A stretch of DNA of 64,000 nucleotides from Lachnospiraceae bacterium MA2020 (GTDB lineage Bacteria; Bacillota; Clostridia; Lachnospirales; Lachnospiraceae): NCBI GenBank assembly GCA_000746015.1, contig JQKK01000005.1, forward strand, positions 124,001 to 188,000. Reading direction: 5' to 3'. This document shows, in pieces, positions 1 through 64,000 of this stretch. The stretch's first letter is position 1. Each line of letters begins with the position of its first letter. The position numbers and the translations under genes were made by a program. Below the pieces are notes generated by a model. It saw nothing but the letters and a program-made list of their open reading frames with translations, made no database searches and was not told where the DNA came from.

Positions 1-1829
1 TCTACTGTTCCAATCTTGCTGATCATATCACTTACAATATCACTGGTTGCATCAAGGTTTTTGAAGATATCTTCAAAAGTATCTCCTGCAGTATCAACGG
101 CTTTCATATTGGTATCGATCTCTTTCATATTTGATTGAGATTTATTTGAAAGCTGCTCGATCTGAAGTGTTATATCTTTAATGATCTCTGATATCTGTTG
201 AGTTGAGCTTGCACTGTTTTGAGCAAGCTGTCCGATTTCCTGAGCGACAACGGCAAAGCCCCTGCCGGCTTCACCGGCTCTTGCCGCTTCGATAGAAGCA
301 TTTAAGGACAAAAGATTTGTCTGCCCGGAGATTTCATTGATCATATCAACGATAGAGTTGATTTTCTGAGCAGAATCACCGACGGTAATGACAACCTCAT
401 TCATATCATCAATTGATTTTGCAATACCGGTCATTCCGTTCTGTACAACTTTCATATCATGTTGTCCCTCTTTTGCCTTGGTTACAAGTGCAGACATGGT
501 ATCCTTTGTCTGCTGGCTGTTTGAGGACAGATTGGCTACTTCCTGTGCAAGATTAGTTGCCTGATTTGCCAGATCTGTAACTGCATTTGCCATGTCGTCC
601 ATAGCACCATTGATTTGCTGCATTGCCCTTAGCTGTTCACCAGCCTGCATATTCAAATCACTTGATGCATTCTGAGAATTCGATGCCTCGTCTGCCAGAT
701 TTAGAGAAACATCCTTGATCTCCAAAAGAGTTTTTCGCATTTTGTCTACATAATCAAGCATGTTGTTATTCATTACAGCAATTTCATTAGTTCCATTGTC
801 TTTTTGTATTTCCACAGTAAAATCACCCTGAGCAATGCGTGTGATATTATCAGTGAGATTTCTTACAGGTCTTGTTATCATTATCCCTATAAGCTGTGAC
901 AGAGCGATAGCAATACCGAGCAGGATTACTAATGCGATGATGATGCTGATTATAATAAACTTATACAATGGAGCCAGGACATCATTTACCTTGACAAACG
1001 ATGCAAGAAACCAGTTTGTGTTGTTAACCACATCTATAGAAACATAATAATCTGAGCCATCGGTTCCACGAAGTGTAAATACATCGTCGCGTCCACCGGA
1101 AGTGGTTATTTTTGATATTTCCTGTATAAAATTATCGTTAGGATATTCTGATACATCTTTGCCGATTTGATCCTGTGCCGGAGATGCAATCATAATAGTC
1201 CCATCAAACATCATAGTTGATCCGGTTCCAAGAGGTTTATAGGCACTTGCTCTTGCAGAAATTCCTTTAAGACTTATATCAGCGGACATGACACCACTTC
1301 GCCCATCTGATAGTTCGACTTTACGCGAGCCACATACAACCATCTGACCGGTTGTCAGATCCACAGAAGGAGGACCAAGGAAAATGGAAGTCGAATTTGA
1401 TCCGTTTTTGTACCAGGCTCTGGTCGTAGGATCATAGTCGGCATCGGGTACCCATCCACTTCCGTCATAAAAAGAATCCTTTCCAAACGCAATGTAGAGG
1501 TCACTGACAACATCGGGATTTTTGGCCATGCCGGGCTCTAAAGCTTTCAGTATGTCAGCATCGGTGCTGTAAGAGGAAACTGAAAAAGTATCAGCAAATC
1601 CATCATAATAGTCAATGATACCTTCCATATCTCCGGCTATATCAGCGGCATTTTTCTTAGCCTCTTGCTTTAATCCGTTAGTTGCTTCTTCAACAATAAC
1701 GTCTTTAGCTCTAAGAGAAATAAATAAAGCAACTATAGCAATCGCTATGAATATAGTTGGAATAATTACAGACAACAACTGAGTGCTGATGCGCTTGGCA
1801 TTAGCTTTAGACTTAGTTCTATTTGACAT
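1..1829 (-). CDS. Methyl-accepting chemotaxis protein (3' end outside window)
   Basis: Membrane chemoreceptor that would sense an extracellular ligand and signal to CheA/CheW. The reverse strand translates from an ATG at 1829, preceded by GAGGGG, into a short basic N-terminus, a first membrane helix (about residues 12-35), a long extracytoplasmic dCache-like region, a second membrane helix (about 290-310), a HAMP-like segment, and the signalling hairpin with the highly conserved tip ([20 protein letters not shown]). The frame stays open to the window edge, so the last part is missing. It is transcribed divergently from another receptor at 2115, and a near-perfect flagellar sigma promoter lies upstream. 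The family call is certain; the ligand cannot be inferred. Confidence 0.96.
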
Positions 1830-1882
1830 AGTTACCCCTCAAACTTTCATCATAATACCACTAAAAAGCTTCTATAAACTTA

Positions 1883-1909
1883 TTATCGGCTGAATTATTT
1901 CATTATTTA
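1883..1909 (-). promoter_or_regulatory. SigD/sigma-28-type promoter of the leftward receptor
   Basis: Reading leftward, TAAA (1909-1906) is separated by exactly 15 bases from GCCGATAA (1890-1883), which matches the flagellar sigma factor consensus. It lies about 55 bases upstream of the receptor ATG at 1829. Confidence 0.85.
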
Positions 1910-1989
1910 TATGAAAGTATGTATATTTTTCGATTCAATAATTTTAAATCAATAATACTTTCTGTCCTTCTTTTTAGACAAGATTAAGG

Positions 1990-2017
1990 TAAATTACACT
2001 CAATTTTTTGCCGATAA
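1990..2017 (+). promoter_or_regulatory. SigD/sigma-28-type promoter of the rightward receptor
   Basis: TAAA at 1990-1993 is followed after 16 bases by GCCGATAA at 2010-2017. Spacing is one base longer than in the divergent promoter at 1883-1909. It precedes the receptor gene at 2115 by about 100 bases, so both receptors are predicted to be co-regulated with flagellar late genes. Confidence 0.75.
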
Positions 2018-2114
2018 ATAAAATGTGGGAGTGTGGATACAAGCTTGAAAAGGTTTACATAAATTAAAGTTGGGGTTGGTTTAGTAACTATAGATGGGGT
2101 TGTAGGAGGTTACT

Positions 2115-4160
2115 ATGGCAAATAATACTTCGGATGTGAAAACAAATGTAAAACGTAAGAATTACCGGGGACTCGCAGGAGTTATACTGATCAGAGTCAT
2201 ACCTGTTTTAGTAGTCATAGTATTTCTCGTTTTTACGATGCTTTATGTAAATATTAAAAAGAGTTATTCAAATCAGATAGTTAAGCGTATGAATACAGAG
2301 GCGTCAAGCGTCTGCAACAAGGTCGAGGTATGGAGTAATGAGGCTATGGCTGTACTTAATGCAGTAGCTGAACAGATAGGTCACGGGTATCTTGGCGATA
2401 GTCAAAATATGGTCGAGTATATGAAAGAGGTCAAGGAGACTATCATATCCGGCAGTAATGGAATATATGTAGTATATGATGATGGAACCACCATATCTTA
2501 TGATGGGGAGGAAAGTTTTCCTGAGTATGCGGAAGAGGACTGGTATAAATTTGGACGCACCTGTGATAAGGCGGCTTTTGATGAAAGCTCATATTATACC
2601 CAGGATGGGATAAATGAGTATACAGCAACTTGTGCAAAAAATATTAAAGATAAAGACGGAAATGTAATTGGTATAGTTGCAACAGACCTAAGGTTTTCTA
2701 CAATTAGAGATATGGTTGATACTATGAGCAAGGATCTTAACGCGTCCTTCCTGCTTATAGATACTAAGGGTGGAATGGTCATAGCCGCAAGTGAAGGTGA
2801 CTATGAAGGAGTAATGCAGGATGATATTAAAGATCCGTTTCTCAAAAATCTTCATGATGGCTATGAAGAAAATGTAAAACATAAAACAATTAACACTATA
2901 AGAGGAAAGTATGTAATCACAACAAGCAGTGTAAACGGAACTGAGTGGATACTTATCCTTTATGAAGACTATGAAACAGCTTATGGCCCTATGATAAGTG
3001 TTGTAATGCTACTCAATTTTACAGCACTGATAGTATTCCTTGCAATTGCACTACTGGTTTCACGTGCAGTCAGCAAGCCAATGAAACAGCTGCGCAGGAC
3101 AACTAATGATATTGTGAAGATCTCTAAGGGCGATCTGACACTAAACTTTAGTAAAGAGCATAAGGGACCTGATAACGAGATAACAGATATCAATGCAAGT
3201 CTGCATGATTACATAGAGACGATGAATTTGATAATTACTGAAGTAAACGACACTTCTGACAGCCTGCAGCGTCATGCGCAGGATTTTGACGAGCTTGCTA
3301 CAGGAATGAATGAGTCGACAACTACAGAGAAAAATTCGCTCGAAGATCTTTCTGCAGAGATGCATAACATAAATGAGTCAATACAGAAGTTGTCTGAAGA
3401 GTCAGAGAAGCTTTCCAAGATTGCTGAAGAAACTGCAACTTCCAGCAGTGAGGCGAAGGTTCACATGGATACTGTGCAGACCGACTCTGAGGAGACAGCG
3501 GACAATCTCAATCAGGTTACGGAGAGAATGCATATTGCTCAGAAGTCAATGGATGAGCTTGTGTCACACGTTTCGAATGTTGAAAATTCTGCTGAGAAGA
3601 TATCTTCGATCACATCTGTTATCAAGGATATTGCATCTCAGACAAACCTGCTTTCATTAAATGCATCTATCGAGGCAGCTAGAGCCGGAGAGGCAGGACG
3701 AGGCTTTGCAGTAGTTGCGGATGAGATCAAGCAGCTGGCTGAAACAAGTAACGAAAATGCAGGAATGATTGAAAATCTTGTAAGCAATATTTCAGACCTG
3801 ATGTCAAAGACAGGCAGTGCCACAAGGAAGAGTGCAGATGATATCGCCAATGGCGTGCAGATACTTGAAAAGATAGTAGGAGCTTATGGTCAGACAGTAG
3901 TACAGGTAAAGGCTACCGGTGAGCAGATCAACAAGATGCTTGCAAATGCTAAGGAAGTTGACGAGATATCCGGCAGGATGGCTGAGGCTACCGCAGTACA
4001 GGCAAAAGGAACTGAGACGATACTTGCGAGCACGCTTGAAATCGAGCAGATGGTAGAGGAGGCTCAGCAACAGAGCATCAATCTTAAAGAAGGAGCAGGT
4101 AATCTTAGCAGGTTGTCCGATGATCTGCAGGAAAAGATGGATTTTTTCAAAGTCAGATAA
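2115..4160 (+). CDS. Methyl-accepting chemotaxis protein
   Basis: Chemoreceptor of 681 residues, in the inner membrane, signalling to the CheA/CheW complex. Visible order: basic N-terminus, first membrane helix (about 25-45), extracytoplasmic Cache-type sensor with the usual WY and YxDG-like patches, second membrane helix (about 295-315), HAMP (about 320-375), then a long coiled-coil signalling domain with the conserved tip [20 protein letters not shown] (about 515-535). AGGAGG lies 5 bases before the ATG. The gene is divergent from the receptor at 1-1829 and shares its promoter type. The sensor domains of the two differ, so their ligands probably differ. Confidence 0.97.
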   Translation: MANNTSDVKTNVKRKNYRGLAGVILIRVIPVLVVIVFLVFTMLYVNIKKSYSNQIVKRMNTEASSVCNKVEVWSNEAMAVLNAVAEQIGHGYLGDSQNMVEYMKEVKETIISGSNGIYVVYDDGTTISYDGEESFPEYAEEDWYKFGRTCDKAAFDESSYYTQDGINEYTATCAKNIKDKDGNVIGIVATDLRFSTIRDMVDTMSKDLNASFLLIDTKGGMVIAASEGDYEGVMQDDIKDPFLKNLHDGYEENVKHKTINTIRGKYVITTSSVNGTEWILILYEDYETAYGPMISVVMLLNFTALIVFLAIALLVSRAVSKPMKQLRRTTNDIVKISKGDLTLNFSKEHKGPDNEITDINASLHDYIETMNLIITEVNDTSDSLQRHAQDFDELATGMNESTTTEKNSLEDLSAEMHNINESIQKLSEESEKLSKIAEETATSSSEAKVHMDTVQTDSEETADNLNQVTERMHIAQKSMDELVSHVSNVENSAEKISSITSVIKDIASQTNLLSLNASIEAARAGEAGRGFAVVADEIKQLAETSNENAGMIENLVSNISDLMSKTGSATRKSADDIANGVQILEKIVGAYGQTVVQVKATGEQINKMLANAKEVDEISGRMAEATAVQAKGTETILASTLEIEQMVEEAQQQSINLKEGAGNLSRLSDDLQEKMDFFKVR

Positions 4161-4177
4161 AATTTTATAAAATACAG

Positions 4178-4218
4178 ATCGGCTGTGAATACTGGTTTTT
4201 CAAGTATTCACAGCCGAT
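4178..4218. terminator. Shared hairpin between convergent genes
   Basis: A perfect 16-bp stem (4178-4193 with 4203-4218) around a 9-base loop lies between the receptor stop at 4160 and the convergent MATE stop at 4225. It lacks a strong T-run on either side, but its place suggests a bidirectional terminator. Confidence 0.75.
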
Positions 4219-4224
4219 TATCAT

Positions 4225-5574
4225 TTATAATTTGAGTATTCGTTTTTGTTTCCAATGGAAGTAGATTATAAATAAAATTCCGCAGGTTATCCATGTCATA
4301 GGATAGCAGCTGAGTATTTGGGTAAGTGTGCCGTTTGGTACGATCCATTTGATCCACACAATTCTGAAAAGGCAGGTGCCGCAGAGTGTGATGATTGTCG
4401 GCACAAGCACAGTTCCTTCCGCCTGAAGTACGGCGGCATAAACTTCGACAAATACAAATGCCCAGTATCCTTTTGCAAGGAGATTGATAATAGTAGTACC
4501 GATAGAGGTAACTTCGCTGTCAGTAGTGAAGATTGAAAGCAGCTGATGGCTTCCGAGCACCATGGCAGCAGTCATAAGTACCGCGGAGAACATACACATC
4601 ACAAGGGTAATATTTGTTCCCTTGCGGATACGGTCAAACTTGTGCGCTCCATAATTCTGCCCGACAAACGTAGTGATCGCAATACCAAAGGCGCTGTAAA
4701 CGAGCCAGATTATCGCATCGATCTTTCCGGTAGCTCCCCATGCGGCAACTGTATCAACACCAAGTGCATTAAGAGAAACCTGTATAAGTATATTTGAGAT
4801 ATTGTAAAGACTTGACTGTATGCCGCTTGGAAGGCCGAGGCGGAGCATGTTGTCAAGTATACGTGTCTCAAAACGGATACGTTTAAGGTCAAGCTGCAGC
4901 AAAGGTGTCTTTTTGACTAAAAGCCATGTAACAAGTATTGCGCTGATACCCTGGGATATGAGCGTTGCAATGGCGACACCCTTTACTCCAAGCTGCATTA
5001 CCTTTACGAGCAGCATATCAAGCACGATATTTACAAAGCAGCATACCATCAGAATATAAAGAGGTCTCTTGGCATCACCGATGGCTCTGAGTATTGCTGA
5101 GCCAATATTGTAGACAAATACGAAGACAAGTCCAAGAAAATATAGCTGCAGGTAGAGTGTAGAGTTTGGTATAAGTGTTGCAGGAGTATTCATTGCCTTT
5201 AGTATATGAGGAGATGCGAAAAAGCCAAAGGCTCCAAAAACAATTCCTCCGACAATAGCAAATGCGTAGGAAGTATGCAGTGCCAGATCAAGTCGTTTTT
5301 GGTCTTTAGCTCCATAGAACTGTGATATGTAGACCGACGATCCGGCAGACAGTCCTGTGAAAAATCCCACTATGAAATTGATAAACTGAGATGCGGAGCC
5401 GCTTACGCTCGACAGTGCCTCCTTGCCGGCATACCTTCCGACAATGACTGCATCGACAGTATTATATAATTGCTGGAAAAATGTTCCAATTAATATAGGA
5501 AAGAAGAAGATCAGTATCTGCTTCCAGATGACTCCTTCCGTGATGTTGTTTTTTACTTCATTACTGCTATTCAT
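4225..5574 (-). CDS. MATE family multidrug/metabolite exporter
   Basis: Predicted Na+- or H+-driven efflux protein of about 449 residues with roughly twelve hydrophobic helices in two homologous halves. The N-terminal half carries the MatE signature around FPILIGTFFQQLYNTVDAVI and GRYAGKEALSSV; the second half repeats the pattern. I chose the ATG at 5574 because GGAGG sits 8 bases upstream; a longer frame beginning at 5589 would place the start inside that ribosome site. It is a single-gene unit convergent with the receptor gene. The substrate is unknown; polysaccharide-flippase families are less likely given the strong MatE pattern. Confidence 0.93.
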   Translation of the reverse strand: MNSSNEVKNNITEGVIWKQILIFFFPILIGTFFQQLYNTVDAVIVGRYAGKEALSSVSGSASQFINFIVGFFTGLSAGSSVYISQFYGAKDQKRLDLALHTSYAFAIVGGIVFGAFGFFASPHILKAMNTPATLIPNSTLYLQLYFLGLVFVFVYNIGSAILRAIGDAKRPLYILMVCCFVNIVLDMLLVKVMQLGVKGVAIATLISQGISAILVTWLLVKKTPLLQLDLKRIRFETRILDNMLRLGLPSGIQSSLYNISNILIQVSLNALGVDTVAAWGATGKIDAIIWLVYSAFGIAITTFVGQNYGAHKFDRIRKGTNITLVMCMFSAVLMTAAMVLGSHQLLSIFTTDSEVTSIGTTIINLLAKGYWAFVFVEVYAAVLQAEGTVLVPTIITLCGTCLFRIVWIKWIVPNGTLTQILSCYPMTWITCGILFIIYFHWKQKRILKL

Positions 5575-5644
5575 TGCAAAATCCTCCAATGTGCATTATG
5601 CGATTGTAACTCACAAGGCACACGGTTTCAAGAGGAAAAATAAA

Positions 5645-5678
5645 AAAACACCATGAACCGGATAAATTCATGGTGTTT
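5645..5678 (-). terminator. Intrinsic terminator of upp
   Basis: On the reverse strand a stem of at least 11 bp (5667-5677 with 5647-5657) and a 9-base loop is followed by a run of T residues. It lies 19 bases after the upp stop codon. Confidence 0.9.
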
Positions 5679-5696
5679 AACGGTCAATTATGTCAA

Positions 5697-6344
5697 TTAC
5701 TTTGTACCGAAGATACGGTCGCCGGCATCGCCAAGACCTGGGCAGATGTATGCGTTTTCGTTGAGCTCGCGATCAACGTGTCCTACATAGATCTGTATAT
5801 CAGGATGAGCTTCGCTGAGAGCCTTAAGTCCCTCCGGAGCTGCAATGATGCACATAAACTTGATCTTTACGCCACCCTTTTCTTTGATGAAATTGATAGC
5901 ATCGATAGCAGATCCGCCTGTTGCAAGCATAGGATCAGTAACGATGATAGTACGAAGGCTGATAGGAGCCGGAAGCTTACAGTAGTATGAGTGAGGCTTG
6001 TGAGTCTCCTCATCACGGTAAAGACCGATGTGACCAACCTTTGCAGTAGGAAGGAGTGAGAGGATACCGTCTGTCATGCCGAGACCTGCACGGAGGATAG
6101 GCACGACAGCCTGCTTCTTGCCGGCAAGTACAGGAGACATTGTCTTTTCGATAGGTGTTTCTACTTCTACTTCGGTTGTCTCGAGGTCACGCATTGCCTC
6201 GTAGCCCATGAGCATTGCAATCTCGTTTACGAGCTTTCTAAACTCTGCAGTACCTGTTGTTTTGTCACGAAGTCTTGTGATTTTATGCTGAATAAGCGGG
6301 TGATTGAGAACTTCAACGTTTTTTAGGTTTGTGAAATCTTCCAT
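5697..6344 (-). CDS. upp: Uracil phosphoribosyltransferase
   Basis: Pyrimidine salvage enzyme making UMP from uracil and PRPP in the cytosol. The 215-residue product is of normal family length and shows the PRPP-binding loop [12 protein letters not shown] (about 126-137), the uracil-binding region near [11 protein letters not shown] close to the C-terminus, and the expected N-terminal [17 protein letters not shown]. Start ATG at 6344 has AAAGGAC 7 bases upstream. It is monocistronic with its own terminator and is divergent from ptsH across a 306-base intergenic region. Confidence 0.98.
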
Positions 6345-6568
6345 TGTTATGTCCTTTCGATTATTACATTTATAGTATTGTAACGTTTATACAGAGCAAG
6401 GTCAACCTAAAGATTGCTACAGTGAAAACTAACTAAAAATATTTTTGTATATGACCTATTTGACGGAAAAGACGACTGTTTTTAATGCAAATAGCACAAA
6501 AACAACTTTGAAATCATTAAAAAAATGTTTGAATTGGCATAAATGTGCATAAAGAATTGTTTTTATTT

Positions 6569-6577
6569 TGATATAAT
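6569..6577 (+). promoter_or_regulatory. Extended -10 promoter of ptsHI
   Basis: TGATATAAT (TG-N-TATAAT) lies about 75 bases upstream of ptsH in the AT-rich divergent region with upp. No good -35 box at the usual distance is seen, which fits an extended -10 promoter. Confidence 0.6.
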
Positions 6578-6650
6578 GCTACAATAGCTATTAAGTATGT
6601 CCGTGTCAAGATAGACATTGGTAATCTTTTTATAGGTAAAGGAGAAAATT

Positions 6651-6908
6651 ATGCAGACATTTGAGTACAAAATCACAGACGAAGTAGGACTTCACGCACG
6701 CCCAGCAGGACTTCTTGTAAAGTGCGCTAAGCAGTACAAGAGCGACATCAAGGTAGAGTACAATGGTAAGTCAGCTAGCGCAAAGGCACTTATGGCTATC
6801 ATGGCTATGGGTATCATGAAGGATGCTGTTGTAACTGTTAGTGTTGATGGTGAGGATGAGCAGGAAGCTTTCGACGGCGTTAAGAAGTTCATGGAAGAAA
6901 ACCTCTAA
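6651..6908 (+). CDS. ptsH: Phosphocarrier protein HPr
   Basis: Relay protein of the phosphotransferase system, passing phosphate from enzyme I to EII sugar permeases. The 85 residues align end to end with HPr; the catalytic His15 sits in GLHARPAG, as expected. The segment that normally reads K-S-I-M, with the regulatory Ser46 phosphorylated by HPr kinase, here reads K-A-L-M, so position 46 is alanine. That substitution would prevent the classical Ser-P-HPr/CcpA signal through this protein (inference). It is followed after 15 bases by ptsI, and AAAGGAGA precedes the start. Confidence 0.97.
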   Translation: MQTFEYKITDEVGLHARPAGLLVKCAKQYKSDIKVEYNGKSASAKALMAIMAMGIMKDAVVTVSVDGEDEQEAFDGVKKFMEENL

Positions 6909-6923
6909 GAAGGAGCGGAGCTA

Positions 6924-8537
6924 ATGGAACGCTATACTGGTAAAAAGATTTACGAAGGAATAGCAATCGGACGAATTGCCTGGCTTGGAAAGAAGGAGCA
7001 GGTAGTCGAAAGAAAGCATATAGAGGACTGTGAAGCAGAGAAGAAGCGCTATGAGGAAGCTAGAAATATCGCTATAGATCAGCTTCGTGCTCTCTATGAG
7101 AAAACAAAGAAAGAAATCGGTGAAGCTGACGCTGAGATTTTTGATGTTCATGCTATGATGCTTGAAGATGATGGATATAACGATCAGGTCAACAACATCA
7201 TCGACACTCAGAAGATGAACGCAGAGTATGCGGTAGCTGTAACAGGCGACAATCAGGCTGAAGTTTTTGCTTCAATGGAAGACGAGTACTTCAAGGCTCG
7301 TGCCGTTGACGTTAAGGATATCTCAGAGCGTGTAATAAGAATTCTTTCAGGTCAGTCAGAGGCTTCAGTAGATGCTTCTGAGCCATCAATTCTTGTTGCA
7401 GATGATCTTACACCAAGTGAGACTGTACAGCTTGATAAGTCAAAGATCCTTGCTTTCGTTACTCGTAAGGGTTCATCAAACTCTCATACAGCAATCCTTG
7501 CCCGTACCATGAATATACCTGCAGTCATCAATGTTGATGTTCAGGAAGCATGGAATGGCAAGAGAGCTATCCTTGACTCTGACAAGGGATTATTCATAAT
7601 CGATCCTGATGAAGAGACAATGAAGGTTTATGAGGGACTTCTTGAGGAGCAGAATCAGAAAAAGAAGCTTCTCCTTGAGCTTAAGGGTAAGCCAACCGAG
7701 ACTAAGTCCGGCAAGCAGGTTATGCTCTTTGCAAATGTAGGTAATCTTCAGGATATCGCATCTGCACTTCAGTATGATGCAGGCGGTATCGGACTTTTCA
7801 GAAGTGAGTTTATCTATCTTGAGAAGGATACTTATCCAACAGAAGAGGAGCAGTTTGTAATATACCGTAAGGCTGCAGAGCTTATGGGCGGTAAGAAAGT
7901 GATCATCCGTACACTTGATATCGGTGCAGATAAGCAGTGTGATTACTTCGAGCTTGACCATGAGGAAAACCCTGCAATGGGATTCAGAGCTATCAGAATC
8001 TGCCTTAAGAGACCTGAGGTATTCAAGGCACAGCTCAGAGCACTTTTCAGAGCAGCATGCTATGGAAATATCCATATCATGTTCCCTATGATCACTTCTA
8101 TGTCTGAGATGAGTCAGATCAAGAAGATCGTAGAAGAAGTTAAGTCAGAGCTTGACAACGAGGGAATTCCTTACAAGAATGCACCACTTGGTGTCATGAT
8201 CGAGACTCCTGCAGCAGCTATCATTACTGACAGACTTGCTAAGGAAGTAAGCTTCTTCAGTATCGGTACAAACGACCTTACACAGTATACTCTGGCAATT
8301 GACCGTCAGAATGCTGCACTTGAGGATTTCTGTGATGTACACCATGAGGCAGTTCTTCGTCTTATCGAGATGACAGTTGCAAATGCTCACAAGGCTGGCA
8401 TTTGGGCTGGTATCTGTGGAGAGCTTGCAGCAGATACAACTCTTACAGAAGAGTTCATGAGAATGGGTGTTGATGAGCTTTCAGTAGCACCACCTTCAGT
8501 TCTTAAGGTAAGAAAAGCAGTTAGAGATTGTGAATAA
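6924..8537 (+). CDS. ptsI: PTS enzyme I (phosphoenolpyruvate-protein phosphotransferase)
   Basis: Starts the PTS cascade by autophosphorylation from PEP and passing phosphate to HPr. The 537 residues are slightly shorter than the usual 570 but contain all parts: the N-terminal HPr-binding helices, the phosphohistidine segment GSSNSHTAILAR (His about 192), the PEP-binding motif GLFRSEF, the IETPAA and SIGTNDLTQY signatures, and the catalytic cysteine in AGICGELAAD near the C-terminus. AAGGAGC precedes the ATG. It forms an operon with ptsH and ends in a strong terminator. Confidence 0.97.
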   Translation: MERYTGKKIYEGIAIGRIAWLGKKEQVVERKHIEDCEAEKKRYEEARNIAIDQLRALYEKTKKEIGEADAEIFDVHAMMLEDDGYNDQVNNIIDTQKMNAEYAVAVTGDNQAEVFASMEDEYFKARAVDVKDISERVIRILSGQSEASVDASEPSILVADDLTPSETVQLDKSKILAFVTRKGSSNSHTAILARTMNIPAVINVDVQEAWNGKRAILDSDKGLFIIDPDEETMKVYEGLLEEQNQKKKLLLELKGKPTETKSGKQVMLFANVGNLQDIASALQYDAGGIGLFRSEFIYLEKDTYPTEEEQFVIYRKAAELMGGKKVIIRTLDIGADKQCDYFELDHEENPAMGFRAIRICLKRPEVFKAQLRALFRAACYGNIHIMFPMITSMSEMSQIKKIVEEVKSELDNEGIPYKNAPLGVMIETPAAAIITDRLAKEVSFFSIGTNDLTQYTLAIDRQNAALEDFCDVHHEAVLRLIEMTVANAHKAGIWAGICGELAADTTLTEEFMRMGVDELSVAPPSVLKVRKAVRDCE

Positions 8538-8554
8538 CTGTACATAAAATATAA

Positions 8555-8593
8555 AGAGACGCTGTAGATGTAGAGTTTACAGCGTCTCTTTTT
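8555..8593 (+). terminator. Intrinsic terminator of ptsHI
   Basis: A 12-bp stem (8555-8566 with 8578-8589) and an 11-base loop is followed by a T-run, 17 bases after the ptsI stop. Confidence 0.92.
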
Positions 8594-8641
8594 GCGTTTA
8601 CGACGTTGTAGCCTGTAAACGGATATACTAGAAGAAAGTAG

Positions 8642-8770
8642 AGTGCTGCATTATTTAAAGAAGATTATGAAAACGTCGAAATTGAAAATATAATTTTCTT
8701 AGAAATTGATGGTGTTGACAATTTGCTTCTTGATTATGCCAACAAACGCTTATATCGAACGATGGAATAA
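8642..8770 (+). pseudogene. C-terminal fragment of an unidentified protein
   Basis: An open frame without a start codon runs from just after a TAG at 8639 to TAA at 8768-8770 and would encode about 42 protein-like residues, including ENIIFLEIDGVDNLLLDYAN. No start or ribosome site is visible. It lies between the ptsI terminator and the hsdM fragment and probably is debris of earlier recombination at this site. I do not recognise the family. Confidence 0.3.
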
Positions 8771-8806
8771 TATATAATAAAGAGTATAGGAAGGGAGCGT
8801 TTTTAT

Positions 8807-8941
8807 ATGAATAAACAACAGCTTGCAGCTAAAATTTGGGAATCAGCTAATCAGATGAGATCCAAGATTGAAGCTAATGAATACAAGGATTACATACTGG
8901 GCTTTATTTTCTATAAGTTTCTATCTGAAAAAGAGGTGTGA
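8807..8941 (+). pseudogene. Truncated HsdM N-terminus (type I DNA methylase remnant)
   Basis: A 44-residue frame starts at an ATG preceded by AAGGGAG and reads like the N-terminal helical part of type I restriction methylase subunits: QQLAAKIWESANQMRSK followed by YKDYILGFIFYKFLSEK. It then stops immediately before the DUF3990 gene, whose ATG lies 2 bases after the stop. No catalytic part (NPPY) follows. It is either debris of a former type I system or a short leader peptide now used to couple translation of the downstream module. The intact hsdM at 19299 is not its close copy, since its N-terminus differs. Confidence 0.6.
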
Positions 8942-8943
8942 GA

Positions 8944-9591
8944 ATGGCAATAATAACTTTATATCATGGAACTCCTGATAAAATAGTCACACCTACATAT
9001 GGTAAAGGTGATGATAAACATGATTATGGACGAGGCTTTTATTTAACAGAGGACATTGAACTTGCCAAGGAATGGGCGGTTTGTCGGCCTAATGAAGAAA
9101 ATGGATGGGTTCATAAATATGAGCTTGAGACAGAAGGACTGAGCATCCTCGATTTTCAGGAAAAAGATGTGCTTTCATGGCTGGCAGAGTTGATGAAGCA
9201 TAGAGATGCTGCAGACTCAAAAAGGTATCGGGTTTTATCCCGGAAATTCATTGATAAATATGGCATAGATACATCTGCATATGATGTGATAAAGGGATGG
9301 AGAGCTAATGCATCATATTTTTATATAGCAAAAGAGTTTGTGAGAGATAATATTGATATAGATATCCTTGAAGAATTGCTGTCGTTGGGAAGCCTCGGAA
9401 TTCAGTATTGCATTAAAACCGAAAAAGCTTATTCGCATTTGAGAGAGATTCCTGATGATATGAGTATCGTGGATTATCAGCAGTTTAATGATAAGTATAA
9501 CAAGAGAGATATAAATGCCAGACATAAGATGCGGGATTTGGTAGATTCAGATGCAAATAAGGTAACCAAAGTATTCAGCACATTATTTTGA
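8944..9591 (+). CDS. DUF3990 protein, predicted ADP-ribosyltransferase-fold toxin
   Basis: A 215-residue cytosolic protein whose first 60 residues carry the DUF3990 pattern: LYHGTPDKI, then DYGRGFYLTEDIELAKEWA. H-G near the start and the GxGFYLT block are typical of the ADP-ribosyltransferase fold, where they form the NAD+ site. This is family-based inference; no catalytic glutamate can be assigned with confidence. I place the start at ATG 8944 with GAGGTG 5 bases upstream rather than the GTG at 8938. It heads a three-gene unit with a small helical protein and NADAR, which suggests that it is the toxin of an ADP-ribosylation module. Confidence 0.8.
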   Translation: MAIITLYHGTPDKIVTPTYGKGDDKHDYGRGFYLTEDIELAKEWAVCRPNEENGWVHKYELETEGLSILDFQEKDVLSWLAELMKHRDAADSKRYRVLSRKFIDKYGIDTSAYDVIKGWRANASYFYIAKEFVRDNIDIDILEELLSLGSLGIQYCIKTEKAYSHLREIPDDMSIVDYQQFNDKYNKRDINARHKMRDLVDSDANKVTKVFSTLF

Positions 9592-9602
9592 AGGGAAAAA
9601 AG

Positions 9603-10022
9603 ATGCAGGCTTATGCAGAAGATTATCTAAATGAAGTTGTGGAAAATCAGGGAAAGCTGTTTGATTTTGTCGCTCAGACTTTTCCGGATAAGGACACTAA
9701 GGATTTTATTGAAGCATATATGCTTAGTAAAACCAGAAAGAGTATAGACCAGGGAAAGGCCTATGTTAATACTATGGATGCAAAGTCATTATGGGATTAT
9801 TTTACTAGCACAGAGGATTACTCACTTAAGGCCGGAGAAGCTATGGATGGTTTCATGCCGGACTGGATGGGAGAATTCTATGCATATTATCAGTGGTATT
9901 ATAATTTGCCAAGCTCAGAAGTAGTAAAAAGAGTCCCTGTTGATTTTTTGGTCAAAGCTTATCATGGTTTACATGATCTTGAGCTTGATCTTGCTGTTAA
10001 GAAGGTTGGTGATTCAATGTGA
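9603..10022 (+). CDS. Small helical protein of the DUF3990/NADAR module
   Basis: About 139 residues, acidic and predicted helical, with the N-terminal run YAEDYLNEVVENQGKLFDFV and aromatic-rich middle (FYAYYQWYYN). I do not recognise a named family, but the gene is sandwiched between a DUF3990 gene, 11 bases upstream, and NADAR, whose GTG start overlaps its stop (GTGA). Start ATG 9603 has AAGGG 7-8 bases upstream; the longer TTG frame from 9588 is unlikely. The tight coupling points to an antitoxin, chaperone or second toxin subunit (inference). Confidence 0.8.
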   Translation: MQAYAEDYLNEVVENQGKLFDFVAQTFPDKDTKDFIEAYMLSKTRKSIDQGKAYVNTMDAKSLWDYFTSTEDYSLKAGEAMDGFMPDWMGEFYAYYQWYYNLPSSEVVKRVPVDFLVKAYHGLHDLELDLAVKKVGDSM

Positions 10023-10498
10023 ATATTATAGGATTTCACAATCCTGATGAGGAATATGGCTTTCTTAGTAATTGGTACCTATCAAACTTTTCAGTTTTGG
10101 GAATAGAGTATTCTTCTATGGAACAATATATGATGCATCAAAAAGCAATTTGCTTTCATAATGACGTCATTGCTGCAGAAATACTGAAGATAAATGACGT
10201 GTCACAGATAAAGAAGTTGGGTAGACTTGTTTCTGGATATAATGACAATGTATGGAATGGCGTTAGGCAGATCGTTGTTTATGAAGGACTAATTGCAAAG
10301 TTTTCACAGAATGATGAGCTCAGAAAGAGTCTAATTGACACTGGTGATGCAACTCTTGCAGAGTGTGCAGTTAAGGATAAGATATGGGGAATAGGATTAT
10401 CAATGACTGATCCGGACAGAATGGACATGGCAAAATGGAGAGGTCAAAATTTGCTGGGCTATGCGCTTATGATGGTTCGGAGTAGATTACAGGCGTAG
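10019..10498 (+). CDS. NADAR family protein (YbiA/DUF1768-like ADP-ribosyl hydrolase)
   Basis: 159 residues with the NADAR pattern: an N-terminal GFLSNWYLSNF (normally FLSNFYPSPF), the SSMEQYMMHQKA helix (normally EHYYQAQKA) with its conserved Glu, and a C-terminal WRGQNLLGYALMMVR (normally GxNLLGxxLMxVR). NADAR proteins bind ADP-ribose, and some members have been shown to remove ADP-ribose from guanine bases. Its start is a GTG overlapping the stop of the previous gene (GTGA), so translation is coupled. In this operon it is the obvious candidate for the activity that reverses a DUF3990 modification. Confidence 0.88.
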   Translation: MNIIGFHNPDEEYGFLSNWYLSNFSVLGIEYSSMEQYMMHQKAICFHNDVIAAEILKINDVSQIKKLGRLVSGYNDNVWNGVRQIVVYEGLIAKFSQNDELRKSLIDTGDATLAECAVKDKIWGIGLSMTDPDRMDMAKWRGQNLLGYALMMVRSRLQA

Positions 10499-10631
10499 TC
10501 TTTTTTACTATTTAGTTAGTAGCGGGGAATAGACTGATTTTGGACATATTATTCAGGAGTAAGGATGTTGAAAAGTCTGGAACAGGTTTATCGTAGCGGA
10601 GTCATGAAATAGAATGTATCAAAAATAGTAC

Positions 10632-10668
10632 TTGACGGGAGTATACACTTGTTGTATACTCCCTTTTG
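10632..10668 (+). promoter_or_regulatory. Promoter-like/palindromic element upstream of the Tad operon
   Basis: TTGACG (10632-10637) and TATACT (10655-10660) are 17 bases apart, a consensus sigma-A layout. The same stretch forms an 11-bp stem (10637-10647 with 10653-10663, loop CTTGT) followed by TTTTGTTT, so it could equally be the intrinsic terminator of the NADAR operon or an operator overlapping the promoter. The 16-mer GTATACACTTGTTGTA within it recurs at 38300-38315 in another promoter-like sequence. Confidence 0.55.
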
Positions 10669-10779
10669 TTTGAGCCACACAAGTTCATTTGACGAGGTCT
10701 TTTAGAGCTTGGTGAGAGCAAACGTCTCATTCCTGCCAGTTCGGCAAATATTCCAGAAATGAGTTTTTAGTTATAATTT

Positions 10780-11217
10780 ATGAGTAATGCAGTTTTATTG
10801 TCTTTTATTGCGTTAGCCTCAGTTTCTGATCTAAGGTATCGCAAGGTAAAAAATTATATAGTATTTCCATGCTTCTTAACGGGACTTGTCCTAAGCTTTG
10901 CGCATGGAGGTGCAGCGGGACTTGCAGACAGCATACTTGCTGCACTGTATGTTTTCACGGCGCTTTTTCCTTTTTTCTCAGCGCGTCTGATAGGAGCAGG
11001 AGATATCAAGTTTACTATGGCAATCGCTCTTTTCTTAGGGCGGGATGGCATGTACGATTCACTTATACCGATTGCGGTCGCAAGTACGGTAACAATGCTG
11101 ACAATGGCAGCATATCAGAGGTCTTTCAAGAATCTTAAAATTCCCATGATAATACCAATAAGTTTAGGCGTTATATATATGCTTGTAGAGAAAAGTTTCG
11201 GAGGTTTCTATGGATAA
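10780..11217 (+). CDS. Prepilin peptidase, TadV/CpaA-like (A24 family)
   Basis: Small integral membrane aspartic peptidase, 145 residues, four or so hydrophobic helices. The two expected catalytic aspartates are present: one in the N-terminal ASVSDLRYRKV and one in the GAGDIK motif (about 72-77). It would process prepilins and pseudopilins of the Tad pilus. It is the first gene of the Tad cluster and its end overlaps the TadZ-like gene by 8 bases. No clear ribosome site precedes the ATG. A second peptidase of the same family is encoded at 47636, so substrates may be divided between them. Confidence 0.85.
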   Translation: MSNAVLLSFIALASVSDLRYRKVKNYIVFPCFLTGLVLSFAHGGAAGLADSILAALYVFTALFPFFSARLIGAGDIKFTMAIALFLGRDGMYDSLIPIAVASTVTMLTMAAYQRSFKNLKIPMIIPISLGVIYMLVEKSFGGFYG

Positions 11218-12205
11218 AAATACGTTGGCATTGTATGACAAAGACGAAGAATATGTGACAAATCTGATGAGCTATCTTGTAGATGCAAAGTCAATGCCGA
11301 TAGAAGTGCAGGCGTTTACGGATAAGCAATGTCTGACCGGGTACATAAAAGAAAATCCCGTGGATATATTATTGGTATCTGAGCCGGAGCTTGACAATGA
11401 TATAGAAGAGTCTAACAGGGCAGAAATGATGATACTTGCGGAGGAAGAAGGACATTATGAAGTAAATGGGCATAAAGCTATATGCAAGTATCAGTCCTGC
11501 GAAAACATAATGCGTGAAGTGATGGACTATTATTCAGAGCAGCCGCTTCCGTTGCATAGACCGATAGATGGTCGGATGACGGAGCTCATAGGCATATATT
11601 CGCCGGTGAGCAGATGCTTTAAGACGTCCTTTGCGGTGGCACTGGGAGAGGTGCTCTCGCAGAATAACAAAACACTCTATGTAAACCTTGAGGAGTACTC
11701 GGGATTTCACCAGATACTAGGTCAAAATTATATGATGGATCTGTCAGATCTCTTATTTTACGTAAATCAGAAAAAGAGAAATTTCCCATGCAAACTTGCA
11801 AGTGTAGTACAGAACATCGGAGGACTTGATTTCATACCGCCGGTTATTTCACCATTAGACCTCAAAAGCGTGGACAGAGATATATGGATCGAGTTTTTTA
11901 ATGAACTTCTATCGTGTGACTATGACAAGATAATTATCGATTTTGGTGAATCGCTGAATGCGATAATGGATATAATGCGGGAGTGCTCAAGAGTTTATGT
12001 GCCGACAAGAAATGACTCGGTTTCGCAGGCAAAAGTAGAGCAGTTTGAAGCGCTTTTGCGGATCATGGATTCAGAAGAAATCCTCAAAAAACTTAGAAAG
12101 CTTGAGATACCTTCATTTGAAGACGTGAATGGAAGACTTGAAAACTTAGGTGATGGAGAGCTTGGCAGATATGCTTTAGCTACATACATGAGGAATGAAG
12201 AATAA
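11210..12205 (+). CDS. tadZ: TadZ/CpaE-like localisation ATPase
   Basis: 331 residues with a receiver-like N-terminal half and a ParA/MinD-like C-terminal half. The deviant Walker region reads YSPVSRCFKTSFAVAL (about 125-140), keeping the lysine-threonine pair, and DKIIIDFGESLNAI is the Walker B-like strand. TadZ proteins place the pilus machinery in the cell. The gene overlaps the preceding peptidase and its TAA overlaps the ATG of tadA. The symbol follows position and domain order; sequence divergence is large. Confidence 0.8.
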   Translation: MDKNTLALYDKDEEYVTNLMSYLVDAKSMPIEVQAFTDKQCLTGYIKENPVDILLVSEPELDNDIEESNRAEMMILAEEEGHYEVNGHKAICKYQSCENIMREVMDYYSEQPLPLHRPIDGRMTELIGIYSPVSRCFKTSFAVALGEVLSQNNKTLYVNLEEYSGFHQILGQNYMMDLSDLLFYVNQKKRNFPCKLASVVQNIGGLDFIPPVISPLDLKSVDRDIWIEFFNELLSCDYDKIIIDFGESLNAIMDIMRECSRVYVPTRNDSVSQAKVEQFEALLRIMDSEEILKKLRKLEIPSFEDVNGRLENLGDGELGRYALATYMRNEE

Positions 12206-13083
12206 TGGAAAGTTTTCAGAAACTCAGAGAGCAGCTTCATGGCGAGATATTGATGCATATCGATCTTTCGAGAGAAGTTCCGGATGAAGAAATAGAAGAG
12301 CTCATAGATGATGAGATCACTAAAAAGAGTCAGGAAGCGTATATTCCGCTGGGACTAAGGCTTGAGCTGAGGCGTGCGATTTTTGATTCGATAAGAAAAA
12401 AAGGTGTAATACAGCAGCTTATCGACGACCCTTCTGTGACGGAGATAATGGTCAACGGCACTGAGGCGATTTTTGTAGAGCGTGCCGGGCAGCTCTTTCA
12501 GTGGGAGAATTGCTTTGAAACCCGCGAGGAGCTTGGAGATGTGATACAGCAGATAGCGGCACACTCAAACAGGGTAGTAAACGAGGCGTCTCCGATAGTC
12601 GATGCAAGACTTGAAAATGGCTCACGAGTAAATATTGTAATGGAGCCGGTAGCGCTTAATGGTCCGATAGTTACGATCAGACGATTTCCGGAAAATCCTA
12701 TCATGATGGAGGATCTGATAAAGTTTGGAGCAATAACTATAGAGGGCAGTGAATTTGTAAAAAAGCTCGTAAGGGCAGGATACAATATCTTCGTTTCCGG
12801 TGGTACCGGCAGCGGAAAAACAACATTTCTTAATGCGATGTCGCAATTTATCCCAAAAGATACACGAATCATTACAATAGAAGATTCGGCAGAGCTTCAG
12901 ATAAGGGGAATCCCAAATCTTGTAAAGCTTGAAACACGAAATGCAAACGTAGAAGGCTGTGAGCCTATCACGATACGAGACCTGATAAAATCGAGCCTGC
13001 GCATGAGACCGGATCGAATTATTGTTGGCGAGTGCCGTGACGGAGCTGCTTTTGACTTTCTGCAGGCAGCCAATACAGGACAT
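12205..13083 (+). pseudogene. tadA: TadA/CpaF pilus ATPase, N-terminal part, split by the mobile element
   Basis: Secretion ATPase that powers Tad pilus assembly. The first 293 codons are intact: the N-terminal domain, Walker A SGGTGSGKTT (about 196-205), the Asp-box region with IITIEDSAELQI, and Walker B with RPDRIIVGECRDGAAFDFL. At LQAANTGH the frame enters the mobile element and picks up about 20 foreign residues to a stop at 13146. The missing C-terminus (starting DGSMSTGHANS) is encoded at 42764-43078, in the same frame. As integrated, the protein lacks the His-box and C-terminal domain and is probably inactive. Confidence 0.93.
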
Positions 13084-14716
13084 CTTGGATTCCCTTCTTG
13101 CCTACACTTTCTTCATCGGAGAAATCATTCCTTTGTTGTTGCTTAAATGTTATTATTTGCCCAGATTTAAGGGTTATATCCACATCACCGTTTGGTGGTA
13201 AGTCTATTCGGTCAATATAATTAAGAATACGGTCACGATCCATGGTGCTAAAATTCTTAAGCTCTGAAATCGCTGTTTTGATTTCTGAAATCTTATCAGT
13301 CACATAGGAAAAACTTAATTTGTTGGATTCCTTGTCCTCAATGATGGCTGTAAGATTATCAATCTCATCAGAAAGAGTATTTAATTTTGCAACTGCTTCG
13401 TCTTTGACCTTATCTGAAAGGGCTCCATTCATTAGTACACCAAATAAACTCTCTTTTTTCTTTTCTTTGGCTGATCTTTGCTTTTTTAGATTGCTGACTT
13501 CATCACCATTATTTTGAGAAACTTCCACACACTCAATTAAAGTTTTTTCTACAGAAGATAAAACATTGCTTTGTTCTGTCACGACCTGTTTTAATGTTAT
13601 GCGTGTCATCTCTTCCAAATCAGCTTCATAAATGCGACTGATTTTATTTGGGCAGTCTCTATGATTTGAAATACGATAAACTGATATTGTTTTCTTTCTA
13701 TCCGAGAAGTCATGGCGGTATGGTTTGCCACAGACAGGGCAAAATATTTTGCTTGCAAAGAGATGCATCCCCTGAAAGTGTGCCTGAATAGTTTTTTTGT
13801 CAGGTTTTTCATAAACTGTAATTCTTGAATGATGTATTCTCTGTGCCAGTTCGAAAAGTTCTGTATCAACAATTTGTAAATTTGGACGTTCGCAAAGTAC
13901 CCACTGTTCTTTTGGTAACTCGATGCGTTTTGATTTTGTACGACCAGTTCCTAGCTTAGTGGTGCGCTTGTTAATATAAAACTTGCCTATATAACGCTCG
14001 TCTTTGATAATATTTGATACAGAGCGACTGCATATATTAATGCCTTCGTCATTTAATGCTCGTTCAATTGAAGCCGGAGTACCGTTACGATAAACATACT
14101 CTTCAAATATTCTGCGAACAATTTCAGCTTGCTCAAGGTTTATTGTGATACTCTTATCTTCACGGTGCCAGTCATAACCAAAAGAGCAATCTTTGGCAGA
14201 TAATTCCTTGCGTTCTATACGTAATTCTTGAGTTTTGCGTCCGTTAAGGCTCTGTTGTTTTACATACTGTGCATCTATAGCATATTTGATGCTATGAAGG
14301 AGTCCGGAGTTCATATCTTCAAAATCATGTACGTGTCTGTCCTCAAGAGTAAGGACAGTTGCGTTATGTTCTAAAAGCATACTGTTTAACATAAGAGAGT
14401 TAAGCTCATCACGGTTAAGACGTGATAATGCTTTGGTAAGAATAAGATCAAAACCATCATCAGATAGTCTCTGAAGCATTTCATTGTATTGAGGTCTTGT
14501 GAAGTCATTTTTGCCAGAGATACCATCATCAATATATGTAGCAATAAGCTGAACATTTGGATGTTCTGCTATATATTTTTCAGCCAGAGATACCTGATTG
14601 GCACAGGATTCCTTCTGACCTTCATTATCAGTTGATACTCTTGCATAAATCACGGCTCTAACAATGTCTGTACTGCCCGTGTTGAGTTTCTCTCTAATTT
14701 CTTCTGCAAGTGTCAT
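13019..14716 (-). CDS. Large serine recombinase (integrase of the element)
   Basis: 565 residues in this integrated form. Order: resolvase catalytic domain with nucleophile in YARVSTD (Ser28) and SRLNRD further on, the recombinase domain (about 180-290), a zinc-ribbon with CPVCGKPY and a later Cys, then a long coiled coil (about 390-500). It catalyses attP x attB integration and, with a directionality factor, excision. Its start overlaps the stop of the upstream gene (ATGA). Its 3' end crosses attL, so the last 17 residues come from antisense tadA. In the circle the frame would instead run 47 codons beyond the core to the polB start. Confidence 0.95.
   Translation of the reverse strand: MTLAEEIREKLNTGSTDIVRAVIYARVSTDNEGQKESCANQVSLAEKYIAEHPNVQLIATYIDDGISGKNDFTRPQYNEMLQRLSDDGFDLILTKALSRLNRDELNSLMLNSMLLEHNATVLTLEDRHVHDFEDMNSGLLHSIKYAIDAQYVKQQSLNGRKTQELRIERKELSAKDCSFGYDWHREDKSITINLEQAEIVRRIFEEYVYRNGTPASIERALNDEGINICSRSVSNIIKDERYIGKFYINKRTTKLGTGRTKSKRIELPKEQWVLCERPNLQIVDTELFELAQRIHHSRITVYEKPDKKTIQAHFQGMHLFASKIFCPVCGKPYRHDFSDRKKTISVYRISNHRDCPNKISRIYEADLEEMTRITLKQVVTEQSNVLSSVEKTLIECVEVSQNNGDEVSNLKKQRSAKEKKKESLFGVLMNGALSDKVKDEAVAKLNTLSDEIDNLTAIIEDKESNKLSFSYVTDKISEIKTAISELKNFSTMDRDRILNYIDRIDLPPNGDVDITLKSGQIITFKQQQRNDFSDEESVGKKGIQDVLYWLPAESQKQLRHGTRQQ
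13072..13083 (+). repeat. attL core of the tadA element
   Basis: AATACAGGACAT, identical to 42752-42763. The left flank is tadA coding sequence (codons A-A-N-T-G-H), the right flank is element DNA. The recombinase gene reads across it on the reverse strand. Confidence 0.9.
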
Positions 14717-15402
14717 TTATAATTATCCTTTCTGTATTTTAAAAATCCTTCTTGTAACGAATATATGTCTAAGCGGAGCTGTTCACGAATTTTGCAAAAA
14801 TTTGCAGTGCGCCAATGAACATCATTTAAGTTATGGACAACAAGTAAATCATACTTGTTACAATTCTGAATCAGTTCCATAAGCTGTTTCTGCTCACCAT
14901 CATTTTGATGAAGGCTCTCATCATAATACTGGTCAATGACAGTCCACTCTGTTTTCTTATTTATGAAAAGTTTAAAGATATCATTCTTTACAGCGATAAC
15001 CTCTTTCAATTCATTTTGAGTACCAAAATGGCAAGTGTAGGTGGCTACATGAAGAGGTTTATTAAAAGGTGCTTCATCCCAAATAAAGCAACCATTTTCA
15101 ATCGAATATATTTTTAATCCTTTGTCACGCAACATCAGCAGATCTGTCATGAATCTGCCGGTGTTCTTGGCAATGTGGTAAAAATCCTTTGTAATAAGGA
15201 CATCATATTTATCGCAACACTTAATGAAGCGGTCATATTCTGTTCGTTCAGACTTTTTAAGGCTCAGATCACAATAAACATCAACAACCTCAAAACCCAT
15301 GGAGAGTGCATATTCTTCTAATGCTTTTAATTGGTCTCTATAGATTTTGGGACGCTGTTTGCTTTCATTTGTAAAGTGATATATTGCTGACTTTAGTTTC
15401 AT
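14713..15402 (-). CDS. Degenerate tandem resolvase-like partner of the recombinase
   Basis: 229 residues that look like two copies of the resolvase fold without the catalytic site. Each half has a strand-helix pattern ending in a Y-D-[LV]-L-[IV] strand: CCDKYDVLITKDF in the first and NCNKYDLLVVHNL in the second, where active enzymes have G-x-D-x-[LIV]-[LIV]-x-x-x-x-S-R-L. The N-terminal Y-x-R-x-S motif is absent in both. Its stop overlaps the recombinase start as ATGA, so the two are coupled. It may be a structural or directionality partner of the integrase (inference); a decayed recombinase is less likely, as the frame is intact. Confidence 0.75.
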   Translation of the reverse strand: MKLKSAIYHFTNESKQRPKIYRDQLKALEEYALSMGFEVVDVYCDLSLKKSERTEYDRFIKCCDKYDVLITKDFYHIAKNTGRFMTDLLMLRDKGLKIYSIENGCFIWDEAPFNKPLHVATYTCHFGTQNELKEVIAVKNDIFKLFINKKTEWTVIDQYYDESLHQNDGEQKQLMELIQNCNKYDLLVVHNLNDVHWRTANFCKIREQLRLDIYSLQEGFLKYRKDNYK

Positions 15403-15490
15403 AACTTGTCTGTAACTCCTTTGTAATTTCTTTGACCGCCTTATACGGTGTTGGATTATTTATTCCGCATGAATCTTTAATGTCTAACAT
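15365..15490 (-). CDS. Possible small protein (41 aa) before the recombinase pair
   Basis: A short reverse-strand frame from ATG 15490 overlaps the start of the next gene by 38 bases. It contains GINNPTPYKAVKEITKE; a P-T-P-Y-x-A-V segment is something I associate with small proteins beside recombinases in Firmicutes elements, but I cannot verify that. The ribosome site is weak. It fits the close-packed order of this operon. Confidence 0.35.
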   Translation of the reverse strand: MLDIKDSCGINNPTPYKAVKEITKELQTSYETKVSNISLYK

Positions 15491-15623
15491 CTCTTGTTTG
15501 ATTTTGCGGTTTAATCTTTGTTTAATTCGATTTTTCGTCTTATTGCATCTTTAAATAAACTATTGTTTTTGGCAGTGACATCCGATAAGCCGGGGAACAC
15601 TGGGCTCAGTAGAACCATTATTG

Positions 15624-15764
15624 TTATGCCGCCTGTTTTTCTTTATCAGCGGTTATGATTTTTTGAGCTGCTTCATCATAAATTGATTTGTCGATAACGT
15701 TTGTTCGAAGTAAATCATTTAAGATTAAAAGTTCAAGTGAGATATTGGTTTTGGTCTTGTTCAT
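15624..15764 (-). CDS. Small conserved-type protein (46 aa)
   Basis: ATG 15764 overlaps the stop of the excisionase-like gene as ATGA, with AGGAGGTAGCGAT upstream, so translation is coupled. The product is a helical, charged peptide with ISLELLILNDLLRTNVIDKS and a lysine-rich tail. Function unknown; it belongs to the integration/excision operon by position. Confidence 0.65.
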   Translation of the reverse strand: MNKTKTNISLELLILNDLLRTNVIDKSIYDEAAQKIITADKEKQAA

Positions 15765-15967
15765 ATCGCTACCTCCTTTCCATTTACTTCACCATATAGG
15801 TAAGAGATGAGTGAATCCTTAGGGATTCTTATAAGTCTCCCAATCTTGATATGGGGAAGGTCATTATTTTTGATGTGTCTTCTGATTGTGGCTGGGGTTA
15901 CATTTAAAATTTCAGCTACTTCTGCGATTGTTAATACCGCTGGATAGTGATTAAGTAATTCATTCAT
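15761..15967 (-). CDS. Excisionase-type helix-turn-helix protein
   Basis: 68 residues with the MerR-like winged helix of excisionase (Xis) proteins: LTIAEVAEILNVTPATIRRH for the helix-turn-helix, then LPHIKIGRLIRIPKDSLISYL for the wing. It is a candidate recombination directionality factor for the serine integrase two to three genes downstream (inference). It is the first gene of the leftward operon, reads away from the divergent XRE repressor, and the intergenic region carries two identical operators. Confidence 0.88.
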   Translation of the reverse strand: MNELLNHYPAVLTIAEVAEILNVTPATIRRHIKNNDLPHIKIGRLIRIPKDSLISYLYGEVNGKEVAI

Positions 15968-16000
15968 TTAAAAAACTCCTTATAAAATGTTAATAACAAC

Positions 16001-16062
16001 AACAAATTTGTTACTATAACAACAATAACATATACGAAGTTAATGTCAACAACAAATTTGTT
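16001..16062. promoter_or_regulatory. Paired AACAAATTTGTT operators
   Basis: The perfect 12-bp palindrome AACAAATTTGTT occurs at 16001-16012 and 16051-16062, exactly 50 bases (about five helical turns) apart, between the divergent excisionase and XRE repressor genes. Further AACAAC/GTTGTT half sites lie around them. Likely binding sites of the XRE protein encoded at 16190. Confidence 0.75.
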
Positions 16063-16189
16063 ACTTGAGTGATTTTTAACAACATTTTTGTATCGTTTTA
16101 TATCTCTTATGTTGTTATTATGGTAAAATTTTTATTATAAAAAAATTTTTTACCTTATTGTTAATATGGAATTAAAAGGAGAGATTGTT

Positions 16190-16741
16190 ATGTATCGGTA
16201 TAATCCATTTGGACAATCGCCGGAAGATTTTGATATAGAGACAGCTGGTAGCCTCATAGGTAGAAGAATTCGAGCTATAAGACAGGAAGAAGGTATGTCA
16301 CAGGGAGAACTGGGAGAAAAGGTTGGTCTTATTGCAAATAGAATTCAACAATATGAAAATGGGGCTAGAAATCCTAAGTTTGATTTATGCAAACAGATAG
16401 CAGAGGCATTGGGTGTAGAAGTAAGTGCTTTACTTGATCCACAGGTTGCAAGTTATATTGGCGCAATGTTTGCGTTCTTTGAAATGGAAACGCTCTATGA
16501 TCTGCGATTAAAAGAAGTTGATGGTCAGATGTGTATTTGCTTTGGAGAAAGTCAGCATGATATCAACGTTAGCACTATGAATAAGAACCTTAAGAAGTGG
16601 TACGAACGTAGAAAAAAGATGGAGGCTGATATTTTAGAAGCATCATCTGAAGAAGAAAAGAAGCGGATAATCCATGAGTATGATATGTGGGAGTGGAATT
16701 TTCCACATTCGATGGATAAAGAACCATTATCAGAAACCTAA
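16190..16741 (+). CDS. XRE-family transcriptional repressor of the element
   Basis: 183 residues. An XRE helix-turn-helix spans about 22-80 (IGRRIRAIRQEEGMSQGELGEKVGL, recognition helix ANRIQQYENG), followed by a C-terminal domain without a recognisable peptidase site, so SOS-type self-cleavage is not supported. Start ATG 16190 is preceded by AAAGGAGA with 7-base spacing; an ATG at 16166 lies upstream of this site and is unlikely. It is divergent from the excision operon and faces the paired operators, the layout of a lysogeny-type repressor. Confidence 0.85.
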   Translation: MYRYNPFGQSPEDFDIETAGSLIGRRIRAIRQEEGMSQGELGEKVGLIANRIQQYENGARNPKFDLCKQIAEALGVEVSALLDPQVASYIGAMFAFFEMETLYDLRLKEVDGQMCICFGESQHDINVSTMNKNLKKWYERRKKMEADILEASSEEEKKRIIHEYDMWEWNFPHSMDKEPLSET

Positions 16742-16840
16742 AGAGCAGCAAAAGAAAGAGCTACTCACGCTCTAGAGGAGACATTGATGTAAGCAAGGAA
16801 GGACGAGGAAATATAAACAAAATGGGAAGGGGGGCTTTAT

Positions 16841-25892: not shown

Positions 25893-26167
25893 TTTAAATC
25901 ATTTATAGGTACTATTTGGCGTCGCCACATTCACCGACTGGGTGGGAGGCTTGCGCGAAGGCTGGGCTGCTGCCGGAAAGCGGCATCTTTTCCTGCTCCG
26001 GTTCTTTGTTTTTCTTAAAAAGTAGGAAAATAAGACTTTATCAGAAAAAGAAGGTTTATGTTGGAGATATTCACTATATATCAGGAAAACACAGTCACCT
26101 TTGGATGTATTTTAGTGTTACCCTTTTGGGGGGTGGATTTTAATGTTACCTTTAGATATATAAGATA

Positions 26168-26711
26168 GGTGGATTTTAGTGTTACCTTTAGAACTACTAT
26201 GGATGAAAACCCGCATAAAACCTATATTTCTGAGGTATTAATCTTCAGATCTACAGAACTTTATAAGATTAGCTGCAGCTGGATTTCAGTGTCACCTTTA
26301 GGGGGTGGATTTTAGTGTTACCTTTAGAACTACTATGGATGAAAACCCGCATAAAACCTATATTTCTGAGGTATTAATCTTCAGATCTACAGAACTTTAT
26401 AAGATTAGCTGCAGCTGGATTTCAGTGTCACCTTTAGGGGGTGGATTTTAGTGTTACCTTTAGAACTACTATGGATGAAAACCCGCATAAAACCTATATT
26501 TCTAAGATATCAGTCTTCAAATCTACAGAACTTTATAAGATTAGCTGCAGCTGGATTTCAGTGTCACCTTTAGGGGGTGGATTTTAGTGTTACCTTTAGA
26601 ACTACTATGGATGAAAACCCGCATAAAACCTATATTTCTAAGATATCAATCTTCAAATCTACAGAACTTTATAAGATTAGCTGCAGCTGGATTTCAGTGT
26701 CACCTTTAGGG
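26168..26711. repeat. Four tandem copies of a 136-bp repeat
   Basis: The unit beginning GGTGGATTTTAGTGTTACC starts at 26168, 26304, 26440 and 26576 (period exactly 136), with a fifth partial copy at 26711. Copies 1 and 2 differ from copies 3 and 4 by a few bases (GAGGTATTAATC versus AAGATATCA). Each unit holds two versions of GGATTTyAGTGTyACCTTTAG, and two more lie upstream near 26102 and 26132. The motif resembles the multiple terminal repeats of IS21-family elements as I remember them, but no transposase is present. Confidence 0.9.
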
Positions 26712-26730
26712 GTGGATTTTAATGTTACCT

Positions 26731-27547
26731 TTGCAGTTTCTTTATAATAGATTCCGCAGAAAATCAGCCTTTCTATGGCCTTTATGTCGGAGATATTCGC
26801 TATATATCAGGAAAACACAGTAAGCTTTGAGTGAATTTTAATGTCGTGGCAGGAATATTGCTGGAAAACAGCATATTTTCCTGCTCCGATTCTTGATCTT
26901 TTCTCAAAAAAGATAAAGTAGCTTTGTATTTATTGAAAAAAGACTCAGAAAAGTAGTGGAAATATAAGGTTTTAAGGGAAAGAAGGTAGGAAATGATTAG
27001 GAAAAGGAGCTAATGTTGTTCACCTGGAAGTTAATTGGTTTTTAAGAGAGAGGGAGAAGAAAAGGAAAGGGGCAGGAAAGCTACAGAATACTAAAGTAGT
27101 ATCTTTTACTGCTCTGTTCTTATCTTTTTAAAAAGGTAAAAGTAACTCTCAGAAAGGACATTATCTGCCTGTCTGAAACATAAATTTAGACTTAAAATTT
27201 GCGCGCATACATATACTCCGTAGAAGATTGTCGCAAATTCTATATCGAGCGAAAGAGGGCAAAAGAGAAAAAATCAGATAATATAAGACTTTTCTCGAAA
27301 TGACCTGCAGTAGTTTTGCCGTCAAATTGTTTTGTGCGGGAATTTTTGCTTATAAAAGAATATCTGAAAAGAGAAGAAAAGGACTGAAAATACCTCTAAA
27401 AACTTGTCAGGAACCTCTAAAAACCTATAAGAAACCCTTAAAAACTATAGTTTTCCTAGATCTACCCATATTATATACGAAAAATACTTTTAAGAGCAAA
27501 TTGCCCGCATGAAACAATTTGCTTAACGGAAAATTAACGATGAAAGG
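26731..27547. other. Non-coding region with 21-bp iteron-like repeats
   Basis: No convincing gene. A segment at about 26760-26930 repeats, imperfectly, the sequence at about 25960-26110 (GGAGATATTC, CAGGAAAACACAGT, TTTTCCTGCTCCG), so the tandem array lies between two diverged copies of the same flank. At 27392, 27413 and 27434 three direct repeats of ACC(T)CTAAAAAC-type occur with exact 21-base period, right before the RuvC-like gene. This is the best candidate in the element for a replication or regulatory locus. Confidence 0.5.
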
Positions 27548-28087
27548 TTGGTGAAGACAATAGAAAAAACTTATAAAAACTATCGAATGGTGTCTCTTGA
27601 TACAGCTTCTTTTAATTCGGGATGGGCATATTTTGAAGCAGGAATTAGAAAAAGTTCCGGAGTAATTAAAGCTGATGGAGAAACTGAAACCAGACTTGAT
27701 ATTATGTGCAGGAAGCTAATTGAGCTTTTGGATAAACTTAAACCAGGAACAGTTGTAATTGAACTTACTGTTGTAGACAGAGGTACGGCGACGCAAAGAT
27801 TATTGTCTGAAATAGTTGGAGCGGTTAGAGGTTGGGCGGCAGCTAATACTTATGAAAATGAAATCCCGGTAGAGTTCGTAACTTATCGCCCTAGTGTCTG
27901 GAGAAAACTTGTCTGCGAGACTAATGAAAAAGCCCCAACTAAACGAGATGAGTGCAAAAAATGGTCTATTAAGAAATGCCAGCAGCTATTTGGACTATCT
28001 GTAGATGATAATGAGTCTGACGCAATACTGATTGGTCAGGCACGAATAAATGAAATGTCTAAGTTGGCAGCAGAAATAATAGAGTAA
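27548..28087 (+). CDS. RuvC-like Holliday-junction resolvase
   Basis: About 179 residues with the RNase H-like RuvC order: strand with catalytic Asp (MVSLDTASFNSGWAYFEAG), second acidic strand (TVVIELTVV), helix rich in Gln/Arg (TATQRLLSEIVGAVRGWA), and C-terminal acidic pair in DDNESDAILIGQARI. It would resolve branched DNA during replication or recombination of the element. The start is uncertain: TTG 27548 or GTG 27551, with AAAGG just upstream. It is followed by paired palindromes. Confidence 0.8.
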   Translation: MVKTIEKTYKNYRMVSLDTASFNSGWAYFEAGIRKSSGVIKADGETETRLDIMCRKLIELLDKLKPGTVVIELTVVDRGTATQRLLSEIVGAVRGWAAANTYENEIPVEFVTYRPSVWRKLVCETNEKAPTKRDECKKWSIKKCQQLFGLSVDDNESDAILIGQARINEMSKLAAEIIE

Positions 28088-28093
28088 GTTATT

Positions 28094-28151
28094 GGTTCAC
28101 TGAAGTGAACCGCTTGATATAAATTTAACAATGAGTTCACTTGAGTGAACC
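28094..28151. promoter_or_regulatory. Paired GTTCAC-N4-GTGAAC palindromes, copy 1
   Basis: GGTTCACTGAAGTGAACC (28094-28111) and GTTCACTTGAGTGAACC (28135-28151), separated by an AT-rich spacer holding ATTTAACAATGA. A second pair with the same half sites and a similar spacer, in the same orientation, is found at 37818-37880. They lie between the RuvC-like gene and the next gene. Confidence 0.75.
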
Positions 28152-28176
28152 ACTAACAGAAATATAGGTAATTTAT

Positions 28177-29127
28177 ATGCAACATACAGATATTAAAATT
28201 TCATGTTTAAAAGCAGAAAACGACTTTAAGAAAATAATCACGGAAACAAACGAAGGCTCGCTTGCGTATTATAGATGTCTCAAATATATAAAAAGCCAGC
28301 CATACTATCTCAATCGCCATATAAGAAAAAACGGTGTTGTAGCTGTAGCTTTTCAATTTAATCTTTACTTGGAAGAGCTAAGTAAAAAAGATATCGAACC
28401 TGAAACATGGAAAGATAAAATCACGACTTGGCTAGATTACTTCCTTGGGATGGATATAAAAAATTTACCTCAGAATATCCAGGAAGCATTAAGTGGTGAA
28501 TATAAAGGTATTTATCTGTTGTATTACAAGCTCATAAAAGTATCAGATACTCATCATTCTTGTACTCTCGTTTTTACAAAAGTAGATACCAGGGGAAAAG
28601 TGTCCCTAACAGATTATAGTAGAGCAAGTCGAAGTTACATCAATGAAATATATAGAAGTTATTTTTCAATGATGCATAAATCAGGTGTCGAATCCAAACA
28701 TTTAAGGAATGTTGGGCCAAATTCTTCTCCTGACCCGGAACCCGGAGAATCTATTGGAGAGTATGCGAAAAGGGCTAAAAGTTTTATAGCAGCTCTGAGG
28801 AATGAAAAAGCTAATATAGAAAACAGAGAATACCAGAAACTAAATAATGCTTATACAAAGTTGCAGGCTAAGTATGAAGTGTTAAAAGAACAGGAAAGTA
28901 AAGAAAGAAATGATCTGATAAGGATGGCTAAGCTCAGGGAAATTATTGTTGAGAAATTTGGATATTCGGATTTCAGGACACTTGAATCCGTATTGCTTCA
29001 AGGCTCAAGAATAAAAGCTGCCAGAGAATGTTTCGATTCAATAGGAAGGGAAGATGTGGTTTCTTATATTGATGGACTTTTAAAACAAGGTGAAACATAC
29101 ATTGGAAAGAAAAAGGAAGCTGAATAA
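28177..29127 (+). CDS. Unknown protein with C-terminal coiled coil
   Basis: 316 residues, not recognised. The first 170 residues are mixed helix/strand and rich in aromatic residues (YYRCLKYIKSQPYYLNRHI); a proline-rich linker PNSSPDPEPGESIG follows; then a long charged coiled coil (about 205-260) and a helical end. Its place between a RuvC-like resolvase and an FtsK-like translocase, and just after a palindrome pair, suggests a role in replication or maintenance of the element, but no motif proves it. The ribosome site is weak. Confidence 0.6.
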   Translation: MQHTDIKISCLKAENDFKKIITETNEGSLAYYRCLKYIKSQPYYLNRHIRKNGVVAVAFQFNLYLEELSKKDIEPETWKDKITTWLDYFLGMDIKNLPQNIQEALSGEYKGIYLLYYKLIKVSDTHHSCTLVFTKVDTRGKVSLTDYSRASRSYINEIYRSYFSMMHKSGVESKHLRNVGPNSSPDPEPGESIGEYAKRAKSFIAALRNEKANIENREYQKLNNAYTKLQAKYEVLKEQESKERNDLIRMAKLREIIVEKFGYSDFRTLESVLLQGSRIKAARECFDSIGREDVVSYIDGLLKQGETYIGKKKEAE

Positions 29128-29219
29128 TTGAGAAATGCATTCTTGTGGCTTTAGTCGTGGAAAGTTGTTTTAACAATTTATTAACTTTGTTATAAATGCC
29201 GCTATTTTATTTGCGCTCG

Positions 29220-29228
29220 TGGTATAAT
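29220..29228 (+). promoter_or_regulatory. Extended -10 promoter
   Basis: TGGTATAAT (TG-N-TATAAT) 35 bases upstream of the GTG at 29263; no clear -35 box. It would drive the 29263-31106 gene group. Confidence 0.6.
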
Positions 29229-29262
29229 ACAGTACATAAATATTGATTTTAAGGAGAAATTT

Positions 29263-29491
29263 GTGAATAATCTTTCTTTATCTTTTTGACGCAAATATCA
29301 CAACTAAAACATATAGCGTTCCTGCTATTTTTGAGTATAAGCTTCCTGATGGTTATATGGTTGATATAGTTATCACGCTAGAAACATTTAAAGCGTATAT
29401 ATACCATAAAGATTATGGAACTAAAACACTTGTGTTTGGTATGTCAAAAGATGATATTGACTATGACAAGTGTGGAAAAATTGCAGAATAA
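29263..29491 (+). CDS. Small protein whose frame is shifted +1 at TTT-TGA-C
   Basis: AAGGAG is followed by GTG 29263, which opens VNNLSLSF and meets TGA at 29287. From 29288 the +1 frame is open without its own start codon for 67 codons and is clearly protein-like (ANITTKTYSVPAIFEYKLPD, later YGTKTLVFGMSKDD), ending at TAA 29489. The join UCU-UUU-UGA-C allows the P-site codon UUU to re-pair after a +1 slip, similar in form to the RF2 frameshift site. Either programmed frameshifting or a one-base mutation explains it. Family unknown. Confidence 0.5.
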
Positions 29492-29504
29492 TGGAGGCTA
29501 CAAA

Positions 29505-29930
29505 GTGAAAAACAATACAGTCGCATACAGTATTAGAGCTAATCAGGAGTGGTTAGACAGAGCAAAAGAAAAAGCTGCTGAACACAACTTGTCATTTGCT
29601 GATTTAGTCAGACTTGGAGTAAATAGCTATATTAATATACTTGATCTAAAGGCCAAGATACTTGAAGAGGATACTACTCAGGTGAAGAAGTACCTTTGGG
29701 TTAAGTACAATAATAATATAATTGGCCATGTCTCCGTATATGAGACAGAGAAAGCTGCTATGGATGATAGTCTCATGGCCTGGACTATACTCAGCAAAGA
29801 AGAAAAACAAAACGCTATGCTTTTCCAGGTATGCGAAGCTAAGGCTACACAAGCTCAGTTTGACGCTATACGCCGCGGCGAACTTGATGCAGGTGAATTT
29901 ATCACAAAGGTTATAAAAAGCTATATATAA
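29505..29930 (+). CDS. Small protein with ribbon-helix-helix-like N-terminus
   Basis: 141 residues from GTG 29505, 7 bases after GGAGG; the frame could begin further upstream at 29415, but this would overlap the preceding gene and lacks a ribosome site. The N-terminus (VAYSIRANQEWLDRAKEKAAEHNLSFADLVRLGVNSY) has the strand-helix-helix pattern of RHH DNA-binding proteins. The rest (KYLWVKYNNNIIGHVSVYET) looks like a separate small alpha/beta domain. It lies 12 bases before the FtsK-like gene and may be its DNA-binding partner (inference). Confidence 0.65.
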   Translation: MKNNTVAYSIRANQEWLDRAKEKAAEHNLSFADLVRLGVNSYINILDLKAKILEEDTTQVKKYLWVKYNNNIIGHVSVYETEKAAMDDSLMAWTILSKEEKQNAMLFQVCEAKATQAQFDAIRRGELDAGEFITKVIKSYI

Positions 29931-29942
29931 AGGAGTTAAGAA

Positions 29943-31106
29943 ATGTCGGTAACATTGACATATAGTAAGAAGAGTTATGCTAATCACACTAACACTATTG
30001 CTGCTATCAATCAGGTACTTGCGCAGCATGGTTTGAGAGTAAGCTCGTTTACAGATGGCCCCAGGGCTACACGATTTATCGTACAACTCCATACCGGAGT
30101 TAATATCTCAAAGCTTAAAAAGATAAATGACTACATGTGTATAGCTTTGGGATCAAATGAGGTTCGTACATTTTTTGAAGGCGATAAGTTAATAATAGAG
30201 TCTCATACAAACGATAATAGGGTTGACTTGGCTGAAATGTGGACTCAGGACTATATAAGACAGCGTGACGGCGTTAAGCTTATGTTAGGTAAAGACATGA
30301 GCGGTCAGAGTCTTTATGCAGATTTAGCAAAGTGTAAGCATATATTAGTAGGCGGCGTTACCGGCTCAGGAAAATCCATGTTTCTCCATGAACTCATAAT
30401 ATCCATGATCGTACATGATCCGGTACTAACGCAGCTTGTTATGGTAGACATGAAAGGCACTGAATTTAATAAGTATGCTGCTATCCCTTATTGCAGAACA
30501 ATCGACACTGTACAAGAAGCGGTTGATATGGCCAACAGACTAGTTAATATCATGAATAAAAGATATCAGACATTAGCAAAAGCCGGATGCAGAGACATTG
30601 AAAGTTACAAAAGGAAAGGCGGCTCTATGACTAGAATAGTATTTATCATAGACGAGTATGCCGACCTAGTATTGACCGCTAAGAAGTCAATACAAGATCC
30701 TATAATTCGCCTAGCACAGAAAGCTAGAGCATGTGGAATACATCTTATTATAGCCACACAGAAGCCAGTCAATGCAGTTATCAATACACTTATTAAAGCG
30801 AATATCCCCACTAAAGTTTGCTTAAAAGTAAATACTTCGATGGACTCTAAAGTTATTATGGACCGTACCGGCGGCGAAAAGCTACTTGGAAACGGAGACA
30901 TGCTGTTCTTAAAAGATGGAGCTTTTGAACCGGTCAGGATACAAGGTTGCTTTATCTCAGAAGAAGAAATAGATGCAGTTGTTGCTAATGCTGTTGAAAG
31001 CTGCAATATGTTAAAGAGTGACGATTATAACGAGGTGGAAACTCCAAAAGGAAAGAAAACATCAGGCGGATTTTGGGCCGCATTCAAAAGAGCTTTTGGT
31101 AGTTGA
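29943..31106 (+). CDS. FtsK/SpoIIIE-family DNA translocase
   Basis: 387 residues; soluble, since no membrane helix is seen. It has an N-terminal domain of about 115 residues, then an FtsK motor: Walker A GGVTGSGKSMF (about 137-147), the VDMKGTEF block, Walker B RIVFIIDEYADL (about 234-245) and IIATQKPVNAVI. AAAGGAG precedes the ATG. Such proteins move double-stranded DNA in conjugation of small elements, in phage packaging or in chromosome segregation. Without a relaxase or capsid nearby, its role here is open; segregation or transfer of the circular form is possible. Confidence 0.92.
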   Translation: MSVTLTYSKKSYANHTNTIAAINQVLAQHGLRVSSFTDGPRATRFIVQLHTGVNISKLKKINDYMCIALGSNEVRTFFEGDKLIIESHTNDNRVDLAEMWTQDYIRQRDGVKLMLGKDMSGQSLYADLAKCKHILVGGVTGSGKSMFLHELIISMIVHDPVLTQLVMVDMKGTEFNKYAAIPYCRTIDTVQEAVDMANRLVNIMNKRYQTLAKAGCRDIESYKRKGGSMTRIVFIIDEYADLVLTAKKSIQDPIIRLAQKARACGIHLIIATQKPVNAVINTLIKANIPTKVCLKVNTSMDSKVIMDRTGGEKLLGNGDMLFLKDGAFEPVRIQGCFISEEEIDAVVANAVESCNMLKSDDYNEVETPKGKKTSGGFWAAFKRAFGS

Positions 31107-31790
31107 GATGATTTTATGGGAAGATACATAACTAGAGTTGTATTGTAGGGATAATTTAGCCTAAATCGCATTTTGTATCCTTAAATGATAATTTATACCT
31201 CTTTACCATTTAAACGTGTTTTTGGTCTGTTTCACATGTACAGATATGCATGTTTGTGGCAAATAAACAATAACCACTCTTAGCTTTCTGTGTTAGGAGT
31301 GGTTATTGTTCTATATTAAATTATCTTCAGCAGCATTATTATCTATAACCGTATTGAATCCGGCTATTATTGACTTTTTCACAGCATTGGACAATGTTTC
31401 TGTAAACTTCTTCTACATTTCTATAGGTTCTCATTATTGGTATCTTTATTTTCTACTAATAGCTTGATTTCAGTCTGCATGGTAGCTACCATGTCATTAA
31501 ACAAGACTACTTTTGTAGCCAGAATGATTTATATCGTTCTTAGTATCTGTTTTGGCAGGTGTAGCCTGTCACTATTTATGCAAATTGCTTGATAGAGATA
31601 AATAAAGGGTAAAGGTTACTATAAAATCCACCAATGGTTACTTTTAAAAGGACAAAGCAGATAGAAACATAGAACGAGTCGAAGGAGTGCATTTTTTCCG
31701 CTATTAAACCACGCGTTGAATGACAAAAACTTTACAGAAATTTATACTTGAGTTAAAGCAAACGAACGTATAGAAGTGGGAGGTTTGGAT
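31107..31790. other. Gene-free interval with a decayed frame and a hairpin
   Basis: Apart from the terminator at 31266-31310, only a degenerate reverse-strand frame around 31315-31440 (ending LSNAVKKSIIAGFNTVIDNN before a stop) looks like a former gene. A further stretch at 31440-31560 has short broken reverse frames. No intact gene or RNA is recognised. Confidence 0.5.
31266..31310. terminator. Hairpin downstream of the FtsK-like gene
   Basis: 14-bp perfect stem (AACAATAACCACTC at 31266-31279 with its complement at 31297-31310) with a 17-base loop. T-run is weak on the plus strand; a bidirectional terminator is likely. Confidence 0.7.
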
Positions 31791-32450
31791 ATGGCCGATA
31801 AAATGCTTGTAACGCAGGCGCTTGACGAAAGAGATTTATTGGTTAAAAAAATTAATGACAAAATTGAAAAGGCAAATTTTGTAGATACGATCAAGCCCAA
31901 CGAGGAGAAGGTGCTTGATAGAAGAGTATCGAGAGAAGAATTTGCAAAGGAGGTAGATAGTGCATATCAGCAGATTTTGGATCTGATCGATAGATTCCAG
32001 AGAATTGACGCTGCTATTGTGGCATCCAATGCAAATACTAAGATCAATACCTCTTATGGAGATTTCACTGTAGCAGGTGCAATTTCTCTTAGAAACAGGC
32101 TTCGAGGAAGTGGTTCCTATTATGGAAAGGCTGATTTCGAGGCAGCTCTTCAGCTCAAGATGGAGAAAGACTTTCAGAAGAGACTTTCTGCAGCAGAATT
32201 TAAGAACAAGGAACTACAGAGTACAGCGGAGAATATGAGACTTTCAATTCTGGGTAAGGATACTAAGATAAAGGATGAAAAACCTCTGGAAGTTGTAGAA
32301 GCTTATATTAAGGAAAATAAAACTGAACTTGTTGATCCTATCGATGTTCAGAAGAAGATGTCAATGCTCAAGGAAAAAAGAGATACGCTTCTTGCGGAGC
32401 TGGATACTCAGATCAAGGTTTCAAATGCAACAACATTTATTGAAGCTTGA
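31791..32450 (+). CDS. DIP1984-like coiled-coil protein
   Basis: 219 residues, from ATG 31791 with GGAGG 7 bases upstream (the frame opens at 31776). Highly charged helical protein: an N-terminal helix LVTQALDERDLLVKKINDKI with a pattern known from DIP1984-type proteins, a central segment QILDLIDRFQRIDAAIVASNANTKI, then SLRNRLRGSGSYYG and two long helices. It is immediately upstream of a tRNA gene. Function of the family is unknown; assignment is by resemblance of the L-x-E-R-x-x-L-x-K-K-I and I-x-x-x-N pattern. Confidence 0.6.
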   Translation: MADKMLVTQALDERDLLVKKINDKIEKANFVDTIKPNEEKVLDRRVSREEFAKEVDSAYQQILDLIDRFQRIDAAIVASNANTKINTSYGDFTVAGAISLRNRLRGSGSYYGKADFEAALQLKMEKDFQKRLSAAEFKNKELQSTAENMRLSILGKDTKIKDEKPLEVVEAYIKENKTELVDPIDVQKKMSMLKEKRDTLLAELDTQIKVSNATTFIEA

Positions 32451-32554
32451 TAAGTGTGGGCCTAATATACTTGCCTGCAACACGAAAACTTCGAAACCGG
32501 TTTCCCTGTAACAGGGTTAAGTTACAATTACCAATACAGCAAATATTGGAAGAG

Positions 32555-32626
32555 TTCGGAATAGTGCAGTTGGTAGCACGTCGACCTCATAAGTCGAAGT
32601 CGCGGGTTCGAATCCTGCTTCTGAAT
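32555..32626 (+). tRNA. tRNA with CAT anticodon (Met-type)
   Basis: Complete cloverleaf: acceptor TTCGGAA with TTCTGAA (one G-T pair), TA at 8-9, D arm GTGC/GCAC with loop AGTTGGTA, anticodon arm TCGAC-CTCATAA-GTCGA with anticodon CAT, and T arm GCGGG-TTCGAAT-CCTGC. No CCA is encoded. The first pair is T-A, not G-C, and the sequence differs from usual chromosomal initiator tRNAs; elongator Met or lysidine-modified Ile cannot be told apart here. It lies inside the mobile element. Confidence 0.8.
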
Positions 32627-33036
32627 CCCCATTTGAACGGGGCATAAGAGTACGCCGTCTTTGAAAACGGCTCCAACAACCTGATTAACCGTTTTCTGTT
32701 TTGATTCAATTATTAATTATTACTGGTTAATTGTATTTTCTTGAATTATAAATTGGGAACTGACAACGTATTTTAGACATAGAAATATGTTGAAATCCAT
32801 GGTAAAGGTTAAGGCGTTAAATCGGTTGACCAGAAGTTATCCTCATGGCTGTGTTGTGGGCAATACAATAATTTCATTATGAAATATGCCTCTGATAGGC
32901 TAAATAGCTAAATAGCGAAGGACTTTGCAGAAATGCAAGGTCTTTTGTTGCTTTTCAACCATATGGTCAATGATTTTTTTTCTTGTCATGCCATAAAATT
33001 ATCTTAGTAAGAAATGCTTTGGGAGGTTTGACAGAT
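32627..33036. other. Gene-free interval downstream of the tRNA
   Basis: Contains a small inverted repeat GCCGT/ACGGC just after the tRNA (about 32653-32670) and a terminator-like hairpin at 32919-32946. No gene is supported until the ribosome site GGGAGG before 33037. Confidence 0.5.
32919..32946 (+). terminator. Intrinsic terminator-like hairpin
   Basis: Stem GACTTTGCA/TGCAAGGTC with a GAAA tetraloop, followed by TTTTGTTG. Lies 75 bases upstream of the next gene, without a gene directly before it; it may end the tRNA transcript. Confidence 0.7.
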
Positions 33037-34245
33037 ATGGGCAATATTAATAGCTGGAAAGAAGATTTTGGCGAGTCGAAATACAGGCTAGATGAGCCGA
33101 GCTACAATAGGATGCTGGAACTTATAAGTCTGACAAATAAGATTGCAAGAACTGGAAAAAGCAGCATGAAATCCATATGGATTCATGTTCCCAGCGACGA
33201 CTATGAGGAAAGCGCTTGGATAAATATTGTTTTCCGCGGAGATTATTATGCCGAAAACGATATTTGGTACAACGTTCAGATAGATGGTGCTGACGTGTTT
33301 AATTATGACAACAAGCGTATTGAAGAAGAAATAGTAGATGCCACGGAAATGCTTGATTGGCTTATTGATACTGTGAAAATGGTTTTGTCTCTTGTTGAAA
33401 AAGGGGAGTATGAAGCGTATACCTCCGAGGTTCCATATTATAAGAGGAATGGAGTAATAAGCAGAAAAGATTACTATGCAATTGTTCCAGAGGCGAGAGA
33501 AAAGTATGCTAGCTTCTTAGAAAAAAGTGAAATTGAAGAATTGCTTAATAGTAAAGGAACTACCGATTTTTATGAAGAGAAGATGACGGCTAGAAGGTTC
33601 TATGAAGCGTGTGCTGTTGTATATAAAGCTCTTGGAATAGAGAAAAAGGAAAAATCGAGAATTCATGGATGGGAGGATGACGAAGAGGAAAGAGTCAGAT
33701 ATGGCGGATTGACTCCAAAAGAATGGTACTATGCTGTTGCTGATGGCAGAGATGACGGGCTTTGCAGAATTCCGCTTGATGATGAAGAGTTTTTTGCGGG
33801 GTGGATAAGGCATAAGCAACCATATTTTTCTTATGAATTATATGGTGGCCATCCTTGGGATATCATTTATAAGTATTCTTTTAAGCTTAGACTGTTTGTT
33901 GATCCAGACTGGAATTCAGATAAGTGCAAACTTGTAATTATTGGCGATTCTGAGAAAATTTGTACAGAAATACTAAGATCGTTTCTTGCACTAATGAGAG
34001 AAGGCTATGCTGTTGAACTACGAGGATATGAAATTCTGACCGATAGATTATTAGAAAAGGACTATCTGTCAGTAGTAGAAGAAGCAGATCCTTCACATCG
34101 TGGAAGCACAATAGCCGGACATTTTGCCCGTGATGAAATATCTCTTTGTAAAATTAAAGATAAGGAGCTTCTTGATAAAATTATACAGGCAACCGAATGG
34201 GAAAAATTGGATGAAGTTAAGCTTATTGATGTTATTGAGCGATAA
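33037..34245 (+). CDS. Unknown cargo protein (402 aa)
   Basis: Starts at ATG 33037 after GGGAGG; the frame is open from 32983. The product is acidic and soluble, rich in aromatic residues and D/E, without recognised motifs. Noticeable patches: SMKSIWIHVPSDDYEESAWI in the N-terminal part, an internal GGLTPKEWYYAVADGRDDG, and YELYGGHPWDIIYKYSFKLR. The next gene starts 23 bases downstream after GAAAGGGGG, so the two form an operon ended by a terminator. Candidate accessory (defence or immunity) function, without direct evidence. Confidence 0.65.
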   Translation: MGNINSWKEDFGESKYRLDEPSYNRMLELISLTNKIARTGKSSMKSIWIHVPSDDYEESAWINIVFRGDYYAENDIWYNVQIDGADVFNYDNKRIEEEIVDATEMLDWLIDTVKMVLSLVEKGEYEAYTSEVPYYKRNGVISRKDYYAIVPEAREKYASFLEKSEIEELLNSKGTTDFYEEKMTARRFYEACAVVYKALGIEKKEKSRIHGWEDDEEERVRYGGLTPKEWYYAVADGRDDGLCRIPLDDEEFFAGWIRHKQPYFSYELYGGHPWDIIYKYSFKLRLFVDPDWNSDKCKLVIIGDSEKICTEILRSFLALMREGYAVELRGYEILTDRLLEKDYLSVVEEADPSHRGSTIAGHFARDEISLCKIKDKELLDKIIQATEWEKLDEVKLIDVIER

Positions 34246-34268
34246 ACAAATAGGAAAGGGGGATACTA

Positions 34269-34850
34269 ATGGATTGGGAAGAAATAGAAAAACAGAGGCT
34301 TATCGGAAAACAGCTAATGATTGTGGATTTGATCCATATAGAGAATGATAAGGCACATAAAACAGGTTTTTCGTTTGTTACGACTGAAAATTTACAAAAA
34401 TGGTCTGGGATGGAGGAAAGCGAAGTCAAAAAGCTTGTTGACACCTGCGAATACATGGATGATTTTAAATTGTCATGTGAAGCAGCTGGTGATTTTGAAC
34501 GTACTCAGAATAAAACAACTGGTAGTAATGCTTATATGTTCTACCTTAGCACATATAGTAGATTAGGAAGTACGGCAATTATCGCGTTAAATAAAGAAGT
34601 TTTGGATGATTATTGTAATCATGCTGCAAAAATGAATTATGAACAATATAAAGAGACATATCCTGAATATCCTATAGACGAAGAGATGGGAAAAGCTGAA
34701 ATGCTAAAAAAAGCTTTAGAACATTACATTAGATGGTTTGTTAAGCGCTGCACTAGCGCCCTGGAGGCAGGATATGATTGGGATGTTGTGATCAGAATGG
34801 CCAGAACAGATATATCACAAGAAAGACTTAAGGTACTGGAGCATATATAG
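34269..34850 (+). CDS. Unknown cargo protein (193 aa)
   Basis: Second gene of a two-gene unit with the 402-residue protein. GAAAGGGGG precedes the ATG. Predicted mainly helical with a winged-helix-like first part (FVTTENLQKWSGMEESEVKKL) and a charged C-terminal helical region (YDWDVVIRMARTDISQERLK). No family is recognised. A terminator follows 45 bases after the stop. Confidence 0.65.
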   Translation: MDWEEIEKQRLIGKQLMIVDLIHIENDKAHKTGFSFVTTENLQKWSGMEESEVKKLVDTCEYMDDFKLSCEAAGDFERTQNKTTGSNAYMFYLSTYSRLGSTAIIALNKEVLDDYCNHAAKMNYEQYKETYPEYPIDEEMGKAEMLKKALEHYIRWFVKRCTSALEAGYDWDVVIRMARTDISQERLKVLEHI

Positions 34851-34895
34851 AGGATAATTCGTTATCTGTATAGGTTTTCTACATGTAAATTATAG

Positions 34896-34931
34896 GACGT
34901 TTGTTAATTTTATTTAACAAACGTCTGTTTA
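34896..34931 (+). terminator. Intrinsic terminator of the 33037-34850 operon
   Basis: 12-bp stem (GACGTTTGTTAA with TTAACAAACGTC, 34896-34907 and 34914-34925), 6-base loop, followed by TGTTTATAT. Confidence 0.85.
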
Positions 34932-35050
34932 TATATTGAGGGTTGATTAATTTAAAAAAAGTGGTAAAATATGAGCAAATCAAATTATATTCCATATTAA
35001 ACAAATAGAAAATTTATAAAAATATATAATTTAATATAACAGGTGTTGCG

Positions 35051-35887
35051 ATGGCTAATAAGGATCAGATTAGTAATAAGGAGTTTGCTGATATTGTTAG
35101 AGCTGCGCGAGGCAATAGAAGTCTAAGAGAGTATGCTAAAGATTCTTGTATTAGCTATATGACCATATATAAGGCTGAGCGGGGCGATTATTTACCGAGC
35201 TCCAAGACAATTAAGAAAATGTCTACGGGTTCAGCCAATCCACAGAATGGTGTTACATACGAAGATATGATGGTTGCTGCCGGATATCAAGATAAAGAGA
35301 CGGTATCTGAAACGGCTAGTGTATTGGCTCAGCAGATGATAGAAGAGGCATATGAAAATGGTAAGAATGGAGGAAATATTGTTGAAGGTTTATCAAGGAC
35401 GTACTCTTCTCCAGTTACCATGCACAGAAGACCGGTATATGCCGAGTATTATCGTAAAGTAACGGGAACTATTTTCACTACAATGTTTCAAAAAAATATG
35501 TATTTCACCAGCAAAAGAAACTATGAGGGTGAAGTAAGAAACGGAAATCATCCAGACATAACGTTAAATGTAGCTTATGGGAGAATTAACGAATGGTGGT
35601 TCGAGATTAAGTATTTTCATGAGTATAATAGTATTTCCATGAACACGAACATGAAAATACTATTAGGAGACATGCTTTTTTACAAAACAAATGAGAATAT
35701 AAAGCTTTCAATAGTCGTAAATATTGAAGAAGCATATAAATATTTGATCAGAAAGGCAACAGGTATGTCTTATAGAGGAGAGTTTTCTGTAATATTAATA
35801 GACACAGAAAAACAAAAAGTAGTTGCAGAGCAGTATTTATCAAACTACTACAAGAATGATCATAGTGCTGAGTTTTTCTTGAAATGA
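35051..35887 (+). CDS. HTH protein with a PD-(D/E)xK-like domain
   Basis: 278 residues. Residues 8-50 form an XRE-like helix-turn-helix (FADIVRAARGNRSLREYAKDS, then ISYMTIYKAERGDYLPS). The C-terminal half has HPDITLNVAYGRINEWWFEIKYF (about 168-190), that is P-D followed by E-x-K on the next strand, the pattern of a PD-(D/E)xK nuclease core. The nuclease assignment is inference from this single motif. It is a monocistronic gene in the cargo region of the mobile element; only a weak ribosome site (ACAGGTG) is seen. A DNA-targeted nuclease or a degenerate regulator are both possible. Confidence 0.6.
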   Translation: MANKDQISNKEFADIVRAARGNRSLREYAKDSCISYMTIYKAERGDYLPSSKTIKKMSTGSANPQNGVTYEDMMVAAGYQDKETVSETASVLAQQMIEEAYENGKNGGNIVEGLSRTYSSPVTMHRRPVYAEYYRKVTGTIFTTMFQKNMYFTSKRNYEGEVRNGNHPDITLNVAYGRINEWWFEIKYFHEYNSISMNTNMKILLGDMLFYKTNENIKLSIVVNIEEAYKYLIRKATGMSYRGEFSVILIDTEKQKVVAEQYLSNYYKNDHSAEFFLK

Positions 35888-36194
35888 ATATGAGAAAAGC
35901 CTTTTAAAAGGGTTGATGCCCTATGAATGATAGGATTATGGGAAAATAACAAAAGAGACGTTCGCGAAAACGCCTCTCTTGAAATAAAGTCAGATGCTGG
36001 TAACATCTGATGGTATGAAGTATTTTTGAACCCTGGGCGAGTTCACTTCATATCTAAACATTACCATTATGATATACGTTTGGCAAGATATTTGTCATTT
36101 AATTCGTAGTTCATTATATAATTGGTGATTCACTTTATTTCAAGAATTTTCCCTTTTTGACAACTGAATATGGAATTTATTAGGAGGGAAAACT
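35888..36194. other. Intergenic interval with weak hairpins
   Basis: Holds a 9-bp imperfect hairpin (about 35955-35982, AAGAGACG with CCTCTCTT) that may terminate the upstream gene, and a short inverted ATCAGATG/CATCTGAT-type pair around 35990-36013. Ends with AGGAGGG before the next gene. No gene seen. Confidence 0.5.
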
Positions 36195-37256
36195 ATGCCT
36201 ATTAGAGTCATAAATTGTCAGGCTACGTGCGCCAATATCAAGAAGCTTACAGAGGGAAGAAGGCTTACTCCCAAGGATATTAAGGAACTGCTAAATCTGA
36301 ATTCAGTACAGAGCATTTATAAGTGGTTTGACACTGCAAAAGGGAAGAGAAACAGTCTTCCTTCGGTAGATAATGTAATAATACTTGCCAATATTTTGGG
36401 GGTATCTTTAGATATGATTTATGCTACTAATGAAATGAACTTTGGAGGTTTTATGGGAAGGAAGCTTACAGATCTGCTTGGGATAAAATGCGTACCTGCA
36501 ATTAGTACCGGAAATCTTTATGAAGATAATCTTGCGAACGCCAGACTGTATGTGAAGCTATTGGACGAATATGAGAGAAGGGGATTATATCCGGTACTTA
36601 TTAACAGAGAGATGGATAATGAATGGTTTAGACTCTGCATGGGACAAACTAAGGTCAATGATAACAAAGAAAAATATCAGAAAGATGTAGAATGGACTAT
36701 TGAGCAGGCTGAATTTAGCTGCTTTGAGGTTTGGCTTGGAAGATTTTTATATGATTACCGCCTTGATTGCTTTAAGGATAAGAAAGAGGTAGAAGAATAC
36801 TTGGAAAAGCTGGTTCCGCCAGTATCAGAAGAATATGAAAGCATCTTTGCTAATGCTTTTGATAAAGGAAAATACGGTGTATTTAACATTGATGAAATGA
36901 ACTACAGCTATGCGCCAGAGTTTTTCCATTTTGAAGAACTTGAATTTGTTTTACTCCCGGTAAAGAATCCATGGGAAATTTTGGGATGGTTTCCATTTGG
37001 AAGATTTAACGCATGTCCAAAACCTTGTTATCACACTGCTCTGGCAAAGGAGTTTTATCAGAAGTTTGGTGCAAAAATAATGTATGTAGGAAAAAACAAT
37101 ATGACATATTATTTGGAAAGACCTTTAGTGACAAAATCTGACATAGAGTATGCATCTAAGATACTAATGATTGCAGACGGAGATCTTTATACAGATTACC
37201 AAAGTACTGCAGAGAGCATAGTGAGCGCCCATACCTGGCAATTATGGTGGGATTGA
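36195..37256 (+). CDS. HTH-DUF4253 fusion protein
   Basis: 353 residues. The N-terminal 75 residues are an XRE-like helix-turn-helix (RRLTPKDIKELLNLNSVQSI, then NVIILANILGVSLDMIY). The rest resembles DUF4253: PVLINREMDNEW, KNPWEILGWFPFGRFNACP, the Y-x-x-x-GAKIMYV strand and the characteristic end TWQLWWD. DUF4253 proteins occur among immunity proteins of polymorphic toxin systems; the attached DNA-binding domain is unusual in my experience. AGGAGGG precedes the ATG. The next gene follows after 39 bases. Confidence 0.75.
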   Translation: MPIRVINCQATCANIKKLTEGRRLTPKDIKELLNLNSVQSIYKWFDTAKGKRNSLPSVDNVIILANILGVSLDMIYATNEMNFGGFMGRKLTDLLGIKCVPAISTGNLYEDNLANARLYVKLLDEYERRGLYPVLINREMDNEWFRLCMGQTKVNDNKEKYQKDVEWTIEQAEFSCFEVWLGRFLYDYRLDCFKDKKEVEEYLEKLVPPVSEEYESIFANAFDKGKYGVFNIDEMNYSYAPEFFHFEELEFVLLPVKNPWEILGWFPFGRFNACPKPCYHTALAKEFYQKFGAKIMYVGKNNMTYYLERPLVTKSDIEYASKILMIADGDLYTDYQSTAESIVSAHTWQLWWD

Positions 37257-37295
37257 GCAGTGTAGGATAAGAGTAGATTTCAGAAAGGAAAGAGT

Positions 37296-37769
37296 ATGAG
37301 TGAGAGTAAATCTAAGGAAGAATTTGAAAAAGCAGTTAATGATATGATAGAGCGAGCCAGATGGCAGGGCGAAGTGAGTGGTAAAGTAGAAGGTGCTTTA
37401 AATGTGCTATTTGCACTCGATCTTGATAAGGAAAAGCGGATAGAGCTTTTGCAGGATGCTGTTGGATTAAGCCATATAACCGCCTCAGAATTTATAGCAC
37501 CAAGACAGATTGAAGAAAATATTTATAAAAGCAAAATACTAACTGATGACGAAAAGAATTCTTTATCAGATCTTTTGAATAATAAGGCTATGGATGATGA
37601 AAATGTATTAGATCATCCGGTAGAAATGCTGAAATTTCTCATCTCCATGTCAGATGATATAATGATAGAAAAATGTATTCCCCAGGTGGAAAAGTGGGTA
37701 AAATGCGGAGAAGATGTATCTTTGCACAGGGTTAAGGAATGGTTGATTGAAAAGTATCAATTGCTTTGA
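37296..37769 (+). CDS. Unknown helical protein (157 aa)
   Basis: AGAAAGGAAAG precedes the ATG. The whole product is predicted alpha-helical and acidic, with EEFEKAVNDMIERARWQGEV near the start and a possible helix-turn-helix LLQDAVGLSHITASEF (about 49-65). Its place 39 bases after the HTH-DUF4253 gene suggests co-transcription. No family recognised; the palindrome pair lies directly downstream. Confidence 0.55.
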   Translation: MSESKSKEEFEKAVNDMIERARWQGEVSGKVEGALNVLFALDLDKEKRIELLQDAVGLSHITASEFIAPRQIEENIYKSKILTDDEKNSLSDLLNNKAMDDENVLDHPVEMLKFLISMSDDIMIEKCIPQVEKWVKCGEDVSLHRVKEWLIEKYQLL

Positions 37770-37817
37770 CGGCCTTAGATTTCTGGATTATTACAAAAAG
37801 GGCTCTACTTTTTTGTT

Positions 37818-37880
37818 AGCGGTTCACTTGAGTGAACCGCTCGTTAGATATTTAACAATAAGTTCACCGAAGTGAACTTA
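37818..37880. promoter_or_regulatory. Paired GTTCAC-N4-GTGAAC palindromes, copy 2
   Basis: A perfect 24-base palindrome centred on GGTTCACTTGAGTGAACC (37818-37841) and AAGTTCACCGAAGTGAACTT (37860-37879), separated by a spacer with ATATTTAACAATA. Same half sites, spacer type and orientation as 28094-28151. The two pairs bracket the 28.2-37.8 kb cargo block. Confidence 0.8.
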
Positions 37881-38004
37881 TAAAAAAATTTGCATAATAA
37901 AAAACACCCCAGAATTAACTGAGAAGCCTTTGGTTAAATCATTCTAGAGAGTTTACAAGTTATAAAAATTCCATAATTATCGCCCTTTCATCTCAAAAAG
38001 GTAT

Positions 38005-38026
38005 AAAAAACACCTCATAGGAGATG
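38005..38026 (-). terminator. Terminator of the 53-aa gene
   Basis: Reverse strand: CATCTC-CTAT-GAGGTG stem-loop (one U-G pair) followed by TTTTTT, 12 bases after the stop at 38038. Confidence 0.7.
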
Positions 38027-38037
38027 CTTTTAATCAG

Positions 38038-38199
38038 TTATTTATTTGGAAACTCTATTATGTTATCGTCTTCATTATCATATATATATCCTTTTCCACC
38101 TGCCTTAAGATACTCCTGCAGGGTCATTCCCTGTTTTCTTGCTTTCGCTGCAAGTCTGTTTATCTGCTCCGCATATGCTTTGAAATGATCCTCTACCAT
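38038..38199 (-). CDS. Small protein (53 aa)
   Basis: ATG 38199 has GGGAGG 6 bases upstream, and a T-rich terminator follows the stop. The peptide FKAYAEQINRLAAKARKQGM, then LQEYLKAGGKGYIYDNEDDN, then IIEFPNK looks like a helical DNA- or protein-binding small protein with an acidic end. No family recognised, but signals at both ends make the gene credible. Confidence 0.7.
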   Translation of the reverse strand: MVEDHFKAYAEQINRLAAKARKQGMTLQEYLKAGGKGYIYDNEDDNIIEFPNK

Positions 38200-38289
38200 A
38201 GTCTACCTCCCAATTCCATTACCTTCAACTTGATTAGTACACTTATCATATCATGGATTAATGTACAAAATTAAGCACAAAATTAAGGG

Positions 38290-38319
38290 TTGACTTCTTG
38301 TATACACTTGTTGTAATAT
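38290..38319 (+). promoter_or_regulatory. Promoter with GTATACACTTGTTGTA element
   Basis: TTGACT (38290-38295) and TAATAT (38314-38319) are 18 bases apart; the spacer contains the 16-mer GTATACACTTGTTGTA (38300-38315), also present at 10641-10656 within another TTGAC-start promoter-like sequence. It precedes the gene at 38438 by about 120 bases. Confidence 0.6.
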
Positions 38320-38437
38320 TCTCTCTGTTGTCGCGACTGATTGACGACAGGAAAAAATTCTTTATGCCGTATCGGCAGGTTTTCCACACTTTAGACTTTT
38401 GAAAATATAGAATTAAGTTATAAGGAGTTTTATTATC

Positions 38438-38776
38438 ATGTTTACATCTATCGACAAGAAGTTACTGTCAATTTCATATTTCAGTTTTATTTCTGCAGAT
38501 GAAAATCACTGTGAAGTTACATCCAAAAGGTTTAAGAACCAATGGAAGATCACACGTCATGTGGATGGCTTTTCTGCAAGCATCCTGCAGGACGAACGAT
38601 ATAGAAGGCTATTCGTTTTTGCAAGTCTTCTAGATGTCGTCCTTGCAATAGTTGACTTTGAGGAGCCAAAGAAGGATCCAAAAGACCGCTCTAGAAGAAG
38701 GGAAGGACTGTTTTTCCGTCTTATCGATCAATTTGGAAGATATTATCCTGCTGGACCACTCGGAGAGTCATATTAA
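38438..38776 (+). CDS. Unknown protein (112 aa)
   Basis: ATAAGGAG is 9 bases before the ATG, and a promoter-like sequence lies upstream. The product begins with a strand-rich part (SISYFSFISADENHCEVTSK) and has a hydrophobic stretch LFVFASLLDVVLAIVDF, followed by a strongly basic segment KKDPKDRSRRREG. No family is recognised. It is convergent with the XRE/membrane pair at 38795-39440. Confidence 0.6.
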   Translation: MFTSIDKKLLSISYFSFISADENHCEVTSKRFKNQWKITRHVDGFSASILQDERYRRLFVFASLLDVVLAIVDFEEPKKDPKDRSRRREGLFFRLIDQFGRYYPAGPLGESY

Positions 38777-38794
38777 TTATATTTCCGGTAGGAC

Positions 38795-39040
38795 TTATTC
38801 CTCCTCGTCCTCGTCATCATCATCGTCGTCATCCTCATCGGGCTCAAAGAAAAAAATATCCTCAACCTTTTTATCAAAAACCTTTGCAATGTCCATTGCA
38901 AGTTTCAGGGACGGGTTGTATTTTCCATTTTCAAGGTTTACTATTGTTTCCCTTCTTACATCAACAAGCGATGCAAGTTCTGCCTGGCTCATCCCATTAT
39001 CCTTTCGGAATTCATGAATTCTGGTCCTGAGTTTACTCAT
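38795..39040 (-). CDS. XRE regulator with polyacidic tail
   Basis: About 81 residues from ATG 39040; the frame opens at 39061. A compact XRE helix-turn-helix fills most of the protein ([20 protein letters not shown], then [20 protein letters not shown]), as in the YozG/small XRE group, and it ends in a run of about 15 Asp/Glu residues encoded by a trinucleotide repeat. Its start overlaps the end of the upstream membrane-protein gene. The pair is likely autoregulated through the repeats at 39456-39535. Confidence 0.88.
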
Positions 39041-39440
39041 CAGTATCACCAGACCTTTCATACTTCAAAAAATACAGTCCCGTGTAAAAATTCATCACAC
39101 CCATCAGGATGTAAACCCATATGAGCCCGTCTGAAATGATATCCTTTCCTAAAAAATGCTTGACTATAGCCACTAAACTGAAGCCAGTTACTATTCCGTA
39201 TAATGAATCATATGCAGATGCCTTTGCTTTCATTCTGTGATACTCGGACATTTCATCATCGTCTTCAAAACCCATTATTGTACCTACTATTATCGCGGCA
39301 ATTGTAATAACCCCAAAAACAATGGACATAATAGCAAAAGGAACAGTATTCTTCATTTTAGTGATACCCATTCCTATAAATCCTATACCGGTAATTACAT
39401 CGGTAAGCAAATATTTTACATATAAAGGTTTTTTCTTCAT
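39033..39440 (-). CDS. Membrane protein paired with an XRE regulator
   Basis: About 135 residues from ATG 39440 with AGGAGG 7 bases upstream. Four hydrophobic helices (about 12-28, 33-55, 80-95, 105-125) and an acidic loop [21 protein letters not shown] between helices 2 and 3. Membrane protein plus small XRE regulator with overlapping genes is a recurrent Firmicutes pair; another such pair is at 55295-56007. The role of these pairs is unknown to me. Confidence 0.75.
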
Positions 39441-39455
39441 CACTATACCTCCTTG

Positions 39456-39535
39456 TGTGATATATTTCTCACTTGTGTGATAAATATATCACTAAGAATA
39501 TAGACTGTCAACAAAAATGTGATATATTTCTCACT
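39456..39535 (-). promoter_or_regulatory. Direct repeats TGTGATATATTTCTCACT (operators)
   Basis: TGTGATATATTTCTCACT occurs identically at 39456-39473 and 39518-39535, with a related GTGTGATAAATATATCAC at 39475-39492. All have GTGA...TCAC symmetry and overlap the start region of the XRE/membrane operon, as expected for XRE autoregulation. Confidence 0.8.
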
Positions 39536-39624
39536 AAAATTCTATAACCTCCTTTGAACCTTGACTCAAACATTCCTGCAGGATTCCGATTTGAATATTC
39601 ACACTATCATAGCGTGCAAATGCC

Positions 39625-42612
39625 TTAAATATTGGCGTTTAGAATCTTTTGAAGTGTTTCTTCAACCAGCTCACGCGGGAGCCTATTTTTTTGTCTTTTG
39701 GGACGAGAGCAGTTCTTCCAGTCATCTAATGTGATTCGAGAAATGCCCCAACTATTTACAGTTTCAACAACTTCAGATTGCTTAAGACCGTCTAACGCAG
39801 GTATTTGATATTCGCGTAAAAGATAGCCCATAAGGATTGATAGAAGGATTTTTCGGTCAAGATCCTTTCCAATGTATCCTTTGGTTTTTACAGTAGATTT
39901 GACCTTTACTCGTTCTAAATCAGCAGTAGTTTTTACACAATCCTCATTTTGCATTGTGTTACGGTAATTGAGAAATTCTTCAGCATCGTTAAAAGGTCTA
40001 GTATCGAATTCAGCAATTATGGTATCTACAGAGTATTGCCCATCAGCACTGGTGTATTGAACTGGGGTATCAGTAGAGGTTTCAACAATAGGACAGCGTT
40101 TATAATCGAAGTTCATTGATAACTGACGAACGCTTTCTGTAACATGAAAGTCATGCTTTCTTTCAACAATTTCTGAAAACTCTGTCCATACTTTGGTGGA
40201 GCATTTTAAACGCCCTTCACGAGCTAATACAGCGATAATATAGGCATCTCTATCGGCACGACTGTCTTTGATTTCTCCGGTAGTGTAAGAGTTGTGTGCA
40301 AGTACACCCTTATCATTTACAGCAACATTTCCACGAGTTGTAATATTGAGGAAAGTGTCATTAAAATGTTTTGGCTCCCATACTTGATTAGCGTCACAAT
40401 TCTCATTTGTTTGATTTAAAATGTAACGACCATTCTGAAAGATAGGAGCAAAACCGTAAGCATCTAAACCACGTACAACATCAGTTGGAGCATCTGTTAT
40501 GAAACCATCAGTCGTGACGGAATATACGTGATAGCCCATGTCATGAAGCTGATTAATACAAGCAATTAACATACATCTGACCAATGCAGTGGTGTATGTC
40601 GCGTGGTATGGACTTGTTACCGTAGAAGGCTCAGCATCTACACGTCCCATCGTCTTGGCGTTATAACGTGTTTTGGGGCTAACATTCTGTGCTGTTTTTC
40701 CGTAACAGCTATTAACCATTGTTTTAAGACTCTTTTCCACGAGAGGATTGTCTTTATACATCTTTTTGGCTAACATACGGTCTTGTACAAGATTTGTAAC
40801 TGCATACGCAAGGCACTGAGACGGTTTGCCATCCTTTTCAAGCATTTGACAGGTAAATCCACGAAAGATTTTGATTTTTGCTCCCAGCTTTAAGGCAAGG
40901 AACATATCAGGTCCCGACATATAAACGTTTCTACCGTGACGAGGATAAATCTTCATACCACCTTTAACCGGAACTGGAATGTTCGGACAGTAGACATCAT
41001 CAGGAAAATCAAAATCACCAACAGCGACTGCTGGAATAAGCGGATTCATACATAAATCTTGTAGGGTAAGATAATCATGAGGTCGAAAGTCTCTTACATG
41101 AGCATTCCAGTCGATGTCAATAATGTTTGCCATAGCGGTAGGATAAGCATTCTGAAGGTCAAAATCGGTTGTGTATTCGGTTATCCAACCGATGTAGAAT
41201 GAAGCATTAAAACCGCCTGTGTATGCCTCTTCAAAGTATTCTGATACAAGCTTTGCATCAGGATTATCTCGAATAGGTACATAACGAGTAGCCTTTAAGA
41301 ACTTCATACATTCATCCTTTGATGGGATAACACCTTCGTTCAACTTTTCTAACCCCCTATAAATTCTGTCGTAGTCTTCTTTTTTACTTACACCAAAGTA
41401 GTTTTTGATGCTCCCGTACATCGAACAGGCAGCTGCGCTTGATAGTGTCATAGGTACGGCATGATTACATTGAAATAACTCTGCACAAAAGGAAACAACA
41501 ATGTCGGCATCATTCATGGCGTATTTGTAATACTCAATTGGATTACTGATAGCAAAAGCAGCCATATGTTCAATGACACTGTCTGGAAGCTCTATCTTAG
41601 GTCGATGTATTACACTACCTAAAGCTTTGAGTGATTTGTTTTCAGCAGGTGTTAAGCCCAGTGTATCTCGTACACATAGGTTCACAAGCCAATAATAATT
41701 TCGGTTATTATCGTTAGTGGCGGTAAAGTGTACATATTCAGTAGTCATCCAGCCACCTTGGATTTCACCAAGTTTTCTTAAAAGGTCGATGTCGTATTTG
41801 GAACGTCTGAAGACAGAAATATCTGCTTTACCTGTATGACAGATTATTGTTATTGGAACTACACTGTCTGACATCTTTCCGTAATCGATTACTTTAAATT
41901 GATTATGGTCTTTCCATTGCTTCTCTTTGTAAATAAGCTTTTCTTTACGTATAAGAGGAAAGTCTTTGAAGTAACATTTTTTCAGATCATCCAAAATATC
42001 AGCAAGACAATATTTGAGTGGGATAAGACCTCCATCAGCGGTTACTTCCTGAAAACGAGGGTCAACAAGGAAGAAGTATCTTATAAGCGTTTCTCCTACA
42101 GCTATTGTCATTTGTAAAGAAAGAACTCGTCGGTTTTGGCCAGAACCATCATGGTAATCTTGGAATTCAGTATCAAAACCAATATTTAAGCTCATGCTGT
42201 TAGATTGAATAACCTTAAATGAAGAAATTACATCTGCAATACTTCCAGCCTTTTGAATATCTAGTGGTGCAAGGAAAGGCTTTTTGTAAGTTCTGGTGTC
42301 GGTGTCATTTAACTGTATTGCATTGCATAAGGGTGAAATGACACCACTAAGGTTAGCCGTTGATTTTACTGGGTTTGGAGTGTTTGTCAATTGACGCAAG
42401 TTTGAATCTTGCGTCAGGTTGGGTGACACCACTTCTTTTAGCAAAGTGTATTCTTCACGAACTTTTAAATACTGACATCCGTGTTGCTGAAGTGCTTGAA
42501 CGATGTTTGAATGGTCGTCTTGAGTCCAAACAACATCTATAAAGCTATTGTGCTGTATGAGAACTGGAGCTGTATTGTGTTCTGCTTTTAATGCTAAATT
42601 TCCATCAATCAT
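39625..42612 (-). CDS. Family B DNA polymerase of the element (pipolin-type candidate)
   Basis: 995 residues. Exonuclease: Exo I NIGFDTEF (about 152) and Exo III YKYAMNDADI. Polymerase: motif A TDFDLQNAYPTAM, motif B KSLKTMVNSCYGK (K-x3-NSxYG), motif C SVTTDGFI, where the first acidic residue of the usual D-T-D is replaced by threonine but the essential second Asp is kept. It would replicate the excised element. GGAGGGG precedes the ATG. In the chromosome its upstream DNA is host tadA; in the circle it is directly coupled to the recombinase gene. Protein-primed or primer-independent synthesis is inference. Confidence 0.9.
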   Translation of the reverse strand: MIDGNLALKAEHNTAPVLIQHNSFIDVVWTQDDHSNIVQALQQHGCQYLKVREEYTLLKEVVSPNLTQDSNLRQLTNTPNPVKSTANLSGVISPLCNAIQLNDTDTRTYKKPFLAPLDIQKAGSIADVISSFKVIQSNSMSLNIGFDTEFQDYHDGSGQNRRVLSLQMTIAVGETLIRYFFLVDPRFQEVTADGGLIPLKYCLADILDDLKKCYFKDFPLIRKEKLIYKEKQWKDHNQFKVIDYGKMSDSVVPITIICHTGKADISVFRRSKYDIDLLRKLGEIQGGWMTTEYVHFTATNDNNRNYYWLVNLCVRDTLGLTPAENKSLKALGSVIHRPKIELPDSVIEHMAAFAISNPIEYYKYAMNDADIVVSFCAELFQCNHAVPMTLSSAAACSMYGSIKNYFGVSKKEDYDRIYRGLEKLNEGVIPSKDECMKFLKATRYVPIRDNPDAKLVSEYFEEAYTGGFNASFYIGWITEYTTDFDLQNAYPTAMANIIDIDWNAHVRDFRPHDYLTLQDLCMNPLIPAVAVGDFDFPDDVYCPNIPVPVKGGMKIYPRHGRNVYMSGPDMFLALKLGAKIKIFRGFTCQMLEKDGKPSQCLAYAVTNLVQDRMLAKKMYKDNPLVEKSLKTMVNSCYGKTAQNVSPKTRYNAKTMGRVDAEPSTVTSPYHATYTTALVRCMLIACINQLHDMGYHVYSVTTDGFITDAPTDVVRGLDAYGFAPIFQNGRYILNQTNENCDANQVWEPKHFNDTFLNITTRGNVAVNDKGVLAHNSYTTGEIKDSRADRDAYIIAVLAREGRLKCSTKVWTEFSEIVERKHDFHVTESVRQLSMNFDYKRCPIVETSTDTPVQYTSADGQYSVDTIIAEFDTRPFNDAEEFLNYRNTMQNEDCVKTTADLERVKVKSTVKTKGYIGKDLDRKILLSILMGYLLREYQIPALDGLKQSEVVETVNSWGISRITLDDWKNCSRPKRQKNRLPRELVEETLQKILNANI

Positions 42613-42751
42613 ATCTGCCCCTCCTTCTCAGTTCGGAGATAGCAGTTGACTATTACCTCTACTGTTTGGTTGGGATTTTTCCGAGAATGAATTGATTTAG
42701 GATAGGTGAAAGACGTGAGAAACACCTTGTTGTGGGTGTTGTCAAGATGCG

Positions 42752-42763
42752 AATACAGGACAT
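42752..42763 (+). repeat. attR core of the tadA element
   Basis: AATACAGGACAT, identical to 13072-13083. Right flank is tadA (codons D-G-S-M-S-T-G-H), left flank is element DNA. With the attL side, the excised circle would have CAAGATG and CATCTTG arms 11 bases apart around the core. Confidence 0.9.
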
Positions 42764-43078
42764 GACGGCAGTATGTCTACAGGTCATGCCAACAGTGCGG
42801 CGGATATGATATCCAGACTGGAAATGATGGTGCTCATGAGCGGAGTGGAATTTCCCTTGAATGCTATAAGAAGGCAGATTGCATCTGCGGTTGACATAAT
42901 CATACATTTGGGAAGATTAAGGGATAAGAGCCGTAAAGTTCTTGAGATAGTAGAGATCACGGATTTTGCAGATGGAGAAGTGGTAACAAGTCCGCTGTTT
43001 AGATTTGATGGTGAGCGACTTAGACGCGAAAATGCTCTTACACATACGATGAAGCTTGAAAGGAGCGGACTTTTATGA
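42764..43078 (+). pseudogene. tadA: TadA/CpaF pilus ATPase, C-terminal part
   Basis: The remaining 104 codons of tadA, in phase with 12205-13083 once one AATACAGGACAT is kept. It starts DGSMSTGHANS (the His-box region), continues SAADMISRLEMMVLM, and has the conserved AIRRQIASAVDIIIHLGRLRD and RRV-like end region. No ribosome site precedes the first internal ATG at 42773, so it is probably not made as a separate protein. Its end overlaps the TadB-like gene by 4 bases (ATGA). Confidence 0.92.
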
Positions 43079-43812
43079 ATTATCGCGAGTATCACTTCTC
43101 AAAAAGTGATCTGATAAAGAACATAGCTGCAGGCGTGATGATAGACGCAATGATAGCATGGACATTTTATAGAAGTATCGTAGCCTTTATAGTCTTTTTG
43201 CCGCTGGTGTGGTTTTACCTTCGCTATAGGAAGGAAACACTGAAGGCAGCGCGCAAAGATGAGCTTGCACTGGAGTTTAAGGAGACGCTTCTTTCGGTTC
43301 AGTCAGCCTTAAATGCGGGATATTCTGTAGAAAATGCTTTTGCCGAAGGCTTGAAAGATATGGAGCTTTTGTATGGAAATGACGCAATGATAGTAAAGGA
43401 ACTCAAGATAATGATGAGGCGGCTGCGCACCAATGAAAGGATAGAAAAGATACTTTTAGAGCTTGGTACCAGAAGCGGTATTGCAGATATCGTAGAGTTT
43501 GCCCAGATATTTGCAGCGGCAAAGCGGAGCGGAGGAAATATGTCAGGGATCATCCGGCGTGCAGCGTCAATGATAAGCGACCGTATGGAAGTTGCGCGTG
43601 AGATAAGCGTGCAGATCAGTGCGAAGCGCTATGAGAGCAGGATAATGGAGATAGTACCGTTTGGAATAATAGTTTACATAACACTAACATCCCCAAATGT
43701 GGCTGCTGTTATATATCACAATGTTCTGGGAGTGATACTGATGACGGTATGCCTTTGTATCTATGCTATAGCGCTGGTTATTTCCGAAAAGATAGTAAGT
43801 ATTGAGGTTTGA
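43075..43812 (+). CDS. tadB: TadB-like pilus platform protein
   Basis: 245 residues of the type II secretion F family. After two N-terminal membrane helices (about 18-55) comes the cytoplasmic F domain (ELALEFKETLLSVQSALNAG, then RSGIADIVEFAQIFAAAKRSGG), then two C-terminal membrane helices (about 192-240). It anchors the TadA ATPase in the membrane. The start overlaps tadA by four bases (ATGA) and AAAGGAG lies upstream. The TadC-like gene follows after 7 bases. Confidence 0.88.
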   Translation: MNYREYHFSKSDLIKNIAAGVMIDAMIAWTFYRSIVAFIVFLPLVWFYLRYRKETLKAARKDELALEFKETLLSVQSALNAGYSVENAFAEGLKDMELLYGNDAMIVKELKIMMRRLRTNERIEKILLELGTRSGIADIVEFAQIFAAAKRSGGNMSGIIRRAASMISDRMEVAREISVQISAKRYESRIMEIVPFGIIVYITLTSPNVAAVIYHNVLGVILMTVCLCIYAIALVISEKIVSIEV

Positions 43813-43819
43813 ATAACTT

Positions 43820-45196
43820 ATGAAAATAGTTGACATAATTCAGAAGCCGTTCTATCGTGCTGCAAAATTCATATTGGATAAGTTTCCGGCAGAACGGACT
43901 GAAGATATGGTCAGGTCTTTAAGAATGCTAAATCCTTCAGAGCATACAGAAGGTCTTGCAAGGAAATATTATGAAAAGAGGATAGCACATTCAATAATGC
44001 TGGCCTCAGGAGGAATACTGGTCTCTCTTTTGTGCTTTGCAGCGATAGGCGGTAGTGGAGAAATACTTAAAGACAGCTCATTGATGCGAAATGTTTATGG
44101 GCAGGGAGAAAAAACTGAAGAACTGGTAGTAAGAGTTGATGGGCAGAAGCTTAAAGAAAGGCTCGTGATAGATGTCGATGAAAGGCATTACTCAGAGGAA
44201 GAGACAGATAAGGTATTTGCAGACATAAAGAAGAGAATACCTAAAGAAATACTTGGAGAGAACAGATCCTTTGAAAAAGTTGAAAATAATCTGAATCTTG
44301 TAAGCTCGCTAGGTGATTATCCGGTGGAAATATCGTGGCTTTCAGACAGTTATGAACTTATGGATAGTGAAGGGCGATTAAGCGAAGATTTTGATGATCC
44401 GTCCGGACGGAAAATGACACTTACCATGCTGCTCGACTATTACGAAAAGCATGATGAAATGGAAATTCCTATAACTGTTTATCCTAAAAAAATGCTTGGA
44501 GAAGATGAAACTATCGCTGAGATACGACGTGAGACAAGAAAGAGTAATGAGAGAAATGGCGCTTCTGAGAAATTGAAACTTCCGGAAAAAATAGGATCAA
44601 GAAAGATAGAGTATAGCTATCCGGAATCAGATCTGCCGTTGACTATATTTGTATTGTCTCTGTTTGCTTCAATTGGCATATATTTTGCAAAAGAAAAAGA
44701 GCTGAAGCAGGAGATAGAAAAAAGGGAAAAGCAGATGATATGCGACTATCCCGAGATCGTCAGCAAGCTCACACTTTTACTGAGTGCGGGCATGACTCTG
44801 AGAGGTGCTTTTGAAAAGATAAGCTCCGAATATGAATATGCTTTAGAACAGGGAAGGACAGCATCCCGCTATGCATATGATGAGATGATGATAACCGTGC
44901 GTCAGATGCGGAGCGGCAAAAGTGAAGCCGCAGCGTATCAGGAGTTTGGAACACGCAGCGGAGTTGCCAGATACAATAAACTAGGATCACTTCTCAGTCA
45001 AAATTTGAAAAAAGGAAGCTCTGCGCTTCTTTCCATTATGGAATACGAAGCGCGTGATGCATTTGAAGATAGAAAAGCCGAAGCTAGAAAGCGCGGTGAA
45101 GAGGCAGGTACAAAGCTGCTTTTGCCAATGGGAATGATGCTCATGGTGGTAATGATAATCGTCATCGTACCGTCAGTGCTTTCATTTGGTTTATAG
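43820..45196 (+). CDS. tadC: TadC-like pilus platform protein with a large insert
   Basis: 458 residues. The C-terminal 190 residues are a standard type II secretion F domain (KQMICDYPEIVSKLTLLLSA, then RSGVARYNKLGSLLSQNLKK) followed by a membrane helix (about 432-455). The first membrane helix (about 55-75) and the next (about 275-292) enclose an extracytoplasmic segment of about 190 residues (VVRVDGQKLKERLVIDVDE and following) that TadC proteins usually lack. It pairs with TadB in the inner-membrane platform. Confidence 0.85.
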   Translation: MKIVDIIQKPFYRAAKFILDKFPAERTEDMVRSLRMLNPSEHTEGLARKYYEKRIAHSIMLASGGILVSLLCFAAIGGSGEILKDSSLMRNVYGQGEKTEELVVRVDGQKLKERLVIDVDERHYSEEETDKVFADIKKRIPKEILGENRSFEKVENNLNLVSSLGDYPVEISWLSDSYELMDSEGRLSEDFDDPSGRKMTLTMLLDYYEKHDEMEIPITVYPKKMLGEDETIAEIRRETRKSNERNGASEKLKLPEKIGSRKIEYSYPESDLPLTIFVLSLFASIGIYFAKEKELKQEIEKREKQMICDYPEIVSKLTLLLSAGMTLRGAFEKISSEYEYALEQGRTASRYAYDEMMITVRQMRSGKSEAAAYQEFGTRSGVARYNKLGSLLSQNLKKGSSALLSIMEYEARDAFEDRKAEARKRGEEAGTKLLLPMGMMLMVVMIIVIVPSVLSFGL

Positions 45197-45231
45197 ACAC
45201 ATTAAAAAATATTGAAAGGAGGTGATAACAA

Positions 45232-45396
45232 ATGATGCTGAAGAGATTTTTCATGGAAGAAGATGCAGTAGGAACAGTTGAGATGATCCTCATTTTGGTT
45301 GTTCTTATCGCTATTGTAGCAATCTTTAAGACACAGATAGTAAACCTTGTAAAGACACTTATGACTAAGGTTACTAAGAATGCAAAAGCCATCTGA
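45232..45396 (+). CDS. flp: Flp-type pilin precursor
   Basis: 54 residues, the major-pilin candidate. A 14-residue positively charged leader (KRFFMEEDAVG) is followed by TVEMILILVVLIAIVAIF, that is, a prepilin cleavage glycine, Glu at +3 in this protein and a hydrophobic core helix, then a lysine-rich end. The ribosome site AAGGAGGTGAT is the strongest in the locus, as expected for an abundant subunit. It would be cut by one of the two TadV-like peptidases. It lies between the TadC-like and DUF5702 genes. Confidence 0.88.
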   Translation: MMLKRFFMEEDAVGTVEMILILVVLIAIVAIFKTQIVNLVKTLMTKVTKNAKAI

Positions 45397-45412
45397 TAAA
45401 AAAGGAGGAATC

Positions 45413-46834
45413 ATGAAAAAAGGATCGATCACAGTATTTTTAAGCCTTGTTTTGGGCGTGATACTTTCACTTGTGCTGACAGTTGTCGATTCGGCCCGGT
45501 ATAGCGCTGAAAAGGCGCGGATAGAAATGGTTATGTATATGGGATTACATTCAATATTTGCCGAGTACAATAGAGAGCTGTTGTCACAGTATGATCTGTA
45601 TTTCATCGATTCCTCCTATGGTGGAAAAGATGCTTCTACTGTAGAGACAGCGGAGCACTTAAAAGATTACATGGAATATAACTTACGTCCTTCAAAGGGA
45701 ATGGTGCTTTCACCGGGAGACCTTTTGGGCATAAAGCTCAAGGACGTTGATATAGATATGCCAAGCTTTGCAACCGATTCGGGAGGCAGGGTATTTAAAA
45801 GGCAGGCGATAGAGGCTGCAAAAGATAAATTTGGAATGAGCGCCGCACGTCATATAAAAAAGCTATGTCGTGACTATAAAGGAAGTCATATAGACCGCGA
45901 AAAAGTTGATGTCAGGAGAAGTGAAGTAAACAAAAAACTTGCCGGTGTAGACATGAAGGATAAGGCCAGGCGGATAAGCAAAGTTTACGATAGAAGGAGC
46001 GGAAATATAGAAAAACTTATAATGGGAGCCCGCTTTAGTGTATCAACTAAAGGCCTTCCGCTTGATGAAACAGCATCCTATCGCGTAAATGAAAAGGGCG
46101 TGGGAATGGTCGGAGCATGCGAGGACCCCGACAGTTTTATCAATAACATGCTTTTTATACAGTATCTGAGATGGAAATGCTCTGACTATACTAAAGACCT
46201 GGGGCATGACAGTTGCAGCTACGAACTTGAATATATTTTGAATGGCAAAAATACTGACAAGGCAAATATACGTGAGACAGTAAAGAAGCTGTTTTTTATG
46301 AGAGAAGCGGCAGATACTATGGCGATATATCGCGATGCCGGAAAGAAAAGTCAGGCAAAAACGGTAGCAGCTGCAGCTGCAGCTATAATTGCGCTTGTCA
46401 CAGGTACAGATCTGACAGAGCCTATAACTCATATGATACTTATCGCGTGGGGATTTGCTGAAGCGGTCGTAGATGTCAGGACTTTGCTTGGAGGCGGGAA
46501 GGTACCTTTGGTAAAAAAGCCCGGGGAATGGAGTATAGGAAATGTTGCAAAGATTCCGTTTTTTAGAACTATGAAGGGCGGAGGGAGCAGAGGACTCAGC
46601 TATACAGACTATCTGACTATTATGCTTGAAGCAGAAAACGAGCTTCATGAGACGACTATAGCAAAACGTGGGATGGATGTGATAGAGATGAATATCAGGA
46701 CAACGCCGGGAAATAGCAATTTCCGTCTCGATGGCTGTATAGAGTATCTTGAGGCGAACGCTGTCATAAAGGACAGCAGCGGCAGGAATTTTACAATAAG
46801 GCGTGATTACAGCTATATGCCGGTGATATTTTGA
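45413..46834 (+). CDS. DUF5702 Tad-locus membrane protein
   Basis: 473 residues from ATG 45413 with AAAGGAGG upstream (the frame opens at 45380). The N-terminus MKKGSITVFLSLVLGVILSL resembles a TadG/TadE-like signal helix; the rest is a long extracytoplasmic region, with an Ala-rich hydrophobic helix near 325-345 (KTVAAAAAAIIALVTG). DUF5702 proteins are found in Clostridia Tad loci, probably as pseudopilin-like envelope components. It lies directly after flp. Function in assembly is inferred from context. Confidence 0.8.
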   Translation: MKKGSITVFLSLVLGVILSLVLTVVDSARYSAEKARIEMVMYMGLHSIFAEYNRELLSQYDLYFIDSSYGGKDASTVETAEHLKDYMEYNLRPSKGMVLSPGDLLGIKLKDVDIDMPSFATDSGGRVFKRQAIEAAKDKFGMSAARHIKKLCRDYKGSHIDREKVDVRRSEVNKKLAGVDMKDKARRISKVYDRRSGNIEKLIMGARFSVSTKGLPLDETASYRVNEKGVGMVGACEDPDSFINNMLFIQYLRWKCSDYTKDLGHDSCSYELEYILNGKNTDKANIRETVKKLFFMREAADTMAIYRDAGKKSQAKTVAAAAAAIIALVTGTDLTEPITHMILIAWGFAEAVVDVRTLLGGGKVPLVKKPGEWSIGNVAKIPFFRTMKGGGSRGLSYTDYLTIMLEAENELHETTIAKRGMDVIEMNIRTTPGNSNFRLDGCIEYLEANAVIKDSSGRNFTIRRDYSYMPVIF

Positions 46835-46855
46835 AGTGAAAGGAGGCAGCAGCAG

Positions 46856-47632
46856 ATGTTCCTTTTGAGAAAAGTAACAAATAGATTTTTTTATGAAAGT
46901 ATATCCCCATACACCAAAATAAAGTATAGAAAAAATCAGGAGAACCCCAACAATGCAAAAAACATCTCTGAAGGGGCATCTGCTGTTGCCTTCTTTGATC
47001 AGAAAGGCAGTATGACAGTTGAAGCAGCTATCGTACTGCCAATTTTCCTCTTTGCGCTTTTTACGTTGATCTACGTGGGTGAGATCATCCGTCTGTCGGC
47101 AGATGATCAGGCAGCACTTATGCAGCGTGCAATGAAAATGAGTACTTATGCATATAGCTTTGATAAGGTACTGCCGGGAGATCAGATAATTGATCTGAAA
47201 AAGACGTGGACTGCAAAGATACCATTTGTACCTACGGGAGCGAGGGGTGTAAAGCTGACAGACAGAGCACGGGTTCGGGCATTTACGGGATATGACAATA
47301 CTTTGCATAGGACGGCTTCGTCGACAGCAGATGTTACGGTTTTTATTACAGATTATGGAAGTGTATATCACAAGACACGAAGCTGCCATCATCTGGATCT
47401 GAGTGTGCGCAGTATTGCAATGTCTTCGGTCAAAAGCGCCAGAAATATCGGTGGACATAAATATTATCCATGCGAAAGGTGCGCTAAACGTAAAGCCGGA
47501 AGTGTATATATCACAGATTATGGAGACAGCTACCATGTGGATGGGCACTGTCCCGGACTAAAAAGAGGGATACATGCAGTGAAAATGTCAGAAGTAGGAT
47601 CGATGCCGCCATGTGCGGATTGTGGAAGTTAA
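46856..47632 (+). CDS. TadE-like pseudopilin with tandem cysteine modules
   Basis: 258 residues. A basic leader of about 50 residues precedes KGSMTVEAAIVLPIFLFALF, a TadE-type prepilin-like site and core helix. At the C-terminus two similar modules follow: VFITDYGSVYHKTRSCHHL...YPCERC and VYITDYGDSYHVDGHCPGL...PPCADC. Each has Tyr-His, Cys and Cys-x-x-Cys, a likely metal or disulfide module. GAAAGGAGGCAGCAGC precedes the ATG. It probably is a minor pilin exposing two Cys-rich domains (inference). Confidence 0.85.
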   Translation: MFLLRKVTNRFFYESISPYTKIKYRKNQENPNNAKNISEGASAVAFFDQKGSMTVEAAIVLPIFLFALFTLIYVGEIIRLSADDQAALMQRAMKMSTYAYSFDKVLPGDQIIDLKKTWTAKIPFVPTGARGVKLTDRARVRAFTGYDNTLHRTASSTADVTVFITDYGSVYHKTRSCHHLDLSVRSIAMSSVKSARNIGGHKYYPCERCAKRKAGSVYITDYGDSYHVDGHCPGLKRGIHAVKMSEVGSMPPCADCGS

Positions 47633-47635
47633 AGT

Positions 47636-48049
47636 ATGGTTATGAAAAGTATAGCATTGTTTTTTCTCGCTATATGCGCGATTACGGATATAAGATCAAA
47701 AAAGATAAGTTTAGGTATTGCAGGTTTGTTTGCAGCGGCAGGAATTGCTTTAACTATTGCAGGAATTGGACTGAGACCTTTTGATGCGATAGGAGGAATC
47801 CTGATAGGTGCATGTTTGCTGGGACTTGCAAGAATTACAGGTGAAAGGATCGGATATGGAGATGGAGTTATGGTAGGGGTGACGGGCCTGTTTTTGGGAT
47901 TGTTTCCAAATTTTGCCCTGCTGAGCCTCGCTGCTTTTTTTAGTGGGATCTATGGTATAGCCATGATGATCTTTAAAAAAGCTAACAAGGATACAGAGCT
48001 TGCAATGGCGCCTTTTTTGGCGCTTGCACTGGTGGTGATGATGTTATGA
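47636..48049 (+). CDS. tadV: Second prepilin peptidase (TadV/CpaA-like)
   Basis: 137 residues, about four membrane helices, with both A24 catalytic aspartates: AICAITDIRSKKIS near the N-terminus and RIGYGDGVMVG (GxGD, about 78-82). It follows the TadE-like gene by 3 bases and overlaps the next gene (ATGAGG start within its end), so it is part of the same operon. It is only distantly similar to the peptidase at 10780. Confidence 0.88.
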   Translation: MVMKSIALFFLAICAITDIRSKKISLGIAGLFAAAGIALTIAGIGLRPFDAIGGILIGACLLGLARITGERIGYGDGVMVGVTGLFLGLFPNFALLSLAAFFSGIYGIAMMIFKKANKDTELAMAPFLALALVVMML

Positions 48050-48477
48050 GGCGAAGCATGAAAGGCTCATATACGGTTGAGATGGCGATGCTTTTTCCAT
48101 TGATAATGGTGTCGATAATAGTTGTCATATATATGGCTTTTTTTATACATGACAGGACGGTGATGAGCGTTGCGGCATATCAGTCTGCCATGCGTGCTGC
48201 AAGGATAACTGATGAAACGGTAGATGTGGCTTCTGAAGCGGAAAAAGCCTGTAAGGATATCCTTAAAAAACGTTTTATTTCGACGAAAAATCTGAATGTG
48301 AAAGTAAGCGTAAATGTCAGCAAGGTGAAGGTAAGCTGCAAGGCAGATTTTGTGATACCTAATGGTGTGATATGGATAAAAGAACTTAGGAGCCGGGGCT
48401 TTAGGCTTTCAGCAGAAAGGCAAGCAACAAGGCTTAATCCAACAGAACATGTGAGAGTGATTAGAAAAGTTGTGTAA
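48046..48477 (+). CDS. tadE: TadE-like pseudopilin
   Basis: 143 residues. MKGSYTVEMAMLFPLIMVSI gives the TadE-type G-S-Y-T-V-E site and a hydrophobic helix; the remainder is an extracytoplasmic alpha/beta region with a basic end. The gene overlaps the preceding peptidase gene by four bases. It is likely processed by that peptidase and incorporated as a minor subunit. Confidence 0.85.
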   Translation: MRRSMKGSYTVEMAMLFPLIMVSIIVVIYMAFFIHDRTVMSVAAYQSAMRAARITDETVDVASEAEKACKDILKKRFISTKNLNVKVSVNVSKVKVSCKADFVIPNGVIWIKELRSRGFRLSAERQATRLNPTEHVRVIRKVV

Positions 48478-48520
48478 CTGTTAAGCACAGTCCGAAGCAC
48501 TTGCTGCTGAGGACGTAAGA

Positions 48521-48584
48521 ATATGATACGGGTGTGAGCATGCCCTTTGCCGAAGGCAAATCTGCATGGGCATGCGAATCATAT
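48521..48584 (+). promoter_or_regulatory. Structured leader of the FHA gene
   Basis: Three nested stems: ATATGAT with ATCATAT (48521-48527/48578-48584), GCATGCCC with GGGCATGC (48538-48545/48568-48575), and TTTGCC-GAA-GGCAAA (48546-48560). It sits in the 150-base gap after the tadE-like gene. No T-run follows, so it is rather a processed or regulatory RNA structure than a terminator. I recognise no riboswitch class. Confidence 0.55.
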
Positions 48585-48626
48585 CTGTGAAGGTACTGAA
48601 CAGATATGAGTAAGGAGTAGAACATA

Positions 48627-49982
48627 ATGAGAAAACTGGATATTTCCATGCGTAGGGAAAACTCTCATAACATATTGCTGGTAAAACGAGAAGCTGATAT
48701 GGGAGATAATTATAGAGAAAAAATGATATTGAAAAATACCATTGAAGGTTTGGCAAAGATCAAGCTTCATCATCTCAACAACGAGGCATTTTACAATATT
48801 GATGTGCAGAATTGTGTTTCATTGAAGGATTATTTCAATGGGAGAAAGATGGGCTATGTTGAAGTGAAAGCTTTGCTCAGCGGACTTGCAGACGCGCACA
48901 GGCATCTGGAAGAGTTTTTACTGAGTGCCGAAGATCTTATCGTTGCGCCGGAATATATCTTTTGGAATGGTGAAAAGTGTATTCCATTGTTTCTTTATCT
49001 GCCAAAATGCGGAGATAGAAATGCGGGAGAAGAACTGGCACAGTTTTTGATTGACGTGACAGATCAGAGAGATATGCAGGCGGTGAAGCTTTCTAGTGAT
49101 TACTTCAATATGGTCTGTGATGGAAGATTTGATATTGAAGAGCTGCTTCGCGGTGAGATATTTATAAAGACGGAAGAAGCGGAGTCCATAAGGCCGGAGC
49201 CGGACAGAAGCTTTGAAAATGATGATCTTATCAGAGTGGTCAAAAGAGACAGACGTGCAGAAAGGGAGACGAAGGCAAAAGAAAAGAAGCAGAAAACGCT
49301 GCGTATAGGGATATGCATATGTATAGGTTTTACACTTATTGCAGCGGGACTGTACGCATATATACTTACAGATCCGAGTGTGTTGACACTTGTTTACATG
49401 AGTGAGGATGATTATGTACTTGCCGGGGCTATAATCGCCATCGTGTTTGCAATAGCTATCATGGGAACAGTGCATTTTTACAAAAAGACTGCGGCGGATA
49501 TCGATGAGGAAACGGACATTTTTGCATCGCTTGAGGATGAAGAAGATTATGAATCGGATTATCTGAAGGATGTTATGGGAAATTTTGAAGAGAAAACCAA
49601 ACCTGAACCTATACCAACACCAATAAGAGACGAATGTGATGAGGAGGAGACAGTGCTATTGACTGATATTGCAGCCAATAGCGAAAAGGGTATCGTCTTA
49701 AAGGGGAAGGTGAATGGTCAGATGCTTGAGTTCAAGATTGGATCGGAGCCATTTACCGTAGGCAAGCTGCAGGATAAAGTGCAGGGCTATATAAATGATG
49801 GGCGCATAAGCCGTCTCCATGCATGTATCCGCAAAACAGGAGACCGCTACTTCCTTTCAGACCTTAATTCCACAAATGGAACCTGTATAAATTCCAGAAA
49901 GCTAGAGGCAAATGAAAACGCAGAGATACATGATGGAGATATAGTGAAGTTTGCAAATATAACAATGCGGGTGGTCGGTTGA
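48627..49982 (+). CDS. DUF6382/FHA-domain membrane protein
   Basis: 451 residues. An N-terminal domain (about 1-190) resembles DUF6382; a basic segment precedes two membrane helices (about 230-250, 268-285); an acidic linker follows; the C-terminal 90 residues are an FHA domain with GRISRLHACI and DLNSTNGTCINSRKL, which binds phosphothreonine peptides. It closes the Tad cluster and may couple pilus assembly to Ser/Thr kinase signalling (inference). TAAGGAG precedes the ATG. Confidence 0.9.
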   Translation: MRKLDISMRRENSHNILLVKREADMGDNYREKMILKNTIEGLAKIKLHHLNNEAFYNIDVQNCVSLKDYFNGRKMGYVEVKALLSGLADAHRHLEEFLLSAEDLIVAPEYIFWNGEKCIPLFLYLPKCGDRNAGEELAQFLIDVTDQRDMQAVKLSSDYFNMVCDGRFDIEELLRGEIFIKTEEAESIRPEPDRSFENDDLIRVVKRDRRAERETKAKEKKQKTLRIGICICIGFTLIAAGLYAYILTDPSVLTLVYMSEDDYVLAGAIIAIVFAIAIMGTVHFYKKTAADIDEETDIFASLEDEEDYESDYLKDVMGNFEEKTKPEPIPTPIRDECDEEETVLLTDIAANSEKGIVLKGKVNGQMLEFKIGSEPFTVGKLQDKVQGYINDGRISRLHACIRKTGDRYFLSDLNSTNGTCINSRKLEANENAEIHDGDIVKFANITMRVVG

Positions 49983-50133
49983 TGTAAGCTTCTGGGAGCA
50001 ATATTAATGTAATTTAATGAAAAAACTTGTCATTACCACACGCCCTATCTTATTGAACTTGAAAAGTAAATATGCTATCCTCTAGAGTGTTAGCTCATGC
50101 TAACCTATAAACATGATACATTTTATAATCTGA

Positions 50134-51459
<1,326 letters not shown>

Positions 51460-51507
51460 TAATTACAAATTAAAATACAGATATTCCCCCTTTTTGAATT
51501 TTCATAG

Positions 51508-51551
51508 AATACCCATGATGGCGAACCTGACGTTGTCATGGGTATTTTTTT
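51508..51551 (+). terminator. Intrinsic terminator of eno
   Basis: About 11-bp stem AATACCCATGA/TCATGGGTATT with a 17-base loop followed by TTTTTT, 49 bases after the eno stop. Confidence 0.9.
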
Positions 51552-51643
51552 ACTTGTGACGTCAATAACTTGTGAAAAACCTCACTTTGCGGTATGATGT
51601 AAACCATAGTGCGGCTCATATGCCCATGTTAGAGGAGTTATAA

Positions 51644-52162
51644 ATGAATAAAAAAAGCGTTATAAAAGAGGTCATGGACTGGATTTTAGTCCTGGTGATA
51701 GCTGCATTTATTGCAATAGTTATAAATAATTTTGTGATAGTAAACTGTGTAGTGCCGTCAGCATCGATGGAGCAGACTATCATGACCGGAGACAGAGCGA
51801 TAGGTTTTAGGCTTGCATATCTTTTTGATGATCCGGAGCGAGGGGATATCGTTATATTTAAGTATCCTGACGATGAAAATGTACTATATATAAAGAGAGT
51901 TATCGGCATGCCTGGAGATACGGTGGAGCTCAAAGATGGTATTCTTTATATAAATGGAGAAGAGTACACAGAAGATTATCTCGGCTCGATAGATATGAAC
52001 AGTTATGGTCCATACAAGGTTCCGGATGACAGCTATCTGATGCTCGGAGACAACAGAGCAAATTCAAAGGATTCCAGATTCTGGAATCATACTTATGTTT
52101 CAAGAGATAAGATTGTAGGAAAGGCATTGTTTAAGTACTGGCCTTCGTTCACCAAACTATAA
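51644..52162 (+). CDS. lepB: Signal peptidase I (first of two)
   Basis: Membrane serine protease that removes signal peptides, 172 residues. One N-terminal membrane helix (about 12-35), catalytic serine in PSASMEQTIMTGDR (about 43), catalytic lysine in YIKRVIGMPGDTVEL, and the GDNRANSKDSRFW box. AGAGGAG precedes the ATG. A closely similar copy follows after 19 bases, so the pair arose by tandem duplication. Confidence 0.95.
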   Translation: MNKKSVIKEVMDWILVLVIAAFIAIVINNFVIVNCVVPSASMEQTIMTGDRAIGFRLAYLFDDPERGDIVIFKYPDDENVLYIKRVIGMPGDTVELKDGILYINGEEYTEDYLGSIDMNSYGPYKVPDDSYLMLGDNRANSKDSRFWNHTYVSRDKIVGKALFKYWPSFTKL

Positions 52163-52181
52163 AAATAAAGGACCTGAATTT

Positions 52182-52697
52182 ATGAAGGCAGTTTTATTAG
52201 AAGTATTTCGATGGATCACAACCTTTTTAGCAGCGGCTATCCTTGCGTTGTTTATCAACAATTTCATTATAATAAATGCGAGAATACCTTCGCAGTCGAT
52301 GGAGCAGACTATCATGACAGGCGACAGGCTGTTTGGATTTAGACTTGCATATCTTTTTGAAGATCCAAAACGCGGAGATATAATCATCTTTAATGATCCC
52401 GATATAGAGGGACGCAAGCTTATCAAACGTATCATAGGCATGCCGGGTGATACTGTGGATATAAAAGATGGTGTGGTTTATATAAATGGAGAAGAGCTTA
52501 TAGAAGATTATCTTGGCTCAAATGACGGCGAAAGCTATGGCCCATATGAAGTGCCGGAAGAACACTACTTCATGATGGGCGATAACAGAGCACATTCCGG
52601 AGATTCCAGGATGTGGAAAAATACATATCTGGCAAGAGAGGATATATTAGGCAAGGCAATATTCAGATACTGGAAAACACCAAAATTAATAAAGTGA
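52182..52697 (+). CDS. lepB: Signal peptidase I (second of two)
   Basis: 171 residues, same layout as its neighbour: membrane helix (about 10-32), PSQSMEQTIMTGDR with the catalytic serine, LIKRIIGMPGDTVDI with the lysine, and GDNRAHSGDSRMW. The block around SMEQTIMTGDR and FRLAYLF is almost identical in the two proteins, while N-termini and ends differ, so they may cut different substrates. AAAGGAC precedes the ATG. It ends 25 bases before the aminotransferase gene. Confidence 0.95.
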   Translation: MKAVLLEVFRWITTFLAAAILALFINNFIIINARIPSQSMEQTIMTGDRLFGFRLAYLFEDPKRGDIIIFNDPDIEGRKLIKRIIGMPGDTVDIKDGVVYINGEELIEDYLGSNDGESYGPYEVPEEHYFMMGDNRAHSGDSRMWKNTYLAREDILGKAIFRYWKTPKLIK

Positions 52698-52722
52698 AGC
52701 CTTAGGGGCGGAAGGGAAAATT

Positions 52723-53916
52723 ATGATTTCAGAAAAGATGAAAGCACTGGTCTCCAACAATTCTGTTATCAGGCAGATGTTCGAGGAAGGTCAGCAGATG
52801 GCAGCAAAGTACGGCAGCGAAAATGTTTATGATTTTTCACTTGGAAACCCAAATATTCCTGCGCCGCCTAAGGTTAAAGAAACAATTATCTCGCTTCTTG
52901 AAAAAGAAGATCCAACAGTCCTGCATGGATATATGAATAATGCAGGATTTCCTGATGTAAGGCGTAAGGTCGCTGATTCTCTCAATCGCCGTTTCGGCAC
53001 TTTTTTTACAGAAAACAATATCATGATGACAGTCGGTGCAGCAGAAGGACTTAACTGCGCGCTGAAAGCACTTATAAATCCTGGTGATGAAGTTCTTACC
53101 TTTGCTCCATATTTTGTAGAATATAGAAACTATGTGGCAAATTTTGACGGACATCTTACAGCTGTAGATCCGGACACTACTACGTTCCAACCGGATTTTG
53201 CAAAGTTTGAAAGTGCTGTAAATGACCGCACAAAGGCTGTTATCATCAATAACCCAAACAATCCTACCGGTGTCATTTACACTGAAGAGACAATTAAAAA
53301 GCTTGCGGAGATACTTGAGAAAAAGCAGAAGGAGTATGGTACAGATATATTTATAATAGCTGATGAGCCATATAGAGAGCTTGTATATACCGGTGCAGAA
53401 GTGCCATATGTGACTAAGTACTATGCCAACACTATTGTGTGCTACTCATATTCTAAGACACTTTCACTTCCGGGTGAGAGGATAGGATACCTCGTCGTTC
53501 CAAGTGAAGCAGCTGACGCAGAGGATCTGTTTACAGCTGTTACTATTGCAAACAGGGTTATCGGGTGCGTGAACGCTCCGTCACTTTTCCAGAAAGTAAT
53601 AGGCGAGTGCCTTGAGGAAAAGGCGGATATCAATTTCTATGCAAAGAACAGAGAGCTTTTGTATAAGTCTCTTGATGAATACGGTTTTGAATGCATCAAA
53701 CCGGAGGGAGCTTTCTATATGTTTGTAAAGACTCCTACCGAGGATGATATTGAGTTTGTAAATGAGGCAAAAAATGAGCATATCCTTGTAGTTCCGGGCA
53801 CATCTTTTGGCTGCAAAGGATATGTGAGAATTGCATATTGTGTAGCTTATGAAACTATCGAGAATTCACTGGCAGGCTTTAAGCGTCTTGCAGAAAGGTA
53901 TGGACTTACAAAATGA
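52723..53916 (+). CDS. PLP-dependent aminotransferase (class I/II)
   Basis: 397 residues of the aspartate aminotransferase fold. Visible: NPNIPAPP substrate loop, TVGAAEGLNCALKAL, NNPNNPTGVIYT, DEPYRELVYTGA, the PLP lysine in CYSYSKTLSLPGERIGY (about 246), and the C-terminal FGCKGYVRIAYC with the carboxylate-binding arginine. Substrate cannot be assigned precisely; aspartate or another amino acid is likely. The last codons overlap the HisC-like gene (ATGA), so the two are coupled. GGCGGAAGGG precedes the ATG. Confidence 0.93.
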   Translation: MISEKMKALVSNNSVIRQMFEEGQQMAAKYGSENVYDFSLGNPNIPAPPKVKETIISLLEKEDPTVLHGYMNNAGFPDVRRKVADSLNRRFGTFFTENNIMMTVGAAEGLNCALKALINPGDEVLTFAPYFVEYRNYVANFDGHLTAVDPDTTTFQPDFAKFESAVNDRTKAVIINNPNNPTGVIYTEETIKKLAEILEKKQKEYGTDIFIIADEPYRELVYTGAEVPYVTKYYANTIVCYSYSKTLSLPGERIGYLVVPSEAADAEDLFTAVTIANRVIGCVNAPSLFQKVIGECLEEKADINFYAKNRELLYKSLDEYGFECIKPEGAFYMFVKTPTEDDIEFVNEAKNEHILVVPGTSFGCKGYVRIAYCVAYETIENSLAGFKRLAERYGLTK

Positions 53917-54956
53917 GCTTCGAGGAAAATATCAGAAAAGTAGTTCCCTATACACCGGGTGAGCAGCCACAGAAAAAAGTGATCAAGCTCAACACGAATG
54001 AATGCCCTTATTCTCCATCGCCACGCGTAGCTCAGGCAATCAAAGAGATGGATATAGATGCACTTCGCAAGTATCCAGATCCTGTATGTGCAAGTCTCGT
54101 GAGCAGTCTTGCAAAATACTATGGTCTCAGTGATGATCAGGTATTTGTCGGAGTTGGATCTGATGATGTATTGTCTATGTGTTTTCTGACTTTCTTTGCA
54201 GGACAGAAGCCGATCATCTTCCCTGACATAACTTATTCATTTTATGAAGTGTGGGCAGATGTTTATAGAATTCCTTATAAAGTTATACCGCTTAACGATA
54301 ATTTCGATATAAATGTTTCAGATTATATTTGCGACAATGGCGGCGTGGTTATAGCTAACCCAAATGCACCTACTGGAGTTGCAGAGTCACTCGAAAATAT
54401 TGAGGAAATCGTAAAGAAGAATCAAAGTTCTATAGTGATCGTGGATGAGGCATACATTGATTTTGGCGGAGAAAGTGCTGTCGGACTTATAAACAAGTAT
54501 GACAACGTGATAGTTACAAGAACAATGTCAAAGTCACGTGCGCTTGCAGGCATGCGCATCGGATACGCTTTTGGACCGGCAAAGCTTATCAAATATCTGA
54601 ATGATGTAAAGTTTTCCGTAAATTCGTATACAATGAATATGCCGGCACTTCTTGCAGGCAAAGCTGCCATCGAAGATGACGAGTACTTTACAGAGATACG
54701 TGACAAGGTAGTTGCGACAAGAGAATGGTGCAAAAAAGAGCTTAAGGAGCTCGGATTTACTTTCAGAGATTCCAAGACCAATTTCATTTTTGCACGTCCT
54801 CCAAAGGGCAATGCAAAGGAAATCTTTGAAAAGCTCAAGGAGAATGATATTTATGTCAGATACTTTAATAAACCAAGGATAAATGAGTATCTGAGAATCT
54901 CGATCGGCACAGACGATGAGATGAAGAAGTTTTTTGAGGTGCTTAAGAAAATATGA
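53913..54956 (+). CDS. hisC: Histidinol-phosphate aminotransferase-like protein
   Basis: 347 residues, class I/II aminotransferase of the HisC group: KLNTNECPYSPSPRV near the N-terminus, ANPNAPTGVAES, IVDEAYIDFGG, PLP lysine in RTMSKSRALAGMRIGYAFG (about 208), and the end EYLRISIGTDDEM. HisC makes L-histidinol phosphate and can act on aromatic amino acids. It is translated in coupling with the previous aminotransferase, not in a his operon, so the exact substrate is less certain than the family. Confidence 0.9.
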   Translation: MSFEENIRKVVPYTPGEQPQKKVIKLNTNECPYSPSPRVAQAIKEMDIDALRKYPDPVCASLVSSLAKYYGLSDDQVFVGVGSDDVLSMCFLTFFAGQKPIIFPDITYSFYEVWADVYRIPYKVIPLNDNFDINVSDYICDNGGVVIANPNAPTGVAESLENIEEIVKKNQSSIVIVDEAYIDFGGESAVGLINKYDNVIVTRTMSKSRALAGMRIGYAFGPAKLIKYLNDVKFSVNSYTMNMPALLAGKAAIEDDEYFTEIRDKVVATREWCKKELKELGFTFRDSKTNFIFARPPKGNAKEIFEKLKENDIYVRYFNKPRINEYLRISIGTDDEMKKFFEVLKKI

Positions 54957-55231
54957 TGTTAAAGGTTATTCTGATATATTTACTGCTGATAAACGTTATA
55001 GCTTTCATCATGTATGGAGCTGACAAATCAAAGGCAAAGAAGCATGCGTGGCGTACACCGGAGGCTACGCTGATAGGTGTTGCAGTGATAGGCGGCTCTA
55101 TAGGCGCGCTTGCAGGCATGTTTTTCTTCCACCATAAGACAAAGCATATCAAGTTCCGCCTTGGTCTGCCGGTCATCTTCATAGCGCAGATAGCGGCGGT
55201 GATAGCATGTAGTAGGTATATTAATTTGTAA
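54953..55231 (+). CDS. DUF1294 membrane protein
   Basis: 92 residues, two or three membrane helices, with the DUF1294 pattern YGADKSKAKKHAWRTPEATL followed by GGSIGALAGMFFFHHKTKH. The ATG overlaps the TGA of the hisC-like gene, so it belongs to that operon, and a strong terminator follows. The family's function is unknown. Confidence 0.9.
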   Translation: MMLKVILIYLLLINVIAFIMYGADKSKAKKHAWRTPEATLIGVAVIGGSIGALAGMFFFHHKTKHIKFRLGLPVIFIAQIAAVIACSRYINL

Positions 55232-55251
55232 AATACTAAAAAGGCAAAACC

Positions 55252-55295
55252 AAAAACTCCTCGAAACCTCATTTTATGGGTTCCGGGGAGTTTTT
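55252..55295. terminator. Bidirectional terminator
   Basis: Imperfect stem AAAAACTCC.../...GGGGAGTTTTT spanning 55252-55295, with T-run on the plus strand and A-run at its left, between the convergent DUF1294 and XRE genes. Confidence 0.88.
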
Positions 55296-55486
55296 CATTC
55301 CCAAAACAGATCATCCAATGTTTTGTCCAAAGCTTTACAGATAGCTATGCATAGATTTATCGTCGGATTGTAATCGCCTTTTTCAATCGCGCTTATTGTC
55401 TGGCGGGAGACATCGCAAAGATCTGCCAGCTGCTGCTGAGACAGATCCTTAGCCGCACGCGCTGATTTCATTCTTAGATTTTTCAC
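55295..55486 (-). CDS. Small XRE-family regulator
   Basis: 63 residues, one helix-turn-helix domain: KSARAAKDLSQQQLADLCDV, then SRQTISAIEKGDYNPTINLC, end LDDLFWE. Typical of the short YozG-type regulators. The GTG start overlaps the stop of the membrane-protein gene upstream (GTGA). Likely repressor of its own operon through repeats at 56061-56097. Confidence 0.92.
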   Translation of the reverse strand: MKNLRMKSARAAKDLSQQQLADLCDVSRQTISAIEKGDYNPTINLCIAICKALDKTLDDLFWE

Positions 55487-56007
55487 TCTGTCACTTTCCT
55501 TTCACGGATTTCGTTAATTATCATGAATACAAAATGTGTAACTGTCAGCATTACCATAGAAGCAGCAAGCACAACTTCATTAGGTACCATTCCATTTTTC
55601 ATCAGGCCGTAATCTCCAGACCAATGCTTCAAATTAATCAACCATGTTATTATTAAAAATCCAGAACAAATAATAATTCCCATCTTCTTTTTATTTTTGA
55701 ATTTAGGATAAAAATATGCACCATTTATCTGATTATATCCATCGGAAATACATCCGCAGAGAGCTAAACCAATAATCATATATCCCTTAAAATCAATGAA
55801 GCTGGTAAGATTAAATACTGAGTCAGATAAATACAAAACTAAGAAATAGATAAAAAACAGCCAATTTGAAATTCTGTAAGAATTTCCCTGTACTTTCAAT
55901 TGCCTTTCGTCATACTCATACTCTTCGTTATGAATTTTCATAAACGCAAACCATAAAACTGAAAAAAAGATAAAAATAGAAAGAAATCCAAGTAACCTAA
56001 TTGCCAT
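55483..56007 (-). CDS. Membrane protein paired with an XRE regulator
   Basis: 174 residues from ATG 56007, with GGAGG 8 bases before; the frame opens at 56022. About five hydrophobic helices (about 2-22, 45-62, 70-90, 110-126, 148-170) with an acidic first loop EEYEYDERQLKVQGNSYR that resembles other members of this regulator-linked family. It is translated together with the XRE regulator. Same type of pair as 38795-39440, though the proteins are not close copies. Confidence 0.78.
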   Translation of the reverse strand: MAIRLLGFLSIFIFFSVLWFAFMKIHNEEYEYDERQLKVQGNSYRISNWLFFIYFLVLYLSDSVFNLTSFIDFKGYMIIGLALCGCISDGYNQINGAYFYPKFKNKKKMGIIICSGFLIITWLINLKHWSGDYGLMKNGMVPNEVVLAASMVMLTVTHFVFMIINEIRERKVTE

Positions 56008-56051
56008 AGTAAAATCCTCCATCTCTTTTTTGTATAGTCTTTATATTTCGT

Positions 56052-56080
56052 AATATATATCATATTTTACTGTATGTCAA
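56052..56080 (-). promoter_or_regulatory. Sigma-A promoter of the XRE/membrane pair, with direct repeats
   Basis: Reading leftward, TTGACA (56080-56075) and TATATT (56057-56052) with a 17-base spacer form a consensus promoter. Overlapping direct repeats TATTTTAC-N2-TATG (about 56063-56076 and 56084-56097) are candidate operators of the XRE regulator. The rest of the 56081-56410 gap is AT-rich and holds the start region of the surface-protein gene; nothing else is seen. Confidence 0.75.
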
Positions 56081-56410
56081 CTATATTTTACATTATGCTA
56101 TGGATGCTCACTGATTATATTGACCATTATACTCATAGATTGTGTTTTACATAGGCTTTTATAAAAGCTATTCTTGTTGTTGAGAGGATGTAAAATAATG
56201 CAATTAAATAGAAAGATTATCTGTATTTAGAAGGCATCAAAAACATAATTAAAACAATTGTATTGATTTAAATACATAAATAGTATACAATAATAAAGTT
56301 GGCATACACATAGTATGGTTATTTTATCAAATGGATTTGATGTTGGATAATTTATTAGAGATTAGACAGCCATACATGTTATGTATACATATATTAAAGG
56401 AGAGAAAAGT

Positions 56411-59389
56411 ATGAAAAGCAAAAGGATTTTGGCAGTTCTTCTTGCAGCTTCCATGACTTTTAGTCAGGCAGCACCAGTATTTGCAGTGGAAGTTAGCAAA
56501 GGAGAAGAAGCTGCAACTGAGGAAGTAACAGAAGTTGCGGATGAAGAAGTTGTAGTAAATGAGGAAAACGAAAAACTTACAACAACATCTAATAAGATTG
56601 AAGAAACTGAGATCAGTATCAAGGATGAAGAATACAGCTTAACCATAAATGAAGCTGGAGCAATTACAGGATATACAGGAAAGTTGCCTGATGAGCTTGT
56701 TATACCGGAAGAAATAGCTGGTATAAGAGTGCAGGAGATAGGCGAAGAAGCTTTTTGGGGAAATACTGACATTGTTAAGGTGACTTTTCCATCTACGTTG
56801 CGTAAAATAGGTTTTGATGCATTCCATGATTGCACAAGGCTTACAACAATTAACAATATATCGGAGAATCTTACAGATCTTCCTAGGGATACTAATTTTG
56901 GTAAAGGTACAGCTTTTGTTGGATGTATAAAACTTGAGAACGTTTCATTTGAGCCAGGAGTAACACGTATACCGGCTAATTTGTTTTGGAATTGTTCTGG
57001 ATTAAAAAAGATAGATATTCCTAAAAGTGTTAGAATAATTGGAGCAAATGCATTCAGAAATTGTACTAATCTGAAGGATGTAAATATCCCTGCTGATGGA
57101 GACTTGGATACAATAGAAGACTTTGCGTTTAATGGAGATACATTGATAGATAAAATAGTATTTCCAGAGGGCCTTTTAACAATAGGAGAACGTAATTTTG
57201 TAAATTGCTCATTTACAGAAATAACATTTCCGTCTACGATACAGACAATAGGCTTTTCAGCCTTTAATGATTGCGCAAAATTGACAACAATTAATAATAT
57301 ACCAGAAAGTCTGGTTAATCTTCCTTACGAAACTAATTATGGTGACACTACGGCTTTTGCAGGATGTAATAAACTTGAAAAGGTATCTTTTGAGTCAGGT
57401 ATTACTCATATAGCAGGTAATTTGTTTTGGGGATGTCCGGGATTAAAAAAGATAGATATTCCGAAAAGTGTTCAGAAAATTGATACTAATGCATTTAGAA
57501 ACTGCATTAACCTAAAAGAAGTAAACATTCCTGCAGACGGTGACTTAGATACTATAGCGAATTGTGCTTTTTATGGTGACACATTAATAGATAAAATAGT
57601 ATTTCCAGAGGGCCTTTTAACAATAGGAGAACGTAATTTTGTAAATTGCTCATTTACAGAAATAACATTTCCATCTACATTACAGACAATAGGGTTCACA
57701 GCCTTTGCTGATTGCTTAAAATTGACAACAATTAATAATATACCTAAAAGTCTGGTTAATCTTCCTTATGAAACTAATTATGGTGACACTACGGCTTTTG
57801 CAGGATGCACAAAGCTTGAAAACATATCATTTGAATCTGGAATAGAAAATATAGCGGCTAATTTGTTTTGGAATTGTCCTGGATTAAAGAAAGTAGATAT
57901 TCCAAAGAGTGTAAAAACTATAGGAAAAAATGCATTTAAGGATTGTACAAGTTTAAAAGAAGTAAATATACCGGAAGATAGTAGATTACAAGAAATAGAA
58001 GATTGTGCATTCAATGGTGATAAATTAATAGATAAAATAGTATTTCCGGAGGGACTTTTAACAATAGGAAATCGTAATTTTGTAAATTGCTCATTTACAG
58101 AAATAACATTTCCATCTACATTACAGACAATAGGGTTCACAGCCTTTGCGGATTGTTTGAAATTGACAACCATTAATAATATACCAGAAAGTCTGGTTAA
58201 TCTTCCTTACGAAACTAATTATGGTGACACTACGGCTTTTGCAGGATGCACAAAGCTTGAAAATGTATCATTTGAGCCAGGCATCACACATATACCAAAT
58301 AATCTGTTTTGGAATTGTTCGGGACTGAAAGAGATTACAATTCCAGATACAGTTCGTACTATTGGTTATTGTTCATTTAGGAATTGTAATTCATTGAAAG
58401 TTGTTAATCTTCCTTCTTCAATTCGTAATGTCATTCAGCATGCATTTGATGGATGTAGTCATCTTGAGACAGTTAAATATGCAGCAACAAAGGAAGATAG
58501 GGATTATATAAATATTGAAGGCGACAACGATAAGTTTATTAATGCAAATTGGATATATGGAGAAGAGCATCTGAAATACTTGGTGACATTTGTGACAGAT
58601 GGAGGTTCTGAGGTTGTTTCCCAGAATGTAATAAGGGGAAATAAAGTAACCAAGCCTGTAGATCCTACAAAGGAAGGCTATGTATTTGCTGGATGGTATA
58701 CAGATTCATCTTTTACCACAGAGTTTGACTTTGATACAGAGATAACCGATGACTTATCAATCTATGCAAAGTGGGATGAAGCATCGAAGACACCAGAAGA
58801 GACACCAGAAGATACTCCAAAAGACACTCCTTCTGATAAACCTATTGACACTCCATCTGAAACACCAAGTGATAATAAAACAGACACTGCTTCAGAAAAT
58901 AAGGCTGAAAAACATATATTTGTAGCAGGTCAGCAGGTTGCTATAGCTGACATTTTGGGAAAGAAACCAGAGGGGACAGTTAAGTACAAGGCTCCAAAGG
59001 GAGTTATAAAAGTCAATACTAATGGCATTGCAATGCTTAAGAAGGGTGCTGACTTTACTCTTGAGGCAGTAAATAAGGAAACAAAGGAAACTATTTGTAG
59101 CTGTAAGGTGACTATCGAGCAGCCTTCAATGGTTAAGAAGCAGAATGTGAGTCTTGCTAGTGTAAGCTTAAATGCAGCTAGCCTTATTACAAGAGGTAAT
59201 GAGTACACAGAGCAGCCAAAATGGATATCTACTAAGCCATCTGTCGCATCTGTAGACGCTGAGACAGGTGTGATTACACTTCATAAAAAGGGTAGTGCTC
59301 AGATTGTTGCAGTATTTGGTGCAACAGATGCTAAAAATAAGATGGGTACAAAGAAAAAGTATAAGACAAAGCTTAAGGTAACAGCATAA
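56411..59389 (+). CDS. BspA-type leucine-rich repeat surface protein
   Basis: 992 residues, secreted. Signal peptide KSKRILAVLLAASMTFSQAA-PVFA; then BspA/LRR_5 repeats (about 75-715) with I-P-x-x-[LV]-F-x-x-C and L-x-x-I-x-x-x-AF patterns; then an InlB-type repeat (FVTDGG...EGYVFAGWYTD...YAKW, about 725-790); a Thr/Pro-rich linker (about 795-835); and a Big_2-like domain at the end. Start ATG 56411 has AAAGGAGAG upstream. Three units of about 445 bases (near 57130, 57575, 58020) are almost identical, indicating recent internal duplication. No LPxTG anchor is seen. Confidence 0.92.
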   Translation: MKSKRILAVLLAASMTFSQAAPVFAVEVSKGEEAATEEVTEVADEEVVVNEENEKLTTTSNKIEETEISIKDEEYSLTINEAGAITGYTGKLPDELVIPEEIAGIRVQEIGEEAFWGNTDIVKVTFPSTLRKIGFDAFHDCTRLTTINNISENLTDLPRDTNFGKGTAFVGCIKLENVSFEPGVTRIPANLFWNCSGLKKIDIPKSVRIIGANAFRNCTNLKDVNIPADGDLDTIEDFAFNGDTLIDKIVFPEGLLTIGERNFVNCSFTEITFPSTIQTIGFSAFNDCAKLTTINNIPESLVNLPYETNYGDTTAFAGCNKLEKVSFESGITHIAGNLFWGCPGLKKIDIPKSVQKIDTNAFRNCINLKEVNIPADGDLDTIANCAFYGDTLIDKIVFPEGLLTIGERNFVNCSFTEITFPSTLQTIGFTAFADCLKLTTINNIPKSLVNLPYETNYGDTTAFAGCTKLENISFESGIENIAANLFWNCPGLKKVDIPKSVKTIGKNAFKDCTSLKEVNIPEDSRLQEIEDCAFNGDKLIDKIVFPEGLLTIGNRNFVNCSFTEITFPSTLQTIGFTAFADCLKLTTINNIPESLVNLPYETNYGDTTAFAGCTKLENVSFEPGITHIPNNLFWNCSGLKEITIPDTVRTIGYCSFRNCNSLKVVNLPSSIRNVIQHAFDGCSHLETVKYAATKEDRDYINIEGDNDKFINANWIYGEEHLKYLVTFVTDGGSEVVSQNVIRGNKVTKPVDPTKEGYVFAGWYTDSSFTTEFDFDTEITDDLSIYAKWDEASKTPEETPEDTPKDTPSDKPIDTPSETPSDNKTDTASENKAEKHIFVAGQQVAIADILGKKPEGTVKYKAPKGVIKVNTNGIAMLKKGADFTLEAVNKETKETICSCKVTIEQPSMVKKQNVSLASVSLNAASLITRGNEYTEQPKWISTKPSVASVDAETGVITLHKKGSAQIVAVFGATDAKNKMGTKKKYKTKLKVTA

Positions 59390-59410
59390 GCTGAAAAGAA
59401 CAGACATTGC

Positions 59411-59446
59411 GAAAGCTTCAGAGATGTGGATCTCTGGGGCTTTCTT
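59411..59446 (+). terminator. Terminator of the surface-protein gene
   Basis: Stem GAAAGC..CAGAGAT/ATCTCTG..GCTTTC with a GTGG loop, followed by TTTGCTTT, 22 bases after the stop. Confidence 0.85.
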
Positions 59447-59460
59447 TGCTTTAATTTGAC

Positions 59461-59540
59461 AAACTAATTAAAACTAATTAAAATTATCACAACTAATGAA
59501 AACTAATTAAAAAAATAAAAACTAATGAAAACTAATTAAA
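59461..59540 (+). repeat. AAACTAATTA short direct repeats
   Basis: About four copies of AAACTAATTA and two of AACTAATGAA in 80 bases directly upstream of the ATPase gene, at 10-base or near 20-base steps. Candidate operator or slippage-prone promoter spacer. Confidence 0.7.
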
Positions 59541-59556
59541 GAGAAAGGGGTCTGAT

Positions 59557-60597
59557 ATGGATAATCCGTATAGCTTAACATTTGGAAAAATCCCTTATGA
59601 ATTAATATCAAGGACAAATGAAATCTCTGAAATGGTTGAAAATTTTAATTCAGAGACTCCGAATACATCAGTATATATTATAACGGGTGTAAGAGGATCA
59701 GGGAAAACAGTTACGATGTCTGCAATAATAGAAGAGTTAAAGAAGGATAAAAAGTGGATAATTATCACACTAAATGCTAACCGTGATCTGCTGCAATCTT
59801 TTGCTGCAAGTCTTTACGAAGAGCAAATAATGAAGCCGCTATTTATAGAGGCAGGTATAGGTATAAATGCACCACTGGGAATCTCTGTGACTAATAATGG
59901 TCCGGCTGCAGATGTAGAAGTTCAGATTAAAAAAATGTTGTCTGTGGTAAAAAAGCATAAAAAACGTGTCATGATAGCAATCGATGAGGCAACAAATAAT
60001 TCTAATTTCAAGATATTCGCAAGCTCATATCAAATGATGTTGATTGAAGATCTGCCGGTTTACTTTATTATGACGGGGCTATATAAAAATATCAATTCAC
60101 TCCAAAATGAAAAGAATCTAACATTTTTGTATCGGGCACCTAAATATGAATTAAAACCGCTTAGCATTATTGCAATGTCAAACAATTATAAAAAGAATAT
60201 TGATGGTATAACTAAAGAAGAAGCAGATAAAATGGCTGCATTAACAAAGGGTTATTCATATGCATTTCAGACACTCGGATATTTGAAATGTAAATATGGA
60301 AGTCCGCTGGAAGAGATATTGCCTGAGTTTGATGAGATGATGGAACGTTATTGTTATGAAAAAATCTGGTCGGAACTTACAGAGCGCGAAAAAGAAATAA
60401 TGCGTGTGATCATTCAGAGTAAAACCGGTAGAATGAAAGCAAAAGATATCAAAAAGATGACGGGATTAACAGACCAGTCTTATCCTACATATCGAAAATC
60501 ATTGAGCATGAATGGAATAATAGATACAAGAGATTATGGATATTGTGAGGTGGCTCTTCCAAGATTTAAAGAGATAATAGCCAGGATAGACGTATAA
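59557..60597 (+). CDS. AAA-type ATPase with C-terminal winged helix
   Basis: 346 residues. Walker A GVRGSGKTVTM (about 48-58), Walker B RVMIAIDEATNN (about 142-153), a sensor-like VYFIMTGLY strand, and a C-terminal winged-helix-like region (TEREKEIMRVIIQSKTGRMK, KKMTGLTDQSYPTYRKSL). Such STAND/ORC-like ATPases of Firmicutes are often single genes of unknown role. AGAAAGGGG precedes the ATG, right after a block of AAACTAATTA repeats. Confidence 0.85.
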   Translation: MDNPYSLTFGKIPYELISRTNEISEMVENFNSETPNTSVYIITGVRGSGKTVTMSAIIEELKKDKKWIIITLNANRDLLQSFAASLYEEQIMKPLFIEAGIGINAPLGISVTNNGPAADVEVQIKKMLSVVKKHKKRVMIAIDEATNNSNFKIFASSYQMMLIEDLPVYFIMTGLYKNINSLQNEKNLTFLYRAPKYELKPLSIIAMSNNYKKNIDGITKEEADKMAALTKGYSYAFQTLGYLKCKYGSPLEEILPEFDEMMERYCYEKIWSELTEREKEIMRVIIQSKTGRMKAKDIKKMTGLTDQSYPTYRKSLSMNGIIDTRDYGYCEVALPRFKEIIARIDV

Positions 60598-60724
60598 TCA
60601 TATTTCACACATCCGTCACAGCATAGACAAAGAACTATCATTTCGAAAACAAATTTTCATAATAATCTTCACTTATAATCCATGACAAAGAAAAGTTTTT
60701 GGATAGCTGATAGAGGAGGTTATC

Positions 60725-61189
60725 ATGAAGAGCAGGTTTTTGAGAAATTTGAAGCTTGGAATTACAGCGATTATGATCGCAGGTGCGATGATGGGATGTG
60801 CTTCAAGTGCGTCGGCCGAGAAGGCGGAGCCGGCACCGGAGGTATCATCGGAGATGCCGTCAGAGATGCCATCTGAAATGCCGGAGGGCGAGGCACCTGA
60901 CACAGATATGCCGACAGATGAGGAGCCAACTGGAGAAGCTCCAACGGGAGAGGCACCGGAAGGAGAGAAGCCGGAAAAACCGGATGGAGAAGCACCGGCA
61001 GGATCACCTTCAGGAAATATGCCTTTCGGGGAGAAGCCGAATGGTGAACCACCTGCAGGAGCTCCTTCAGGAAACAGACCGGGAGGCGGAAAGCCATCAG
61101 GAGAAAAACCTTCAGGTGATAAGCCATCAGGAGAAAAACCTTCAGGTGATAAGCCGGCAGATATGCCACAGCAAAATGATAATAAGTAA
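60725..61189 (+). CDS. Lipoprotein with Pro/Gly/Glu/Lys repeats
   Basis: 154 residues. Lipobox IAGAMMGC (Cys about 25) after a basic signal peptide; the mature part is almost entirely low-complexity: E-M-P-S, then E-A-P-T-G and finally tandem GEKPSGDKPS units. It would be a membrane-attached extended surface stalk; no catalytic domain. AGGAGG precedes the ATG. Adjacent repeats in the DNA (about 61090-61155) make copy number variable. Opposite-strand frames here are artefacts of the repeat composition. Confidence 0.85.
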   Translation: MKSRFLRNLKLGITAIMIAGAMMGCASSASAEKAEPAPEVSSEMPSEMPSEMPEGEAPDTDMPTDEEPTGEAPTGEAPEGEKPEKPDGEAPAGSPSGNMPFGEKPNGEPPAGAPSGNRPGGGKPSGEKPSGDKPSGEKPSGDKPADMPQQNDNK

Positions 61190-61192
61190 AAC

Positions 61193-61229
61193 AAAAGTGG
61201 AGAACATTTAATACGTGTTCTCCACTTTT
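61193..61229. terminator. Bidirectional terminator
   Basis: Stem AAAAGTGGAGAACA/TGTTCTCCACTTTT with a 9-base loop and T-run, between the lipoprotein gene and the convergent TetR gene. Confidence 0.9.
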
Positions 61230-61231
61230 TA

Positions 61232-61789
61232 TTATTCTATACCATTTATAAGCAGTCTTGTAGTTATCTTTGCCATTTCCTCAGGCGTTTTCTGATAACC
61301 GTCTTTTATCCATTCCCTTATGATACCGATACAGCCGGAAAAACAGAAGGCAGTATAAAAGTCGGAAAGTGCAGTATTATCCTGCCACCATCTGTCGATG
61401 TGCTTGCTGAGAAGCTCCTGCAGACGATTGATAAATGATGTGTCGCTGTGAGGACCCAAAAATGCGCTTGAGATCTCGCGGCGATCATTTAAGTTCTGAT
61501 ATATTTTTACAAGTACGTTGTGAGTATCAGTCTCAACATCTTTTGAAGGGTCCATATCAGTTGTAAGTATACGCTCAAACTCATCGAAAAGCTCATCTTC
61601 AATAGAACCGAGCAGATCGTAGATATCTTTGTAATGTGTATAGAACGTGCTTCGATTGATGTCAACGGACTCAGTAAGATCCTTAACAGAAATCTCGTTT
61701 ATATCCCTATCCTGCATAAGACGCGCAAGCCCAGTCCAAAGGGCAGTCTTTGTCTTACGTATCCTCCTGTCAACATGTACTTCTTCCAT
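61232..61789 (-). CDS. TetR/AcrR-family regulator
   Basis: 185 residues. N-terminal helix-turn-helix with KTKTALWTGLARLMQDRDIN, then EISVKDLTESVDINRSTFYTHYKDI (the T-F-Y-x-H-[FY] signature) and an all-helical ligand domain of low similarity; the C-terminal part fits the TetR_C_7/8-like groups. It is divergent from the GLUG-type surface-protein gene about 190 bases away, which may be its target (inference). Confidence 0.93.
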   Translation of the reverse strand: MEEVHVDRRIRKTKTALWTGLARLMQDRDINEISVKDLTESVDINRSTFYTHYKDIYDLLGSIEDELFDEFERILTTDMDPSKDVETDTHNVLVKIYQNLNDRREISSAFLGPHSDTSFINRLQELLSKHIDRWWQDNTALSDFYTAFCFSGCIGIIREWIKDGYQKTPEEMAKITTRLLINGIE

Positions 61790-61977
61790 AAAACTCCATT
61801 CTCCTATTCTTATTATTTATTACGTATAAAAAGACAAGAATCTTTTTAATAATCTCTTGATTTATTTATCGAATGTTATTATAATACATTACATCAAATA
61901 AATCAACAATGTGTTGTAAAAAATATTAAGGGTTGATTAAAAGACCTTTAAATAGATAGACAATGGAGTGTTGGATT

Positions 61978-64000
61978 ATGTATCAAAGGCAATGCAAAAG
62001 AATTTCTTTGCTAATGAGCCTGATTCTGTTCATTATGACATTTCCTGCAAATGTACTTGCTTCTGAACAAGAGCTTGTGCAGCCGCAGGTTATCACTATT
62101 TCGAGCCGGGATGATTTTTTAGATCTCGCAAAGCACAGTAGTGATGAGGCTTATACAAAGGATAAGATTTTCAAGATTACAGAGGATATTGATTTCACAG
62201 GGGCGGAGTATATTCCGGTCTCTGTTTTTGCTGGTTATATCGACGGTGGCGGTCATTTCCTAAAGGGTATCTCGCTGTCAGGCAACAATTCTTCGACAGG
62301 TACTTTTCGCGTGATAACATCTGGCGGAATGGTTGAAAATATCAGGCTGCAGGCCGATATATATGAAGGGAGAGGCTCTGAAGATGTCGGGCTTTTGGCA
62401 GGAAAAAACTATGGAACGATCTCTGGATGTACAGTCAGTGGTCAGATAATAGCAGAGAAAAAAGTTGGTGGTATCGTCGGTCACAACATGCCGGGAGCAT
62501 TGATGAAAAACTGCATAAATGAGGCAATAGTCCTTGGCGGCAGACGAGCCGGTGGAGTTACAGGTTTTAACGAAGGTACTATTGATGACTGTCAGAGCTC
62601 CGGAGAGATAAATGCAGGCGATAAAACTGCCCACGAGATGATCGCTGAAAGGGAAGACAAAGAGTTTGAACTTGAACTGGCAGATATCAGAGTGCTTGCT
62701 ACGGGTGGTATAGCCGGAGTAAACTCTGGGATTCTGGTTAATTCGTGGAACTCAGGAAGAGTTGGGCAAAGAAATGTTGGGTATATGACCGGAGGCATAG
62801 TAGGCTATGAAAGAGGTATACTGAGCGGCTGCAAAAATACCGGAAATACCTATGGTGTCAGAAATGTCGGCGGCATAGCAGGGCTTTTTGAGCCGTACAT
62901 GACTCATGTTTATGAAAAGGATTCACTTGATGATGCAGCGGATGAGTTTGACGAGCTGACAGAAGAGATCACAGAGCTTCATAAAAAGGTCGGCTCAGAG
63001 GACGACAAAACGCAGCACAACATAGATGTCATAAGAAATGAAGTCGATGCGCTCAGAGAAACGGTCAAGGGATACAAGACTTATTATAGAAATAAAGACG
63101 ATGCTATAGAGTCTTCGATATACGAAAGACTCGATGCAATACGCGGGGATCTTGATGATCTCGATATGCATTACAAAATAGATGTTCTCGTAGATAATAG
63201 CGGCAATGCCGATACTACTATAGAAAAGCTTGAGGAGCTTTTGAAGCAGACAAAAGAGGCAGCAGCGGCAGGAGTTCCGGTGGATATGCGGACCACATTA
63301 AAGGCTGTTTATACGATAGTTTCGGGCATCAATCCTGCTATTGATAATGCGATAAACAAGGTAACGGGAAGCGCAAAGAGAGCAAATAAAAAACTCGACA
63401 AGCAGCTTAAGATACTTGACAGCCTCAGAGGCAGGATGAATGAGCTGGATGACTTTTTGAGAACTACCTATGACAGCTACGAGGCGGATCTGAGAAACAC
63501 CAGTGATGATTTAAATGCGAGGATAAACAATATTGCAGCAGAAACGGATACGCTGAATACGGGACTTAAAAGTTCTGATAAGGCTATAAGAGATAAGGTT
63601 GACAGTATCGACAAGACGCTTAACGAGGTCGGAGATACGATAAAACAAGGCTTTAGTGAAGCAAAAGATGTGGTCAATGATATCGTCGCGACGGATGATG
63701 TGGAAGAAATATTTGATGATATTTCGGATAGGGAAATAGGCACTGTTTCACTGGGAAGTATCTCTAAATGCAGAAATTACGGAGAGATAGGGGCAAATGT
63801 CAATTCCGGAGGAATCGTCGGATCTATAGATGTGGCTGTAGGTGCGGAGTCTGATTTTGAAGTAGTATCATCCGGTCAGGTCAGCATGAAGTATCGATCT
63901 GAAAAGAAGGCGCTTATATATGACTGTATGAATAAAGGCGACATCTGGGTAAAAAATAATTATGCCGGAGGTATAGTCGGAAGAGCTGACAGCGGAGCGG
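61978..64000 (+). CDS. GLUG-repeat surface protein (3' end outside window)
   Basis: At least 674 residues. Signal peptide (basic start, ISLLMSLILFIMTFPANVLA), a region with repeated GLUG motifs (G-G-I-V-G-x-N; for example VGGIVGHNMPGALMKNCIN), then a long coiled coil (about 320-590, rich in E/D/K) and again GLUG repeats up to the window end. GGAGTG precedes the ATG. Such proteins are cell-surface adhesins or matrix proteins. The insertion of a coiled-coil stretch between GLUG repeats is notable. Confidence 0.88.
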   Translation, partial: MYQRQCKRISLLMSLILFIMTFPANVLASEQELVQPQVITISSRDDFLDLAKHSSDEAYTKDKIFKITEDIDFTGAEYIPVSVFAGYIDGGGHFLKGISLSGNNSSTGTFRVITSGGMVENIRLQADIYEGRGSEDVGLLAGKNYGTISGCTVSGQIIAEKKVGGIVGHNMPGALMKNCINEAIVLGGRRAGGVTGFNEGTIDDCQSSGEINAGDKTAHEMIAEREDKEFELELADIRVLATGGIAGVNSGILVNSWNSGRVGQRNVGYMTGGIVGYERGILSGCKNTGNTYGVRNVGGIAGLFEPYMTHVYEKDSLDDAADEFDELTEEITELHKKVGSEDDKTQHNIDVIRNEVDALRETVKGYKTYYRNKDDAIESSIYERLDAIRGDLDDLDMHYKIDVLVDNSGNADTTIEKLEELLKQTKEAAAAGVPVDMRTTLKAVYTIVSGINPAIDNAINKVTGSAKRANKKLDKQLKILDSLRGRMNELDDFLRTTYDSYEADLRNTSDDLNARINNIAAETDTLNTGLKSSDKAIRDKVDSIDKTLNEVGDTIKQGFSEAKDVVNDIVATDDVEEIFDDISDREIGTVSLGSISKCRNYGEIGANVNSGGIVGSIDVAVGAESDFEVVSSGQVSMKYRSEKKALIYDCMNKGDIWVKNNYAGGIVGRADSGA

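Follow-up and report, generated by a model that had tools for sequence, protein, structure and literature searches.

What is formed when the two ends of the element at this locus are joined in a circle? The 64,000-nucleotide stretch analyzed here (the window) harbors, at 13083–42763, a mobile element inserted in a cpaF/tadA ATPase gene and belonging to an integrative family in Lachnospiraceae and gut bacteria. The gene of its large serine recombinase (LSR) runs out across the left end, and that of a family B DNA polymerase (PolB) begins just inside the right end (Table 1). Hosts of this family that can be cultured include the commensals Hespellia stercorisuis DSM 15480 and Butyrivibrio NC2007 and WCD3002. 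A sequence-only reading of the window had claimed that the two genes become one operon only in the excised circle. This was followed up by joining the element ends in silico and by comparison with relatives.

Table 1. Coordinates of the element, its attachment sites and the interrupted host gene in the window
Feature	Coordinates	Strand	Remarks
cpaF/tadA 5′ half, interrupted host gene	12205..13083	+	in-frame junction with 42764-43078
LSR, integrated form, 565 aa	13019..14716	-	last 20 residues read at and beyond the crossover from host DNA
attL	13072..13083	.	12-bp identity with attR; crossover within TG (CA) of NTGH codon CAT
Resolvase-like partner, conserved	14713..15402	-	YHFT replaces YARVS; ATGA overlap with LSR
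46-aa ORF	15624..15764	-	ATGA overlap with xis; similar ORF in G051
xis, excisionase-type HTH_17 protein	15761..15967	-	
Control region	15968..16165	.	consensus matches only
Divergent HTH regulator, by look	16166..16741	+	L129 counterpart is HTH_3
Type I restriction-modification cargo	16841..22312	+	R by Pfam, M and S by look
polB, family B DNA polymerase, 995 aa	39625..42612	-	first gene after LSR in the circle
Right end coding the circle-only C-terminal LSR tail	42609..42763	-	stop TGA 42611-42609
attR	42752..42763	.	12-bp identity with attL
cpaF/tadA 3′ half, interrupted host gene	42764..43078	+	

In the reconstructed empty site cpaF is uninterrupted (NTGH|DGSMSTGH). The sequence AATACAGGACAT is found at both ends of the element, with no longer identity between them. 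Across the 12 elements for which both ends were found (the window and 11 relatives with 35–81% LSR identity), TG at the crossover is all that attL and attR have in common, so that the true core is shorter than 12 bp. All of the 12 are inserted in cpaF in a single orientation, and the genes following attP are therefore antisense to the host gene. The NTGH codon in that orientation is used at 15 of 17 loci in addition to the window. Four further relatives (L022, L024, L029, and L031) were dropped from the set of 12 because their right ends were not found, and no tail was detected when it was looked for in their genomes. L033 and L034 (31% identical), whose recombinase lies at the other half of cpaF, were set apart: in L033 the joined ends leave a frame open for about 49 codons past the core, with an unclear alignment of the tail, and the other end of L034 was sought and not found. 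L048 and L049 were rejected as right ends, being uninterrupted cpaF-like genes. The records L025, L028, and L029 correspond to G051, G349, and G386, and each was counted once.

The integrated gene encodes all three recognized LSR domains, Resolvase catalytic, Recombinase, and zinc-ribbon (PF00239, PF07508, and PF13408, all above the Pfam cut-off), and then runs into antisense cpaF without the conserved C-terminal tail. All 16 integrated LSRs that were read stop within 3–20 residues across attL. When the ends are joined, the frame that starts at 14716 on the minus strand continues through the core as SHLDNTHNKVFLTSFTYPKSIHSRKNPNQTVEVIVNCYLRTEKEGQI for 47 codons after VLY, giving a protein of 595 aa versus 565 aa in the integrated state. 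The TGA of this longer frame overlaps the polB ATG (42612–42610) as ATGA, with AAGGAGGGG just upstream of the overlap. The in-silico join thus reproduced the open frame and the overlap with polB that the sequence-only reading had described; of the three other ATGA couplings that it had counted in the operon, two were found, between xis and the 46-aa ORF (15764–15761) and between the partner and LSR (14716–14713).

A single open frame of this length is weak evidence, since the frame was open in 5.7% of mononucleotide shuffles of the window right end (1.9–10% over the 12 elements) and one of the two other frames is also open for 8–42 codons before a stop (33 in the window). In the window by itself, such a frame would be open about 6% of the time, and it is the relatives that decide: the broken frame that would have refuted the sequence-only reading was met in none of them, the frame across attP being open for 37–51 codons in 12/12 elements. 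attP is located inside the integrase coding sequence at every one of the 12 in-silico junctions, a feature of self-interrupting (suicidal) integrases. Furthermore, the protein sequence of the circle-only tail is conserved, with dN/dS of 0.04–0.54 past the first 9 codons in 28 pairs from 8 of the 12 elements, a set that left out the four most divergent; the values are rough for the many pairs in which synonymous changes approach saturation. Between the window and L020, the tail has 13 synonymous and 3 non-synonymous differences over 39 codons. The tail is about as conserved as the body in L020, L025, and L030 (91/81, 81/61, and 72/48% tail/body identity with the window), and falls below it in L028 (28/49), L036 (34/50), and L035 (24/35). 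Judging from the 12 open frames and the purifying selection on the tail, the family-wide open frame is not a product of chance. A chance frame or an assembly artefact in one genome, to which the shuffles and the 33-codon frame would lend themselves, is refuted by 12 open elements with alignable tails and hardly merits consideration. The conserved tail shows selection on the recombinase protein itself, whose end differs when integrated.

The gene that follows LSR in the circle is close in most members of the set. Its start is located from −7 to +19 nt of the LSR stop in nine of the 12 elements and farther away at +107 in L032 and +293 in L035, while in L021 the nearest frames of at least 40 aa start at +54 and the first gene-like one at +622; the exact ATGA overlap is not conserved. 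A replication or partition family adjoins LSR in 8/12, with PolB in five; HTH_36 with DUF6017 is at the junction in L027, ParA-ParB and RepA_N in L032, and Toprim is the second gene after LSR in L036. The remaining four (L021, L025, L028, and L035) have no match to a replication family next to LSR, the 297-aa protein of L025 being replication-like by eye only. These junctions support the prediction that a single reading frame and a single string of genes are formed only in the circle. The proposed extension of the excision operon into polB is partly supported, PolB being only one of several modules at this place.

The window PolB matches PHROG 11768 (DNA polymerase) at 2.4e-12, and PF03175 is weakly matched in the PolBs of three out of five members. 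Its best 20 of 45 matches among plasmid proteins are 23.7–27.7% identical, and the plasmid matches include S. epidermidis pSE-12228-03, which also has a recombinase and a relaxase gene. There was no match among phage records at 1e-5, none to solved structures at 0.1 with the PolB profile, and none in viral contigs. Relaxase genes are found in L129 and L010; L129 has MobC/NikA as well, and in L129 the two are on the LSR strand. In the window, a Pfam scan of 13 ORFs of the element recognized no relaxase. No gene for drug resistance was noticed in the ORFs that were read.

Circular forms were searched for with attP patterns that fit window-like attP only, so that divergent ones are missed: no junction was found in the same genome and 17 related genomes, none in viral contigs, and no true one in 392 genomes of the order. 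The lone match with one mismatch among the 392 is in an unrelated gene, and matches in G500 and G039 are their own right ends; all were rejected. LSR had no match in plasmids and phages at 1e-40, and the tail had none in plasmids. When 397 genomes of the family were searched with the peptide of the tail, the window and G051 were the only ones returned, an undercount, as the divergent tail of G349 was missed. With an alignment of LSR, 79 loci were found in viral contigs, of which one close relative (L050, 61%) also runs into cpaF and the remaining 78 have identities of 32% or less; a search of viral contigs with LSR alone gave none. Two more cases were left out of the 12. G039 retains a right end only, with a tail 90% identical and the PolB body missing. 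This right end sits in a gene that we take to be bioA. G046 keeps an N-terminal stretch of PolB and has no tail, which counts against the explanation preferred below.

Upstream of the recombinase, the best promoter-like site of the region, TTGACA-16-TATTGT at 16049–16022 (−), a consensus match only, precedes xis and is flanked by two copies of an operator-like AACAAATTTGTT (16001–16012 and 16051–16062). Over 12900–16900 there are 10 promoter-like sites, fewer than the 14.6 in shuffles. No such site was found on the minus strand of 42500–43300. The right ends of the 12 elements have four (one each in L023, L026, L028, and L035) versus 2.8 expected, showing no enrichment. Gene order and strand are compatible with Tn916-like expression from the circle.

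The sequences show an LSR gene that carries the attachment site in its own 3′ part and is whole only when the ends are joined, with its stop at the start of the next gene in most of the 12 elements. The reading we consider probable is that this junction forms a switch. In the integrated state, the promoter upstream of xis, under the divergent HTH protein, would produce xis, the 46-aa protein, the partner, and the short LSR, which would together excise the element. In the circle the same promoter would read xis-partner-recombinase-attP-polB, so that full-length LSR, able to reintegrate the element, is made, and read-through and stop-start coupling would supply the proteins by which the circle is replicated. 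Reintegration would then cut the operon, leaving the replication genes antisense to the host gene and deprived of the xis promoter; we infer that they are silent while integrated and started on excision. The exchange of tails may in addition bias the recombinase, the short form toward excision and the long form toward integration. Tentatively, this one junction might even govern which way recombination runs as well as whether the element replicates, with no added regulator, if the long-tail form favors integration, the host-ended short form, with Xis and the partner, favors excision, and the replication operon is connected or disconnected at the same place.

Parts of this arrangement are already known, namely operons that depend on circularization, as in Tn916, and proteins truncated at an att site, as in phage BPs and among archaeal integrases. 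In the Tn916 family, excision joins the ends, and genes for replication and transfer at one end then come under a promoter at the other (PMC11658703). It is transcription that passes through the junction there, with the participation of terminators and the canT antiterminator, and the available part of that account describes no frame completed at the junction, whereas here the frame of an LSR spans attP and ends on the next start codon. End joining in ICEKp1 changes the promoter driving an element gene; it is int transcription that is affected, and the portion of the report available mentions no frame crossing attP (PMC13023037). In archaea, suicidal integrases of SSV1, pTN3, and pT26-2 have the attachment site in the integrase gene, which is broken by integration, and self-disrupting recombinases have been called exclusively archaeal (PMC8371274). 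Those enzymes are tyrosine recombinases and have their catalytic part split off by integration, whereas the bacterial serine recombinase here keeps its catalytic domain and loses only a tail. In mycobacteriophage BPs, attP is in a gene whose product, in the integrated form, is shortened by 33 residues and differs in behavior, in integration-dependent immunity (PMC4557955); similar cases are the C-terminal truncation of ORF13 in phage phiRSS0 (PMC3816273) and the split ORF12 of XacF1 (PMC4076744). A repressor or regulator is affected in these phages, whereas here it is the recombinase, and replication genes lie beyond the junction as well.

Pipolins, which encode the primer-independent piPolB, have a probably related family B polymerase; restriction-modification components have been reported in them, and the integrated ones have tyrosine recombinases (PMC7385651), in contrast to the LSR targeting cpaF in the present element, which is not a tyrosine recombinase. 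Plasmid pipolins, S. epidermidis among them, have relaxases and resolvases (PMC9710591). In SCC and similar elements, LSRs are found beside polymerase and helicase genes and replication is thought to follow excision; there the replication operon is placed ahead of the recombinase inside the element itself, and the part of the source at hand describes no link across attP (PMC10061031). The available text of a large-scale LSR discovery paper contains nothing on sites inside the recombinase gene (PMC10083194), and no attP inside a serine recombinase gene was found in the literature searched.

Two other explanations of the conserved junction have to be weighed. Only the recombinase may matter: attP would happen to be in the gene because the tail is coded beside the site, selection would maintain the tail for its role in the protein, and the replication genes would have promoters of their own, with no switch. 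That purifying selection acts on the tail protein, that the next gene varies and is at +107 or farther in 3/12, and that four right ends have a promoter-like site all agree with this. Against it, such sites are not enriched and none is on the right strand in the window, the next start lies within −7 to +19 nt in 9/12, and unrelated replication modules occupy the same place, so that we regard it as improbable. Alternatively, the element may have a bacterial suicidal integrase: the short LSR would be inactive and integration one-way, and excision would need full-length LSR from another copy. The tail is conserved and hence probably needed, the archaeal enzymes are explained likewise (PMC8371274), and no attP junction was seen in the assemblies searched. 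However, the three recombinase domains stay in the integrated gene, and if the short form could not excise the element, there would be no point in its having xis, the partner, and a promoter-like site upstream; this explanation, too, seems unlikely.

When a recombinase is predicted from an integrated copy, as were all 16 read here, it bears a host-derived end and not its real tail. An LSR that acquires a different C-terminus by integrating offers a natural experiment on directionality, which is still an open problem in these enzymes of genome engineering. Furthermore, few studies have asked how excised integrative elements prevent replication in the chromosome and allow it in the circle; according to a 2017 review, no study had yet addressed how mobilisable elements replicate once excised (PMC5704250). 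If the proposed reading is true, the replication switch in this family would be the attachment junction itself.

The large serine recombinase of the integrated element carries Resolvase, Recombinase and Zn_ribbon_recom domains (Pfam) and reads leftward past the element's end into antisense cpaF, where it ends after 565 residues with all three recognised domains retained. When the element ends are joined in silico, the frame continues into a tail coded at the right end and gives 595 residues, and its TGA overlaps the start codon ATG of PolB, a family B polymerase of 995 aa, as ATGA, with AAGGAGGGG immediately upstream. The coordinates that the sequence-only reading had assigned to this junction are correct; only two of the three other ATGA overlaps it counted in the operon exist, between xis (an excisionase-type HTH_17 gene) and a 46-aa ORF, and between the resolvase-like partner gene and the recombinase.

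Features of the window discussed here
Feature	Position	Observation
cpaF/tadA-type ATPase gene (host), two halves	12205-13083 and 42764-43078	element inserted between
12-bp repeat AATACAGGACAT	13072-13083 and 42752-42763	identity stops there
Recombinase stop, integrated	13019	
Partner	14713-15402 (-)	upstream of recombinase
Type I specificity gene	20816-22312	two 197-nt repeats, 81% alike
Invertase-like gene	22331-22930	next after specificity gene
tRNA-Met gene	32554-32629	inside element
Recombinase TGA, circle	42611-42609	
Terminator-like site	42888-42874 (-)	in host DNA

The window's single open frame is a thin argument, because the right end remains open in 5.7% of its shuffles and a further frame is open for 33 codons. 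A search for the recombinase in 48 genomes of the genus (1e-60) found no further copy; that in 397 genomes of the family (1e-90) found three, and when genome contigs were scanned with an alignment of these, 17 loci emerged, three being the same records. At 15 of these the recombinase leaves the element at the cpaF NTGH codon, the target shared by the window, L020-L032, L035 and L036, and enters the gene's 5′ half; the remaining two (L033 and L034), distant relatives with 31% identity, use the same cpaF site at its 3′ half, with the recombinase at the opposite element end. Right ends were located for 11 of the 15 via the 3′ half of cpaF, making 12 elements with both ends when the window is included. 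Across the in-silico attP the frame is unbroken in all 12, for 37-51 codons including three core codons, as the replication switch proposed by the sequence-only reading predicts for relatives; its claim that chance is unlikely, weak for the window alone, is upheld by them. Furthermore, integrated recombinases end 3-20 residues across the crossover at 16/16 attL sites (the window and 15 relatives, four of these without a known right end). TG is the sole identity common to attL and attR in 12/12 elements, and the neighbouring A/G differences of L026 and L021 are consistent with exchange at TG.

The recombinase tails are alignable among elements (SHLDNTYNKVFLTSFTYPKS...NPNQTVEVTVNCYLRTD), and their dN/dS ranges from 0.04 to 0.54 over 28 pairs drawn from eight elements, with synonymous sites near saturation in many pairs; the first nine tail codons, possibly part of an attP arm, and the four most divergent elements were excluded. 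While the element is integrated, as in the window, the open stretch of the tail frame spans just 55 codons. Since the tail is under protein-level selection, the strongest evidence in this analysis, and is linked to the recombinase start only in the circle, the circular form is suggested to be translated.

Tail and body identity to the window recombinase, and genes following attP in the in-silico circle
Element	Tail/body (%)	Next start from recombinase stop (nt)	Product (PolB identity to window)
Window		-4	PolB
L020	91/81	+2	PolB (92%)
L021	64/72	no likely gene before +622	no replication or partition family
L023	62/66	+11	PolB (80%)
L025	81/61	+9	297 aa, no Pfam match; replication-like by eye only
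L026	55/60	+12	PolB (35%)
L027	58/53	-1 or later ATG	HTH_36 with DUF6017
L028	28/49	+19	no replication or partition family
L030	72/48	-7	PolB (35%)
L032	41/46	+107	ParA and ParB, then RepA_N with DUF6017
L035	24/35	+293	no replication or partition family
L036	34/50	+12	357 aa, no known family, then Toprim

Eight of the 12 elements have a replication or partition family after attP. The proposed operon across attP into polB stands as to frame and gene order, but PolB is next in five elements only, with a DNA_pol_B_2 match in three of these five proteins (Pfam). The nearest counterparts of the polymerase are plasmid polymerases, including the one of pSE-12228-03, and the window's PolB matches a PHROG polymerase family (2.4e-12). 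Genome G046 (L004, L016) has a 67-aa ORF that matches residues 1-62 of PolB at 48% identity and is followed by a relaxase-like ORF, which hints that the N-terminal part of PolB may be a separate module. In G039 (L003/L015), a closely related right end lies in a different gene, which we take to be bioA-like, and the polymerase is cut to its first 60 residues.

Upstream of xis lies a putative promoter, TTGACA-16-TATTGT (10/12 matches), with a divergent HTH gene opposite and, on either side, a copy of AACAAATTTGTT, a sequence present nowhere else in the window. The promoter is called on position and score, because the region 12900-16900 is poorer in promoter-like sites than its shuffles (10 vs 14.6). 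The minus strand of 42500-43300 has one terminator-like site and no promoter-like site, and the 12 right ends together have four of the latter against 2.8 expected. The conserved partner is present by similarity at 18/18 loci (L020-L036, L050; only its end in L021). The R and S of the recombinase motif YARVS are catalytic. Because YARVS is replaced by YHFT in the window, by YHFT or YHFS in 16 of the 17 partners with a visible start and by YLKT in L030, the partner is probably not a recombinase.

In compact elements of ~12.5-14.6 kb (L129, L130, L131 and that of G051), the recombinase strand goes on into mobilisation genes (Pfam-tested in L129; in L010, the relaxase only), and L129, L130 and L131 carry restriction-modification genes on the opposite strand. 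The element in the window exceeds these in size. It includes type I restriction-modification genes and, on the plus strand, a block in which RuvC-like and FtsK-like genes occur. Nothing in this element was recognised as a relaxase, and inverted repeats at the specificity and invertase-like genes amount to one weak 25-nt pair. At L050, a single cpaF fragment carries, just past the recombinase gene, a second large recombinase gene that looks unrelated (2841-4505), which suggests two elements stacked at one site.

Tn916 expresses replication and transfer genes from its circle (PMC11658703), attP lies inside a gene in phages BPs (PMC4557955), phiRSS0 (PMC3816273) and XacF1 (PMC4076744) and in archaeal suicidal integrases, and self-disrupting recombinases are termed exclusively archaeal (PMC8371274). 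Among the open-access papers searched, none came up that places attP within the gene of a serine recombinase. As read from sequence, the present case is bacterial: a serine recombinase gene extends across its own attP and, in the predicted circle, ends next to replication modules of various kinds.

In the most likely course of events, the xis promoter would be derepressed and yield Xis, the 46-aa protein, partner and short recombinase; excision would then give the recombinase gene its tail and connect it with the replication genes, which are presumably silent while the element is integrated. The circle would replicate, producing replication proteins and a long recombinase that may differ in activity from the short form, and reintegration would sever both the tail and the link to the replication genes. 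The cpaF halves on either side of the element fuse in frame when joined in silico: integration breaks cpaF/tadA, a gene of the Tad type that would be whole again after excision.
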